The notes under the pieces are model-generated. The model was not told the DNA's origin. It did not search any database and saw only the letters and a list, made by a program, of their open reading frames with translations. 64,000 nucleotides of DNA, taken from the NCBI GenBank assembly GCA_963978545.1, contig OZ021727.1, positions 48,273,385 to 48,337,384 of the forward strand, in the 5' to 3' direction. The position numbers were made by a program, and so were the translations under genes. Positions 1 through 64,000 of the stretch are shown one piece after another; the first letter of the stretch is position 1, and every line of letters starts with the position of its first letter. The stretch comes from Linyphia triangularis. Its lineage: Eukaryota; Arthropoda; Arachnida; Araneae; Linyphiidae.

Positions 1-243
1 TTAAATTTCAGATTTAATAAGCTGTTTTCTTATATAAAATTTTAAAAGTAAAGACAAACCATAAATCATGTAAAAATGGATCAAACACACACACACATTT
101 AACAAATACTCTATATATTACATTAACTATTTTTGCTTTCTGAATACTTGACATTGTAATTAAATTTTAAAAATCAATAATTGCTTTAAAATATTTTTGT
201 AAAGTAAAATTTTTATATTTTCTGAATTATATATCAATTTGTG

Positions 244-248
<5 letters not shown>

Positions 249-309
<61 letters not shown>
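249..309. repeat. (AT)n microsatellite
   Basis: About 60 bases of uninterrupted AT dinucleotide repeat. Confidence 0.95.
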
Positions 310-314
<5 letters not shown>

Positions 315-1470
315 ACACCTCCCTGTCTTCAAATGTAGTTGGATTGGGGAAGTTAAACCATTTTCATTGGCTTTTTAGTTTGCATAATTTTGTTGTCCAA
401 ATTGCTCAATTTCATTATATGCATTATTTGAAATTTTCTTTTTTGTTTAAGATCAGCTGTGGCCGCTTGTTTAAGTACAATACCCAAGCAAAATTTTTAC
501 AAAATAAACACATTTTCCCCAGACAATTAATTTTAAACAATTATACATAAAAAAATTGCTTTAACTTTAAACTATTACTTACATCCATAGTTAAAATGTA
601 TAATTGTTTTTCAAATTAAAATAAACAATTTTACATTCAATAGCAGTTAAAATGACAATTTTAAATAAGGATACATAATAAAAACTGGGACGATTTGGAT
701 TAATTTCTTGTGCAAAATTAAATTAAAATTCTTATCATTCATCATTAATTCAAACCAACCGGTGAAAACGATTCTCACATACACACTAATAACGTACATA
801 GCGGCTTTCACATCAGCGGAAGTCTAGACGAATGACACCAAAACGACGTCGTGAATCTCGTCAATAACTTCAGTTAAAACAGCTTAAATCTAAGTGAAAA
901 TTACAGCTACTTCAACGTAAATATCGGTGATAGCGGCCGCCGTACGGGCGCAAGTCTCGGCAATTATATTAAACCAACAATCGGCAAAAATGCCCGTACC
1001 GGTGCAGGCAAAATGCCCGGTAAGAAGATTCCGTGATTGTCAGACTTGTAAGTCCAACAAAATTGTAATGCAGATTTGTATCGATCTCAGGAATGATCAA
1101 AATTTCAATTAAAAAAAAAAAAATCGAAATTCGCGTTTTAGCTTAACTGTACTATGACCGACAGATGCAAACCTCTGCAATAACGTCAGTAACTATTATT
1201 TTGGAGTAAGACTCGACGAAAATGAGTATCACACAGCAACGTAATAACGGCGATAACGCTCGCCATAATTACAGGAATAACTGCCATTTCATCAGCGTAA
1301 CGTTCTGCCAAATGGCTATAACATACCAATGTAAATAATTCCGATAGAGTCTAACATTACAGAAAAATAAGGTGGGAGGGGATAATAATTCCATCGGTGG
1401 TTTGGGAAAGACTGAACGCATGCAGGTTCCATGATTGTCAGGAAATTTTAATCTCCACGAGATCAATGAG

Positions 1471-1658
1471 TTGGTTGGTTGGTTGTATTCAGATTATCTG
1501 GCGCCGTCAGCAACACGAGGGCTATAATGCGCCGCAACATTTCGTCATTAGACAAGTCAACATACATTTACAAACACCCATGCCAACACGGGACTCGAAC
1601 CCGCAACCTCGCGGTCTAGAAGCTAGCACGCTAACCACTATACCGTTTGGTCGGCCGA
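1471..1658 (-). mobile_element. tRNA-derived SINE, copy 1
   Basis: Flanked by a 12-bp target-site duplication, GAGATCAATGAG, at 1459-1470 and 1659-1670. Read on the minus strand it begins with a tRNA-like head (about 1582-1656) holding box A-like GGTATAGTGGTTAGCG and box B-like GGTTCGAGTCC, and ends in a short CCAA-type repeat. It is a retroposon, not a functional tRNA gene. Confidence 0.85.
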
Positions 1659-1687
1659 GAGATCAATGAGAAATTTGTGGGAGGAAA

Positions 1688-1865
1688 GTTGGTTGTTTTC
1701 AGATTATCTGGTGCCGTCAGCAACACGAGGGCTATAATGCGCCGAAACATTCGTCATTTGACAAGCCAACATACATTTACAAACACCCATGCCATACGCG
1801 GGACTCGAACCCGCAACCTCGCAGTCTAGAAGCTAGTACGCTAACCACTATACCGTTTGGTCGGC
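1688..1865 (-). mobile_element. tRNA-derived SINE, copy 2
   Basis: Close relative of the SINE at 1471-1658, same orientation, with its own imperfect 12-bp duplication (TGTGGGAGGAAA at 1676-1687, TGTAGGAGGAAA at 1866-1877). The separate duplications show two independent insertions rather than a segmental duplication. Confidence 0.83.
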
Positions 1866-2789
1866 TGTAGGAGGAAAACTTTGATAGGTGGAAAAATAAG
1901 AAAAATTCACGAAAGCGGAAAGATCGGCGGAAGAAATCACATCCCTGCATTAAGGCAACAATCGGCAAAAATGACCATCACACCAACGTAAATATCACGT
2001 TAGCATCCAATATGTCGATGGAAATCGCTGAAATAGACGCGATTCTATCGACGTCACAATCTACGAAATTGACAATCATAAGCGTAAATCTCAGAGATAA
2101 AGACAACTATTGAGGCGCAAACCTTAGAATAGTGATTAATAGGGACTAAAATGAACATCACAAGAATGTTAATCTCGGTGAAAGCTCCCTTCTTAGCAGC
2201 GAAAATCTCGGTAATAACAAGCCTCGGCAATAACAAGCTTAACATCAGAGTAACGTTCGGCGAAACTAACCACCACACACCAGCATAAATAACAGTGATA
2301 CATGCTGGCAATCAGCAAGAAAAATGGTCATTACATCACAAGTTTGGGGAAGTCTGAAAGTATGTAGGTTCCTTGGTTGTCAGACAAGCAAGTAAACCCA
2401 ATGAAATTGTAATGCAGTTTTGAATCCGTCTTAGGAATGATGGAAATTTCAAAAAAAAAATAATAAAAAAATGCTGAAATCTAAAAAAGCAAAACTGTAC
2501 CATGGCTGACAGGTGCAATCTCTGAAATAGCTTCAGGGACACATCACGAAAATGAGCAGCATGCAGCAACGTGTTTCTTGCCCTCTAAAATCACGAAAAT
2601 ATCGGCCATTTTACCATCGTAACGTTTAGAAAAATGACCATCAAATATGAACGTAAATAATGCCGATAGATTACTATAATATAAGAGAAAAATGAGGAAG
2701 AAATGTAGTCATTCCATCGGCGATTTAAGGCAAATCTGAAAGCAAGCAGGTTCAGTGATTGTCAGGAAATTTTAATACGAAAAGTTACG

Positions 2790-3030
2790 TGGTCGGTCTT
2801 GCGGTCCGAATTTTCGACGTTTTTTTTTTTTTTTTTCAAATTGATTTTTGTATTTCTGGTAGCAGTGTATCTTTAATTGTCACAATTAAAAGTTTCATTT
2901 TAATTTCGGAAAATTCCTTTAAACTTTTTGACAAAATCCCTGATAATTCCCTGATTTTTCCCGAAATACCGAATTCCCTGACTTTTCCCGATATTCCCGA
3001 TCTGTGGACACTACATATAAAAGACTACAT
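2790..3030. repeat. Degenerate TTCCCTGA-repeat element fragment
   Basis: A T-tract is followed by repeated TCCCTGA-type words and then CTGTGGACACT. This resembles one end of the element at 32021-32402. It lacks a second terminus. Confidence 0.5.
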
Positions 3031-3094
3031 AAACATTTTTTATATGAAGGATGACCAATTTAAAAGAATACCAATTTGCTTTTGTGTCACTTAC

Positions 3095-3132
3095 ATCTCT
3101 AATGTATGTATGTTGCAAGATGATGTACAGAA
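3095..3132 (-). CDS. Exon 55: candidate, last one visible
   Basis: 38 bases, phase 0 in and 2 out, with acceptor ACTGCAG and consensus-like donor GTAAGTGA. It encodes FCTSSCNIHTLE. No stop codon is reached, so the gene would continue left of it, possibly beyond the window. It is short, so uncertain. Confidence 0.4.
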
Positions 3133-6100
3133 CTGCAGTTAATGTCATTTTAATAGGAAACAAAGTTCATAAAGCAATTGACAGTTTAATGACTTAAATA
3201 ATTTTACTACAACCTTGTGAAGAATATTAATAAGTAAAAAGTTTTCACTCAAGAAAAAGAAAATATTTTAGAAAACTTTGTAAATTTTTATTAATAATTA
3301 AACAAAGAAAATGTTTTTACTTCTTTTCCAGGAGCAAGCTTAGATATAAAAGTTTTAATATAAGACTGATATTCAGATATGTCTTGGATAAAGCGACTGT
3401 TTGTAATGATGGAAATACTTTGGCCCTCCATTCTTTCAAGCAATGAAGCTAAACCTAAAAAGAGAACATTATATTTAAAAGTATTGAACACACAGAAGAA
3501 AATTATGCAGATTTAAAAAAATGTTTGTACAAAATTTGGGTGCAGAAGAATGTAATTAAAAAGTAAGGATGAATAAGAAATACTTGAATTTCTAAATATG
3601 CAAAACTTACAAATGGATGTTAAAAGTGCTCCTCGAATTAAAACTAGCTTTATTACATAAAGAGCCACATCTACATCACATGGTAAAGGAGCAATACATT
3701 TTATTGGCAAGAATTGTAAAGCATTAGTCCCATTTCTGGTGCTGTATAAGTATAAAAAAATTCAAAACGTTAACCCATTGAATTTTTTATAGCAATTAGC
3801 AAGCAAGTAAAGTTAGAATACATGAACAATATTAGAAATAAGAAGAAATATTACAAATAAATTAACAGGCAGTGTTTTCTAATTTAATTTTAATTCATTA
3901 ATGTAAAAATATGTTTTCTACACCTTGTAAAGATGAATATGTAATTTGTTATATATTATAAAGTATTCATAGTAGACATTCTTAAAGAGAATAAATATAA
4001 ATTTATAACAAAATTACCTTAAAAATTTAGATATTTCTTGAAATTTCAAACCAGTATCCTTTGATAAATTTTCAATATCACATTTTCGGCAGAACAGGTG
4101 TTGGTGATGTAGGTCAACCATAACAAATCTTATTTGTTCTAGTAAGCCTGCATCACCGATAAACCTCTGAAATCTTAAAAATGATGTATGGAAAGTTAAT
4201 GAAGGCAAATATAAACAAAGTATTTTTAATAAAAACATGAGGCAAATGATATTATGCAACTCAGTCTACTTGGCGTAAAAGAATTTGGATCCAAATCAGG
4301 TTTGAACAAATATCAGAAGCACTTTTATGAATTCGATGAATCTCCTTCTTTAATCAACACAGAGATAATCATTAAATATGACTTCCTCAAAATAAAAAAA
4401 ATTTAAATTCCCAATTTATTAAATATCTATTGATAAATGTTACTTTCCTAAAAAAAGGGACTGGTTTTACTCAATTTGAATTGGCGCAGATTTTTCAGGG
4501 GTAATGGGATTTGCAAAAAATTCTCTAGTGTAGAGTGAACTAAATGCAATCAAAAACTGAAAAAATGGATATAAAATCTTAATATTTTAGTGTGTCAAAT
4601 GAACTAGTGTCTTCAGTTTAAATTTTGCATATGGCTGAAGAAAGAAAAATTTGACGAAACTTTATATAATACCTGGAAGTGCAAAAAGGCACTGTTGTAA
4701 CATCCCAATCAAATTTAGTTGAAATCATATCCAAAAGGTGATTAAAAGTAAAATTGTTAAGTCCAATGTCAACTGACACCTGAAAGAAAAAAAAAAAAAA
4801 ATTGTAATAAACAAATATAAAAAAGTAATATAATTTTTGTTTGGAAAATTATACAACTTAAATTTGAATAAAAGTGTATTTCAAGCATTACAATAATTAA
4901 AATAATAATAATAATAAAAAAATATTAAAATTATTCATTACCTGTTTAGTGCCAGGTTTAGGAAAAATCCATTTTTCAACTTTACTAATTTGTTCAAAGT
5001 AAACTAAACCAAACTCATTACCTAAAACATAAATATTCACTTTTCACAGACTTGTATGACTATAGTTCAATGTCCAATTTATTTGTCCAAACATTCAATT
5101 CATTTGACCCGACAATAAACTTTAAATTAAATTTGAACTTGGAGATGCAAATTCTATAGTAAGAATGATATTATATCGCATATGTAAAAGCCTTAATGAA
5201 TTATATTTATGATTTCAAATATGTAAAAAACAACATATAAATTAAAGACAACATTTTCTATCTTGTTTTTAAGAACTATGATGGAATTTATTATAAAGCA
5301 TAAAAACGAAAGCAAAAAAGCATTTATAGTTCTTTATCTATGTAATATCAATTGCTAAGTTAATGCAATTAACTTAGAAGTTTACCCAAATTTAATGCAA
5401 TATTGCACTTGTTATCCATGAAAGAACCCAGCATCAGCATACTTGTATTGGTGTTTAAAATGGCAACAAGATCAGGTTGAATTCCCTGAAAAGTAAGAGA
5501 TAATTAGGAATATTTCCAAGTAATTTTTTGCAAATTATTAAGTTTTATATTAAGTAGAACAAAACTCTGTGTAACACCTAAACAGAAAATTCTTTATTTT
5601 TACATAAAACCTTTATATAAATTTTTTAGCTTTAATTTGTAACAAACTTATATTCATAAAACAAAACCAGTTTATAACTTTTAAGAGAGCTTTCATTGAA
5701 AAAATATTTTATGTAGATATATGGTCGAGAAAATTTCTAAATGGTATTTAATAAAAGTATAAATTGACCTATTATAGTTAGGTGAAAAAAACAATTTTTA
5801 AAAACACTTTAGTAAGTTACATATTTTTAATAACTAAATCAGTAAAACTATGTAATACCAAAAAGTTCAGTTAGTGCGATGAATGTGAGTCATATTTCAA
5901 TATAATATTGCACACTTTAAGTTTTAATATGAAGAAACACTAAAAGTAAGCACACATATAAATGTCTTATAATTTCAACAACAAGTTGCTTTCTTTTAAA
6001 AAGAAAACCAAGCAACAATAAGAAAGAAACTTGATTTTTTCCAACATTTGAGAAACACTTTTAAGGAATTAAGAATATTTTTAAAGTTAGTGCAAGTAAA

Positions 6101-9100
6101 AATGTTTCAATTGTAATATGTATCATAAATGTAGAAACAGCAGTACACATACTTTTCTAAACATTATTCTAGTGTTTATCTAAGGATAGTCTTTAGAAGG
6201 TTGTTGAAGCGTATGTTTAAAATATAGAAAGTAACTTTTTTGGAAATTAAAAAAAAAAAACAAAAAAAAAACACACACCTACAAATAATCATGTTTTTTT
6301 TAAATTTATAAATATATATATATTGGTATTTCAAATAATTGAACATTTGTTTCAGTGTTTGAACCGATACAATAAATATGCATTGGAATTAGAGGATGAC
6401 TGAGATTTCAAATATAAAGAAGTGCTAAAATGAACACACAACAAATTAAAATTCAATTGATTTTCATTTATCAGTACAATGCAGCTCATTAATATGCAAC
6501 ATAAAGATATATCATACAAAAAAAAGGGAAAAAAAATAATCAAACTTTTCATTTTAGTTAAGACTGAAATACGTACACAATTCACAGATTCTTAAAACTA
6601 ATAAAATTAGGAAAAAATAGTAAAATTATGGTGTTGCATTAACAAAAAGTGTTATTTACAATATTGTACCTTATAAATTTCTAGATAAAACAGAAATATA
6701 ATAATAATACTAATTATTATTATAATAAAAATTATTATCATAATATAATCTGCTAAATATAATCACTTCATAAACAAGCCATTTTTAGGATTTATTCTTT
6801 CAGTTCCAAGGGTATTTAAAAGAATGTTCAGTTAGCCCTGATTCTTTAATATAGAAATTACCAAATAATAACTCAAAAAATATTAAAACACATTTTTTTC
6901 TTCATATTGTTTACAAGCTTTATACCAGAAAAGTTTAAGAAACTTTGGAAACTTAAACAGCAGCAGAGGTTTTGAGAAAGTTACATTTAGTAGAATTAAA
7001 ATCCAGCTACTTACAGTTAGCTTGAAAATTAAATATTTAAATTGATTTCTTCAAAACTAAAATATTTTGAGAAATCAAAATAAATTTTCTCCAAAAATTT
7101 CAGTCACCAACCAAATTTATTTATTTTGTACTTTCTACATGAAAGTTTTTGGAATCAAGAGGTGAGAGAGAAAAGGAGGACAACAGGTATTTTTTTTAAG
7201 AGTGAACTAGATCTTTTGTTATTACAATTTATACCAAACAATACATGCATTATATTTTTGAAATCCTTTCAACTGTGGCTTTGAGTTAGTATTCTTTTTT
7301 TTTCTTTTCTTTTTTTTTAAGATCTTTCAATTTGTCTACCTTTCAATAAGTATGGAATAGCTGTGTGTCAAGTTTTATTTCAATCATTTCAATAGTTTTC
7401 ATGTTATTCAAGCATAAATATTTTAAACAGCCATACATCAAAGTGAGCGCATAATAGTCATGTTTTTGGCCTTTGTGAATGGAACACACTAAAATATTTT
7501 TTCTAACACATAAGTTGAAGATAAAAATGTTTAACATAAACAATAAAGAAAAATTTTAGAATAATTTTTTTTTATTTCTTAATATCATGACAATTTATTA
7601 TCAATAAATTTTAAGGGCATATAAATTAAAGAGTAAGCCAACACACCTTTTGCTCAGATTTTACTGAATCATTAGTTGGTGACTCAACAGTTTTAAAAGA
7701 TATACCATGTTGCAGAGCAAATTCAATTTCAGTTGTTGTATCATAAAGCACCTATAATAAAGCATAAACACATAAGTACAATACAACATTTTTGATATGT
7801 AACTACAAAGCAAATAGATTAAAACAGCAAAAAATTAGAATTTTACCCATTAGAAAAGTTATACCTTTGAAAGTGATTGCACTTCATCATAGTACAATTT
7901 CAAAAGATGACCTGCAACCCCATGCAATGCATATGTATAGGGTCGAATAAAAGGCATATTAAGTGAAGTATCTTCAGACAATCCCTCATTTTTAGCAATC
8001 GAACACTAAACAGAAATTAAACAATCAACAGTAATAAAAAACTTACTTAGGAATGTATTCTTTTTTTACCTATCATACTTACAAAGCTGCTTTGATTTGC
8101 GTGAGTGTCAAAAGTTGAAATATAATCTCCAAATGCTTTAATGTCAGGAAATATTTCCTCATCATTAATTATATACTCCTGAAAATATAAGTTATAAATA
8201 GATAAACATTTTTAATACATAAATGATTGATTTAAATAGATTTTAAAAGTTGTTACAAATGTGACTAACACTCAGCTGACACATAAATGTTTGAGTAGCT
8301 TTACTTATAAGTAGTTCACAAGCCTGTTAGTTATGAATATGCAAGTGAATTTGATGGTATTAGTTCAATATTATACTTGACTTTCAGCAAATGAAAGTGC
8401 TATTTAATAAACAATAATTTTTTTTAGTTTCTACTTTTAAAAACCTGTCTTTAAGCACTAGTTTAACAAAACATTCATTTAGTAATGGCAACATAGGATT
8501 TTAGGTTAGGGTAATAAAGTTTTATCACATGGATTTTAAACAGATCATTAGATAACAATATAACGCAGGAGATTACTAGAATCTTAATAACTTAGCAGAA
8601 AATAAACAAACCTCTATGTTAGACATTTTTGAAGTTTTGGTAACACCAGTAGATATCAAAGCTCTTGCTTTCTGTAAGATGAAAAATAAAGTTGATTCAT
8701 CAAATATATATATATATTTTTTAAGAAATCAAAAATAAATGAGAGTTAAACACTGTGTCCAACTGAAATTTTTTTTATAATAGATTTACACTAAGAACAA
8801 AAGAAAATGCATAAGTATTCCATTTTAAGAAACATACAATATTGACTGTACAATTATTAAAATATTTAATTTATTATTTAAATATTAGGGTGATTAAAAA
8901 ATAGGGGCAAAATTTCAAGCTTCGAAATTTCACAGGGGCATCTGCTAATTTTGTTCTTCCACAAAAAAAAAAAAAAAAAGTAATGCTGAATTTGTTGAAA
9001 AATTTACAATATTTAGTGGTGGCACAACCACCTTGAATTTTAAGAATTTCAGTCATAGCCTAACGGCGCTCAACATAACATAACATACACTAATCAATAT

Positions 9101-12100
9101 AAATATTTTTAGATTTTGCATGGAAAACAATCTTTGATTGCATAGAATACAATATTTGATGGTGCATGTTTTGATGGGGAAGATTGATGGTATTGTTAGT
9201 ATATACCTGTTTACACTGAAAGTTCATCAGCAATCGCTCACGTCACTTTCATAATAAAGTACTTTTTCTGTGCTCTGGGAACTTTCTTTCCAGATCATTC
9301 TCCACCCTAAAATGTTTTCTTCAGTTAGGCACTTTTCGTTTTCTTGCCATTTCTCTGGATTGATGAGAAGAAAATCTTTTTTTAATGACCATTACATCAC
9401 AGAACCTCAGTGAGTTTGAATGAAGGGGGAAATTGTTCCGAGCTTCGTTCAAGGATAGTGTTTGCTGTTAGAGCTAACTTCTTTGTAATGTTCTCTAAAT
9501 TCAGACTTTCATAATAAAGTGATGAGGTAATTTTGAATTTGGCTTTTGTACTGGAATTCCTAAAAAAAATGAGAAAAAAAAAGTTCTTCTTCAAAATAAA
9601 AAAGTTTAGAAAGAACCTTTTTAATTGATACACTAGAAATACTTTCAATGATGTTCTCATACTCATAAAGCTTCTTCAAGATAAAGAAGTTGTTTGGAAC
9701 AGCAGTTGGAAGAGTGGCAAGGAAACGCAACTTCAGGTATATCCTAGAAACAAATACAGCAAGGGCTCTTAGTACTTTTTCTTCCCTTTTAGAAGATCTA
9801 AATTGCTCCTTGAATATTCATATCTTGATAGCCTGTACGGCTTTTGCCATCCATCTTTCCCAGTGAAGTTCACCTGGATTCATAAAATGTACCGATACGC
9901 CAGGAGAAGGAGAACTTAAGAAAATTAATATCAATTGCAAGAGCTCAAAGTAATATTTGAATGAGTGGAACATTTCTTTAGCAAACGCAATAATATCCTT
10001 TTTTCGGTCTGCTACATATTTTACTATTTTACAGTGAATGCATCAGTGATGTATGCATTGTATTTGTTCTTTCAATGGATTTCCAAATCGATATAAAGTG
10101 CTTGAAAATAAAAGTATCGGGGTCAGAAGAAATACCAAATTGTGAGCACTTCATCTAACACAATTTCACAGATATGCAGCCTGCATATGCTTGATACAAA
10201 AAGCTCTTGACCAAGTTTTTGCTCAATCAGAATGTATGCCTTTGTGTCAAAACACATAACTTTAATATTTTTGGCTAGTTCTTAATGCTCCAGAGTTTCA
10301 TAGACTGTACTTGTTGCATAACCAGAAGAAATTTTTGGCACCTGATCAAGTTAACTTTGGAAACAACTGCTCTAAGTCTTTTCCCATAACCATAACTACT
10401 GTTCTGTCAACAATGACTTATCCAGTTATATCTTGTAAAGGCATGCCATCCCAATGGCACTGATGAAGAAACTTGTTGGGTGATGCATAAAACTGAATTG
10501 TTATGCTGATTGCTTCTAGCCCATTGCATAGAGTTACAACTTATGTTAAATTTAGCTGGCTCAGATTGACAAAACAACTTCAGTAATTTTTGTAGCACTT
10601 CAAAACATTTATATTGTCGAATCAGATGATGAAAGAAATTTTAGCAACTTTGCTTTTCGAGGAAAGTTTACATACAGGAATGTCTCAGCTAACTGTCCAA
10701 CCAACCACATCAGTAAATTTTCGTATTTTAATATTTATCCTCACAATTCGAACAAATTTACATTAAACATTAAAAAAGATACGATCTTTTAAAGGACACA
10801 GAGTAACTGACCACTACTGTACAACAGTTTGAGAGCAGATTATCTTCCTATACGTGTGCACTAGCAACTACAAATTTCAATGTCTCTCTGGCGTCGCTGT
10901 GTCGTTTTACGACATCAAAACACTGACATTTTTGTTTATATGATGCTGTAATATGCAAAAAATGTCGAGTGTAAATTAATGATATTAGATCAATTTCTTT
11001 AGTGCTTAGTAATGTAATAAGTGTTTTAGTATAGATATTTGTAAAACTTGCTATATTTGACAGCTATGCGCCACCTCTAAATTTTAATAAAATTTTGCAT
11101 GGTATAATATTTTATTACATAGCAACTTTTGAGGAGGGTGCCCCAGTAAAAAAAAATCGAAAGTTCTAAAAAATTAATCACCCTATTAAACATTAAATAA
11201 AAATATAGCTCCACTAAATATGCTTTAAAAACAAAGAAGAATTTAAGAAATGTTAAAAAAAATTTTAGAAAAAAAATCTAAGTATTATTTACAATTCATT
11301 GTAGTTTATTTAAAGCAGAAAAATAGCATATAAATTACAATATTGAAATACAAGTCTGTAAGTAATAATTTTTTTTGAAATATGGAATTATCTGTAAAAT
11401 ATACATATCCTGTAACAACATTATACCACATGTGTAAAACTACATTTAAAATACACTACTTGTGAAGTTTAAATACAAATGAAATAAGAATGGACACACT
11501 TTTACAAACATTTCAATAACTAATAAAATTTACAAAGCACTTTATTACTTCATGTTCACGGTAATTTTTAAGTGCTTCTTCAAGTTTAATCTTAGAATTA
11601 GCAACAATTTTTTCAGATTCTTTCTTCATAAGCAAAACCTTTTTTTCGATGTCTTTAAAGTTAGTTCGCTTCAACATATCAATCTCTTCTTCTTTAAAGT
11701 TAAGAGCAGCATTAAATATGCCATCCAAATTAACTAAGACATTTTGGGCCTGTAATTCAAATAAGTTTAATGTTTAGACACTTTTGAAATAGAGCTTGAT
11801 CTATATTTGTAATTATGTAAATTTATGTCTACTAACAAAGTTTGCGTAAAAAAAAATACTTTAAAGAGTTTTAGTAGACTAAACTAATTGATATATATAT
11901 ATAATATATATATATATTTTGTGCTACAATCTTGTGCTAGGTATGCTTTTGTAGACAAATATTCAAAGAATGGAAATTCAGAGTTTAAAACTGTAAATGG
12001 TTTGTTTTTTATAAATAGGTTATGAAAAGCACTTTAAAGTTCTTTTGGAAAATACGCCAATTTAGTTACTCTTTCATTAAATTAAAATAAATTAAAGGAG

Positions 12101-15100
12101 CTTTATTTTTCTTGCAGTTTTCTTACAGTAGTACATTAATTACATACAGATAAAGCTATACGAAAATAACAATCTATAACCAAATTAAATTTTGTTAGTT
12201 TATACTGTTATTTATAGTTAGTTTATAGGGTTATATACCTTTGACTGTAACATGAGTAACCAAAAACATAAAAATAATTTATTAAAAATAAGTTCAAGTT
12301 AAAAAATTAAATTAAACCTGTCAGATGTCTTTATTATCTACTGAGATTGACTCTGAAAGTTTTAAGTGGATGTATGCAAAATAACAAAAGTAATTTAAAA
12401 TTTAAATATGTAACATGAGTGACTATTTTATCATACTTAATATCAGTAACCACTATAAGTCATATGTAACACCACTCGTGAAACTGATCCATTAATATTG
12501 TGTGCTATTTTTCATCTATAAAAATTATTTTAACTATTTAGAATAGAAACACCAAACATTTTTAATGATGTTTCAACCAAACTAAAAGAGTAATCTAAGA
12601 ATAATAGTGTCAAGCTTGCTTTCAATTTGTTTTTCTTTATAGGAGCTCAAGAGTTGAAATAAAAGAATAGCTGATTTTTAAATGTATCTGTAATGCTTGT
12701 AATTATAATAATTCATCAGTTAAGAAGAAAACTTAAATTTAAATTCTTTATTTGATTCTTTTTTTTCTGATAATAATATTAGTAAAATTAATATTTAGTG
12801 TAAATAAAATATTAATTTAACTATAGTATTAATAACATCAAAAATGGTATACAATGAGGAATTTAAATTAAAAGTTTGTTTTGAACTTATGAATAATTGT
12901 GATAAAGAATTATGGACAAACATACTCCATATGAAAATAAATCTCCATTGCTAATAAATTGGGGGTTGTTGAGAGCCAAATGCCCAAACAATTTTATAAA
13001 ATAATTGGATGGTATGCCAAATGTATAATTATCTTATAATTGACACATTGTTCTTATCAGCATAAAATAAACTATATCAGTAAATGATATTGTAATGAGG
13101 GTGTTTTGCTAATGTTAACAGAATTTTTTTGAGTGCCTGTTAATAAAATCATATGCATGTTTAATAAATTATGTATAAGTATGGATGTTTCTGAAACTGC
13201 TGATTCATTTATAAACCTAGAATTTTAATGTAAGATTAAGGAAACTTAAACCAATTTTAACAGCAAAAAAGATTAAGCAAAATCAAACTTCTAAATCTTT
13301 GTCTTTGTAATGGTCTAATTGTTTGACATCTTTTAGGGTGTACTTTTCTGTACCTTTGAGTTCAACAACATCATGAAAAATGTCTTTTAAAGAACAAACA
13401 ACTTGAGAATCCTTGAAAAGATAAAATATATGCAGTAAAAAAAAAGCTTGAATACCATTGAACAGATACTGTATTATGATAATAAAATCAGAAAATTTTA
13501 TGGTATAATAATATTGCAAAAGGATAAAACAATGATAGTCAAAACTGGCTTGATTAAATATTTTAATATAAACTTAAACTTTGATATGATTTCTTTTACC
13601 AACATCATTTACTTATGATCCTAACAAATGGTTTGGTTAAAAAAATGCCCTAAAAAGAGATTGATAATTATATTTAAAAATATTTAGCATTAAATATCTT
13701 TTACAATATTAAACAAACCTTTTTTCGATAAAAAGCAAAGTTATTCTTTAAAAGTTGATTTAAATAAATATTTATAAAAAAAGTGTTTTGATGAAAAATT
13801 AAGTAATTTTTAGGGACTTTATATAAAACATTTAAAAAAGTTGATTTTAATTTACATGAAAAATCAGATACATCGTAGAAAAGTAAATACTCTTTTAAAA
13901 GTTATCAGAAATGAGCGTATTTTTTTAAAATAAAAACTTATCTACGCTGCCATTCTACAGAAAATACTAATAATAGGTGTTAATTCCTTGGTAGATTTTT
14001 TTCTTGGTAGATGATTACGCATATAACTCAATATATAAAGGTTTTAGAAACCAAATGTTTGAAACAATTTTTGTTTATAAAGAAAAACAACAGAATTTAA
14101 GTAAATATTTTGAATAAGTGTTTTTATTCATTACATATTATTAAAGGTTAGATTTCTGTTGTATGTTTAATAAAAAGAAATGAACAAAGAAAAAATAAAG
14201 CTGTCGATAAGTTTGTCTAATATTAAATATTATGATAAATAAGATAAACAAGAAAGTTAATGGTAATGTTTAAGGGTATTGATTTTGTTAAAATTCTTCT
14301 TCACTCTATTTGTGAGAGCAGTTAATTATTGTCGACAATGGACTTATCTAAGAACTGTTCTTTCGAAATTGAAATATTTAATTAATAGAGAAATGTTTTT
14401 GAAATCAGGTATTATGGGAGGAAATTTTAAGTTAAAATAGGAATTACTATTTATTAAAGTCTTCTCTCACTTTAACTTACTTCAGTTTGAATAGAATTAA
14501 CCATGTGTCTAATTTGTCGCTCTTTTGAAAGAATGCATTCTTCCATTTTCAGTCTTTTTGTTTTCATTAAATTATCCATATGAGACTTCCTTTTCATTAT
14601 TACATTTTCAATCTTTTTTTGTTTTAAATTAATTTCATCTTCAATTTGTTTGACTTTTATTTCATACACTCTATTTGTAAACGTCTAAAACAAAATGAAA
14701 AAAATTAATTAAAAAATGCGTTGCTAAAGCATTAAAATTGTAATTGTTTTAATAATTAATACAATGATATTTAGAATTATATATCATAAAAAAATATTAA
14801 AACTCTTAAAATGCTACTTTATACTGCATACTGCAGTACTGCATACTGCAGTTTCAACAAATTGTAAGAAGGTTAAGTAAACATAAAATGATAACCGTTT
14901 AAACAAAATTGACATCATGATTCATTTAAAAAACATTTTGTTAGTTCTATAATTTTTTGGTATGCTTATTTGTTTCATATGCAGGAGGAAAAAGTTATTA
15001 GTAATATTGTTGTGATAATTGAACTTGGTGTTACCTCCTCATTGAATTTTACATGTTTGCGGCTTGACGTAACAATGCCTGCGATGCCATAAAATAACTA

Positions 15101-18100
15101 TTGACAAAACAAATGGCACTACAAATTTTGACTCCCAATTTACCAGCTATATTACCACTGCAACACCATTAAATGCGTTGAAATAACTAAACAGCACCAA
15201 CGAATTTCCATAAGATTTTTTTAAGAATAAGAATAATAAGAATTTATTAGAAGAGTAATAATATTTTGTTATGACTTTTCTGGACAATATACTTTTCACT
15301 TTGCAGTATGCATAAAGTGGTAGGGATTTAACAGTCAATAAAATTAACATAAAAGAAAATATTGCTTAAACTCACCTCTACATTACTGCTTGACTTAGAA
15401 TCATGCACACTTTCCTTTTCTGAAGATGGAGGTGTCTACGAAATTAAAATATGTTATTTGAAAGCTTGCAATTCAATGCTCAAATATTTAAAGGTGATAT
15501 AAATAAAATGTCAATAATATGATAATACATTTTAAGAGTTTTCTAAATTATAATACTTTATTGCTAGAAAAGTGACTCATAACCTTTGAGGCTTGAAATA
15601 AATGTAGAAAAAAAAAAAAAAAAAAAAAAAACAAGAAAAAAAAAAAAAAAAAAAAAAAAAAAACAACAAGAAAGCAAAATAATTATAATTTAAGGAAACT
15701 CTTATGTAACTTTTGAGTTATATATGTATTTTTTTAATTAACAATGTTTTCTTATTTAACATAATTTCTAATCATTTTTGCATTAGTACCTCACAATTAC
15801 AATAGGTATATTTTATTCATCTACACCTGATGTATTAAAAAAAAATCAAAGCAATGAAAATAAAAAACCTAAGTAATGTGTATAAATCCAATCTGCTTAA
15901 AAATGTACACTAGCTGAAGCCAAATAAAATATTTCTTCTACTTTTTTATGAATTTTCCAGTCTTAACTTTAAAAATCTGCAAAAACTATGGAAAATCCGT
16001 ACAAAAGTTGGAATCCCTGCAGTTATCCTCGAAAGACTTCCTGTAAGCATTAGGTAGCCCATGGAACATCAGTCTATATTTTTATAGAATCTGATTAAAT
16101 TTAAGTTCATTATGAATGCATTGGCCTGCATTGACAATAAATGGCAGAAACTGTTCAAAAATTAATTTGAAAAGAGTTGAACCAAATCTGATTGTCAAAT
16201 ACTTCATATCGTACCAAATAATGAGTATTATCTTTTATTTGGTAACTCACCATTATTTAATTTAAAATGAGAAAGAAGTCAAACAATTTCCTCTTGCTGG
16301 CGATTTGCATCTTTTAAAAGTTGACAATAAATATTGTGTGATCAGTCACATAATATTTGTTACTAGATTGGTTCATTTTTAAAATATGGAAGTATTTTTC
16401 TCAAGTGAGGTAAAATCATCTGCATTTTTCCTCATTAAAAAATAAAGGAGCAGGGGCTTACCAAATAAAAAATAAAGCTCATTATTTGGCAAGTTATGAC
16501 ACTGGTAATCAGATTCCGTTCAGCTCATTCAAAGTAAATTTTTGTACAGTTTCTGCTATTTTTGTCCAAGCAGACCAGTACATTCATAATCTAATAAAAA
16601 TTTTCTACACTCTATAAGAAAAATTCAGCATGATGTTCCATGGAATGCAATTGCCTTTCTGTCTTTAACATTGTTTCATAATTAATTTGAAGTAAACAAA
16701 AATTATTTAAAATTATTTCATAAACATGTACAATCTAATTGATTAATGTATGTGAGTTCTGAGGTGTAACAAGTATTCCTTCCATTCTGGGATTTAATAA
16801 TAGCATCTTTATATGCAAGAATATTTATCCACGAGATTGATTGAATAGGGATTAATTCACAATAAATTACTTGCAAATCGAACACTTGGTCAAGAGTCAG
16901 TTTTTGTTCGAGATCTTTAAATTCTTCCAATATTTTTGCTGCTATATTAGGGCTTTTCTCTCCTCTTAGTCTATCAAAGTATGGGTTCAATTGTGTCAAA
17001 GAGGTAATCTGAAATAGTTTTAAAGTGCTTTAAAGTAATATAAACATCCATAAAAACATAATTCTAAACTACTACGATCCTTCTAAATTAACACAGATAA
17101 TTGCTTGAAGAAAACTTGATTAAAGGCTTTTCTAGAATATTCAAATGAATGATACACATATAAGATACATGAATGCTAAGCATACATATTTCTAAATTTT
17201 AAACAATATTTAAGTCAAGATAGCAGTAAAAATACAATTTACTTCATATACACATTCTTTCTTCTTAACTTTTGTCTGTGAAGAATTAGTTGCTACATTA
17301 TCAGCTCCAAGAACCTTTAAAATTAATAATTTTTTTATAAATGCTAAAAGGAAATTCAACTTTTCAATTCACTGTCAGTAAAAGTTAAGATCAAAATGAT
17401 CTGATCAGAAAAGTTAATATAAGGTATTTAATATAATCGAAAATTATTAATATAGTTAAAATATAATAATCATGAATTATAGAATACAGTAATATTTTTC
17501 TTAATTTAAGAATATATATACATTGTTAAATATTTGCAAAGATTGCAATAAAGCACTAAAACCTCAGCAGATTTTCCATGGGGTTTGGATTTGTGATGGA
17601 AAACCTCACACAGATAACTCAATTCTGGCTGCATCAAAAAAAATTTCATTTCTTTATCGTCAAAAAAATCTTGTTTACATAAGCTAGATGGAAAAAGATA
17701 TAGGTAATATTTGTGAATCGATACACTCATTATATGATTTAGTCTGGATTGAGGTAATTGCGTCAAAGTGCAAACTGTTTTTGGCTACACTGGAAAAGAT
17801 GATTTGGTCTTCAAAAGTGATCAGATAAGATAGAAACTATCTGAATATGTCAAGTGAACCTTATAAAAATAGATTTTTCTACAGGAAAATGTGACCATTT
17901 AATGATCCCATTCCACATAATCTGATTTGATACCAACATAGATTTACCTTAGATTTTACAACATAAAGAAAGCATAAATCTGAACCCTATGGAAAATCTG
18001 TATGCATATTCAACACAAATTATCCACGCAAATATTAAGCAATGTATTGTCGTAACAGATTAAGCAAATACATGACAAAAATGTAAAATTGAACACCTGG

Positions 18101-21100
18101 AAATATTTGTTTGCTGACATGTTGACTCAATGCTAAATCAAATTCACTATATTGTTCAAGACCACTGTAACTAATTTATATAATAACTACTTTTTTTCTG
18201 TTTTATTGACTATGCACTTAAACTTTCGTCTGATAGTCACAAAACTAAAAATTTAGTTTTTTATTTTACAAAAAACAATATCACATATTTATAAGGCTTA
18301 ACCTTTTATAAAATGCATTATGCATCATTGCATTAAACTTTGATGTTGAATAATTAATTTGAATATTAATTAAAAATGTATAAAAAACCATTGTGGCTTT
18401 AAACGTCTGTTGTTGACAGTATACATGTTTGAAAAGAGTAAAAACCATATGTTTCTATCATGGATTTTTATTTTAATAAGACATTCAAACAAACAAAAAA
18501 TTTATATTTTATAATTCAATAATATTGCATAAGATATCATCATCAGATGTGCAGATTCAAAAATTTTAGAATGAAATTGTATAGTCATGCGTTTCAACCA
18601 GAGGTCTCTACTGTACTGGCCATGAATTTTGGCAGAAATAAGCATTTGAAGAATGTTTAAGGGATCGGTCACATTATCGTTTTATACACAAGTAAAAACA
18701 GAGATCTCACATCAGCTATACTGACAAGGGCGCATTAATGTGTACTTCCATGATAGTTACCAATGTATGGATACAAGCTCCATGCTATTTCAAATTTTGA
18801 ACATAAAAAAATGGGAAAATCTTACTAACACTCTCTTGTAAAGAGAGGAATAGTCAAATTGTAGTCAGAAATTTAAAAAAATTGTTTAATAAATGTTGTA
18901 AGATATTACAACACCTTTTTGATGAGCAAGAAACTCTTAGGGGTTCAAAGATGGTAATTTTTATAATAGGAACTTCCTCACACCAAGTGGCGGAAGTGAG
19001 TCATTACCTTGACCTTCGTCGCACTCCTCCCACGCTTAGCAATTGAAAAAGGGGTTTATATTTAAATTGATTGGGTAAGAGAGAGCAAGTTTGAAGGGTT
19101 TAGCCAATCGGACTTGTTGGCGGGTTTTTGTCGAGTAAAGCTTGAACAAAAATTCTCCACTTTCTTCCCTGACACCCACCTACACAGAAGGTGCATCAGA
19201 AAATGCCCAGATAGACAAATGCCTAAAGATGTTGGGTAAGTCCCTTTTCTGTATACCTGCAATGTACCAATCTCTTTGCCAAACTAATTTCTAACTTAAT
19301 TTAAACGTACTTAAATATTATGTCAATCTTCTAGTTAATAAATGTTATCTGAAATAAATGTCTTTTGTTAAGTATACATGTCCTCTGTTCTGTTTCTTTG
19401 GAATTCAAGTGTTTAAATGTACCGAACCTCTAAGTGAGGGAGGAACTAAACAACTTAGGGATCACGAGCCACCTTATTATTTCTTTGAAATCATCCACCT
19501 CCCTCAGCTTAGAACAATTGGTGCTGTCAGGATTTTTTTTAATTACTATTGAACAAATTTGTTCTTTTAACTAAACGCTACGAATTCCGGGGAGAAAGGA
19601 CGGAGGACATGGAATAATGTATGCGAAAATCAGATCAATGCTTAAAAAGGGGGGGGAAAAAGAGATTTCATATGTTGTATGATACATCCAATTAAGTAAA
19701 ATTATAGTGGTAAATGCTATTAAGAACGGGAAAAAAAATACAGGAATTCAAAATAATAAATCAGGGCAAGAAAGAAATTAAATCGATAACTATGGCATAT
19801 AACGAAGAGTTAAGTGATAGTTTATATACAATGGAACGACAAACAGAAGAATCTTCAAGAAAAAAAAATCACAGCGCTTTTGTTAATTAATTTGACTCAG
19901 ATCTATGACGGAGAGCACGGCAACGATGAATGAGAATATTTTTTCGATCAATTCGAGAATATAGCACAATTGGCTAATTGGAATAATGAAGAAAAAATCG
20001 CAGGGAGGAACTAACCACTTAGGGATCACGAGCCACCTTATTATTTCTTTGAAATCATCCACCTCCCTCAGCTTAGAACAATAAAATTCATCAAGAATTG
20101 TATATATGAGAAGCCATATATTCGGGGTTCCAACTCAAATCACAGAATGAAAGTCAATGACTTTTAAGGACTAAAATCATGTTTTTTAAGGACCTTTGAA
20201 TTTTTTTTTTTTAGGCATCATGTCTGCATATAAATTTTTAATAAAGTACATTTTACCAAAAAATTTACAAGTTGGCGTATATATAATACTAATATGTCGG
20301 AGAATTCCGATGCTGTGCGGATAAGTGGCGGTCATGCGGGGATAGCAAGTCTGAGTTGTATTTTTATAAATTTTGCAGCTGGGCAAACAACATCTGCAAA
20401 AATTAAGGACTTTTAAGGACCTCTAAGCATTTTCAAGAACTTTTAAGAACCTCTAAGCATTTTCAAGTAATTTCAAGGCTTTTAAAAATATTAAACACCT
20501 TTAAACCATGGGAACCCTGTATAATTGAAGTAATAATATAGTAATTTTAAATAGCAGGATATACATGAAAGTAATTCATATTAGAAATAAGAATTTTTGG
20601 AAATAAGGATACAATTATTCTGAAAGAATTTCGTTAAAATTAAAAATGTTTCTATTGCTAGATACTTTAGCCTCATGAATGTCAACTCCAAGAATGTCCA
20701 TTTTCTTCCTTTGTATATCATCCTGAATGTTGTTTCTGCGAGCATCTCTTTCAAATTCCAGCTTCTTCATATTGAAAACATTCATAAACAAATGGTTGAA
20801 GTTAACAACAGCTTCCTGACCCTAAAAATAAATTTTATAACATTGATTATTATTTAATGAAACTTTGAAAAAGCTTCAAGGGTGTAGAATGAAACATATA
20901 TAGTGAAACATCATTAACATGAGCGGTTTTCTAGCTTCTATTAAATTTGATAGAAATTTTAATGATTTACATTCTTTTAACATAAAATCATACTCATTCT
21001 TTTACTAAAAATTATACTCATTTATTTCTATACCGTTTTGAAATTTTTTATAAAATAAAAATGTTTGTCTACAGTATCATCATTATTGAACAAAGGAACA

Positions 21101-24100
21101 CCTTTACATAGAGGAATACATATCTTACATAGTTGAATTTGCTGTTACCTCCTGATTGGACTTTTGGGAACAGTTTACTTTGGATGGTGAAAAAAACTTT
21201 AATTTAAAAAAAGTAATTAAAATTTTAATATTGTGGCTGTAACTTTCAACATTAGAAGTCTAAAACTACTTAGTCTACAATTTCTGTTTTCTGTCTTTAG
21301 GAAGTTATTTTCAATAGAGCAACAGACTTTGTTTTATTCATATAGAACAGGGGTTCCTAAACATTTAAACATTGCAATTCACTTTATCCTTGGTATATTG
21401 AATCTTATCAGAGATGGACATCACACATTCTTTCTGAGAGGTTTTATGTATCAAAAAGAAGCGTTTGTCAAGAAGTAGAGTTTATTTATTATTAAATATA
21501 ATTTTACAAAAAATATTTCAATTTAGACCTGTGTGATCTGTGTAACCCATTGTGGGTTGTGACCTACCACTTTGGAAAATGTTGGTATAGAAGTTGCTGG
21601 AATGTAGAGTAAATATTAAATAATTAAAACACTTTATCTTTTTTGTTAATAATACCTATACATACCCATATATAAAATGTATTTAGAGTGTTTTAAACCA
21701 TTGATTTAATAAGGCCTTCTAAGTTATCAGTTCTTCTAATATGAACATAGAATTAGATATATTAAAGAGGTTTATTAACTATACTATATGTTATTAACTA
21801 TACAAATTAAATCATAAATAAATATAAATTTTATTTAAAAATTTCAAACACTATGACTGGATATACAAATATGAAAAGAGTCGCACAACTTTTTAAGTCT
21901 ATTGATTAATTAATAAAGATTGATAATTAGAGGACTATTGTTAAGTTATTTATTCATCAGCAAATTTCTAAATTAAAGAGTAGTTACTTCAAGTTCATCA
22001 GTGCCTGACTTTTCAACAGATATTTCTTGCAAATCATTTATGTCCTGCAGCAGCCCTTCAATTTCAATCTTCAAATTTTCTAAGACATTACAATAAAGTT
22101 TGTGACAGGCCTCAACCACTTTTTTCCCCTAAAGTAAAATAATTAGTATTATTTATAAAAAAGTAAAGAACTAAAAAGAAAATAAATAATTATCTTTTAA
22201 ATTTGTCCAAATGTAGATTCTTGGTTTTGGTTTGTGCTCTCAACGACCTATACTTGTGCACAATAACAGCTAATCAGGCCGGGACTTATAGCTTAAAGTG
22301 GATTCCGAACCACAACGAACATTCATGTCTAACTCGGGATTCAAACCCAGCACCTTTAGCATGCAAAGCCAGAGCGCTAACCCCACAGTCATCAGGTGGG
22401 CGTAGATTCTTGATGTTATTTGAAAGTGGTAAGTGATCATGTTAAGTTAATAGTGTGGTGACATAAAACACTACAATAACAAGAAAATCCTTGTATTATA
22501 ATATTGGATAACAATATATTTTCCACATAAGGTTTGGACAATTTGTAATTAACATTCTTATCAATTATTTTATCTATTAATAAAATAAACATACCTTTAA
22601 TTCCAACTTATTTTGAATATAAACAAATTTTGATACTTCCAGTTGAAGCCATACAGAATCAGTATTATTTTTTTCTACAATGGCTTCTAGTGTTGGCGAG
22701 TATAATAAAATACTCATGCTACCCTATAAATCATAAATAATTAAATCCACTAACTAATTCACATTTTAATGCACAACATTTTTTGTATAAGCAGGCAGAA
22801 CAATATTTAAGCAGTATGGTACAAAAACCCAGTAAAAATATTTCATGACTTTTCAGAAGCATTTTGTTTATTTTAAAATTGTATTACAGTCAAAACCTGT
22901 TAATGCAAAGTCGAAGGGATTTCGGAAATTTTTCATGTTAACCGTCTAAACCTTTTTTTTTATTAAAGCAAATTTAAACTACTAACTACATGTGAGTACT
23001 TAATATTGCTGTTTTTAATTTATATCTTCTATTTTACCAGTCCACTTACGTTTCCATGCAGGCTTAAATTGGTTTACAGCAAAAGTTGCTTCAATATTTT
23101 CCTGATTCCATATTTGGCAGCAATTTCTTCTTTTTTTCCTCTTTTTAAAGAATTTATTATCTATTTCATTTAAAAATTTTTGCCTCATTTCTAACGATAA
23201 CGATTGCTGCTTCCGACTCATATTGACAAGATTCAACATGCAAATGCGACTGAATTAAGTTTCTAAACCTACTGCTGTATGCAGGACATCACAAAATCTG
23301 TTTACAGAGGAATGCCATCTAAATTTGCGCCAAAATTAGATAATTTCACAGCGATTTTCTTGAAATGTGATTACTCAGTCATTTTGCATGTTTCATATCG
23401 TTTCAACTGGAGGAAGGTTTTCGTAACACCTTTAAATTCAGTCTCAATTAATGAAGACCATCTAAAAAAAGTAGTTTGGAAAGCAGATTTGTTTTTGTCC
23501 GAAGTAGGATTTCATGTTAAATGAAGTTGTTTACGAAACATATTGTTACGTCACATTAAACTGTTAAGCGATTTTGAGTTAATGGGGTTTGTCTGCATTA
23601 TTTGGTAAATAAAAATATCAACAAAATATCAACAAATTTTCAGAATCCCAAATATTTCTAGAATAAAATCCCTTATTTCCAGATTTAACCACTTAGTATA
23701 GAAATTTATTAGTTAAAAATGTATTAGTATTATTAGTTAAAAATGTAATAGTACTATTTCTAGTTAAAAATGTATTAGTATTATTAGTTAAAAATACGTT
23801 AGTATTAATAGTTAAAAATGTATTAGTATTATTAACCATTCAGCTTTCAAAAATCACATACTTAGTATACCACATAAATTTAGTGATAAAACATTTAATT
23901 TAATATAAACAAACTATAAAACTTGTTTATATAAATATTTTATTTTGTATGCAATGAAACGTCAATGAAAAAATACTGCAAGTATCAATGATGTTTAAAC
24001 ACTTTTTCACATCAACATGTGGTGGTTAGCTATGTTTTCTTGGACAATTTACTGCAAAACTAAGCTTTAATTAGCAAAATACAATTAAAGAGAATTTTCT

Positions 24101-27100
24101 TCAAAAGTACACACATCGAGAATACTGTATTTGGTCACAATTTTTTTTATAGAATAGTTAGAATATAATAATTGAATCTTTGATCTTTTTAATCGCTATT
24201 GACAGTTTATATACATGGAGAGTTACAGATGGAATTTTGTAAAGTTTATTTATTAAATTTTAGTAAAATTCATTACAATTAAACTATATGTGCAACTTCC
24301 AAAAATTCCTGTCATGTAAAAACAGTATATTAGTTTCTACCATTACAAAATAGCAGGAAGATTTTTTTTAAATGATTTTTTTAATTCAAATTTTATTCAG
24401 TTTTTAAAATGTAAAAAAAAAAAAAAAAAGAAGGGGGGGGGGGAGGGTATCATTTAATAGTTTAAATATAAAACTGTAAAAAATATTACATAGTGCACAA
24501 GACTCCAATACATATTATGAAATAATGTACTGTTTCTTTCTTTACCTCTTCTTTCAAGGATTTCAATAGTTTGAGAATATACTGGACTTCAGTTTCTTTT
24601 TTTCCCAAACAAGAAATTAAATGCTTTCCGCAAGAAATCACAATGGGTACAATCTACATAAAAATAATTATAAGTTCTACAATAAAAATATTAAACTAAA
24701 AAGCAACTGCTAATATAAGATATCCATTACTTTTATAAAATTTTGAAAATACAAGTTAAAACTCCAAAACTGACATACCTCAGTTTCCAATGGCCACTGC
24801 TTCAAATCACTTTTCATAACTTTCACTCCACTTTCTCTTTCTTCAATGCCATTTTGCAAACACCTCTTGCAATGGGACAGTAGCTCAGTTTCCTTAGAGA
24901 ATAATTTACATTTATTTTAACATTAAAAATAAATTCTCAAGAACAATTTTATTAATTAGGTAGTATTAAAATTGCATACTTCTGCTGATCCCATAATTTG
25001 TAGATGAGATAATTCAGAAGTCATTACTTTTATTTCTTCTTCTCTTTTGTAAATAACATCAGTGATAACCTGTTCACACAAGCTAAAGATATATTTTTTC
25101 TGCAGCATCAAAGTGAAAAATAAAATAAATTTGTAATAAAAAAACAGCCTGAACTAAATATTAGATACATGTATTTTTCAATAATGAGGTAATGCTTCAT
25201 ATTTACAAATGTAAATTGATTGATCTAAGCAATTTAAAGACTTTCAGACAACTGAAGTATTTCAAATAAATAAATGCACCTTTATTGAAGTTGCACTAGT
25301 TTAAAGCTAATGCACTTTAATAAAAGAATATGCTTCAATAAAAAATTGTTTTAAAATGAATTCAAAGGAATTGCTTCAGAGTTCAAAAAATGTCATTTCA
25401 TCCTCTAAAACTTAAATACTTGAAAACATAAGTGCTGAAAGCATGAATACAATGGTATTGAATGTGTTTTATTACCAAGTAGTTCTTAAAGCAAATGAAC
25501 AGTAAATAACAAAGAAATTACTATATTAAAAATGAAATTCAGGCATAAAATATAACATATTTACCTCTTTGTATAAAAATTTAACTATGTGAGTAAGTCT
25601 AAGCAATTCATCTTCAATTGAATTTAGCGCATTGTTGTTTAAGTAATTGATTTCTTTTAAACACTCTTCACAAGTAATTGCAATATCCTGAAAGTAACGA
25701 TTATTATCCACATAACATTAATATATCAATTAATTGGCATAAAAATTATATAATATAATCAGTTAAATAATTATACCTTTATAAGTAACAACTATCATGC
25801 TTTTAGTTTGACTGAAAATCAACAGAATACCTAAATGAATCTACTTTAAATTTTGCATGAAGGTACAATACAAAATCTGAATGTTGATTATACATTTTTT
25901 CTAATTTATGCAAGTGGAAAAAATGCTAGTATCTTTTTGATATTGTGAAGTTCATTATAAATATGCACATATTTTTCCTCAAAAGTTACTGAGGACATTT
26001 ATATATTATTTCTCGATTGAACTCTTGAAAGCTTAATAGTAAAAGTTTCCTTCAACACTTCAAAAACTGCATGTCTTTTTAACTACTTCAATGAGATATA
26101 TGTGAAACTTGGAACAAATATTATCTCTCTATACTTACTTTGCATATTTTAAAATTATCTGAAAAAAATATTCACATACTGTAACAGAAACAAATTCCCA
26201 TACTTTTGATTAACCATTTTAAAATAATTCATTTTCTTCAATTCAAAGGTAACTTCAATGGTAACAAAGATTTCTCATTCAAGAATAAAATGTTTACTCC
26301 AATTAAGAACAATTCCAAATAATTTAATATTCAGAAGTATTTCAAATTAAGCCTAATTATCAAATAGACTTGCCTATTAAGAAGTAAAGCAAATATGATA
26401 AAGCTTAACAGAGGGTGGATATTAAAAATTTTAGAGTACTATTCCGAGATGCATGGTGTTTTTAGAATTGGTAAAAGTGAGTGAAACTTTGGGAACATTT
26501 TATTGAATGAATGCAGCCAAACTGCAATATCTATTTGGAACCAAAACACATCATGCAGTACATCTAATAATAATTTACTTATATTACTAGTTTTACTAAG
26601 TGAAGTTCTATTTCATTCTATTTGTAAAAATTATTTTTATAAAATACAAAATAAAGAATAAATAATTTTTTTTTTCTTAAATTTAGATTTGCATTGATGT
26701 TAAATAAATAAAAAATAATTTTATTGTTTAAATAGGTTAAGTTTTAACAACAATAGTGAAAATAACTTTAAAAATAAAATAAACTAATTTCTTCATAAAA
26801 CATTTAAATGATTAAGAATTCAAACAAAATTAGAGTGATATTTTTTTTTATACTTCTTTATTAACCTGTTCATCCAAAACCTTTGTGATTGATCCGAGCT
26901 CTACTTTTCTTTTTTCTTGAATGCTAAAGTAAGTTTCTTTGCAAGAATTGAGGATTTGTAATGACTGCAAAATATTATGTATGTACATTACATTAAAAGA
27001 AACAATATGTATCATACCACAACTAAATTAATTTACAGAGTTTAAATATAGCCTATTGTGCCTAAAATAACACCAGTTTGATAGCCAGAGACAAATATGG

Positions 27101-27696
27101 CAAAATTAACAATCTGTATAGATACACTTACATTTTTCTTAAAAATATTTACAAAAAAAATACAGTGCTGATTTTGAAGTTGCAGTGTGAATTAGATTAT
27201 TCAATGAAATGACTCTTTTTATTATTTCAAAACTGTACAGAATAGGGAACATTTCTTTTCTAAAAGAACTTGTTGCAACTAAATATATGTATTTATAACT
27301 TATATTTTTAACTTTACCTTTTTCCCTTTGTTATTTATGTATGTATTATGCATATTATTTATGTATATATATATTTATAAATAATTTCCACCATGTGCCC
27401 CAATCGCGTTTTTGTTGGCCGTTCGTAGTTTTTGTGCATGCATAACATGTCTGTTTTTTGTGATATAAGTACCATTTCAACACTTTTCAGGGTTTTCGCA
27501 TATGTTGAGCCTTTTGCAAATGGAAAAGGTAGGAGTTGCCATTTGAAAATTTCAAGTTTATGTAACAATGATAGTAACCGTGAATGCCATTTTGTTGCTA
27601 TTCACAGAATCCCAAGTTCATACCTGAAATCTCATCTCGATCTGTTGAACATAACGGAAGCTAGAGGTCCATATATCGGCAAAGTTTTTTATGACC

Positions 27697-27740
<44 letters not shown>

Positions 27741-27985
27741 GTATATATATATTATGTTTGGGATTAACCACCTACAGACCATGTTTACAAAGTGACAGTA
27801 AAATGAAAAGATGTCAATAGAACAAATCAAAATTTCTCATAAATATTAGATATAAAAATCAGAACATAATTTGCAAAGCAGATAAAAAATATATAACAGT
27901 TCATTTTTAAAACAGCAGCTAGCACAAGATTACATGTTACTGCAAGAAAGAAATTTAAAAAAATAAACTTAAATAAATCTATAAA

Positions 27986-28044
<59 letters not shown>

Positions 28045-30153
28045 ACCTTGACTATCTAACTCATCACAAATTCTCTCACTTACCCTAGAAAGCAAGAGAG
28101 CTGAAATTTAGAACAAGTGAGCCTTATCAGCTAATTAATGAATCTTTAAAAAACTAACTCCTCCAGAACTTCACATGCCCCTGCTTTCAGACAATATCCT
28201 CTAAAAAAAGTTTCTAATACATTTGAAGTAATAACAACACCTTTTAAATCCCAATCTACATATTTCAAATTACCAAAACCAGCAATCTTTAAGTACAAGG
28301 AATTAATATTTAAAAAGACTCATTAAATGCTTCAATTAGCTAAAGTGAATTTGCAACCAATCAAACTGTTTATTGAGCATATTTGCACGGATTTTATAAT
28401 AATAATATAATAAGGTTAGCCATAAATATAAATTTTTGTTGATTTTCAAAGTTAATTGTATATTTCTTTGAGAATAAAATATTTTATTTAATACCTTTAA
28501 ATTATATATATATCTAATATTTACCAATAACAGAGTATTGAGCAATAAAGTTAGAAAGTTGAACTACACCAACTTAAATATTTGTAGTGCACAATAAATA
28601 TGTGATAGATTTTAACATCTGGATTACTATAATAGCTTACTTTGTGATTAGAATCTAGCAAAAATTTGATCTCATCAGTCAAAATTTTAATGAAAGAATT
28701 TCTCCATTTCATTGCAGATTGAAGAATTTTGATAGCAACCTCAGTACGATTCTGGAAAAATATTTTACAAACAAATTTATCAATAGACATACTTATTCCA
28801 ATAATTTTAGTTCAGTAAGCGATTTTTGATAAAAGGCTATATACAAAAGTATATTTCAAGTATGAGCACATAGCTAAAATCATGTGTACATGAATGATGA
28901 AAATAAATGAGGTTAAGCTAATTGTCTTGGAATAGAATAAATGGCAGCTTAGCGATTCAAATTCCATCGAAATTAATTTACTTATATTTTCAACAGATTA
29001 GCTGTTAAACGTCAAAAACTAGCAAAACTTTTCTATAAGTTTCACAGTCCATTTATTATAGAACAGTAAACTACTCCATAAAGCAATGTTCACCACTTTT
29101 AGAGGCTTTAGAGGCAGGCAGTATGACTTATGTTGGAGCTTTTTGTGGGCTGGATAAACAAAAATATGTTGTTTTTTTTTATCTCCAAAAAACTACAATT
29201 GATATTTGATTCTTTATTCTTTTCAAATAATTAAAAAAAAATAATAGTTTTCATTATAATCAAATCTAAGTCTAAACAAGGAATTAATCTATTGTTTTAA
29301 CATGACAATGTGACTTGATCTAACTTTTATTAAAAGTATTTAAACTGTACTTACAGATTACCCTGTTTTAGTTGATATCAATTCTGAGACGATGGTGGTC
29401 GAAATTGTTCATTTTAATTAACGATAGATGCGATGCCTTTTGGAGTATCTGTCTAAGCCAATCTTAATAAATTGTCCAAAGGAAATTAAATTAAGCTATT
29501 CCTGTATTTATTCTTGATGAAAACTACCTTGCTGAAAGCTTCTTCATATTTTTTTCGGGCACGTAATGAAGAACTCTGTTTTACATAGTTAAAAGATATT
29601 ATTATTTTGAATAAATTAAAATTATGTAAAAAAAAAATCCATATCGTGAAATTTGATTTTTTTTAAATCTTCTGTGGTGCCGGCGGGCCACAGAGAAACC
29701 AGTCACGGCCAGCGTAGTGGCTAACGCTGCCCTAAAGCAATTACATTATAGCTTCAAAAATTGTTCTGAATGAAAATTCTACTCATCAAATTTATGAAAA
29801 TATCCAATTTTCAATAAAATATTTTGAGATGTACAATTTACCTAAATATAATACTGATAAATTTTATTCTATAATTAAGAATTTTAAACATATCTTGTAT
29901 GCATGTGAAATACAATTTTTAATTAAAAATATTTCTGTAGATTTAATTAGTCTAATTAAAAACATAATCCATTGTAGATACAGAAATTAATAAAAATGTA
30001 AATGATGGTTCAAGAAGATAACGAAAATTCTGAAAAGGTAATGAAATTTTAATATGTATATTAAAATTTTACTTTTGAAATACTTGCAAATCATTTAGTG
30101 TTAAAAAAATATTTTTCTCATATATTGGTTAAAATCCATTTTTATAAACAACT

Positions 30154-30190
<37 letters not shown>

Positions 30191-33100
30191 GAGAGAGAGT
30201 TGATTATACAATAAGTTCAATTTAATTAAAAAAGTTAGATAAATCAAGCCATAGGAAGGAACATTGCAAGTAATGAAATTACTGATCACACCTACCACAC
30301 AAAAGTTTTTTTGTTTTGTTTTTTTATTAAAATGGCAGGAAATTTCAATTTTAATTAAGAGTTAGTTTGGAGACTTTTTTAGAAATTATTATACATTACA
30401 CACTTTAAGTAAAACCTGTTGAGTGTCATCAACTTCTAATTCTGGTCCTAAATCATTAAAGTATGTCCGTTTAGCTTCTGTGAACTGAAGATCACTAGAC
30501 TAAAGTAAATATAAATTTATGTTAGAATAATTTGCTCAGTTCTTATTTTAATTTAGTAACTGAATTATATAATCAGAAAAATGTTAGCAGATATAAGTCA
30601 ATCAAATAAAGAACATAGCTTTGATGTTTAAATTAAATACTTAAATATTTATTTTTAGAAAGTTTTATTTTTGTATGGTTAAACTAGCTGCGTGGCCCGT
30701 CGTTGACGGATAAACTCAGTTTTTGGTACTAAATAAAAGTAATATAAAAATTTATCACCCCATTGTAAAATCATTCTTTGTTCGTTTAGTTCGGCATGTC
30801 TTAGCCGATCGGTTTCTAAACGAACGGCACGCCTCTCTGATGTTTCTCTACTCCTTACAGACTCCTGGCGTCGCCGTTGCGACGCTAATCTGTCCTCTGG
30901 GGAAATGTCCGGCTGCCGCAAAGTCGAAGCTTCTTGGTTGTCATTTTGTAATTCGTTCCTCTTTAAACGTTTTTGAAAAACTTTTTTGTCGATTTTGCTT
31001 AATGATGGGCGTTTTTTTCTAGGCATTGTGAATGTAGAATATCATTTGCGATTTTCAAAACAAACCAAACGAAGATTGTCATTCAGTTGCCATTCAGGAA
31101 ATACTAAATTGTGTCTGCTTAAAAACACCAAAAAAAAATTATTTCGGAAATTTTAAAACTCAATTAAAATTAAAAATATATCGCCTATTTTACTCCTGGT
31201 CGTTTAATTAAGCGATATACCAAATTTCATCCTAATCCGTTAGGTAGTTTTTACGTGAAACGGTCCCCAAATCAGTGTGACAGAAAGTCAGTTTTATTTA
31301 TATAGATGTATTAAGATAAAATATAGACCTTGTTTAAGATGCCTACATATTAATTCACCCTCTTAAAAAATTGATAGAAAATGAAATGGAAAACAATTGT
31401 AGCATTTATTTGTGTGTGAGAATATATATATTAAACTTTTAAAATTTATGGAAAACTTATTCTCGACTAGGTAACAATAGTTAATAATAACTTTTTAGTT
31501 AAAAAAAATATATAAAGCTTGATGTTTTGATACAATAATTGCGAATTACTTATTTTATCTACTAAGCTGCTGGTCAAAGCCTAAAATAAATAATTTAGAG
31601 GAAATAATACCGAATTAAAAGAACAATAATTACTAAAATGTCAAGTTCTGGCTTTGATCAACATTAGCTACCCAATTTACAAAACTAATCAAACCTCGAA
31701 ACACTGAAAATTAAGGCTTTTTTACTATACTTTTGTTAATTTGAGCGTATAAATTTGCCAAATAAATGCTCATGTCACAAGATAGTTAAAGTTGAGGTTT
31801 TGTCTGTAACATACTTAATGAATTTGGCACTCGTCACATAAATTTAACAAGTTTTGTAGTAACATTTCCTGTATTTTATACTTAATTTATAAGATCAAAA
31901 ATTATTTGTATTATACCTTCCAACAGAAAACGCCCAAGAAACAAAATTACAGAAACAATTTTTTTCTAAACTTTTCAATTTTGATGAGTTTGGGAAATGG
32001 GTTAATTATTTAAGGTAATACAGGGTGGCCACAAAATTCAGGAAAAATGTTCCCTGATAATTCCTTGATTTCCCTGAGAGATTTCTAAAAAATTTCCTGA
32101 TTTTACAGCAAACTTTTTTTCAACTTTTCCATATGTGTAGACATTCTGATCTAATAGAATATGTATGCTAAAGGGATAATATGCAAATTTTTTAAAAATA
32201 GTTTTGGTAGCAATGAAAAGTTTAAATTATTCTACCACATTACACTTCTAATGATTACCACCACAATTTTCAGGAAAATGGTGCCAAAATATGGATGAAT
32301 GGGGAAACATGCCTTCGGAATAAAGAAAATTTCCTTGACTTTCGCAAAATTTTAAAAAACTCCCTGACATTTCCCTGATTTCCAGGTTCTGTGGCCACTC
32401 TGTAATAAATAGACAAAATGAAAAATTGAAACAAAAACAATCACCATTTTTATAGAATTTGTTTCATCATTTCCATTTGCTCCACCAGATAATATCTTTA
32501 GCTGAAAGCTTAATTCATCTATTTCTTTATTTACATTTTCAAGGCTTTCACTCAAATATTTATGGCAAATAGACAGCACATTATTTACCTACAAATTAAA
32601 GAATATCATTAGAACCTGGAAATCAAAACTTTCTTAAGTATTTTATTGTATTAAATATTATCTGATCCATATATTTATTCACTATATGATCATGGGTCTC
32701 CCGACATCTTAAAAATACTTTGAGTCAAAAGCAGAGTTCTGCTAGGTAGAGAAAAGTATGCAAATCTTCACTTGAGATATATCAAGAATAAAATTCAGAC
32801 CATGAGTGTAGACATGGGCTGCTTGACTTAATTTAGGAAGGGAGGCAGATTATAAGCTGTCACATTTGTAGAAAATCAATTTGTGATATTATGACCTATT
32901 CAGCTATACAGTATGATGTTGTGAAAGGCAAACATTTGAAAGATATTTTGTAGGATACTGAACAAGTGAGTAAAACCATTACCAGGAAAGTGGTGAGAGA
33001 GTGTCGAAGGGAAGAAAACTCACAAGACTTCAGCCAACATCTTCTAAATCAAACTTGAAAAAGTGCAAGGGTACAATAGCCAATTGCAGCATTGATATTT

Positions 33101-36100
33101 CTTGGTCCAACTTTGCCACCTATAAATCTTTCTTTAGAACTATTAATACTGTGCTGTCTATATTGATACACAAGTTTTTTCTTTGGAGCTACAAATCATA
33201 CCATGTGATATGGAAATTCTACAGGAATGCCAGGAGGAAAAGAATTCAATGTGAACACCAAGTACGTTGTGCTTTTATTCAGATAGTTTTTTTTACCCCT
33301 TTGAGAATATTTTAACATGTATTTGTGAAAAGAAAAAATAGAAGGCCAAAACTACTTATGCATGTTAAAATTTTTAGAGTTTTAGGCCTATTAGAAGTAG
33401 CATTTTGTGAAAATATTAATTAAAAAACAAATTAAAATTTTTACATTCTGTTGGTCAAAAGTCCAATTAGAAGGCCAAAACTACTTGTGTTGAAATTTTC
33501 AGAGATGTAGCCCTATTAGAAATCGGTTTGTAAAATATTTATTAATTAAAAGAAACTAATCTAAATTTTAACTTTCTATTTTTCAAAAGTCCAATTAAAA
33601 GGGTAAAACTACTTATGTTGAAAATTTCCGAGTTCTAGCTCTATTAGAAGTTGTTTTGTAAAATATTTGTTAATTAATAAAAAATATTAATTAATAAGTA
33701 ATCAAAAATTTAGAATTCTGTTGTTCAAAAGTCCAATTAGAAGACTAAAAGTACTTATGTTGAAAATTTCAGAGCTGTTCCTCTATTTGAAGTCACTTTG
33801 TAAAAAAAAGATTAAAAACATTGAATAATAAAAAAAAACTAATTCAAATTTTAACATTCTGTTTGTCATAGGTACAATTAGAAGGCCAAAACTACCTATG
33901 TTGAAAATTTCAAAGCTTGACGCCTATTTTAAGTAGCTTTCTATAGATCCACAGACTCTTTGTCTTATTATTATAGATAACATCTTGGATGCTAAATAAC
34001 ATTTTATACAAAATAATTGCTATGATATGTTGTTAAAGACCAAAAAAACCTACATGAGATTCAAACATGTCCTGATTAGTTTCGAAGGTTTTCACTTCAG
34101 AATGCAATGCTTCAATTTCACTTTTAATTATTTTGATGTCATTTTCTAGGATCGTAATAAAATTTCTCAAAAGTTGAATTGGCTGTAACATAAAGGAAAA
34201 AAATAAAAGAATTGGAAACTTTTTTTTAAAATATAAGAGATTTTTTAAAGTTCAAAACAATTAAATATATTACAAATTAACTTTACCTCTTCCTCAATAG
34301 CATCTTTAAATGCTTCCAGTACCCTTAAATTTCCTTCTATTTCTTTTATTTCATTTTGTGTGTAGGAAAGAAGTTTTGAATAGAAATCAGTAAACTTCTT
34401 TAAGGTCTACACAAAAGAACAATGATTTTTTTAAATTCAATTATTTTCATTACAGTTTTTTTTTTCCGTTATTTTTTTTACACATCACAACTTTCAAATA
34501 AGACTTTAATACTATGAGGGTTTTCAATTCCAAAGAAGAAAATTTCTAAATGAGGAAACCTATTTCAAATTATTTGTAGACAATAGTTTAAGAAACATAT
34601 AGAGTACATGTAGAGAATTTTGCATGTAAGATATTAAATTTCAATTATTGAAAAATTATACAAACTAATCAGAAATAAACACAAGACAAATTTAAATGTT
34701 CATAAAAAAGAATATCAAATGACCTCAGCATCAAGTTTGGTCTCATCAGTTTTACTTTTTGCTATCTCCATTTGTGTAGTATCTGGTTCTATGCCAAAAA
34801 CATTATATAAAGCTTCATCAAGTGCTGATGATAACTGAAAGATAATATTGTCAGAAAAAAGTTAAGGATTTTTAATATTCAAAACATAGAAAGTTATAAC
34901 AAAATTAGATAATACTAACTAAAATGTTCAAAAGAACACTACTATATTTTTTAAATTAACAATTCACACAGTGAACAATACAGATACATAATTTTTGTAA
35001 ATAATAATAAAAAATAAAAAAATATATACTCCACAATTATAGAATATTTTAAATGAAAATTACTCTAAAAAATAATTAATTGCAACAGGTGCATATACAG
35101 GGTGGTGCAAGTGGGCTAAACATTTTGCTCAAATCATATTTTTTCAATGCTAAGGAATTTTCTACTGAAATATTAACTAATAGTTATGTATTATTTTTTT
35201 GTTAAAATGATTAATTTAAATTAATTATAGTACCTCTTTTTTGACCAGAATTCTACCATTTTATCTTTATTTCAATTGCTCCAATTTGATTATGGGTAAA
35301 GGATAAATAAATAATATGCAGTAGTTTGAAAGTTAAGAAAAAATACTAAAATGAAAATAACAAAACCCAAAATAGGTAAATTGGCACCTCACTATCTTTT
35401 TCCTGGTCACTTTCCATCTTTTTTAAAGGTTCCACCAAAACTTGCATCTCATGAATTTCTTGATTTCGTTTTTCAGAAGCAGTTAAAAAATATTTCATAC
35501 ATGTAGAATGCCAATCATTAATCTGAACATATAAAAGAAAGAAGAGTTTGTTTTTAGTAACTTATAAAATTAAATTAGAAATTTAAAAAAAAAAATTAAG
35601 CAGATATTTTAAAACATAAAATAGTTAAAATGCTCAAATTACATTTAGAAGAATCCTTTATAGTTACATAGATTATAGTGATGTATCAGAAAAGTTATAA
35701 AATGGTCTACATGGTCTCGACAAAAACTTTTGTTTGTTATGAAAATAGTTACATTCTTTACGTTTTACTTTAAATTTTTATAAATTTATTAGAGTAAACT
35801 TCTTGTTTGCTAATTTTAAGTTTTTCAGACCACATTAAATTTTTAGTTTAGGGTTCATACAGCTTTTGAAAAGTAAAAAATAGGTAGTTTTTAGGGACTT
35901 TTTAATGACCGTATGAAAATTTTTAAGGACCTCTTATAAATTTGTAGCGATAAAAATTTCTTGTTTTCTTACAAATAAATTCAAAACATTAAATTATAAG
36001 AATCATAAAATATTTTAATAGAATTTTATTTATAACGTGGACAACTTTTTTTATGCGTAACAAAAGTCAATCTACAACTAAAAAAGAAGTAATGTTTTCC

Positions 36101-39100
36101 TGGAAATAAGGCTACTCGAAGCAACTTGGAAATAAAATTGCTCCATCAATGAAAGAAGGATGTAAAAGGGGCAAATATAAATTAAATTTGGGATAACTAA
36201 AAACAGTTCTAAGAAAACAAAATCGAAAATTAAGGACCTAAGATGAAAAATAAGGACTGTAAGGACCTTTTTATAAGGATCTACGAAACATAAGTAGTTC
36301 TTAAAGACTCAGCAAACCCTGCAGTTTTAAGAGCCAATCTGTAAGCAACGTAAATTTGTACTATATGACACTCATTACTTACTTGTGTTGAAAGTAACTG
36401 CTCTAAGTACGAATCAAGCAACTGAATCTCTTGATTTCTTTTAGAAGTAGCTTTTTCAATATAATGCTTGCAGGATGATAGTATATCATAAACCTTTAAA
36501 ACACATACTAATTAAATAAGAGTACAAATGAATGAAAGATAATAAGAGTTAAATAAAAGTTATACTTACCTTCTGATTATCACCATTTAAGTTTGATTTT
36601 AGAATACTTATTTCAGAGTTTAAAGCTGTAATCTCAAACTTTCTTTTCTTTATTGCTTTTGAAAAGAAATCTTTGCAACAAGCAAATGCTGTGTTCATCT
36701 TAAAAAAAAAAATGCAAACCTTCAACACTATTACAATAAATAAAAAGAATATTTGAGTAAAAAGATAATTCTATGAAAAAGGAAATAGAAAACAAATGTA
36801 TGGTTCTCAATTTACATATGTTTATGATGTCACATAGCTAATTTCATTAACACACTTTTATTAGCATCGTATGTATGTAACGGAATCTTTGAACTCGATT
36901 TTCAACCAATTCAAAACATTGGATTAATTTGAAATTTTGCACAGTTATCAAGGACCGATGACAATACAATAATTCAAAAAGTGTGTTGCATCGCAAGGAT
37001 TAGCTCATGTTGCCCTAGCGCAGTTCAACTCCAACCAACCTTCTCCAGAATCAAACCCTGGTGTCTCGTTACCTGTCACAATCCCAGTAGTCACAGAACC
37101 TACCATCGACAGTTGATAAGGCAGACATTTGAAAGATCTGTCGTGGTCTTTAATAGAAAGCGTGTTTTTTTGTTGTTGCATTATCCTTACCAGGATCTTC
37201 AGGATTAGCGATTTTTCATATTCAGAAATACATTAGTGTTTTGTGCCAAGTAATACGGCATGTACTAAGGCATACACATGACTTAAATTTGAGACAAGCA
37301 TGTGACTATTAGCAGGAACAACTGGAGAGTTTTGTACACTAAACTAAAAAAAATATTATAGTTTACAACAAAAATAATTAGTAGTTTAAAAAACTAAAAA
37401 ACACGCAACTGAACTAAAAAGTAGAAAATAATTTTAAATAAGTTTGTAAAAAAAATAGAGAGATTAACAACAAATATTTATTTTATCGTAAAAAAGTGTG
37501 GGGTGCTTTTTAAGATATTTTTATAATGGCTATACTTTTTCCAATATCTGTCATTAAATATTTACAACAATTAACATCAAGCGCCCCATGCTTTCTTACA
37601 ATAAAATAAATATTTCTTTTTAATCACTCTATTCTTATTTCAAACTTTTTTTTACTTTTTAGTTAACTTTTTTAAACTATTATTTTTTAAACATCTACGA
37701 ATAAGATCAGTATCAAATGAAATTTAGTTTTTCTAATAAGTTCAAAAAACTAAGTAGACACTTGATTACATGGTGGTGAGAATATTCTAAAGGAAATATG
37801 TTTTTTATAAAGTACCGAAATAGTGAAAGTATTATCTGAAAATATATGTAAAGAAACTAATCAATGTAACTAATACAGCCACATAGCAGCAGTAAAGATT
37901 TTGTTTTTACTTTTGCTAATTTTAAAATGATTAAAAAAAATTTTTAGTTAAAAAAACCTGCATATACAACTCAAGCTAAGCATTTTAAGCTCTATAATAA
38001 ATTAATCTTTACAATTTGGATGCACAATACAGATGTATCTTCCATAATTACTTAAAGCACATATTTTCTAAAAATTGACATTTGAATAAACAAATATCCC
38101 CATGTAGTGATTTTAACAAACTGTACATAAAAAAAATAATTTGTTAACGAAAAGTATAGGATCAAGTTTTTACCCTAGTATCCATATTAGATATAATGTG
38201 CTTGATGTCATCTATGTAGTGTGTTAGTATTTCTGCCAGATGATTTCGTTGTTGCAATGCACCAGATAAAATAGTTGAGATAGAAGAAAATATATTAAAG
38301 ATCTAAGAAAAAAAAATAAGTTTAACTACAGTAAAATATAATAATACATAAATAAAACAAAATTGTCATAAAAGTAACACAGAATAGGTATTTTGTATGA
38401 ATTGGACTATGATAGTTAAAAAATATTAAAAATGAACAAGATCTTGACAGAAATATACAAACTTTGCCCTCCAAGAAGTCTTTCACTGTGTCTTTTTTCA
38501 TCATAAATTCTAATTCTTTATCAAAATTTTCCAATTCATCTTTTCTTAGAACAGCCACAGTTTTTAAAATGCTCTTAGCATCATTTAGTAACTTTATATC
38601 CTAAAATAAACAAGAATAAAAATATTTTGCAAAATATTATACTGAAGCATTTTTCATTTGAACTAAGTAATATGTCAGGAACCCAGCAATCAACTTGAAA
38701 CTTTGAAGGAGTGTACTTTTAAAGGCTTTTTTTTTATTCAGCTTCATTGGAGCTCCTTCTAGAACACTTAAAAATATTTAAGCTTTTAACAGCTTAAGCT
38801 AGAAACACGAAACTTGGTGCACATATTATTATTTACTTTTTTACATATTTACAAATATTTTCTTGCAAAAATAACATTCAATGCCAACACTAAAAAAATT
38901 TATTTAGTGCTTTTTAATATTTATTATTGAAATCCTCCATTTTCTACTGAACTCAAGTTTGTTGTTTCCAAAGATTGTTCATTTTTTAATGGACAATTTA
39001 TTTCAGGTAAAAATATTTACAAGTAAATAAATGTTGAATATATATATTAGGCCCTGCCAAAAAATTCGAAGTATCTTGGATCTTTTAGCGGTAGTGCGGA

Positions 39101-42100
39101 AAAGTTGTGGACTCTCATTATTAAAAAGTGTGTAAAATCTTAAAACACTGAATTGATATCTTCTGTCGCCTCAATGGGTTGAAAGTTGGATTAGAAATGC
39201 TTAAAAGTCAAATATTAATAAATAATCACAGATTCGTTGATCATTTTGCAGTAATGCTTAAAAGTTGCTGGTTTTTAATAACAACACCTGTAAACATTTT
39301 TAGAATTATACGTTAATATCTCCTGAAGCCTCAGAGGCACCAAATTTTGAAAATTGAAAGCAATTGTTTAAATAAAAACACATACACATTACACTTTCCT
39401 CTTTGTAATACAAAAATAAACTTCATTCCAAATTTCAGGCTTACAAATTACAAAAGCATTACTGATTACAATCTTTTTTAGGACTGTTTTTCTGACATTT
39501 TTTTTTAACTAAAAATTCTAGCATGTGGTTTCTGGATTCTAGGGTTGCTCCATCCCTATTCTGCTGTCCAACTGCTTTTCAGGTGCCTTCAGAGTTTAGT
39601 TTTACAATTTGTTCGATTTCTTATGTGCACGAAGGATATTTAATAAAATCCTAGTCGTCCAAAGGACATAAGTATTACTATTGCTGGCTAAGTATTGCTT
39701 ATGTTCATTTTAACTGATGAGTTCGCAGATTCGCTATTCCCGCTTTTAACCTTGGAGCTACAAACTACACAGATCTCATGAACTTACAAATTTGCTATGT
39801 AACTTTACCTCTATTTCTCAGAGAAAAGTTTTTAAGAACTTTGGAAGATGATACAGGCTTGTGTGCCAATGGACGGCTAGGATTTTATCACTCACGCACG
39901 CATGCAAGCATGTACAAGCGCACACACACATTTGAGCAAATTGGAAGCTGTGTCCCCGCTGAAGCCACCGGAAAAGTAGTTAGACCGCAGAATAGGGATG
40001 GATCAACCCTAGAATCCAGAAATCACATGCTAGAATTTTTAGTAAAAAAAAAAAAGCCAGAAAAACAGTCCAAAAGAGATTACAGAGATGCTTTTGTAAT
40101 TTGTATGTCTGAAAGATGGAATAAAGTTTATTTTTGTATTACAAAGAGGAAAGTATAATGTGTTTTTATTTTTAAAAAAAATTCTTTAATTTTCAAAATT
40201 CGGTGCCCTTGAGGCGGTAGAAGATAATAACGTATTATTCTAAAATTTTTTACAGGTGTTATTGTTGAAAAACAATAACTTTAAAACATTACCGCAAAAT
40301 GATCAACAAAATATGTGATTATTAATTTTTGTATTTTAAGAATTTATAGTCCAATTTTCACAACTTTCGACCCACTGAAATGAAAGACAATTCAGAGTTT
40401 TAAGATTTTACACACTTTTTAATAATGATAGTCCACAACTTTTCCACACTACTGCTAAAAGATTCCAGATACTTGGACTTTTACAGCCCGGATCAATATA
40501 TATATATTGTGATGATATTATAAAAATGCAAATAAAAGATTTTGGTTAATTTCTATGAAACTTTTTAATTATATATAATATTAAGTTTCCTTAATGAATA
40601 CTAAATATGAAGTTAACAGGAAATATAAATGATGGTACGGACAATTCCCACATTTTTTTAAAAAGATTGAAATTAACTTATATTTATGAAGAATTTCTTC
40701 CGAATTCCAAATATTCAAACAAAAGTTCTTTAAAAAAATTAGTTATTTAAATATTAAGAAAAGAAATTGTGCCGAAACCCTGTCCGATTGCAAAACGATC
40801 CGCTATAGCTGTGAAGTCAAAACATGCTTCCTTTTCTATGATTATCATGAGGTTTCTGCCAAATAGTTGGTGTTGGTTCGGTAGACAGTTGCCATATCAT
40901 ATCTCATACAGGTTTGCACGATTTGTGAGTAACTTTCAAAACTGGTTTCTGCTGCTGCGTTTCAAGCCAAGTTGTTTCATATAAAGTGACATCACATTGG
41001 ATTCGAGCTGAATGAATTGTTTTTCTCCCCAAAACTAACAAACAAACTTCGGTGGCAAATTTAAAAAAAAAAAGGAAAAGCACAATGAGAAGAAATGTTT
41101 GTGTTTATGGCCTATACAAAACATTTAGAATTGAATAAAAAAATTTTTTAAAAATGTGGGAATTGTTCATTGTGGGGGTGAGAATGAGAAGTGACTGTAA
41201 ATCGAAAATAAAACAAGAATGAGAATGTAAATCTAAAATAAAACAAGTTATCTTATTGAAATAAACACACCTTCAACTTCGGCTTTTTTAAAAGCATATC
41301 AACTGTTTTCACATCCATTTGTAGGTGATTATCACTTCTTTTTTCAATCAATATTTTGCAGTCAGAGGTACAACGATTCAAATGCTCTTTTAACTTCGAA
41401 GGAGCATATTCAATTCAGAAAAAAAATTAAACAATTCAATTACTATATCAATTAAAATGCATGAAACCAGTAGAATAAGAAACATTGCAAGTTATATAAA
41501 CATTTTTAAAATTACTTTTTTAACATTTATTTAAACATCATTAATTTAAAAAGTTTACTATAATATTTAATTTATATATTTGATTACAGTTGGTTCATTT
41601 CAATAAAATTACCTTTTGTTCAAAATCACTTTGAATTTTCTGTAAATTTTGAAGCCTTTTCTTTATGTAATGACTTTGCTGTTTATTTCTTTGATAAATG
41701 GAATTTTCCATACTATAATCAACATATTCAGAAAACATCTCCTTCATAAAACAGAAAAAAGAGGTATTTATTTTTATTATCAATGCATAATCAAACGTAT
41801 CAACATTTTGCTATAAACATTTGATAATATATTTTTTTAATTTTTGGAATTCTTGATAGTCTTTTCAAACCTTTAAATATTTTCTGTACTTATTGATTGG
41901 CTATTTAAATTTAATGCCTTTATGTACAATTCAAATTAGATACAGTTAAACAAATTTATATACACTAAATTAGTAAATGGTGTTCAATTTAAATCGTAAT
42001 TAAAGGCATTAATTTTCAAGTCAGACTAAGGAAAAATATGTAAAGGTTTGAAAAAATTATCAAAAGTTCTAAATTAAAAAGAATTATTATTAAATATTTA

Positions 42101-45100
42101 CAGCAAAGATTCAGTGACATCTCCAAACGACAAAGATGCTGTATCTGCAGTGAAGTCCACTTTTTGCCACTTACAAGATGTTGATTAGCTGAGGATAATG
42201 AATTGTCATAAGACAGCATCATTTCAACCACTTTTGATTTGATCAACTAGCAGGTAGGATGTGTATTAGTTGACTTTGAATTTTCAGCCAACAAAATGGT
42301 GAAGCCGCAGAAATGGCCAGTTTCGGCCATTTCTGCCACTGCAAACCAGGGGATTTGTAATATACTAACTTTTCTCCACTTTCTGTAAAAAATTCAGAAT
42401 GATGTTCAATGAAGTACCTAAACTTGTAATTGCCTCCCAGTCTATCAGCTAAGATCTAACTGACTCACGCTGCAGTGTAGAATCCACCTCATTTACATGC
42501 CCTCAAGAGTTTTGCCAGACGATTTTTCTCTCCTCTAAATGAGTACCACAGAACATCAAAGCTACATCACGTTCTCCATCACATTATCCAGCTCATGTCC
42601 TTGCCGAATATTTAGATTTCTTTCTTTCCACCACGGTTCTTCCCAGATATCTAAGTGTTGTTGCCCCAGTTTTTCCTCCACCTCAACCAACTATGTCCCA
42701 TAGAGAGCCATCATTTTCCCTATCAACTATCTAAGCCTTCTCATCGCTTCCCACCAATGATTAACAGCTCCAATGTTTTCATTTTGCAGATATCCCAAAA
42801 CTGGGTTCCATTCAGGTACTATTTCATTCATCTCCAAGGGGCTTGAAATCTGGAATCTATTTTTAATTTAAACTTTTGTTTTACTGTGGTCTGTCCTCAA
42901 GCCAATATTTTAATAACCCAAGATATTTCTCACAATGAAATCTGATTCTCCCCCCAAAATTTAGTAGATTTTGCAACCCTATTACTTCACTGGGCCTCAT
43001 CATCAAAGGGCAATTGTTTGTACCATTTAAAAATAGTAATTTTATTCTGCTAACAACTCTTTGATAAAACTTTTTTTACTTTTGGGCAAATTGGTCCTGA
43101 GTATATTTCAGGTTTATTGTAACCTTCCCCTTTTCAGGTATTTTATTTGTTAGTTAGACTATTGATCACTAGGCCTGTTAAACCAGACTAATTAGTTCCT
43201 CAAGAGTTAATGTTCACAATGCCATCGCTCTATGAACCTCTTCAACTTAAATTCTAATTCCAACTTTTCTTAACCCATGTCAAAACAAAATTCGAAAAGA
43301 ATCTTTGTAAAACAGAACAAAAGGATATTAATATTTATTTTTCATCATCATTACAGAATCAGAGAATGTATTCAGAAAATATTTCCTTTGCAAAACAAAA
43401 TGGTATTAAATTTTCATTTTCATTAAAGAACTGGATGTATCAACATACATAGAAAGTGTCTTCTCTCTATATATAAGGCAAAGCCTTCACTCACTAACTG
43501 ACTGACTCACTCATCACTAATTCTCCCACTTCCCACATGGTCACAACTCTGAAAATTGGTACAAATATCAACAATGATAGATATAGAAAAAATAAGCTAT
43601 TCCTATCATGATTAACCCACTTTAAGAGGTAGAAAAGGGGTTAAACATTCCAAACGAGGGATATTCGAATGTGCCACTTCCCACATGGTCACAGCTCTGA
43701 AAATAGGTACAAATATCAACAATGTTAGACATAGAAAAAGTTAGCTATTTCGATCTCGATTAACCCACTTGAAGGGGTGGAAAAGGGGTTAAATGTTCCA
43801 AATGAAGTATATTTGAAAATGCCACTTTCCACATGGTCACAACTCTGAAAATTGGTACAAATATTAACAATGGTAGACATAGAAAAAGTAAGCTATTCTG
43901 ATTACATCACAATTAACCCACTTTAAGGGGTCAAAAATGGATTAAACATTCCAAACGAGGGATATTCGAATATGCCACCTTCCCCATGGTCACAGCTCTG
44001 AAAATCCCAAGCAACACACTCACGTTGTTTCTATGTGGTTTTTTGGTGGATACGTTGAAAGTGAGAAATGCACATTGTAACCATATTGTATCAATGTGCA
44101 ATTCCAATGCATTTTTTAAGGAAGCTGATATTTTATAGCAAATAGTAGCAGAAATCAATTTATTTCGTATATTTTTGAGGGGTTTAAATTATGTAGTAAA
44201 AATAAAGTCAGAATTTCATTTTCTTCACTTTTTTAATGTGATATCACGATGTTGTTTCAATGTGATATTTCAACCAGTCAGGAAATAAGTGTCTTCTTTG
44301 GTTTTTGGAAAACCCCAATCCTGTCCAAGAATCATATTAATTAAAAACTTTGGTAAAAGCAATTTATGAAAGCAAAAAAAAAAAATCCGTTTACTGAATG
44401 CGGTTTTATAATATTGCATCAATGTGATAATTCAACTATACTTCAACAATTCACCACTGATCCACGATTTTCATCATCCGACGCATGCGCAATACGCTTT
44501 TACCTTTCAGTGATGACGTAGCTAGCGTCACTTTTGAACTTGATTTGAAACTTGACCATTTGACGTTGTCTGTTCTGTTGACAAATGGATTTATGCCTTT
44601 TCTGGTAAGTTTTCTTCATTACATTATTAATTTGTACTCTATTATTTGCGTTTTTCTAAATTAGATGTTTTTCTATTTATAAATGAAATTAGATAATGAA
44701 TGATGTTCTTATCAGTGAGGTTTGTTGATTTTTGGGACACACGTGTGACATAAATAAACCTAAGGTTATATTTCACTTGTTTTGTATGAGCTATAAAACT
44801 GAATGGGCTGTCTTGTAAAAGTATGTTTTTCTAAAACGATTGATCACTGAGAACTAAACATGCTGTATAAATATTATTTCTATACTTGCTGAAAGAATTT
44901 TTACGGTAATTAAATGAACTAATTAAGTTAAAAAAAAAAACTCCACCGTAATATTACAAATGCAGGGCCAGGTATTTATTTCAGGTGGAATATAAAATCT
45001 TTTTTTTTTTTGGCTTATAAAATATAAAACCTAGTTTTTTTAATTCATTCTCTCATGTTTTTTTACAATAAAAATAATTCATAATTGTATACGTGGGAAT

Positions 45101-48100
45101 TTTTCTCAACTTCCTTTAAGGAGAATAAAAAATTATTAATTATATGATTATGTTAAATCTTAAAAAAGACAACGCTGTCTCAATACTAATAATTATGATT
45201 GTTTTAAATCAAATTAGGCTGGGTTTGCATTAGAAATCACAAGGAAACATTTTCGTAGACGTATTTTACAGGACACCACTTTTAAATAAGAGAAATTCCG
45301 CTCCACTAGATAACCTGTTTATCAAGTCGAGACCATATCTGTCGTAATTGTCTTTGCACTACGTCATTTGTAATTGTAACTGAAAGGCTTCAGAATCAAA
45401 TTAATTTCACCAGGAACGTAGTTGTTTTCCAATACAGCATTTAGTGTGGTAATATAGTCTTATAATGAAGATGTGAAAATAGCTCTATGTGGAACAGAGT
45501 GGCCTCGGAACATGGAAATCTGAGAAACGTCAGGGGGCTATCCGATTCTGGGAAAAATCGGGGAATTGTCAGGGAACTTTTTAAAATTTCACGAAAATCA
45601 GAGAAATTGTATTTTTTCTAAATGTACATCTCCCAGTTCATCCATATTTTGGCGCCATTTACCCGAATATTGTGGTGGTAATCAATAGTAGTTTAATGTT
45701 GCAGAATAATTTAAACTTTTCATTACCACCGAAACATTTTTTGTAAAAAGTTGGCATATTATTACTATCAATTACCCATATGTATACATAGGGGAAAGTA
45801 TAGCATTCGGTCAACAAAAAAAAATTTTTTTTTTTTTTTTTTTTTGCATTTCTCCACATTTTGGAACATCTGGATTTCAAAAAATTAATCTTGAAAAAAA
45901 TTCTGTGTGTGTAAGAGGTCAGCATAACTCCCGAACTAATTGACCTACGATGTTCAAATTTGGTGTGCGAGTTAGTGGTGGCACAGGGACCTACCATTAA
46001 TGTTTTCGTCAAAATCAAGCATGCGCAAAATGTAGCTGCCATTGAAAAAAATCATGTTTTTCAGTAATTGCTAAACTGCTCACCGCTGGGCTAATGCCTC
46101 TTAAGGGTTTTCTTTCGGGGTTTTTTTTAAGCAGCGACGGATAACAAATTGAGAATTTTTCCTTATTCCGCCTGGTAATCAAATCGATATTTCAATATAA
46201 GGTTTTAAAAAGATGTCTTCATGCTAGTTAGTCCATTTTACCTGTGTCATCAGTGTAAATATATACATGTACATAAGGATGATACATTTTATAATAGTTA
46301 TCATATTTTCAGTTTACTTCCACCATGTACAACACTGTGGAATGCCGAACGGGTAGTGTCTGGAATCTGATCGCTGGCTCCTAACAACTGAATACTACCC
46401 TTTTCAGGTAATTTGATAAATGGAACAGATGTAGTACAGGTTAGGATATTTGGCATTTAAAAATTTACAAAAATTAAAAACACAGTAACTAAAATAAAAC
46501 CTGTTGCCGGAAACAGCATTTATCCGGGGGGAAAAAAGGCAAAGAAATATCTATACCTGGTAAACTTGTCAAATGCTTAAGAACTTTCTAAAAAACTAAA
46601 ATTAGAAAGTGTAATTCCGTTCTTTTACAAAAAATATTCTGTTAAATTTTTTTTTAGATCTCCCTTTTTGTTATACAGTCAAACAAGGTTGGCATGGTTT
46701 AAACCGAATAGTTTTTTTCCCCCTCTTTTTAAAGACCCCAGAAGCACAATAATATATAAGGTTCTGCAACGGGACTTTTGACAGTTACAAATGTTCTGCA
46801 GATATTTTTTCAAAATTTCCATTATGACATAAAAGAAAAAGCCCATAAAATTAATACTACACATTTATTGCAAAATGACAATGACGAAAAAAATTATTTT
46901 TCAAACCAAGGCATACATTCAAAATTTGTAACTTTATCAATGACTTTCAGCAAGAAAAGCGCTCCAGAACGGGAAACGGACATGTGATTGATCCCCCTAT
47001 GAACGTGGGGAGTTTTTCTATAAGAAACTGAAGCTCGGGGAAATGTTGTTCCGAGAAAATTGGGGGAGGGGGGACAATAAAGTCGTTTTGTTCTGCAGAA
47101 CATGTCATCCCGTAGGTGAAATTCTTTTTCTCACTTGCGGGCATTTGTTCCAAACTTAAAATTGTTCTGCAAGGACTCTGATTGTTCTGCGACGTACGTC
47201 GCAGTTTTAGGCGCACTTTCTGCTTTCGGGTTAAAGACTAATTTAAAATTGTATTTTTATTTGTTTATTTATAATTAGATTTTTTAAAATTATTTGTTGT
47301 TGTAAATAACTTTTTTAAAATAAATCTTATAATGAAAAACTATAGAAGTTTTTATAAGTATCAAAAATAACTTTTTATATTAATCTAAGCGTTTTATTAC
47401 TGTTTCATAATTATTCAAAATTAATTAAATTATATGCTGCATTTTAAATTTATTTGTGAAATAGAGGTTTTGTGCTTAAATAACTTATTTCTAAGCCTTA
47501 AAAAAATAATTTTGTGCAACTTATCACCATTACTGATGAATATAAGAGCAATATTCCATGTAGAAGCAGTAAACAATTACTATTGTATTATATTGTTTCC
47601 ATTGAATTTAAAAAAACATATCTCTAAATATAATATTAAAATTTAATATGATTTGATTGTCCACATAAGTAGCAATTGTTTATTTACTTAGTTTAAATTA
47701 TTTTCAGAAGGAATATTATTTGTTATTTGAACATTAATTATTCTAGTTAATGTCAAATTTTATTTATAAATATGTATACATTTAATAAGAAAAGGAATTT
47801 TTTTAAAAAACCAGTATAAACACAAAAAAAACCACCTTTTTTGGGGGGGTGGCGGGTTCCAACCCTGCAGTCAAACCCCATTAACGCGAAGTCGATGGAA
47901 ATTGTTCGTGTTAACCGAATAAATTAACTTTAGGTTTTAAGTACAGAGAACTGCTTTTACTTTGCGTTAAACAGGAGTTCAGGTTAACTGATTTCAAGTT
48001 AACAGGGATTGACTGTACCAAAGTTAGATTTGGGAATACTTTTTAGAATAAATTTATTTATTGTATTAAGATGGAACATTTTTTTTTTTTCCAATGTTCA

Positions 48101-51100
48101 GTGGACTTGCTTATTTCCCCTTTGTTAGAGCTGCTGTACTTAAACAGTATGGCCACAGAACCTGGAAAACAAGAAACTTTCCGATTCTGGAAAAAATCAG
48201 GGAATTTTTTTAATTTTCACGAAAATCAGGGAATTTTTTTAATTTTCACGAAAATCAGGGGAATTTACTGTTATTGTTTAGGGCATGTTTTCCCATCATC
48301 CCTATTTTGGTACCATTTTCCTGGAGATTTGCTGTGGTAATCATTAGAAGTTTAATGTTACAGAATAATTTAAAATTTAATTACCACCAAAGCTATTTTT
48401 AAAAAAAATTGGCATATTATCTCTTTAGCACTATTCAATCAATGTGTCGACATATCTGGGAAAATTGTAAAAAGTTTGCAGGAAGAGAAATTTTTAGATA
48501 TCTGTCAGGGAACTTTTTTTCCTGAATTTTGTGGCCTCCATGTTAAATGACACTGATAGTTCTTTTGATAGTCCTCTATAATTTATATATTAAGTGTATA
48601 ATGTCTTTATTCTTTTTAAATTAGTTTTGCTGTTGTGAAGATGTCTGAATTATGGCAGTATTATTATAACAAGGCTGCTAGTGGCGTTTACTAAAGTGAC
48701 TATTTTAGCCCAGAGAAAACTTTTTTTGGTAAGAAAAATATCGGTACTTACGTATTAACGCCACCGCAGCTACAGATTTGATAGTTTTTAAGTGCCGCCA
48801 ATAAAGAGCAATCTTGTTGTTTGCATGCAGTTATCTTTTGGATTCCTTGTAAGTAATTAAAAACCGCCAAATCTGTAGCTGCGGTGGCGTTAATACGTAA
48901 GTACCAAATATCCTAATTGACTATTTTAATCTCCAGGCAACTATGTAATGAAAAAAGGGTTCCTAACTTTGAACTGGAAACCAATAGAAAGCATGGCTTC
49001 AACTTGGTTGCAGCAGCTCATTTAATTTATCCTCAAAGTAGTAAAGAGTGTTTTTGAATTTAAAGCAAAATTTGTATGATACAGTAAATTTTTCTAAAAG
49101 TATACCGAAGAGTAAAAGGAAACTAAGTTGTTTCAATCTAGAATTTTCAAAAATTATAATTGGTTTCCTATTGAAATATAACATTCATTAAAAACCTATA
49201 TTATATGTTTTTCCTGTAAATTTTTCTACTCTTCATTTTAGTTTTCAAATACTGGGTGGGAGTAGGCAACATTGGTATTCTGCATCTGCCTTCAAATTTT
49301 TTTTACATAATCTACTTTTGATTAAACTATATTGTGTATCGTCATTGCATGATATTCTGAAATAAGTCTGTTATTGCCTTAAATGGTCGTGTGATCTTTG
49401 GTCAGTCCTATGTGCAAACCATAATATGAAGGGTGCTTCTGCATACTGGCATTGACTTAAAACCATCCAAAACAAGGGGATAGCTTTCAACGCGAGAGAG
49501 GGATGTTTTAAGTCATAAAAAAGGGATATTATTTTGATTAATATATTCAATCTTTGAATTTGGTTGGCGATTTAAGTAGCAGAGTTGGATTTGAGCATTT
49601 TTACACGTCGTATTTCTTTATTATTATTTTTGGCATGGTGTCTACTTTTAAAAATTGGAAAACAGTTATATCTATATAAATATATGTTTGAATGGTTTAT
49701 TGTATTAAATAAAGGTAATTTTATTTTAGAGATTATGAAAACAATCAATGAGAAGGCGAAAGAAGCTCGTGGAGTGACATTAAGGCTGCTAATTGTGACA
49801 GAGATGTGGAATATTTTTGGGAATGATATTGTGGATTGTAAACATGGATTATAACATATGGTTCATAAACTTAAATAATTGTTTTGTATCTCCTTTCTTA
49901 TTTTACTGTCATTAAATGGGGTCTTGAAGTTAAGATCCTACTGTTGCTCTGAATGGGATATGTCATTAAAAATTAGCACATATATATTTAATCATCTTAT
50001 AATTTTCTATTTGCTGGTTTAAAGTGTGAACTTAGAAACAATTTGAAAGGTATTTGTACCTATGTAATTGTGTTAGGACCATGTCTGTTACTGTTACATG
50101 TAATTATTAATATTTGTTTTATTAACATTTGTTTTATTAACATTTGTTTTAATGTTATTTTTGTGCGTGCTATTTTTAAAATAAAATTATTTTGAACATT
50201 ATGTAATGATTTATTTTTACAGTTAAAAAATATATATATATAATTTTTATTCAAATTTGATTAGTTCAGAGATAATTAAGTAGCAGATATTATAAGTAAT
50301 TTTAATTGTGGTTCATTAGTGCAAAATTAAATTTTTGTACTGAATAATCCTCGGCATATAAAAGGAAAGTTTAATTTTTCACAAAATGATATTCTACCTA
50401 CTAAAAGATGATACATAGTGTAACAGTAGTTGGAAACTCTTAAAGCCAATACTTGGAAAATATCTTAGTTTTAACTTTTTCTTTTCATTAAATGAGAGTT
50501 TCTATAATGCAACTTTACAGTGTTAATAAAACTAAACACATTCATGTGAAAAAAGTATGTGTCAAAACAAGCGCTTAGGAAAGTAGGCAGGATACATTCT
50601 CTTCCAAATTTTTTCTGTTATCTATTAAAATACAAAAATCAATAATTTGTTTTGCTTAAAATTGCAACTTTAAATGGTATTTTGAATTTTAATTTCATAA
50701 CCTCTTCCAAAAAATATGAGCAATATGAAAAAGCAATATGAATATGAGTATATATGTATGTGAATATGAAAAATATGAGCAATACTGTTTTAACATGGGT
50801 GTTCCACATTGTTACCACATGATAGTGTTCACTTTTACCAATGTTGTTTAAATATGAATCTTCCACATGAGTGTTCAATCTTGATTCTTGCCAATGTTAC
50901 TTTCCAGAAAAACTGTTTCTACAGCACTATTTCTTGGGCTCGAGAACTATATAGTGCTGAAAAAACAGCATTATGGGATGTGTGTCTTGAAACAACATTG
51001 GCAAGATTCAATATTGAACACTCATGTGGAAGATTCATGTTTAAACAACATTGGTAAAAGTGAACACTATCATGTGGTAACAATGGGATGCATCCATGTT

Positions 51101-54100
51101 GAAACAACATTGACATTCAACGTGGAAACCACATGGGCAAAAATGAACACTCTCATGTGGAAACAATGTGACAAATCCACGTTGAAACAATATTGACATT
51201 CAACATTGAAACCACGTGGGCAAAAGCTAGCATGTGGAAGCAGTGTGATATATCTACGTAGAAACAACGTTGGCACTCAACGTTGAATCCACGCTCCTTT
51301 AAGTGAACACTTCCGCTTGAAAACAACGTTGCAGTTCCACGTTGAAACAACATTGTGCATGTTGGTATTTAACGTTGACACCACATTGAAACAACATGGT
51401 TGCGTTGCTTGGGATTGATGCAAAAGTCAACAAAGACAAACATGGAAAAATCAAGCAATTCTGATTTCGATTAACCCACTTTAAGGGGTATAACCCACTT
51501 AAAAGGGTCAAAACGTTCCCGAGGGATATTCGAATGTCCCACTTCCCATATGGTCACAACTCTGATATTTGGTACAAATGTCAACAAAAACATAGAAATC
51601 TAAGCTATTTTGATTTCGATTAACCAACTTTAAAGGGTCGAAAAAGGGTTAAATGTTCCAAACAAGGGATATCCGACTGTCCTACTTCTGATGTAGTCAC
51701 AGTTCTAACATTTGGTGCAATGTTAAGAATGGCAAATTCAGAAAAAATAAGTTATTCCAATATCGATTAATGAATTTTTAAGGGATGAAAAATCGACGTT
51801 ACATTGAAACTATACAAGGAATATCTTACTGTCTCACTGCTTTTATGTAGCAAACTATTGCATTCCCGATTAAGTAATTAAAAAGGGTCAAAAGGCGGTT
51901 AAACGTTCTAAACAAGGGATATTGAAAAGTCTCTTTTTCAACACATTCACAATTATAAGTTTTGGAAAAAATATCAACAAGGGCAAGCATAGATAAAGTA
52001 AGGTATTCCTATTTCGACAAATCAATTTGTCTGGATCGAAACGAGATCAAATGTCTGAAGTGTGGAATACATGAATGTCTTTTGATTGCTAAAATGCACA
52101 TGGTAAAATTTCGTAGCAAAGTACGGGTATTCAGCTAGTATTTTAATAACAGAACGAAAGGGTATTGATGTTTATTTTTCAAACAATATTTAATTATAAT
52201 GGTATACATTTTTTAACCTTACATGTGTGTCTTGAAACAAGAATATATTTTATTGTTAGATACTGGTAGGGACCATAGACATTTATTTTCAATAAAAAAA
52301 AAACCCTTAAGTTTTATTAATATTAGTATTATTAAGTAAATTAAGTATAATACTGTTATCATTTAATTTCTTAAAGAAAAAAAGGTATTTTGAACAATTC
52401 CACAAACCTTAACATCTTTTAAACTTTCTAGTTCATTATCGATTTTCTTATTTTCGTTTTGCCTGTATCTTTTTGCACCATTGTAGTATTTTCTAAGAAA
52501 CTTAATGGACTTTGTAGCCTAAAATATTACAAGAATTATGCATTATAAAATTATAAATGAAATCATACACCAAAAAAATGTAGCAAAAACAAACTGCTTT
52601 GTAAATAAATTTAAATAAAAATAAACTGTCATCAAATGATTGCGATATTTAAAAATAAATAATATAATTTTTCTCTAACTACATACTTATCATGAAAAAC
52701 TAGTTATAACAGAGCAGGGCAAAAATACCATTTTGTTTTCCTTTGGATAACTTTCAATTTTCGCAAGTTCTTGTTGAAGAATCAATAGTTCAAACAATCT
52801 CAAGTCCATGCCATTTGATAGTATTTTTCTCAATACCTCAATGGCAGTATATGGCTGAAAGATATATTACATATATTTTTATAGCATAATACAAAATGAT
52901 TTAACAAAATTGAATTAAAAGCTGAGAGCTAAACAAGCAAAAAAGCACTAAATTAAGCAAGCAAAAGAGCACATGCAGTTAAGCATGGATTCACCACAAA
53001 ATGTAATAGATGGGAAGCTACTATATGTCTCAATAATAACCCTACAAGAACCAAGCTTCATACTTCCACTCACTACCTTACACCTGCTTTAGTAATTCTA
53101 CAGTTAGAAAGATCTTTTTTTTTTAAGTAAGTTTTTAGTAATGCAATCTTATTTTGTTTAAAACCATGGTTTTAAAATTATAGTCAAAAAATGTTGTTAG
53201 AGGCTTTTTAGATGCCTTACATAGGCTGATTCATCAATAATATAAATTAGAGCTATTATATTATTATATTAGCTTGTATAAGAAAGTATTGACTCTTGCT
53301 TTAATTTAAGAAAACTCTGGTAATAAGTGCTTGAGATTACTAATTTGAATAAATGTAAATTGCAGAAACAAATTAATTTTTTTTTGTATACGTAATTATT
53401 TTTTAAACATTTGTAACACAAGCAATACTACATTTGTATGATTCACACACATTCCAAATTTGAAAATAGTTGTTAATAAAAGTACATTGTGAATTTGAAA
53501 CTTTAAATATAAGAAGAAAAATTAAAGTCTTACAAACCTCAATATCATCCACTAGAGCAATTTTACTTTCAGAAATCTATAAAAAAAAAAAAAAAAAAAA
53601 AAAAATATGTTGCTTTTCCCAAAACCTTAAAAAAAAATCATGAAATCATTTGTTTTACAGTAAAATGATGATAATTTCTTAACTTTACATAATTTGATTG
53701 TTATCTACTGAAATAACTGGGATACTGACAGCCATTGTTATGAAATCATTGTCTCTTCACACATTACACATCTGTGTAATGTGTGAAGCCATAAGAATAT
53801 TTCAGGCATGAGGATTTTTGTAAAAGGTTTTTTAAGACTTCAATAAAAGTACCAACAAGATATTTCAGAATGAATCTTCTATTCAAATCCTTATGCATGA
53901 AACTAATTAAATTTTTGGATATTTCTTAACTGGGTATAATAAACAGGGATGCGAAATATATTATAAAATATTGATTAAAAGAGTATTTAATATAGTTTTA
54001 CAAGATACATGTTTAATATCATATCAGAGAAACACTAAGCGATTCTTAATACCTTTTTATTGAGTCTATAAAAAAGAAGTGAAAATAAATAAAAAAACTG

Positions 54101-57100
54101 AAAGATATATCAAAGAGGCCAGGTATCATAAGCAAAGTTACATACAGTAAACTACCAGCTATCTAGATTGCGGCTATTGGTCCTATGTACAATTCTGTCC
54201 AGTTCAGCATCACCCAACCCAATTGTTCCAAACTTAAGTTTGATGTTAAGGTCTAGTATTTAAACTGTGCAGAGCACATGGTTTTATAATCGCAACTAAG
54301 TTTAACATTTTAAAACATATTTTAAAATTTAGCTTAAAATATATAGTCTTGGACTTCATTTTTCTGTAATAAATTTTTCAAATATACAATACCTAAGCAT
54401 TTATGAAACACCAACTACAAGGTCCAAAAATATTGATAAAAGTGGATATTGGTATAAAAAGTGTTTTTAATGATTTGGGTGATAGGAAATGAGTATTATT
54501 TGTAGAACTGACAGTTCAACTTTCTTGTTATTGGACCTGTTCTTTTACCACAAAAGGCTGGAAAGATGGCAGTCTACTGTATTGAAAATTTAGTTTGATC
54601 TAAGAACATTTTTATATTTATGGTATAAATCTTGTACGTAGATTAGCTTTAAAAGTATTACTTGTTTATCATATTCATCACTTCTTTCATTGTAGAGAAC
54701 TAGTCCTTTTGATTTTAAAAGCTTAATACTTTTAACAAGGTCTCGAGGAGTAATGGGCAAGTTCAGAACATTATTTGCCTAAAAATGTAATCAGTAAAGA
54801 GAACTTTATAATAGATTTGGTAAAAGAAAATACATTCTTAAGATGAAAAAAATTCATAAGTCTTAAATCAATTAAGCAAAATCAAAAATAGACATATACT
54901 ATATTTTATCAGTGACAAAAAGGTAATAATTTTATAGAAAACACTGTTAATAGTCACCATACATTTTCTTAACATTAGAGAACAATTAAATTGTGTTTTT
55001 CATATTGGTTATTTAATTACTTCAATTGATTAAGTCGAAAATAGCAGTATTTTATAAAACATTCTGCACTAAAAAAATCTTTATTGTGAAGATTTTCAAA
55101 CAAAGTAAAATTTCTCATTATAAAAGAACTAACTCAATACTAAATTGAGTGGTAAACATATTATAGAATGCAATTCAATATATGTTGTAAAAAAAAAATA
55201 GTAAAACTATTCTTGAGATTATTAATACTATTATTTCATACATACATACTAATATCATTTGGAAGATATAAAAATATTTGAATAATAATCTACAAAATAA
55301 TATATATGGAATAGATATTTCATCATAGCTCATTGAATTGTATTCCAAAAGAAAGTTGCACTCCACTTAATAAATTTATTAATAATTCAATATGCTTTCT
55401 CATATCATACTAACAAAAAGTAAATATTATTGACATACATTAGCGGAAGACTTTACTGAGGCATACAAATTTCAAAGGGAAAATCATATAAAGACCTAGT
55501 AATGAGGATTTGAAAATGTATAAAACTTTATGATGATTTATATTTATAAATAAGTACATCACAAAAATTCTATAATTGAATCATAATAAATAAAAAACTT
55601 CAGTTCTCATTAAAATGAACAAAACATATTTTATAAATATGAACTTAAATATCAAATACCTAGAAACATTTAAATAACAATAGTAATCTCCTTACTGAAA
55701 ATTCTGTATGATTTGGGGATGTTTCTTGATCCAATCTTCCACTCTTTGATCCTTTTAAGCTAACGAGTTTGCATAAAATTTTTCTCTTTCTTTCAACAGC
55801 AGCGAAAAATATTTCTTGCCATGAGACATTTATAGAAAAGTACTAAAAACACACACACACAAAACAAAAATTACGTAGCTTGAAAATACATGTAGTGTTA
55901 TTTGGTAAAAACTTGATTTATAAATTGTAATGATATCAAGAAGATTTTTAAAATTTGGTTCTTAAACAAGAGTTTCATTATACATTGCATCAGAGGCGTA
56001 AATATTTTCTTTAACAAACATTGATTATTTAAAAAAAAATATTTTTAGACTAACTGCATTACTTACTACATTATAAGTACATCATGTTACATGCCTTTAA
56101 GTATCCAAGGCAACAGAATTATACTTTAGTACAAAGTTGCAAATTATTCATTATTTTCAAAAAATTAGTGATATTTATGAAATAATTAGCTTTGACAGCT
56201 CAGCTATTTCACTGTATCAGATGCTAATTATACAACATATAAAAATAAAATTCTTTTACTTATGCAAAATTCATATATAACTGTGTATTCAGCTTTGAAG
56301 TTTGGCTTAATTCATTAAAATTAAAAAGTTGAATGTTTCATTTCTGAGAAGAGAGATCACAAGTCATTTCTAAATATTACAAGTGGAAAAAAAATAGATC
56401 AACATTCAACACAATTTATGTTGTATACTCGGTCCCAACATCAGCGACAGTTCTGGCGATTGCAGCACTAATAATAGAAAAGCGAGAGGAGATGTAAGTA
56501 TTCATACGACGGATTTGCTTGGCTTCATCCATCATGATCTAACGAAGTTAACTTAAGCTAGGTTTAACATCTTATTTCTGTACAAAGATAAAGCTTAATT
56601 AAAAGCAATTTAAAGGCTAAACTAACTCATTTCTATTTTCAAATGACATCTGCCTACACACTGCCCAAAACATAAGGACTCAACCAATCGTGACATTGTA
56701 TGTAGTGTTCGATACACTTATCCAAGTGGCCAACCAATATTTATAAAAGAAGCCAGGGAAATAACCACAATTTCAAATAAATTAAATTTGAAGTTCATTG
56801 GAAACTTCTTTTTCCATGGGAATGTTTCGGATTTACCTTCCTATTGTTTCAATAAACACCATGTGTCATACTTGATATGTATCCTATTAACGAGTATGAA
56901 TGCATGCCCTTATATGGTTTAGTAATTGTTAAGTCCCTGACTACTTTTTAATTTGGATTAATAATATGCTGCTGTAATAAAATCAATTATTTGCAAATAT
57001 CTGTTTAAAAATTATAAGAATAGCTGTAACCTCAGGCTTCAAGTTTTGAATGTTTTCTGATATAAGATTTGAAATATCTATAGTTGGTGAGAGTTTTTTT

Positions 57101-60100
57101 AGGTCTTCAGCACTTTCTGTTTCTATTGTAGCTCTTTGTTCTTCATTTTCATTTGATGAAAGAAAGTTCTAAGCAGAAATAAATTTTATTAAATAAGTCA
57201 ATCAGTAGAGTTATTTAAATTGTTTTTGCATTGCATATGATAACTTTAAGAAGGCTAAAATTTTGATGGTCTTGGCCATACTCCAACTGCTGAGGACAAA
57301 AAAAATATACAAGCAAAAAAAAAAAAAAAATTAAAGAAATTTAACTAAATGAACTAAAATGAAAAAAAAAAAAAAATAACTAAATGAACTAAGAATTTAA
57401 TTAAATCCATTGAAGTTGAAATTAGTATCAATAAACTTGGCAATAATTAAGTGTCAATAGTTCTACTAATATACACAAATTAACAGTCACAAATATTATT
57501 ATAGTTTTATTTTTTTGCCTTAGTTGAATTTTAGTATCTACTAAAAATTGATTGTTTTCTTAGAACTATTTAAGAATTATTACAAGATCTTTTAGTCTAG
57601 TTTATAAAAAATGGATTTGAGTTCACAAATTGCAAGCAAGGATAGAAGAAAGCTTAAGAAACATGACTGAATTAAGCACTATGAAATTTCAATTGTGAAC
57701 AGAGAGTGATGGTAAATTCTTTATTTATCGAAAGTAATTGCTGATTTGTAATTCCAAAATATAGGCATAACATCAATATAACAAAACTCACTTCATATGG
57801 TAGTTTATTAAAGTTTAAATAATTAGACATTTTTTTCCTCCATACAAGTACAGCTAATGGAAATAGATGTTTCCACATAATATCATCCGGAATCTACAAA
57901 AAACAAAAACATGAACTTTTTATAATAAAGTACTAAAAAAAAAAAAAAATGTAATACCTTGAAATGAGGAATTTGAACTAACAGAAAATCAGACAGGGTA
58001 CAGCTCCCAAGGAAAAAAAAACTGAATTAAACATGAAAGCAATAAACACCAGCAAAAACTTTAAAAAAAATCGTAAGTCAAACAAAACTTTAACCTTCCA
58101 TCGGATTGTTCCGGAAAATTTCGCCGAACTCAAACTTTTCCAGGTCACCTGTTCCACATCATTTCACTTCAACAAGTGGTTGAAATAACAGCTGTTTTAG
58201 ATTAAACCCTTACCTGCCACATTCATGTATACACCTTTTTAAGCTGATGCATTATCTGCCATGGGGCAATTCTTTTCCAAAGTACAATTCATTGTATTAC
58301 AATTTTTTAATTTTGTTTTTAAAATGGTTCTAAACATTCCCTATAATCCTTTTGGTCATTCTCCAGTGTTAAAAATAATATTTTCTTAAATTTTCATAAT
58401 TGTAAAGAATTTTTGAAATTCCCACATAACTATCCTTAGCAGGTAAGGAGTTAACTGATGCTTTCTTTCTTCCCTCTATTACTGCCAACAGATTGACCCC
58501 ATGAGGGCAATGGACTTAAAAGCTTTTTAAGATAGGATCAAATTCTTGGTCCTAAATGGCTCTTCCTTTGTGATCCCCCACTTCTAAGTAATAACCCCAT
58601 TCTAGGATGTATTATTTGGACGGTAGCATCCGAGGACCCTTATATTCTTCTGTCTACACTTGAGACTAGTCAAACGAATTGCAATGATTGAATAGGCATT
58701 ATAAAGAAACCATGAAGAAAAAATAGAGCCAAGTAAATTCAAATGAAATAAGAGTAAATTTTGTCTTTCTGTTTCAACTTTTATACATTGTTAGAGCGAT
58801 TCAGATGGCAAAAGTTAAATTATGAATTAGAAATGAAAATTTTTAAATAAAAGTTATGGCAATACAGAGACAGAAGCATTTCTGATGAGCAAAAATCATG
58901 ACTGGCTTTTTAAATTTAATGCAAAAGGAAAAATTTATGTAAGGAAACACGATAAATTTTTTTTCACAAGTTTCATTTTATGAATTTAAATAAAAAACAA
59001 TTTTAACAAGAACAGCTATAGACAAAACGAAAGAATAAACTAAAACAATAAAAATAAAATATGCATATTTTTGGGATACAGCTATTCTTAGGAGTCACTT
59101 ACAAGGTAAATTTCCAGCCAAAGCCTTTACTTTAATAAATCATTCAGTATTTTTAAGAATTTCTCAATGAAATTTAAGGTTTTTACGTTTCAGACCCTTC
59201 AACTAACAAGTAACCACTTTAAATAATTTTTTTAAAATGTATTATTATTCCATGACATACCTTTTCTTGTTTATAAACCGAATCAGGATTAAGCAATTTT
59301 GTCTTGGTTACTAGTAAATTATCTTTAACTTCATATCTCTTGGCACCATCTTTAGTTGGAAGCAAATCAATCCAAGAATATTCTTCCTGGATAAAAAAAC
59401 ACTTTAATACACACATATTTTAATCACAAATAAGTATAAGATTTATATAAAAAAAATAAAAAGGCACAACACATTAGTATTAGTAGTTTTTTTGCAACAA
59501 ATAATAAAAAGTAATATCATACTTTTTGAGAATCAACCCCTTCACCAAAGAAATATCCTGGTTGTGACTTATTTCCTCCTTTATTGGAAGGATATTGCAG
59601 AACATTCTTATTCATCAAATTAGAAGAATCTTCAAATTCAGGCCGTTTGGAAGTATTTTCAATTTCTTTTAAAAACTCTTCGATTACAGTAATTATCATA
59701 TTGTCCCATGAAAACAAATTACCAGAAACCTTAAAAATACAAACATTCATAAAAAATATTTATTGAACAAGATAAGTAATTTTCTATAATTAGTTTTGTT
59801 ACTAACCAGTTTTTTTTTTTTTTTTCATAGAAATTCATGCTAAAAGTTAAAAACAAATGACAAAAAACTAAATACTCAAATGAAAGATTTAGAAAACATA
59901 AAATCATTTTATGTAATAAAAAAAAAAAAAGTGACATATCAGCATAAAGAGTTAAAATGGCATAAAGTACTATTTTAATTAAAATATTTATCATACAATT
60001 TTCATAATATAGATTTCTCACAATAAAGATCTTGTTAAGTTTAGCTGTTTATATTTATCCAAGATGATAAGAATATTTTTACTTAATATTACCATCATGG

Positions 60101-63100
60101 TAACATGTTTTTGTATAATATTATTATTTTTTTTTAATTAAACTTGCTGTTGCTATTTGCTTGGAATATATTTTAAATACTAAATTTTGATATATTTTTT
60201 ACTTCAATAAATTATTATTACTTTAAGTTTATACATGCATTTCTAAACTTAAGACCTTCAACTGCTACTCTGTTTTGATTTATCATTCTTCTCCACTTTA
60301 TATAACTTATGTAATTGAAAATGTTTTCTCAATTTGTAATACATTGTATACAGTAACAAACAGCATTGGACTCGTCCTACGGTAGTGATATTATAATATT
60401 TAAATGTAAAATGGGTTGAAATATAAAAAAAAATAATTCCAATGCACTTTGAATGATGCGATTGTAATGTAATTAACATATATATTTTTAATAAATATCC
60501 AAAAGATTACTAGCTCAAAAGGTTACAATTAAAGGCAAAATCCCTTAACTCAAAGGTATCCTGTTAAAATTAGACCCCTGAATAAGAATAAATTCTGATC
60601 TACAGAGAAGACAAAATAAAAAGTTGTATTTACCAATAACTTAATGTTTGATAAGTCATCATTGGCAGCAATAGTACAAGAAGCATCAGAATTAAGTTTT
60701 CCTTGAATTACATGTTTGCTGTAATCTGACATTATAAAGAATATTTCGTCCCAAGACGGCAAATGCTAAATTAAAATAGAATAAGATTTTAATTATTTTT
60801 CCCATTAATGTTTTGTTTGCTTTTATTTAAAAATATATACTTTAAATGTGGCAAAAACGAATAAAATAGAAAAAATAATTAAATAATGTAAATGGAAAAA
60901 TCTAAATGCACCAGTACAAAATGAAAAAGAGAGTTTAATAAAGGTCAATAATAATATATATATATATTATAATTTTATGTTTGATAGACAAAAGAAAAGT
61001 CAATGAAATGCAATTCTTTAGAATTATATTTTACTTATTTACTTCCTAAATCTAGTTAGATACAAATAAAAAAAAAATGCTAATTATAATTTCAGTAATT
61101 ATATAAAATAATTCTAGACGGCCTTAAAGAACTATAAAGGATCATTTCTGTTAATAGTTTGTAGTCTAAAAGTTGAAGAAAACTGATCAAAGAAAATTAT
61201 ACTGAGGCAAGGTCACTGGCTGAAGCAAGGAATCAGCACTTCCAAATAGAGCCCAGAAAGTACATATGTACACCTGAGGTTATAATTAAGATACATGTGG
61301 TTATAATTAAACTACCACTAAAGTCCTCTAAAACCTGCTCTAATAAATGTATCTTTATAAAATTTGGTATCCATAGTAAAATTACATCCACAGAAAAAAA
61401 AAGTAGTCTCTGTTCAAATGGAAACATAAGTGAAATGTGGCATTTAAGGACTTTTGAATCTAAAATTTGTAGGGAAACTTCATTGGATGCATTGTAAATA
61501 AAATTTTAGAAAAAAATCCTATTAACTATAGTTTGTAATTAATACCTATCATTATGTGTATCATTTGCAAAAAATTTTTGCTATAACTTTTGAACCCCTA
61601 AGAGTCTTGAATCGTTTAGAATCCAAGAAATGTCCTTCATGAAAATTTGCTTGAAATTCAAATAGTAGCTGGTTTTACAAGAAAATTACTTATCTCACAT
61701 GTTGAAAATATCTCAAAGTGATATACAAACCTTTTTATAAACTACTTACAACATTGTAGTATAAAAAATAAAATGCACTTGCAAATTAAATAATGTGTTA
61801 GGAGTAGTTCCTTTCACATTATCTTATTCCTTATAAAAAAAAGTTTGTCGATAACTTATAATGCAGATGGCCTAACACCTAAATGAAATAAGAAATTTTT
61901 TCCAATTTTTGATGTGGATACTGGAAGTAGAACTAACAGTTTAGAGTAACAAAGCATTCTTATTATAAATATAAAATACACTTTTAATTAACCTAAAGCA
62001 ATAAAAGCTAGAATAAACTTTACTTTCAGGTTCTGATTATTTTAGGTGGAAACTTATTTTAGTTTACCTGATTTGATATTTCTTGCTCTAGAAGAGCATG
62101 CAAATCAATCTGATTTGGATTCATTTCTTTTATTGTTTGTTCAACTGCTTCTATAAAAATGTCAGTCCAATGAAGGAAATCTGAATCATTCTGGAATTTA
62201 AATAGGGATAACATTTATTTAATATACAATGCAATTTAATTTAATAAGAACAAAGTCAAAGAAAAATAAGGTAACACAAAATTTTAGATTTTTAAATGAT
62301 TTAAAATGCTAGGTTTACAATATGAAACAAATGTCAGGGGACTTAAAAGATTAATATAATTAATAAATAATATTTTATAACTTTGATCAATTATTATTAT
62401 TTTGTAGAAAAAATTAATTCATGAGAGTTTAAAACTTGAGGCTAAATATAAAAAAAAACTTCACAAAGGAATTATGCATGCAACATAGAAATCGCTTTTC
62501 GAAACGTATAGCTTTTTACAATCTTATATTGTCTCTAAATTTTAAACACACACAGGAAAAATTCTTTACATAGCTTTGTGGTATCTAGTTTTTTACACAC
62601 TTCTTTAAAACATAAAATATTTGAACAACCATTGTTGCAGTATAAGTGTAATATAAAAAATAAATTTCTGATGCACAATCAGCCTACTTTCAGTTGAACT
62701 ACGTAGATATTTGGCTTAAATTAAAATCAAATTTCTGAATTCTGGAGATTAAAATATAATAAATCAATAAACCTTTGTGGCATGTCAAAACTGTTGTCTT
62801 TCCATTGGCCCTAAAAATTTGAATTTTTAAGTAGTAGCCAGTGGCCAGTAGACACTTTTAATTTAGTAGCCATTTCATCACCCTTTTTTTTCTTCCAGTG
62901 GTGCAGCCAGGGTAAGGAAGGTTGGGGTTTTACCTTTTACCTGAATGTAAGTTTTACTACCTTTCAACTGAATTTAGTTAAGGCCTAACTTAACGGCCTG
63001 AACAATTTAGTTAAGGCCTTAAAGTCATACTTGGTATTCTAAAGAACTTATTTAAGCTTTTAAAGTTCATTTTACTAAAGGTAAAAGATCACAAAACAAT

Positions 63101-63565
63101 TCCACATTGTAATTTAAAAGTTACAAAAGTTTGTTAAAAATTTGTATTGAAATTAATTTTACATTTTAGCCCTTTTTATAAGGATTTTGAAATTATAACT
63201 TAAGGTTATTCTTCTATTATCCTCAAAAACTAAAAAAAAGGGGGGGGGGGGTAACATTTTAGTCAATGTGTTCAACGGTTCACGTAAAACTCTGCATAAA
63301 TTAGTTTAACAGAATTTCAGGTATAAATTGATACATATGTAGACCTTTGGTTTAATATATCACTAGGAATTACAATGTTATACAATGCAATATATAATTC
63401 CTAAAATATAGTAAACAATTTAAGTACATCTAAAGTTTCAGCATTATCTATTTGAAATACTGCTTCTTTTCGACCCAACTTTTCCATCTTTTCAAGATAT
63501 TTCATAACCATTTCAAATGTTGTTTGAAAAAGCATGTCCCAAGAAGGCAGCTTAATTTGTTTATC
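3095..63565 (-). CDS. Giant multi-exon gene of repeated phase-0 exons (partial, unknown family)
   Basis: A minus-strand gene assembled here from 55 exons, about 2,100 codons, probably incomplete at both ends. Exons 1-48 all start and end at codon boundaries with GT-AG introns. Most encode one unit of 35-50 residues with an 18-residue core that aligns without gaps between exons: position 2 is Trp or position 3 is Cys, positions 5-6 are often Ile-Phe, positions 13-14 Lys-Arg, positions 17-18 Glu-Ile. The units look helical and highly charged, so an extended alpha-helical or coiled-coil scaffold is inferred. Exons 49-55 change phase consistently (0-1, 1-0, 0-2, 2-2, 2-1, 1-0, 0-2), which supports the chain, and encode a hydrophobic, non-repetitive C-terminal part. 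No signal peptide, membrane segment or known catalytic motif is visible. I do not recognise the family. Kinetochore, centrosome or cytoskeletal scaffolds are possible but not shown. Confidence 0.8.
3321..3454 (-). CDS. Exon 54
   Basis: 134 bases, phase 1 in and 0 out, acceptor TTTTTAG and donor GTAAAA. It includes ASLLERMEGQSISIITNSRF, then a helix ending LAPGKE. Confidence 0.72.
3611..3741 (-). CDS. Exon 53
   Basis: 131 bases, phase 2 in and 1 out, acceptor ATACAG and donor GTAAGT. It includes LPIKCIAPLPCDVDVALYVI followed by a hydrophobic stretch. It is required to bring exons 52 and 54 into one frame. Confidence 0.7.
4018..4164 (-). CDS. Exon 52
   Basis: 147 bases, phase 2 in and 2 out, donor GTAATT. 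It contains GLLEQIRFVMVDLHHQHLFC and a CRKC pair. The acceptor is TTTCAGAG: the first AG would bring a stop codon into frame after exon 51, so the second was chosen. Confidence 0.72.
4673..4779 (-). CDS. Exon 51
   Basis: 107 bases, phase 0 in and 2 out, acceptor TTTCAG and donor GTATTA. It contains NNFTFNHLLDMISTKFDWD. The split Arg codon continues in exon 52. Confidence 0.72.
4942..5021 (-). CDS. Exon 50
   Basis: 80 bases, phase 1 in and 0 out, acceptor TTTTAG and donor GTAATG. It completes Gly, then gives NEFGLVYFEQISKVEKWIFP, an alternating hydrophobic pattern suggestive of beta strands. Confidence 0.73.
5386..5485 (-). CDS. Exon 49: start of C-terminal folded part
   Basis: 100 bases, phase 0 in and 1 out, acceptor TTTCAG and donor GTAAAC. 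It contains IQPDLVAILNTNTSMLMLGS. The split glycine codon is completed by exon 50. Confidence 0.72.
5486..7646. other. Long AT-rich intron, no element recognised
   Basis: Intron 48. It contains A/T tracts and short ATT repeats near 6700. No coding exon or transposon end could be supported. Confidence 0.6.
7647..7751 (-). CDS. Exon 48
   Basis: 35 codons, phase 0-0, donor GTGTGT and acceptor TTATAG. It contains TTTEIEFALQHGISFKTVE followed by a Ser/Thr/Lys linker. It is the last phase 0-0 exon in the series. Confidence 0.73.
7865..8005 (-). CDS. Exon 47
   Basis: 47 codons, phase 0-0, acceptor TGTTTAG and donor GTATAA. It contains MPFIRPYTYALHGVAGHLLK and then a helical YYDEVQSLSK. It looks like the start of a folded C-terminal region. 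Confidence 0.73.
8083..8178 (-). CDS. Exon 46
   Basis: 32 codons, phase 0-0, donor GTAAGT and acceptor TTTCAG. The peptide includes NDEEIFPDIKAFGDYISTFD and is acidic and aromatic, unlike the repeats. Confidence 0.7.
8612..8671 (-). CDS. Exon 45: short linker
   Basis: 20 codons (KARALISTGVTKTSKMSNIE), phase 0-0, acceptor CTTACAG and donor GTTTGT. A hAT-like element fills most of the intron before it. Confidence 0.55.
8886..11185 (-). mobile_element. hAT-like DNA transposon, decayed
   Basis: A 2,300-bp element with terminal inverted repeats TAGGGTGATTAA and TTAATCACCCTA. It is flanked by an 8-bp target-site duplication with one mismatch (TTAAATAT at 8878-8885, TTAAACAT at 11186-11193), as expected for the hAT superfamily. 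Minus-strand coding remnants are broken by stops. One near 9630-9750 reads LKLRFLATLPTAVPNNFF, similar in style to the C-terminal part of hAT transposases. It is presumably inactive and sits inside intron 44. Confidence 0.8.
11549..11749 (-). CDS. Exon 44: long coiled-coil exon
   Basis: 67 codons, phase 0-0, acceptor TTACAG and donor GTAATA. It begins with a repeat-like NLDGIFNAALNFKEEEID, then runs as an uninterrupted charged helix to KNYREHE. It joins the repeat region to the C-terminal part. Confidence 0.78.
11750..13288. other. AT-rich intron without recognised elements
   Basis: Intron 43. It has a short TA repeat near 11890-11920 and scattered A/T tracts. I see no gene or clear transposon. 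Confidence 0.55.
13289..13411 (-). CDS. Exon 43: repeat-like unit lacking Trp
   Basis: 41 codons, phase 0-0, acceptor TTCAAG and donor GTTTGA. The core SLKDIFHDVVELKGTEKY keeps Ile-Phe at 5-6 and Lys 13 of the W class but has no Trp. The tail is Lys/Asp-rich. Confidence 0.72.
14481..14684 (-). CDS. Exon 42: long coiled-coil exon
   Basis: 68 codons, phase 0-0, donor GTAAGT and acceptor TTTTAG. The peptide is a nearly continuous charged helix (for example KQIEDEINLKQKKIENVIM) with no Pro or Gly. This marks a change from short repeat units to long coiled-coil. Confidence 0.78.
15035..15097 (-). CDS. Exon 41: candidate linker with RVxF-like motif
   Basis: 21 codons, phase 0-0, acceptor CAATAG and donor GTAACA. 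It contains SSRKHVKFNEE, where K-H-V-K-F fits the loose RVxF docking pattern for protein phosphatase 1. Such short matches occur by chance, so the motif is only suggestive. Confidence 0.5.
15376..15435 (-). CDS. Exon 40: Ser-rich linker
   Basis: 20 codons, phase 0-0, donor GTGAGT and acceptor TCGTAG. The peptide is TPPSSEKESVHDSKSSSNVE, probably disordered and with many potential phosphorylation sites. Confidence 0.58.
15607..15662. repeat. Poly(A) tracts
   Basis: Two long A runs separated by a short CAAG spacer. Confidence 0.9.
16055..16648. mobile_element. Foldback (long inverted repeat) element
   Basis: Left arm about 16055-16252 and right arm about 16457-16648 are imperfect reverse complements. 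Both outer ends carry CCATGGAA and ATCA-type sequence, and both inner ends carry ACCAAATAA words. A fragment of the same family occurs near 42366-42430. No coding sequence is seen in the 200-bp centre. Confidence 0.7.
16871..17008 (-). CDS. Exon 39: helical unit
   Basis: 46 codons, phase 0-0, acceptor TTTCAG and donor GTAATT. It contains AAKILEEFKDLEQKLTLDQV, a strongly heptad-like helix, after a polar start. Confidence 0.72.
17243..17314 (-). CDS. Exon 38: basic linker
   Basis: 24 codons, phase 0-0, donor GTAAAT and acceptor TTAAAG. It contains ATNSSQTKVKKKECVYE, a likely flexible basic linker. Confidence 0.55.
17563..17628 (-). CDS. Exon 37: short unit
   Basis: 22 codons, phase 0-0, acceptor ATGCAG and donor GTTTTA. 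The peptide PELSYLCEVFHHKSKPHGK resembles the start of a Cys-type unit, then becomes basic and His-rich. Confidence 0.55.
17629..18888. other. Intron segment with no supported feature
   Basis: AT-rich sequence between exon 37 and the LTR element. I see no exon with matching phase and no transposon ends. Confidence 0.5.
18894..19516 (+). repeat. 5' long terminal repeat
   Basis: 623 bp with a palindromic start. AATAAATG near 19351 could serve as a poly(A) signal. Its last 78 bases match 20003-20080. Confidence 0.8.
19934..20002 (+). pseudogene. gag fragment
   Basis: A 23-codon open stretch containing FDQFENIAQLANWNNEEK, a pattern seen in Ty3/gypsy Gag proteins. It is cut off by the deletion joining it to the 3' LTR remnant. 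Confidence 0.6.
20124..20519. mobile_element. Short non-autonomous element, GGGTTCC termini
   Basis: About 395 bp with imperfect terminal inverted repeats GGGGTTCCAA and GGGAACCCTG and many internal TTTAAGGAC words. A relative lies at 35850-36321. It resembles non-autonomous hAT elements, but no clear target duplication was seen. Confidence 0.6.
20666..20821 (-). CDS. Exon 36: basic helical unit
   Basis: 52 codons, phase 0-0, acceptor TTTTTAG and donor GTATCT. It contains MKKLEFERDARRNNIQDD and is rich in Arg, Lys and Asp, suggesting a long charged helix. Confidence 0.75.
21149..21196 (-). CDS. Exon 35: candidate mini-exon
   Basis: 16 codons (FFSPSKVNCSQKSNQE), phase 0-0, acceptor ATTAAAG and donor GTAACA. 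It fits the phase rule and is polar like other mini-exons, but it is short enough that chance cannot be excluded. Confidence 0.42.
21988..22128 (-). CDS. Exon 34: Cys-type repeat unit
   Basis: 47 codons, phase 0-0, acceptor CTTTAG and donor GTAACT. The core EACHKLYCNVLENLKIEI has Cys 3 and Glu-Ile 17-18, and is closest to exon 24. Confidence 0.77.
22224..22401 (-). mobile_element. tRNA-derived SINE, second family
   Basis: Flanked by the 11-bp duplication GTAGATTCTTG at 22213-22223 and 22402-22412. The minus strand begins with a tRNA-like head containing GGGGTTAGCGCTCTGG and GGGTTTGAATCCCGAG. The head differs from the SINEs near 1.5 kb, so this is a different family. Confidence 0.82.
22595..22723 (-). 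CDS. Exon 33: divergent unit
   Basis: 43 codons, phase 0-0, acceptor TTATAG and donor GTATGT. It starts GSMSILLYSPTLEAIVEK. It has a helical second half but no clear Cys or Lys-Arg. Confidence 0.7.
22887..23595 (-). mobile_element. Tigger/pogo-like DNA transposon, truncated
   Basis: Terminal inverted repeats CAGTCAAAACCTGTTAA and TTAATGGGGTTTGTCTG bound about 709 bp. Inside, the minus strand encodes a transposase N-terminus. A much shorter relative is at 47868-48015. Confidence 0.75.
23015..23221 (-). pseudogene. Tigger-type transposase N-terminal fragment
   Basis: About 68 codons starting MSRKQQSLSLEMRQKFLNEI. This resembles the start of the CENP-B/pogo helix-turn-helix region. The frame stops after the DNA-binding part and no DDE catalytic domain follows, so it is a remnant. 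Confidence 0.65.
23698..23835. repeat. Minisatellite of about 26 bp
   Basis: About five tandem copies of a unit like TTAGTTAAAAATGTATTAGTA, with small changes between copies. Confidence 0.85.
24546..24653 (-). CDS. Exon 32: Cys-type repeat unit
   Basis: 36 codons, phase 0-0, acceptor ATGTAG and donor GTAAAG. The core ISCGKHLISCLGKKETEV has Cys 3, Lys 13-14 and Glu-Val 17-18. Confidence 0.76.
24779..24892 (-). CDS. Exon 31: Cys-type repeat unit
   Basis: 38 codons, phase 0-0, donor GTATGT and acceptor TCTAAG. The core SHCKRCLQNGIEERESGV has Cys 3, Lys 4 and Arg 14. It lies 87 bases from exon 30, in a cluster of three closely spaced units. Confidence 0.76.
24980..25099 (-). CDS. Exon 30: Cys-Lys-Arg repeat unit
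   Basis: 40 codons, phase 0-0, acceptor GCTGCAG and donor GTATGC. The core SLCEQVITDVIYKREEEI is a full consensus match. Confidence 0.77.
25565..25687 (-). CDS. Exon 29: Cys-type repeat unit
   Basis: 41 codons, phase 0-0, acceptor TTTCAG and donor GTAAAT. It contains TCEECLKEINYLNNNALNSI and then a Leu-rich helix. The core is shifted or divergent. Confidence 0.73.
25700..26865. other. Intron segment with no supported feature
   Basis: AT-rich and without recognised transposon ends. One good donor near 26105 has an upstream AG 20 bases away, which would break the phase-0 rule, so it was not called. Confidence 0.5.
26866..26964 (-). CDS. Exon 28: Cys-Lys-Arg repeat unit
   Basis: 33 codons, phase 0-0, acceptor TTGCAG and donor GTTAAT. 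The core NSCKETYFSIQEKRKVEL matches exons 18-20 at Cys 3, Lys 4, Lys-Arg 13-14 and Glu 17, although about 9.5 kb away. Confidence 0.78.
27380..27737. mobile_element. DNA element fragment ending in a TA microsatellite
   Basis: A segment GC-richer than its surroundings, ending ATGACCACCCTATATA in a (TA)n tract. GGGTGGTCAT-type termini are common among TA-targeting DNA transposons. The opposite end is not clear. Confidence 0.45.
27991..28043. repeat. Poly(A) tract
   Basis: About 53 consecutive A residues in an intron. Confidence 0.9.
28641..28751 (-). CDS. Exon 27: repeat unit
   Basis: 37 codons, phase 0-0, donor GTAAGC and acceptor TTCCAG. The core QSAMKWRNSFIKILTDEI keeps Glu-Ile at 17-18, with Ala in place of Cys 3. 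Confidence 0.75.
29528..29575 (-). CDS. Exon 26: mini-exon
   Basis: 16 codons (SSSLRARKKYEEAFSK), phase 0-0, acceptor AAACAG and donor GTAGTT. It is charged and helical-looking. Support is from splice sites, phase and position only. Confidence 0.5.
29690..29735 (+). repeat. SINE head fragment
   Basis: GGCCAGCGTAGTGGCTAACG resembles a tRNA box A region, like the start of a SINE. The rest is missing. Confidence 0.4.
30152..30201. repeat. (AT)n and (GA)n microsatellite
   Basis: An AT dinucleotide tract joined to a short GAGAGAGAG run. Confidence 0.9.
30416..30499 (-). CDS. Exon 25: short acidic unit
   Basis: 28 codons, phase 0-0, acceptor ACTTTAG and donor GTTTTA. The peptide contains LQFTEAKRTYFNDLGPELE. 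It has no core motif. Confidence 0.55.
30684..31026 (-). pseudogene. Helitron protein N-terminal fragment
   Basis: The frame starts MPRKKRPSLSKID and is very Arg-rich (for example SQRRRQESVRSRETSERRA), a composition seen near the start of many arthropod Helitron helicases. It runs off the 3' terminus of the element, and no Rep or helicase motifs are present. Confidence 0.65.
30684..31306 (-). mobile_element. Short non-autonomous Helitron
   Basis: Read on the minus strand it begins TCTATATAAATAAAACTGAC and ends CGACGGGCCACGCAGCTAG, followed by host T and preceded by host A, as Helitrons insert between A and T. It is 623 bp and encodes only an N-terminal fragment of a Helitron-type protein. 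Confidence 0.85.
32021..32402. mobile_element. 382-bp TA-flanked MITE
   Basis: Terminal inverted repeats CAGGGTGGCCAC and GTGGCCACTCTG flanked by TA on both sides, consistent with the Tc1/mariner superfamily. TTCCCTGA words recur near both ends. Relatives lie at 45495-45790, 48147-48541 and probably 2790-3030. It sits 42 bp from the donor side of exon 24. Confidence 0.82.
32445..32588 (-). CDS. Exon 24: Cys-type repeat unit
   Basis: 48 codons, phase 0-0, acceptor TTTGTAG and donor GTGATT. The core SICHKYLSESLENVNKEI keeps Cys 3 and Glu-Ile 17-18. The tail is Gly/Asn-rich. A 382-bp transposon ends only 42 bases from its splice donor. Confidence 0.75.
32680..33330. other. Unassigned intron segment, probable repeat
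   Basis: Slightly GC-richer than the neighbouring intron. A plus-strand open frame at 33001-33315 has no motif I recognise and no supporting splice context. It may be part of an element that includes the tandem repeats that follow. Confidence 0.35.
33338..33950. repeat. Tandem repeat, about 130-145 bp unit
   Basis: About 4.5 copies starting near 33341, 33472, 33599, 33742 and 33882. Each contains AAAACTACTTATGTTGAAA, CTATTAGAAGT and TTCAAAAGTCCAATTAGAAG-type words. Confidence 0.85.
34054..34182 (-). CDS. Exon 23: helical repeat unit
   Basis: 43 codons, phase 0-0, acceptor TTACAG and donor GTAGGT. The core RNFITILENDIKIIKSEI is followed by EALHSEVKTFE, a heptad-like stretch. Confidence 0.75.
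34287..34406 (-). CDS. Exon 22: helical repeat unit
   Basis: 40 codons, phase 0-0, acceptor GTGTAG and donor GTAAAG. The core TDFYSKLLSYTQNEIKEI keeps Glu-Ile at positions 17-18 but has lost Lys-Arg. It ends in an acidic Glu run. Confidence 0.75.
34724..34834 (-). CDS. Exon 21: divergent linker unit
   Basis: 37 codons, phase 0-0, acceptor TTTCAG and donor GTCATT. The peptide starts LSSALDEALYNVFGIEPD and continues as a Thr/Lys/Glu-rich stretch without the core. Confidence 0.7.
35388..35522 (-). CDS. Exon 20: Cys-Lys-Arg repeat unit
   Basis: 45 codons, phase 0-0, acceptor GTTCAG and donor GTGCCA. The core STCMKYFLTASEKRNQEI is a full match and is closest to exon 19. A charged tail rich in Glu, Lys and Asp follows. 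Confidence 0.8.
35850..36321. mobile_element. Short non-autonomous element, relative of 20124-20519
   Basis: Begins AGGGTTCATACAGC and ends CAAACCCTG, with the same TTTTTAAGGACCT words inside as the 20.1-kb copy. Confidence 0.55.
36383..36493 (-). CDS. Exon 19: Cys-Lys-Arg repeat unit
   Basis: 37 codons, phase 0-0, donor GTAAGT and acceptor TTTAAAG. The core SSCKHYIEKATSKRNQEI fits the consensus fully and shares KRNQEI with exon 20. Only 76 bases separate it from exon 18. Confidence 0.8.
36570..36698 (-). CDS. Exon 18: Cys-Lys-Arg repeat unit
   Basis: 43 codons, phase 0-0, donor GTAAGT and acceptor TTTAAG. The core ACCKDFFSKAIKKRKFEI is a full match: Cys 3, Lys-Arg 13-14, Glu-Ile 17-18. Confidence 0.8.
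36890..37230. other. GC-richer intron segment, unassigned
   Basis: Probably a retroposon or transposon relic. A plus-strand frame at 36981-37208 shows no recognisable domain. Confidence 0.3.
37335..37692. repeat. Long imperfect inverted repeat
   Basis: Arms about 37335-37519 and 37568-37692 are reverse complements. Each has AAATATTTATTTTAT beside a GC-richer tip (GTGTGGGGTGC, GCGCCCCATGC). The centre is about 50 bp. Probably a foldback transposon. Confidence 0.7.
38174..38302 (-). CDS. Exon 17: repeat unit
   Basis: 43 codons, phase 0-0, acceptor TTCTTAG and donor GTAAAA. It begins IFNIFSSISTILSGALQQRN, with Gln-Arg at positions 13-14. A second helix-like stretch ends HIISNMDTR. Confidence 0.75.
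38463..38600 (-). CDS. Exon 16: repeat unit
   Basis: 46 codons, phase 0-0, acceptor ATTTTAG and donor GTTTGT. The core NDAKSILKTVAVLRKDEL keeps Arg at position 14 and Glu-Leu at 17-18, followed by a charged helix. Confidence 0.75.
39050..40491. mobile_element. Foldback transposon with arms of about 590 bp
   Basis: The left arm (39050 to about 39640) and right arm (about 39905 to 40491) are reverse complements over most of their length, sharing words such as CTAGGGTTG, CCCTATTCTGC, AATACAAAAATAAACTT and GATCTTTTAGC. The central spacer is about 265 bp with a CACACA tract. A plus-strand frame at 39778-40158 lies mainly over the arm and is not taken as a gene. Confidence 0.82.
40635..41176. mobile_element. 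Putative TIR element, AATTCCCACATTTTT ends
   Basis: CAATTCCCACATTTTT near 40640 and AAAAATGTGGGAATTG near 41153 are inverted copies, bounding about 540 bp of GC-richer sequence. No target duplication was established. A plus-strand frame at 40769-40984 shows no known domain. Confidence 0.5.
41271..41393 (-). CDS. Exon 15: Cys-Lys-Arg repeat unit
   Basis: 41 codons, phase 0-0, donor GTGTGT and acceptor TCGAAG. The core NRCTSDCKILIEKRSDNH has Cys at position 3 and Lys-Arg at 13-14. The tail is Lys-rich. Confidence 0.7.
41613..41741 (-). CDS. Exon 14: Lys/Arg-type repeat unit
   Basis: 43 codons, phase 0-0, donor GTAATT. The core EYVDYSMENSIYQRNKQQ keeps Arg at position 14. Two adjacent AG acceptors three bases apart could give 42 or 43 codons. 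Related 5' flank sequence recurs near 43.3 kb and 52.15 kb. Confidence 0.68.
42175..42246 (-). CDS. Exon 13: short candidate unit
   Basis: 24 codons, phase 0-0, with a consensus-like donor GTAAGT and acceptor CTAG. The peptide contains SKVVEMMLSYDNSLSSANQH. It has no core motif and lies beside repeat debris, so it could be a decaying unit. Confidence 0.45.
42255..43180. other. Intron segment with decayed repeat sequence
   Basis: GC-richer than the flanks, with CAGAAATGGCC and GGCCATTTCTG inverted words near 42310-42340 and a fragment of the 16-kb foldback family near 42366-42430. No intact frame is visible. Confidence 0.4.
43260..43440. repeat. Degenerate copies of the exon 14 5' flank
   Basis: Two imperfect copies of the sequence bordering exon 14 on its upstream side (TATTCAGAAAA, CCTTCATAAAACAGAA, GGTATTTATTTTTAT). 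A third piece is at 52139-52200. They look like relics of tandem exon duplication. Confidence 0.5.
43525..44005. repeat. 147-bp tandem repeat inside Helitron, left part
   Basis: Units start near 43525, 43672, 43818 and 43973 with CCACTTCCCACATGGTCACA, then GATTAACCCACTTTAAG and GAGGGATATTCGAAT. The fourth unit is cut by the 7.4-kb element. Confidence 0.88.
44480..44604 (+). other. Possible 5' exon inside the 7.4-kb element
   Basis: A GC-richer stretch containing GATGACGTAGCTAGCGTCAC, then ATGGATTTATGCCTTTTCTG directly before a consensus donor GTAAGT. It may be the start of a spliced transposon gene, but no downstream coding exon was recognised. Confidence 0.3.
45495..45790. mobile_element. 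Truncated copy of the 382-bp MITE family
   Basis: Begins CAGAGTGGCC and shares with 48147-48541 the words CCGATTCTGG, TTCACGAAAATCAG, CCATATTTTGG and GTAGTTTAATGTTGCAGAAT-type sequence. The far end is lost. Confidence 0.6.
46300..47230. other. Interior of the 7.4-kb element, no intact gene
   Basis: GC-richer stretches near 46320-46410 and 46950-47220 with short open frames on both strands, none with a known domain. They may be exons or UTRs of a decayed transposon gene. Confidence 0.35.
47868..48015. mobile_element. 148-bp Tigger-like MITE
   Basis: Termini CAGTCAAACCCCATTAAC and GTTAACAGGGATTGACTG are inverted copies, matching the ends of the element at 22887-23595. Confidence 0.75.
48147..48541. 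mobile_element. Relative of the 382-bp MITE
   Basis: GGCCACAGAACC at one end and TTTTGTGGCC at the other, with a short internal duplication of AATTTTCACGAAAATCAGGG. It is nested in the 7.4-kb element. Confidence 0.68.
48743..48905. mobile_element. 163-bp MITE with exact 38-bp inverted ends
   Basis: The first 38 bases (GGTACTTACGTATTAACGCC onward) are exactly repeated as the reverse complement at the other end. It is flanked by a perfect 7-bp duplication AAATATC (48736-48742 and 48906-48912). The exact match suggests recent insertion. Confidence 0.88.
50792..51100. repeat. 310-nt palindromic hairpin in the 7.4-kb element
   Basis: The two halves, centred on CTCGAG at 50939-50944, are imperfect reverse complements to the ends (CCAATGTT with AACATTGG, GTGTTCACTTTTACC with GGTAAAAGTGAACAC). 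If transcribed it would form one long hairpin. Confidence 0.8.
51416..52134. repeat. 147-bp tandem repeat inside Helitron, right part
   Basis: Continuation of the units seen at 43525-44005, more diverged, each with GGGATAT, CACTT and GATTAACCCACTTTAA-type words, ending at the Helitron 3' terminus. Confidence 0.8.
52408..52518 (-). CDS. Exon 12: basic helical repeat unit
   Basis: 37 codons, phase 0-0, acceptor ATTTTAG and donor GTTTGT. It contains SIKFLRKYYNGAKRYRQNEN and ends in ELESLKDVK. It lies immediately upstream, in gene order, of the 10-kb intron that holds the nested transposons. Confidence 0.72.
52729..52854 (-). CDS. Exon 11: helical repeat unit
   Basis: 42 codons, phase 0-0, acceptor TTTCAG and donor GTATTT. 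It contains AIEVLRKILSNGMDLRLF and is Leu/Ile-rich with heptad-like spacing. Confidence 0.72.
53538..53576 (-). CDS. Exon 10: mini-exon
   Basis: Only 13 codons (ISESKIALVDDIE), phase 0-0, with acceptor TTTATAG and donor GTTTGT. It is the same phase as its neighbours and may be a shortened unit. The assignment rests mainly on splice sites and phase. Confidence 0.5.
53580..53604. repeat. Poly(A) tract beside exon 10
   Basis: A run of about 24 A that on the gene strand is a T-rich polypyrimidine tract just upstream of the exon 10 acceptor. Confidence 0.85.
54662..54778 (-). CDS. Exon 9: basic helical unit
   Basis: 39 codons, phase 0-0, acceptor TTTTTAG and donor GTAATA. The peptide contains TPRDLVKSIKLLKSKGLV, a likely amphipathic helix, but the core motif is not clear. 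Confidence 0.65.
55696..55842 (-). CDS. Exon 8: hybrid W and Lys-Arg repeat unit
   Basis: 49 codons, phase 0-0, acceptor TTTTTAG and donor GTAAGG. The core SWQEIFFAAVERKRKILC has both the SW..IF of the upstream units and the Lys-Arg at positions 13-14 of the downstream units, linking the two classes without gaps. The tail is basic, then polar. Confidence 0.78.
56416..56535 (-). CDS. Candidate small ORF or alternative terminal exon
   Basis: A 39-codon frame starting MMDEAKQIRRMNTYISSRF and ending at TAA, in a GC-richer island inside intron 7. An acceptor (CGTTAG) lies three bases before the first ATG and would join exon 7 in frame, giving an alternative C-terminus. Alternatively, a TATA-like TTTTATAAATA lies about 200 bases upstream. 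No family is recognised. It could also be a transposon relic. Confidence 0.3.
   Translation of the reverse strand: MMDEAKQIRRMNTYISSRFSIISAAIARTVADVGTEYTT
57031..57168 (-). CDS. Exon 7: acidic linker unit
   Basis: 46 codons, phase 0-0, acceptor CTTAG and donor GTTACA. The peptide is rich in Glu, Ser and Asn (starting NFLSSNENEEQRATIETE) and has no clear repeat core, so it is probably a flexible linker. Confidence 0.65.
57792..57893 (-). CDS. Exon 6: W-type repeat unit
   Basis: 34 codons, phase 0-0, donor GTGAGT and acceptor TTGTAG. The core MWKHLFPLAVLVWRKKMS keeps Trp at position 2 and adds Arg at position 14, approaching the Lys-Arg type of later exons. Confidence 0.72.
58206..58450. mobile_element. 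piggyBac-like MITE
   Basis: 245 bp flanked by TTAA at 58202-58205 and 58451-58454, with inverted ends ACCCTTACCTGCC and GCAGGTAAGGAG. TTAA duplication is the piggyBac hallmark. No coding sequence is present. Confidence 0.7.
59261..59386 (-). CDS. Exon 5: divergent W-type unit
   Basis: 42 codons, phase 0-0, strong donor GTATGT and acceptor ATCCAG. It starts EEYSWIDLLPTKDGAKRY, keeping the Ser-Trp pair, but lacks the helix pattern after it. Only 136 bases separate it from exon 4. Confidence 0.7.
59523..59729 (-). CDS. Exon 4: long W-type repeat unit
   Basis: 69 codons, phase 0-0, acceptor TTTAAG and donor GTATGA. The core SWDNMIITVIEEFLKEIE is followed by a longer polar, Asn/Ser/Gly-rich tail that looks disordered. 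It is the longest repeat exon in the gene. Confidence 0.75.
60634..60765 (-). CDS. Exon 3: W-type repeat unit
   Basis: 44 codons, phase 0-0, acceptor AATTTAG and donor GTAAAT. It begins HLPSWDEIFFIMSDYSKH, sharing LPSWD with exon 1, which points to recent duplication of this unit. The tail is polar. Confidence 0.78.
60780..62060. other. Intron 2, no supported feature
   Basis: AT-rich, with a short TA tract near 60950. Open frames near 61233-61497 overlap on both strands and have no motif. Confidence 0.5.
62068..62190 (-). CDS. Exon 2: W-type repeat unit
   Basis: 41 codons, phase 0-0, acceptor TTCCAG and donor GTAAAC. The core reads HWTDIFIEAVEQTIKEMN, with Trp at position 2 and Ile-Phe at 5-6. 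The tail is acidic and ends QEISNQ. Confidence 0.75.
62200..63420. other. Intron 1, probable repeat relics only
   Basis: Contains a GGCC-bearing segment near 62790-62870 with duplicated TAGTAGCCA words and a G-run near 63240. No exon of matching phase was found. Confidence 0.45.
63428..63565 (-). CDS. Exon 1: W-type repeat unit
   Basis: 46 codons, phase 0-0, acceptor TATAG and donor GTACTT. The peptide contains LPSWDMLFQTTFEMVMKYLE, the Trp version of the core, followed by an acidic tail ending NAETLD. It is the most upstream exon visible, so the start codon lies beyond the right edge of the window. Confidence 0.75.
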
Positions 63566-64000
63566 CTATAAATAGAATGTAGAAGATTACGCAATTATAG
63601 AATGAAACAGTTGAAAGTACAAGAAAAAAATCTAAGAGTTCCACCAATAAATTGTTTTCATATTAAAAACTCAAATATGTTTTAATACTACTGTAAGCAA
63701 TGAAAAAAGAGGCAATTGAATATGTGCTAAAATAACTCTCAATGATATAACATTTTATCACAACATCTTGCATTTTTAATTTATCATTAAAATATTAAAA
63801 CAATATAATAATTAAAAAAAAATTATCAATAAATATGATTTTTGTTACAAGTTTCAGGAAATTGATTATGAAATATTTTAAGAATATCATTTCTTAAAAC
63901 CATACTTTTTAAAAGTGTTTACGCTTTTTAAGGACTAATTTTTTTAAACAATACTTATTTAAAAATAGATAATAAATAATATGTTTTCCATGACCTACTT

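Follow-up and report, generated by a model that had tools for sequence, protein, structure and literature searches.

The minus strand of the 64,000-nucleotide stretch of Linyphia triangularis DNA analysed here (the window) carries part of what is probably a hexokinase-related gene in which a PTB domain and a long series of repeat exons were inserted into a phase-0 intron, and whose product would be a non-catalytic giant helical scaffold. The window holds the later part of the repeat array and the second half of the hexokinase; the first half and the PTB domain lie outside it and are known from gene models of two other spider genera, Argiope and, in part, Trichonephila (T. inaurata). The preliminary description, of a giant gene built almost entirely from one-repeat-per-exon units, did not extend to the hexokinase split by the array, to the PTB domain or to the tail at the C-terminus.

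Structure of the gene in the window

Iterative modelling with ortholog-based correction gave 48 minus-strand exons, every one bounded by AG and GT (Table 1): the first 42 (63565-7647) are phase 0-0, and the last six, reaching 3321, are of varied phase. The array of phase 0-0 exons between 7647 and 63565 is real as previously described, although the 48 such exons then counted could not be reproduced. Intron lengths ranged from 76 to 10,666 bases in the exon list used at that stage. The gene runs past position 64000 at its high end, and probably extends past the low end of the window as well; within positions 1-3320, neither the conserved hexokinase end nor the PPR-like tail of the orthologs was found, there being no minus-strand HSP of at least 30 bits outside the model.

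Searches of the window by tblastn with eight spider proteins matched, at 26 bits or more, 37 of the 42 repeat-array exons as well as every one of the six downstream; the exons beginning at 57031, 53538, 17243, 15376 and 8612 had no match at that level. The minus strand carried 313 HSPs of at least 26 bits, of which 2 fell outside the model, and the plus strand 8; at 30 bits or more the numbers were 237, with none outside the model, and 2. A scan of splice sites alone, using generic matrices and counting overlapping alternatives as candidates, gave phase 0-0 for 16 of 30 minus-strand candidates scoring above 6 and for none of the 6 on the plus strand. With no constraint on phase, and with sites up to 45 nt from either end of the 37 ortholog-supported exons admitted, generic splice scores settled on frame 0 at 34 acceptors, 30 donors and 27 pairs. 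All of these counts exclude gene-finder runs with retraining, which were overfitted.

It is highly improbable that the array is in decay or a remnant without function, its frames open by chance. GC content is low and splice sites are weak at several exons, but the translation shares 38-49% identity, in a mostly one-to-one order, with seven proteins from other spiders, and the model's 1,975 codons contain no stop, a sign of consistency and not proof, the exons having been picked for being open.

Several candidate features were discarded. A final exon with a stop codon (3145-3213) had no ortholog support, and exon 17563-17628 was likewise dropped as unsupported; exon 53451-53576 was replaced by the shorter 53538-53576, and the acceptor at 4164 by that at 4173, which the orthologs require and which yields 156 nt.

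Table 1. Exons of the modelled gene in the order of transcription. Bit scores are those of ortholog HSPs.
Position	Strand	Exon type	Phases	Length	Support	Remarks
63428..63565	-	repeat	0-0	46 aa	up to 42 bits	first in window
62068..62190	-	repeat	0-0	41 aa	64 bits	
60634..60765	-	repeat	0-0	44 aa	47 bits	
59523..59729	-	repeat	0-0	69 aa	39 bits	42 aa possible with alternative donor
59261..59386	-	array	0-0	42 aa	53 bits	
57792..57893	-	array	0-0	34 aa	59 bits	
57031..57168	-	array	0-0	46 aa	splice and codon scores only	no ortholog HSP
55696..55842	-	repeat	0-0	49 aa	50 bits	missing in frame from P0002, P0009
54662..54778	-	array	0-0	39 aa	42 bits	
53538..53576	-	mini-exon	0-0	13 aa	by-eye position and length match to P0008	no HSP
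52729..52854	-	repeat	0-0	42 aa	40 bits	
52408..52518	-	repeat	0-0	37 aa	49 bits	10.7-kb intron follows
41613..41741	-	repeat	0-0	43 aa	53 bits	
41271..41393	-	repeat	0-0	41 aa	46 bits	
38463..38600	-	repeat	0-0	46 aa	47 bits	
38174..38302	-	repeat	0-0	43 aa	30 bits	
36570..36698	-	repeat	0-0	43 aa	57 bits	
36383..36493	-	repeat	0-0	37 aa	44 bits	
35388..35522	-	repeat	0-0	45 aa	55 bits	
34724..34834	-	weak repeat	0-0	37 aa	37 bits	
34287..34406	-	repeat	0-0	40 aa	40 bits	see P0003 40-residue gap
34054..34182	-	repeat	0-0	43 aa	38 bits	
32445..32588	-	repeat	0-0	48 aa	46 bits	
28641..28751	-	repeat	0-0	37 aa	40 bits	
26854..26964	-	repeat	0-0	37 aa	30 bits	
25565..25687	-	repeat	0-0	41 aa	45 bits	
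24980..25099	-	repeat	0-0	40 aa	74 bits	joint with 24779..24892
24779..24892	-	repeat	0-0	38 aa	74 bits	joint with 24980..25099
24546..24653	-	repeat	0-0	36 aa	54 bits	78% to Oedothorax
22595..22723	-	array	0-0	43 aa	45 bits	
21988..22128	-	repeat	0-0	47 aa	54 bits	
20666..20821	-	repeat	0-0	52 aa	56 bits	
17243..17314	-	array	0-0	24 aa	splice scores; by-eye match to P0003	no HSP
16871..17008	-	array	0-0	46 aa	39 bits	
15376..15435	-	array	0-0	20 aa	splice scores; by-eye match to P0003	HSP 23 bits only
14481..14684	-	array	0-0	68 aa	84 bits	
13289..13411	-	repeat	0-0	41 aa	60 bits	
11549..11749	-	array	0-0	67 aa	81 bits	
8612..8671	-	array	0-0	20 aa	splice scores	HSP 24 bits to P0003
8083..8178	-	array	0-0	32 aa	52 bits	
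7865..8005	-	array	0-0	47 aa	56 bits	
7647..7751	-	array	0-0	35 aa	37 bits	last before hexokinase; missing in frame from P0004
5386..5485	-	hexokinase	0 to 1	100 nt	tblastn	= glucokinase exon 6; Thr at catalytic Asp position
4942..5021	-	hexokinase		80 nt	tblastn	= first part of glucokinase exon 7
4673..4779	-	hexokinase	ends 2	107 nt	tblastn	= second part of glucokinase exon 7
4018..4173	-	hexokinase	2 to 2	156 nt	87 bits	= glucokinase exon 8
3611..3741	-	hexokinase		131 nt	tblastn	
3321..3454	-	hexokinase		134 nt	tblastn	last found in window

The repeat unit

Most exons encode one unit of 35-50 residues, as had been reported: this is the size of 32 of the 43 exons then listed (median 41), among them the later-dropped 17563-17628. 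An 18-residue ungapped motif, approximately S-[LCW]-x-x-I-F-x-x-A-x-E-x-R-x-x-E-I, scored 444.6 in a set of 42 exons (including 17563-17628 and omitting the 13-residue exon), versus 318 +/- 9 with a maximum of 335 in 30 shuffles, for which the search was less exhaustive (fewer starts, fewer iterations). The motif lies at residue 6 in 20 of the 42 exons, whereas in 20 shuffled sets the most frequent offset was shared by 3-7. Individual exons are weakly alike, only 18 of 42 beating their own shuffles at p<0.05 in a leave-one-out comparison. The Argiope protein P0006 has 40 motif sites above 6 bits, versus 5 in one shuffled copy, its later part being orthologous to exons on which the motif was trained.

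The repeat family has no name in the libraries searched, and the earlier statement that it matches no described family has so far stood up. Among the pieces and complete orthologs that were scanned, none reached the cut-off of a Pfam repeat family (spectrin, 12.1 versus 29.9 bits); NCBIfam, a library built for prokaryotes, gave no match for P0003 and P0006; and a PDB search with a profile of 32 repeats returned a best E of 0.11. A seven-unit stretch of the Araneus protein is predicted to be helical (mean pLDDT 77.6), with helices at residues 130-166, 169-224, 249-281 and 285-330 that correspond, by tblastn match positions, to the exons beginning at 36383, 35388, 34287 and 34054, respectively; in this fold model three exons fuse into a single long helix, and exon 34724 is mostly a low-confidence loop. 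Nebulin, spectrin and titin are elongated helical or modular rods of many similar units encoded by frame-respecting exons, and the spider gene resembles them in both units and exons, but its repeat sequence has no Pfam match and it mostly places one unit in each 0-0 exon, inside an enzyme gene.

By eye, the repeat bears a striking likeness to the final helix of the Disabled PTB domain, but an origin from that helix is unsupported by searches and remains a lead. Disabled chains were not listed among PDB matches to the repeat profile at E<=10, and the Argiope repeat matrix gave p=0.50 for Dab1 and p=0.69 for Dab2; with the window-exon motif, the Dab2 helix was the best site in Dab2 (p=0.11) and the Dab1 helix only the second in Dab1.

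A hexokinase probably divided by the array

What the six downstream exons (3321-5485) encode is a hexokinase's second half. It scores 42.9 bits with Hexokinase_2 (Pfam cut-off 24), a domain that is also above cut-off in P0002, P0003 and P0004, and is not reported in P0005, P0006, P0007, P0008 or P0009, where the models are cut before or within it. The fold model of the hexokinase is weak (mean pLDDT 49.7). The first half, Hexokinase_1, was found by Pfam in P0006 and P0007, and is partial in P0009, below Pfam detection at E<=1. The two halves are not contiguous in P0006, the only one of the eight ortholog models that holds the first half and any of the second: the first half (2-139 by Pfam, its end set by eye near residue 165) is followed by a Disabled-type PTB domain (residues about 190-350; closest PDB match Disabled-1 (Dab1), 2.4e-13), by about 4,300 residues with repeats, and by 57 residues of the second half from about residue 4627, so that some 4,460 residues separate the halves. 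The PTB domain scored 21.0 bits in P0006 and 21.2 bits in P0009 against a PID cut-off of 20.9, and just below it (19.3 bits) in P0007, the other Argiope model, which ends before the second half.

A by-eye likeness to a second hexokinase first half in exons 8083, 7865 and 7647 was rejected: no first half precedes the second in the window, where Pfam found no Hexokinase_1, or in P0002, where the preceding stretch had no hexokinase match at E<=10.

The position at which the second half resumes points to the intron concerned. Human glucokinase exon 5 ends at c.579 (Gly193) and exon 6 at c.679 (Gly227) (PMC11919142, PMC12941200), and positions c.580-1 and c.864-1 fall within introns 5 and 7, respectively (PMC7831070); the resulting lengths are 100 nt for exon 6 and 156 nt for exon 8 (c.864-1019). 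By these coordinates, the window's second half restarts, in exon 5386-5485, at the very residue that opens glucokinase exon 6, with equal length and phases; its 156-nt exon shares the phases of glucokinase exon 8, and its 80-nt and 107-nt exons occupy the place of the 184-nt exon 7. From codon 194 onward, the window's Cys and split Gly align with Cys220 and Gly227; speaking against the parallel, two additional window introns divide the equivalents of glucokinase exons 7 and 9. Judging from these correspondences, a conserved phase-0 intron of the hexokinase, of the glucokinase intron 5 type, was most likely the site at which the PTB domain and the repeats were inserted. Such an insertion would account for the repeat exons being 0-0, because an exon added within a phase-0 intron must keep the frame, as 0-0 exons do.

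An unlikely alternative history is that there never was one split hexokinase: through exon shuffling, a gene encoding a helical repeat rod would have captured the hexokinase second half at its 3' end, while Argiope and Trichonephila would have gained the first half and PTB domain in separate additions. Five of the eight ortholog models (P0002-P0005 and P0008), which start inside the array or have foreign N-termini, contain neither Hexokinase_1 nor PID, and both hexokinase parts are spanned by P0006 only, a gene model, as such a capture would allow. The halves, however, complement each other and no overlap was detected between them, catalytic motifs are gone from both, the junction between the end of the first half and the PTB domain is common to two genera, and the exon at which the second half resumes agrees with a glucokinase exon in where it starts, in length and in phase.

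Loss of catalytic residues

The position of the catalytic aspartate, which we take to be Asp205 of glucokinase, is occupied by Thr in the window, P0002 and P0004, Ser in P0003, Pro in P0005 and Ala in P0006. The phosphate motif GTGxNA is also lost, the window reading GNEFGL, and where the first half would carry DLGGTN, P0006 has CAHAQN in the alignment. Because all three are replaced, the product is predicted to be non-catalytic, without sugar phosphorylation. In the GLLEQIR/GLLELMR motif, the Glu is retained in the window, P0002, P0003 and P0004, although the catalytic Asp is lost.

These replacements also bear on whether the N-terminal hexokinase and PTB domains might be an annotation chimera of adjacent genes, in which case the window gene would be no more than a giant repeat gene that ends in a degenerate hexokinase. 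Wrong fusions are frequent in gene models of long multi-exon genes, and P0007 is named 'Protein disabled like protein', but we give this reading little credence: loss of DLGGTN is expected of the partner of a dead second half, the first half of P0006 stops where the second half starts, and the PTB domain and repeats occur in one model in two genera.

The spider gene resembles metazoan hexokinases and glucokinase (HK1, HK2, GCK) in the sequence and fold of its second half and in the first half of its Argiope orthologs, and differs from them in the distance between its halves and in its lost aspartate and phosphate-loop motifs. It resembles Disabled (Dab1/Dab2) in the PTB domain of P0006, which there has half a hexokinase on one side and a giant array of repeats on the other; we know of no Disabled gene with this arrangement.

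Spider orthologs and the age of the array

All homologs returned by length-limited database searches are spider proteins, none with a described function. FastTree places the window protein beside that of Oedothorax with support of 1.000, and identity is 49.4% to Oedothorax and 38-43% to the other spider proteins. With the 49 exons then listed, collinear order was found for 38 of 40 exons matched at 26 bits or more in Oedothorax, 35 of 36 in Argiope and 39 of 41 in Araneus, and no recent exon duplication was seen in these comparisons. Since the orthologs are largely collinear, the array appears older than the sampled lineages, which suggests that it predates the split of the sampled spider families. 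Growth by whole-exon duplication, as proposed in the preliminary description, is compatible with the shared register of the motif, but must be old.

Frame-neutral exon skipping, also proposed there, has indirect support from the ortholog models, which contain 10 gaps of at least 20 window residues; 3 of these keep the frame and have both ends within 1 residue of exon junctions, namely those lacking exon 55696 in P0002 (ends 0/0 residues off), exons 55696, 54662 and 53538 in P0009 (0/0) and exon 7647 in P0004 (1/1), although annotation omissions would look identical. P0003 lacks, in frame, a 40-residue unit at exon 34287 (7/7), P0005 lacks 39 residues (0/5), two further gaps in P0003, judged at both ends, misfit the junctions (28/6 and 0/14), and three are cut or foreign model ends (the N-terminus of P0002 and the C-termini of P0005 and P0009).

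The N-terminus of P0002 (by eye) and the C-terminus of P0005 appear to be fused to transposon-like protein sequence, the latter being integrase-like at 18.6 bits, under the cut-off of 25.5; hence single models of this family are not trustworthy from end to end. The tail of P0002, from Trichonephila clavata, resembles PPR and other alpha-solenoid proteins in weakly matching designed PPR proteins (2.9e-5) and in being modelled as successive helices, but the PPR motif of the ortholog tail scores 16.2 bits against a cut-off of 25.

Proposed origin and function

In the history that we favor, the insertion point would have been the hexokinase intron equivalent to glucokinase intron 5, where any added exon had to begin and end in phase 0, and the array would accordingly have grown by whole-exon copying before the sampled spider families split. 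The resulting protein would not phosphorylate sugars: its PTB end would bind membrane proteins or phosphoinositides, its rod would span distance, and its hexokinase lobes and PPR-like tail may be docking surfaces. A more speculative extension, which we hold doubtful, is that the separated halves reunite as a dead hexokinase fold clasping both ends of a helical chain of several thousand residues, an enzyme fold serving as the belt buckle of a giant closed loop whose length would be set by the frame-neutral exon cassettes included. If the favored history is true, the gene is a clear example of intron phase channelling evolution: in an ancient enzyme gene, a single phase-0 intron took in a binding domain and then dozens of exons of the same phase, turning an enzyme into a giant non-enzymatic protein. 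A single gene would then connect the phase of exons with the growth of repeats and the emergence of a pseudoenzyme. Comparing genomes that have the insertion with those that lack it could date the individual steps.

Other features of the window

An Arg/Glu-rich open frame of 120 codons (30682-31041, minus strand), perhaps derived from a mobile element, has no Pfam match above cut-off. Minus-strand open-frame fragments inside an intron (9056-10640) may be a decayed transposase; the three tested had no Pfam match. A 210-bp tandem unit at 1478-1977 shares reading-frame text (GFESRV and its neighbours) with 22167-22446, and is probably a dispersed repeat element. The 10.7-kb minus-strand intron at 41742-52407, between exons 52408 and 41613, carries tandem arrays of a 148-bp unit (43526-44005) and an 83-bp unit (51043-51293); across it, P0002 and P0003 pass directly from exon to exon, with no missing unit.
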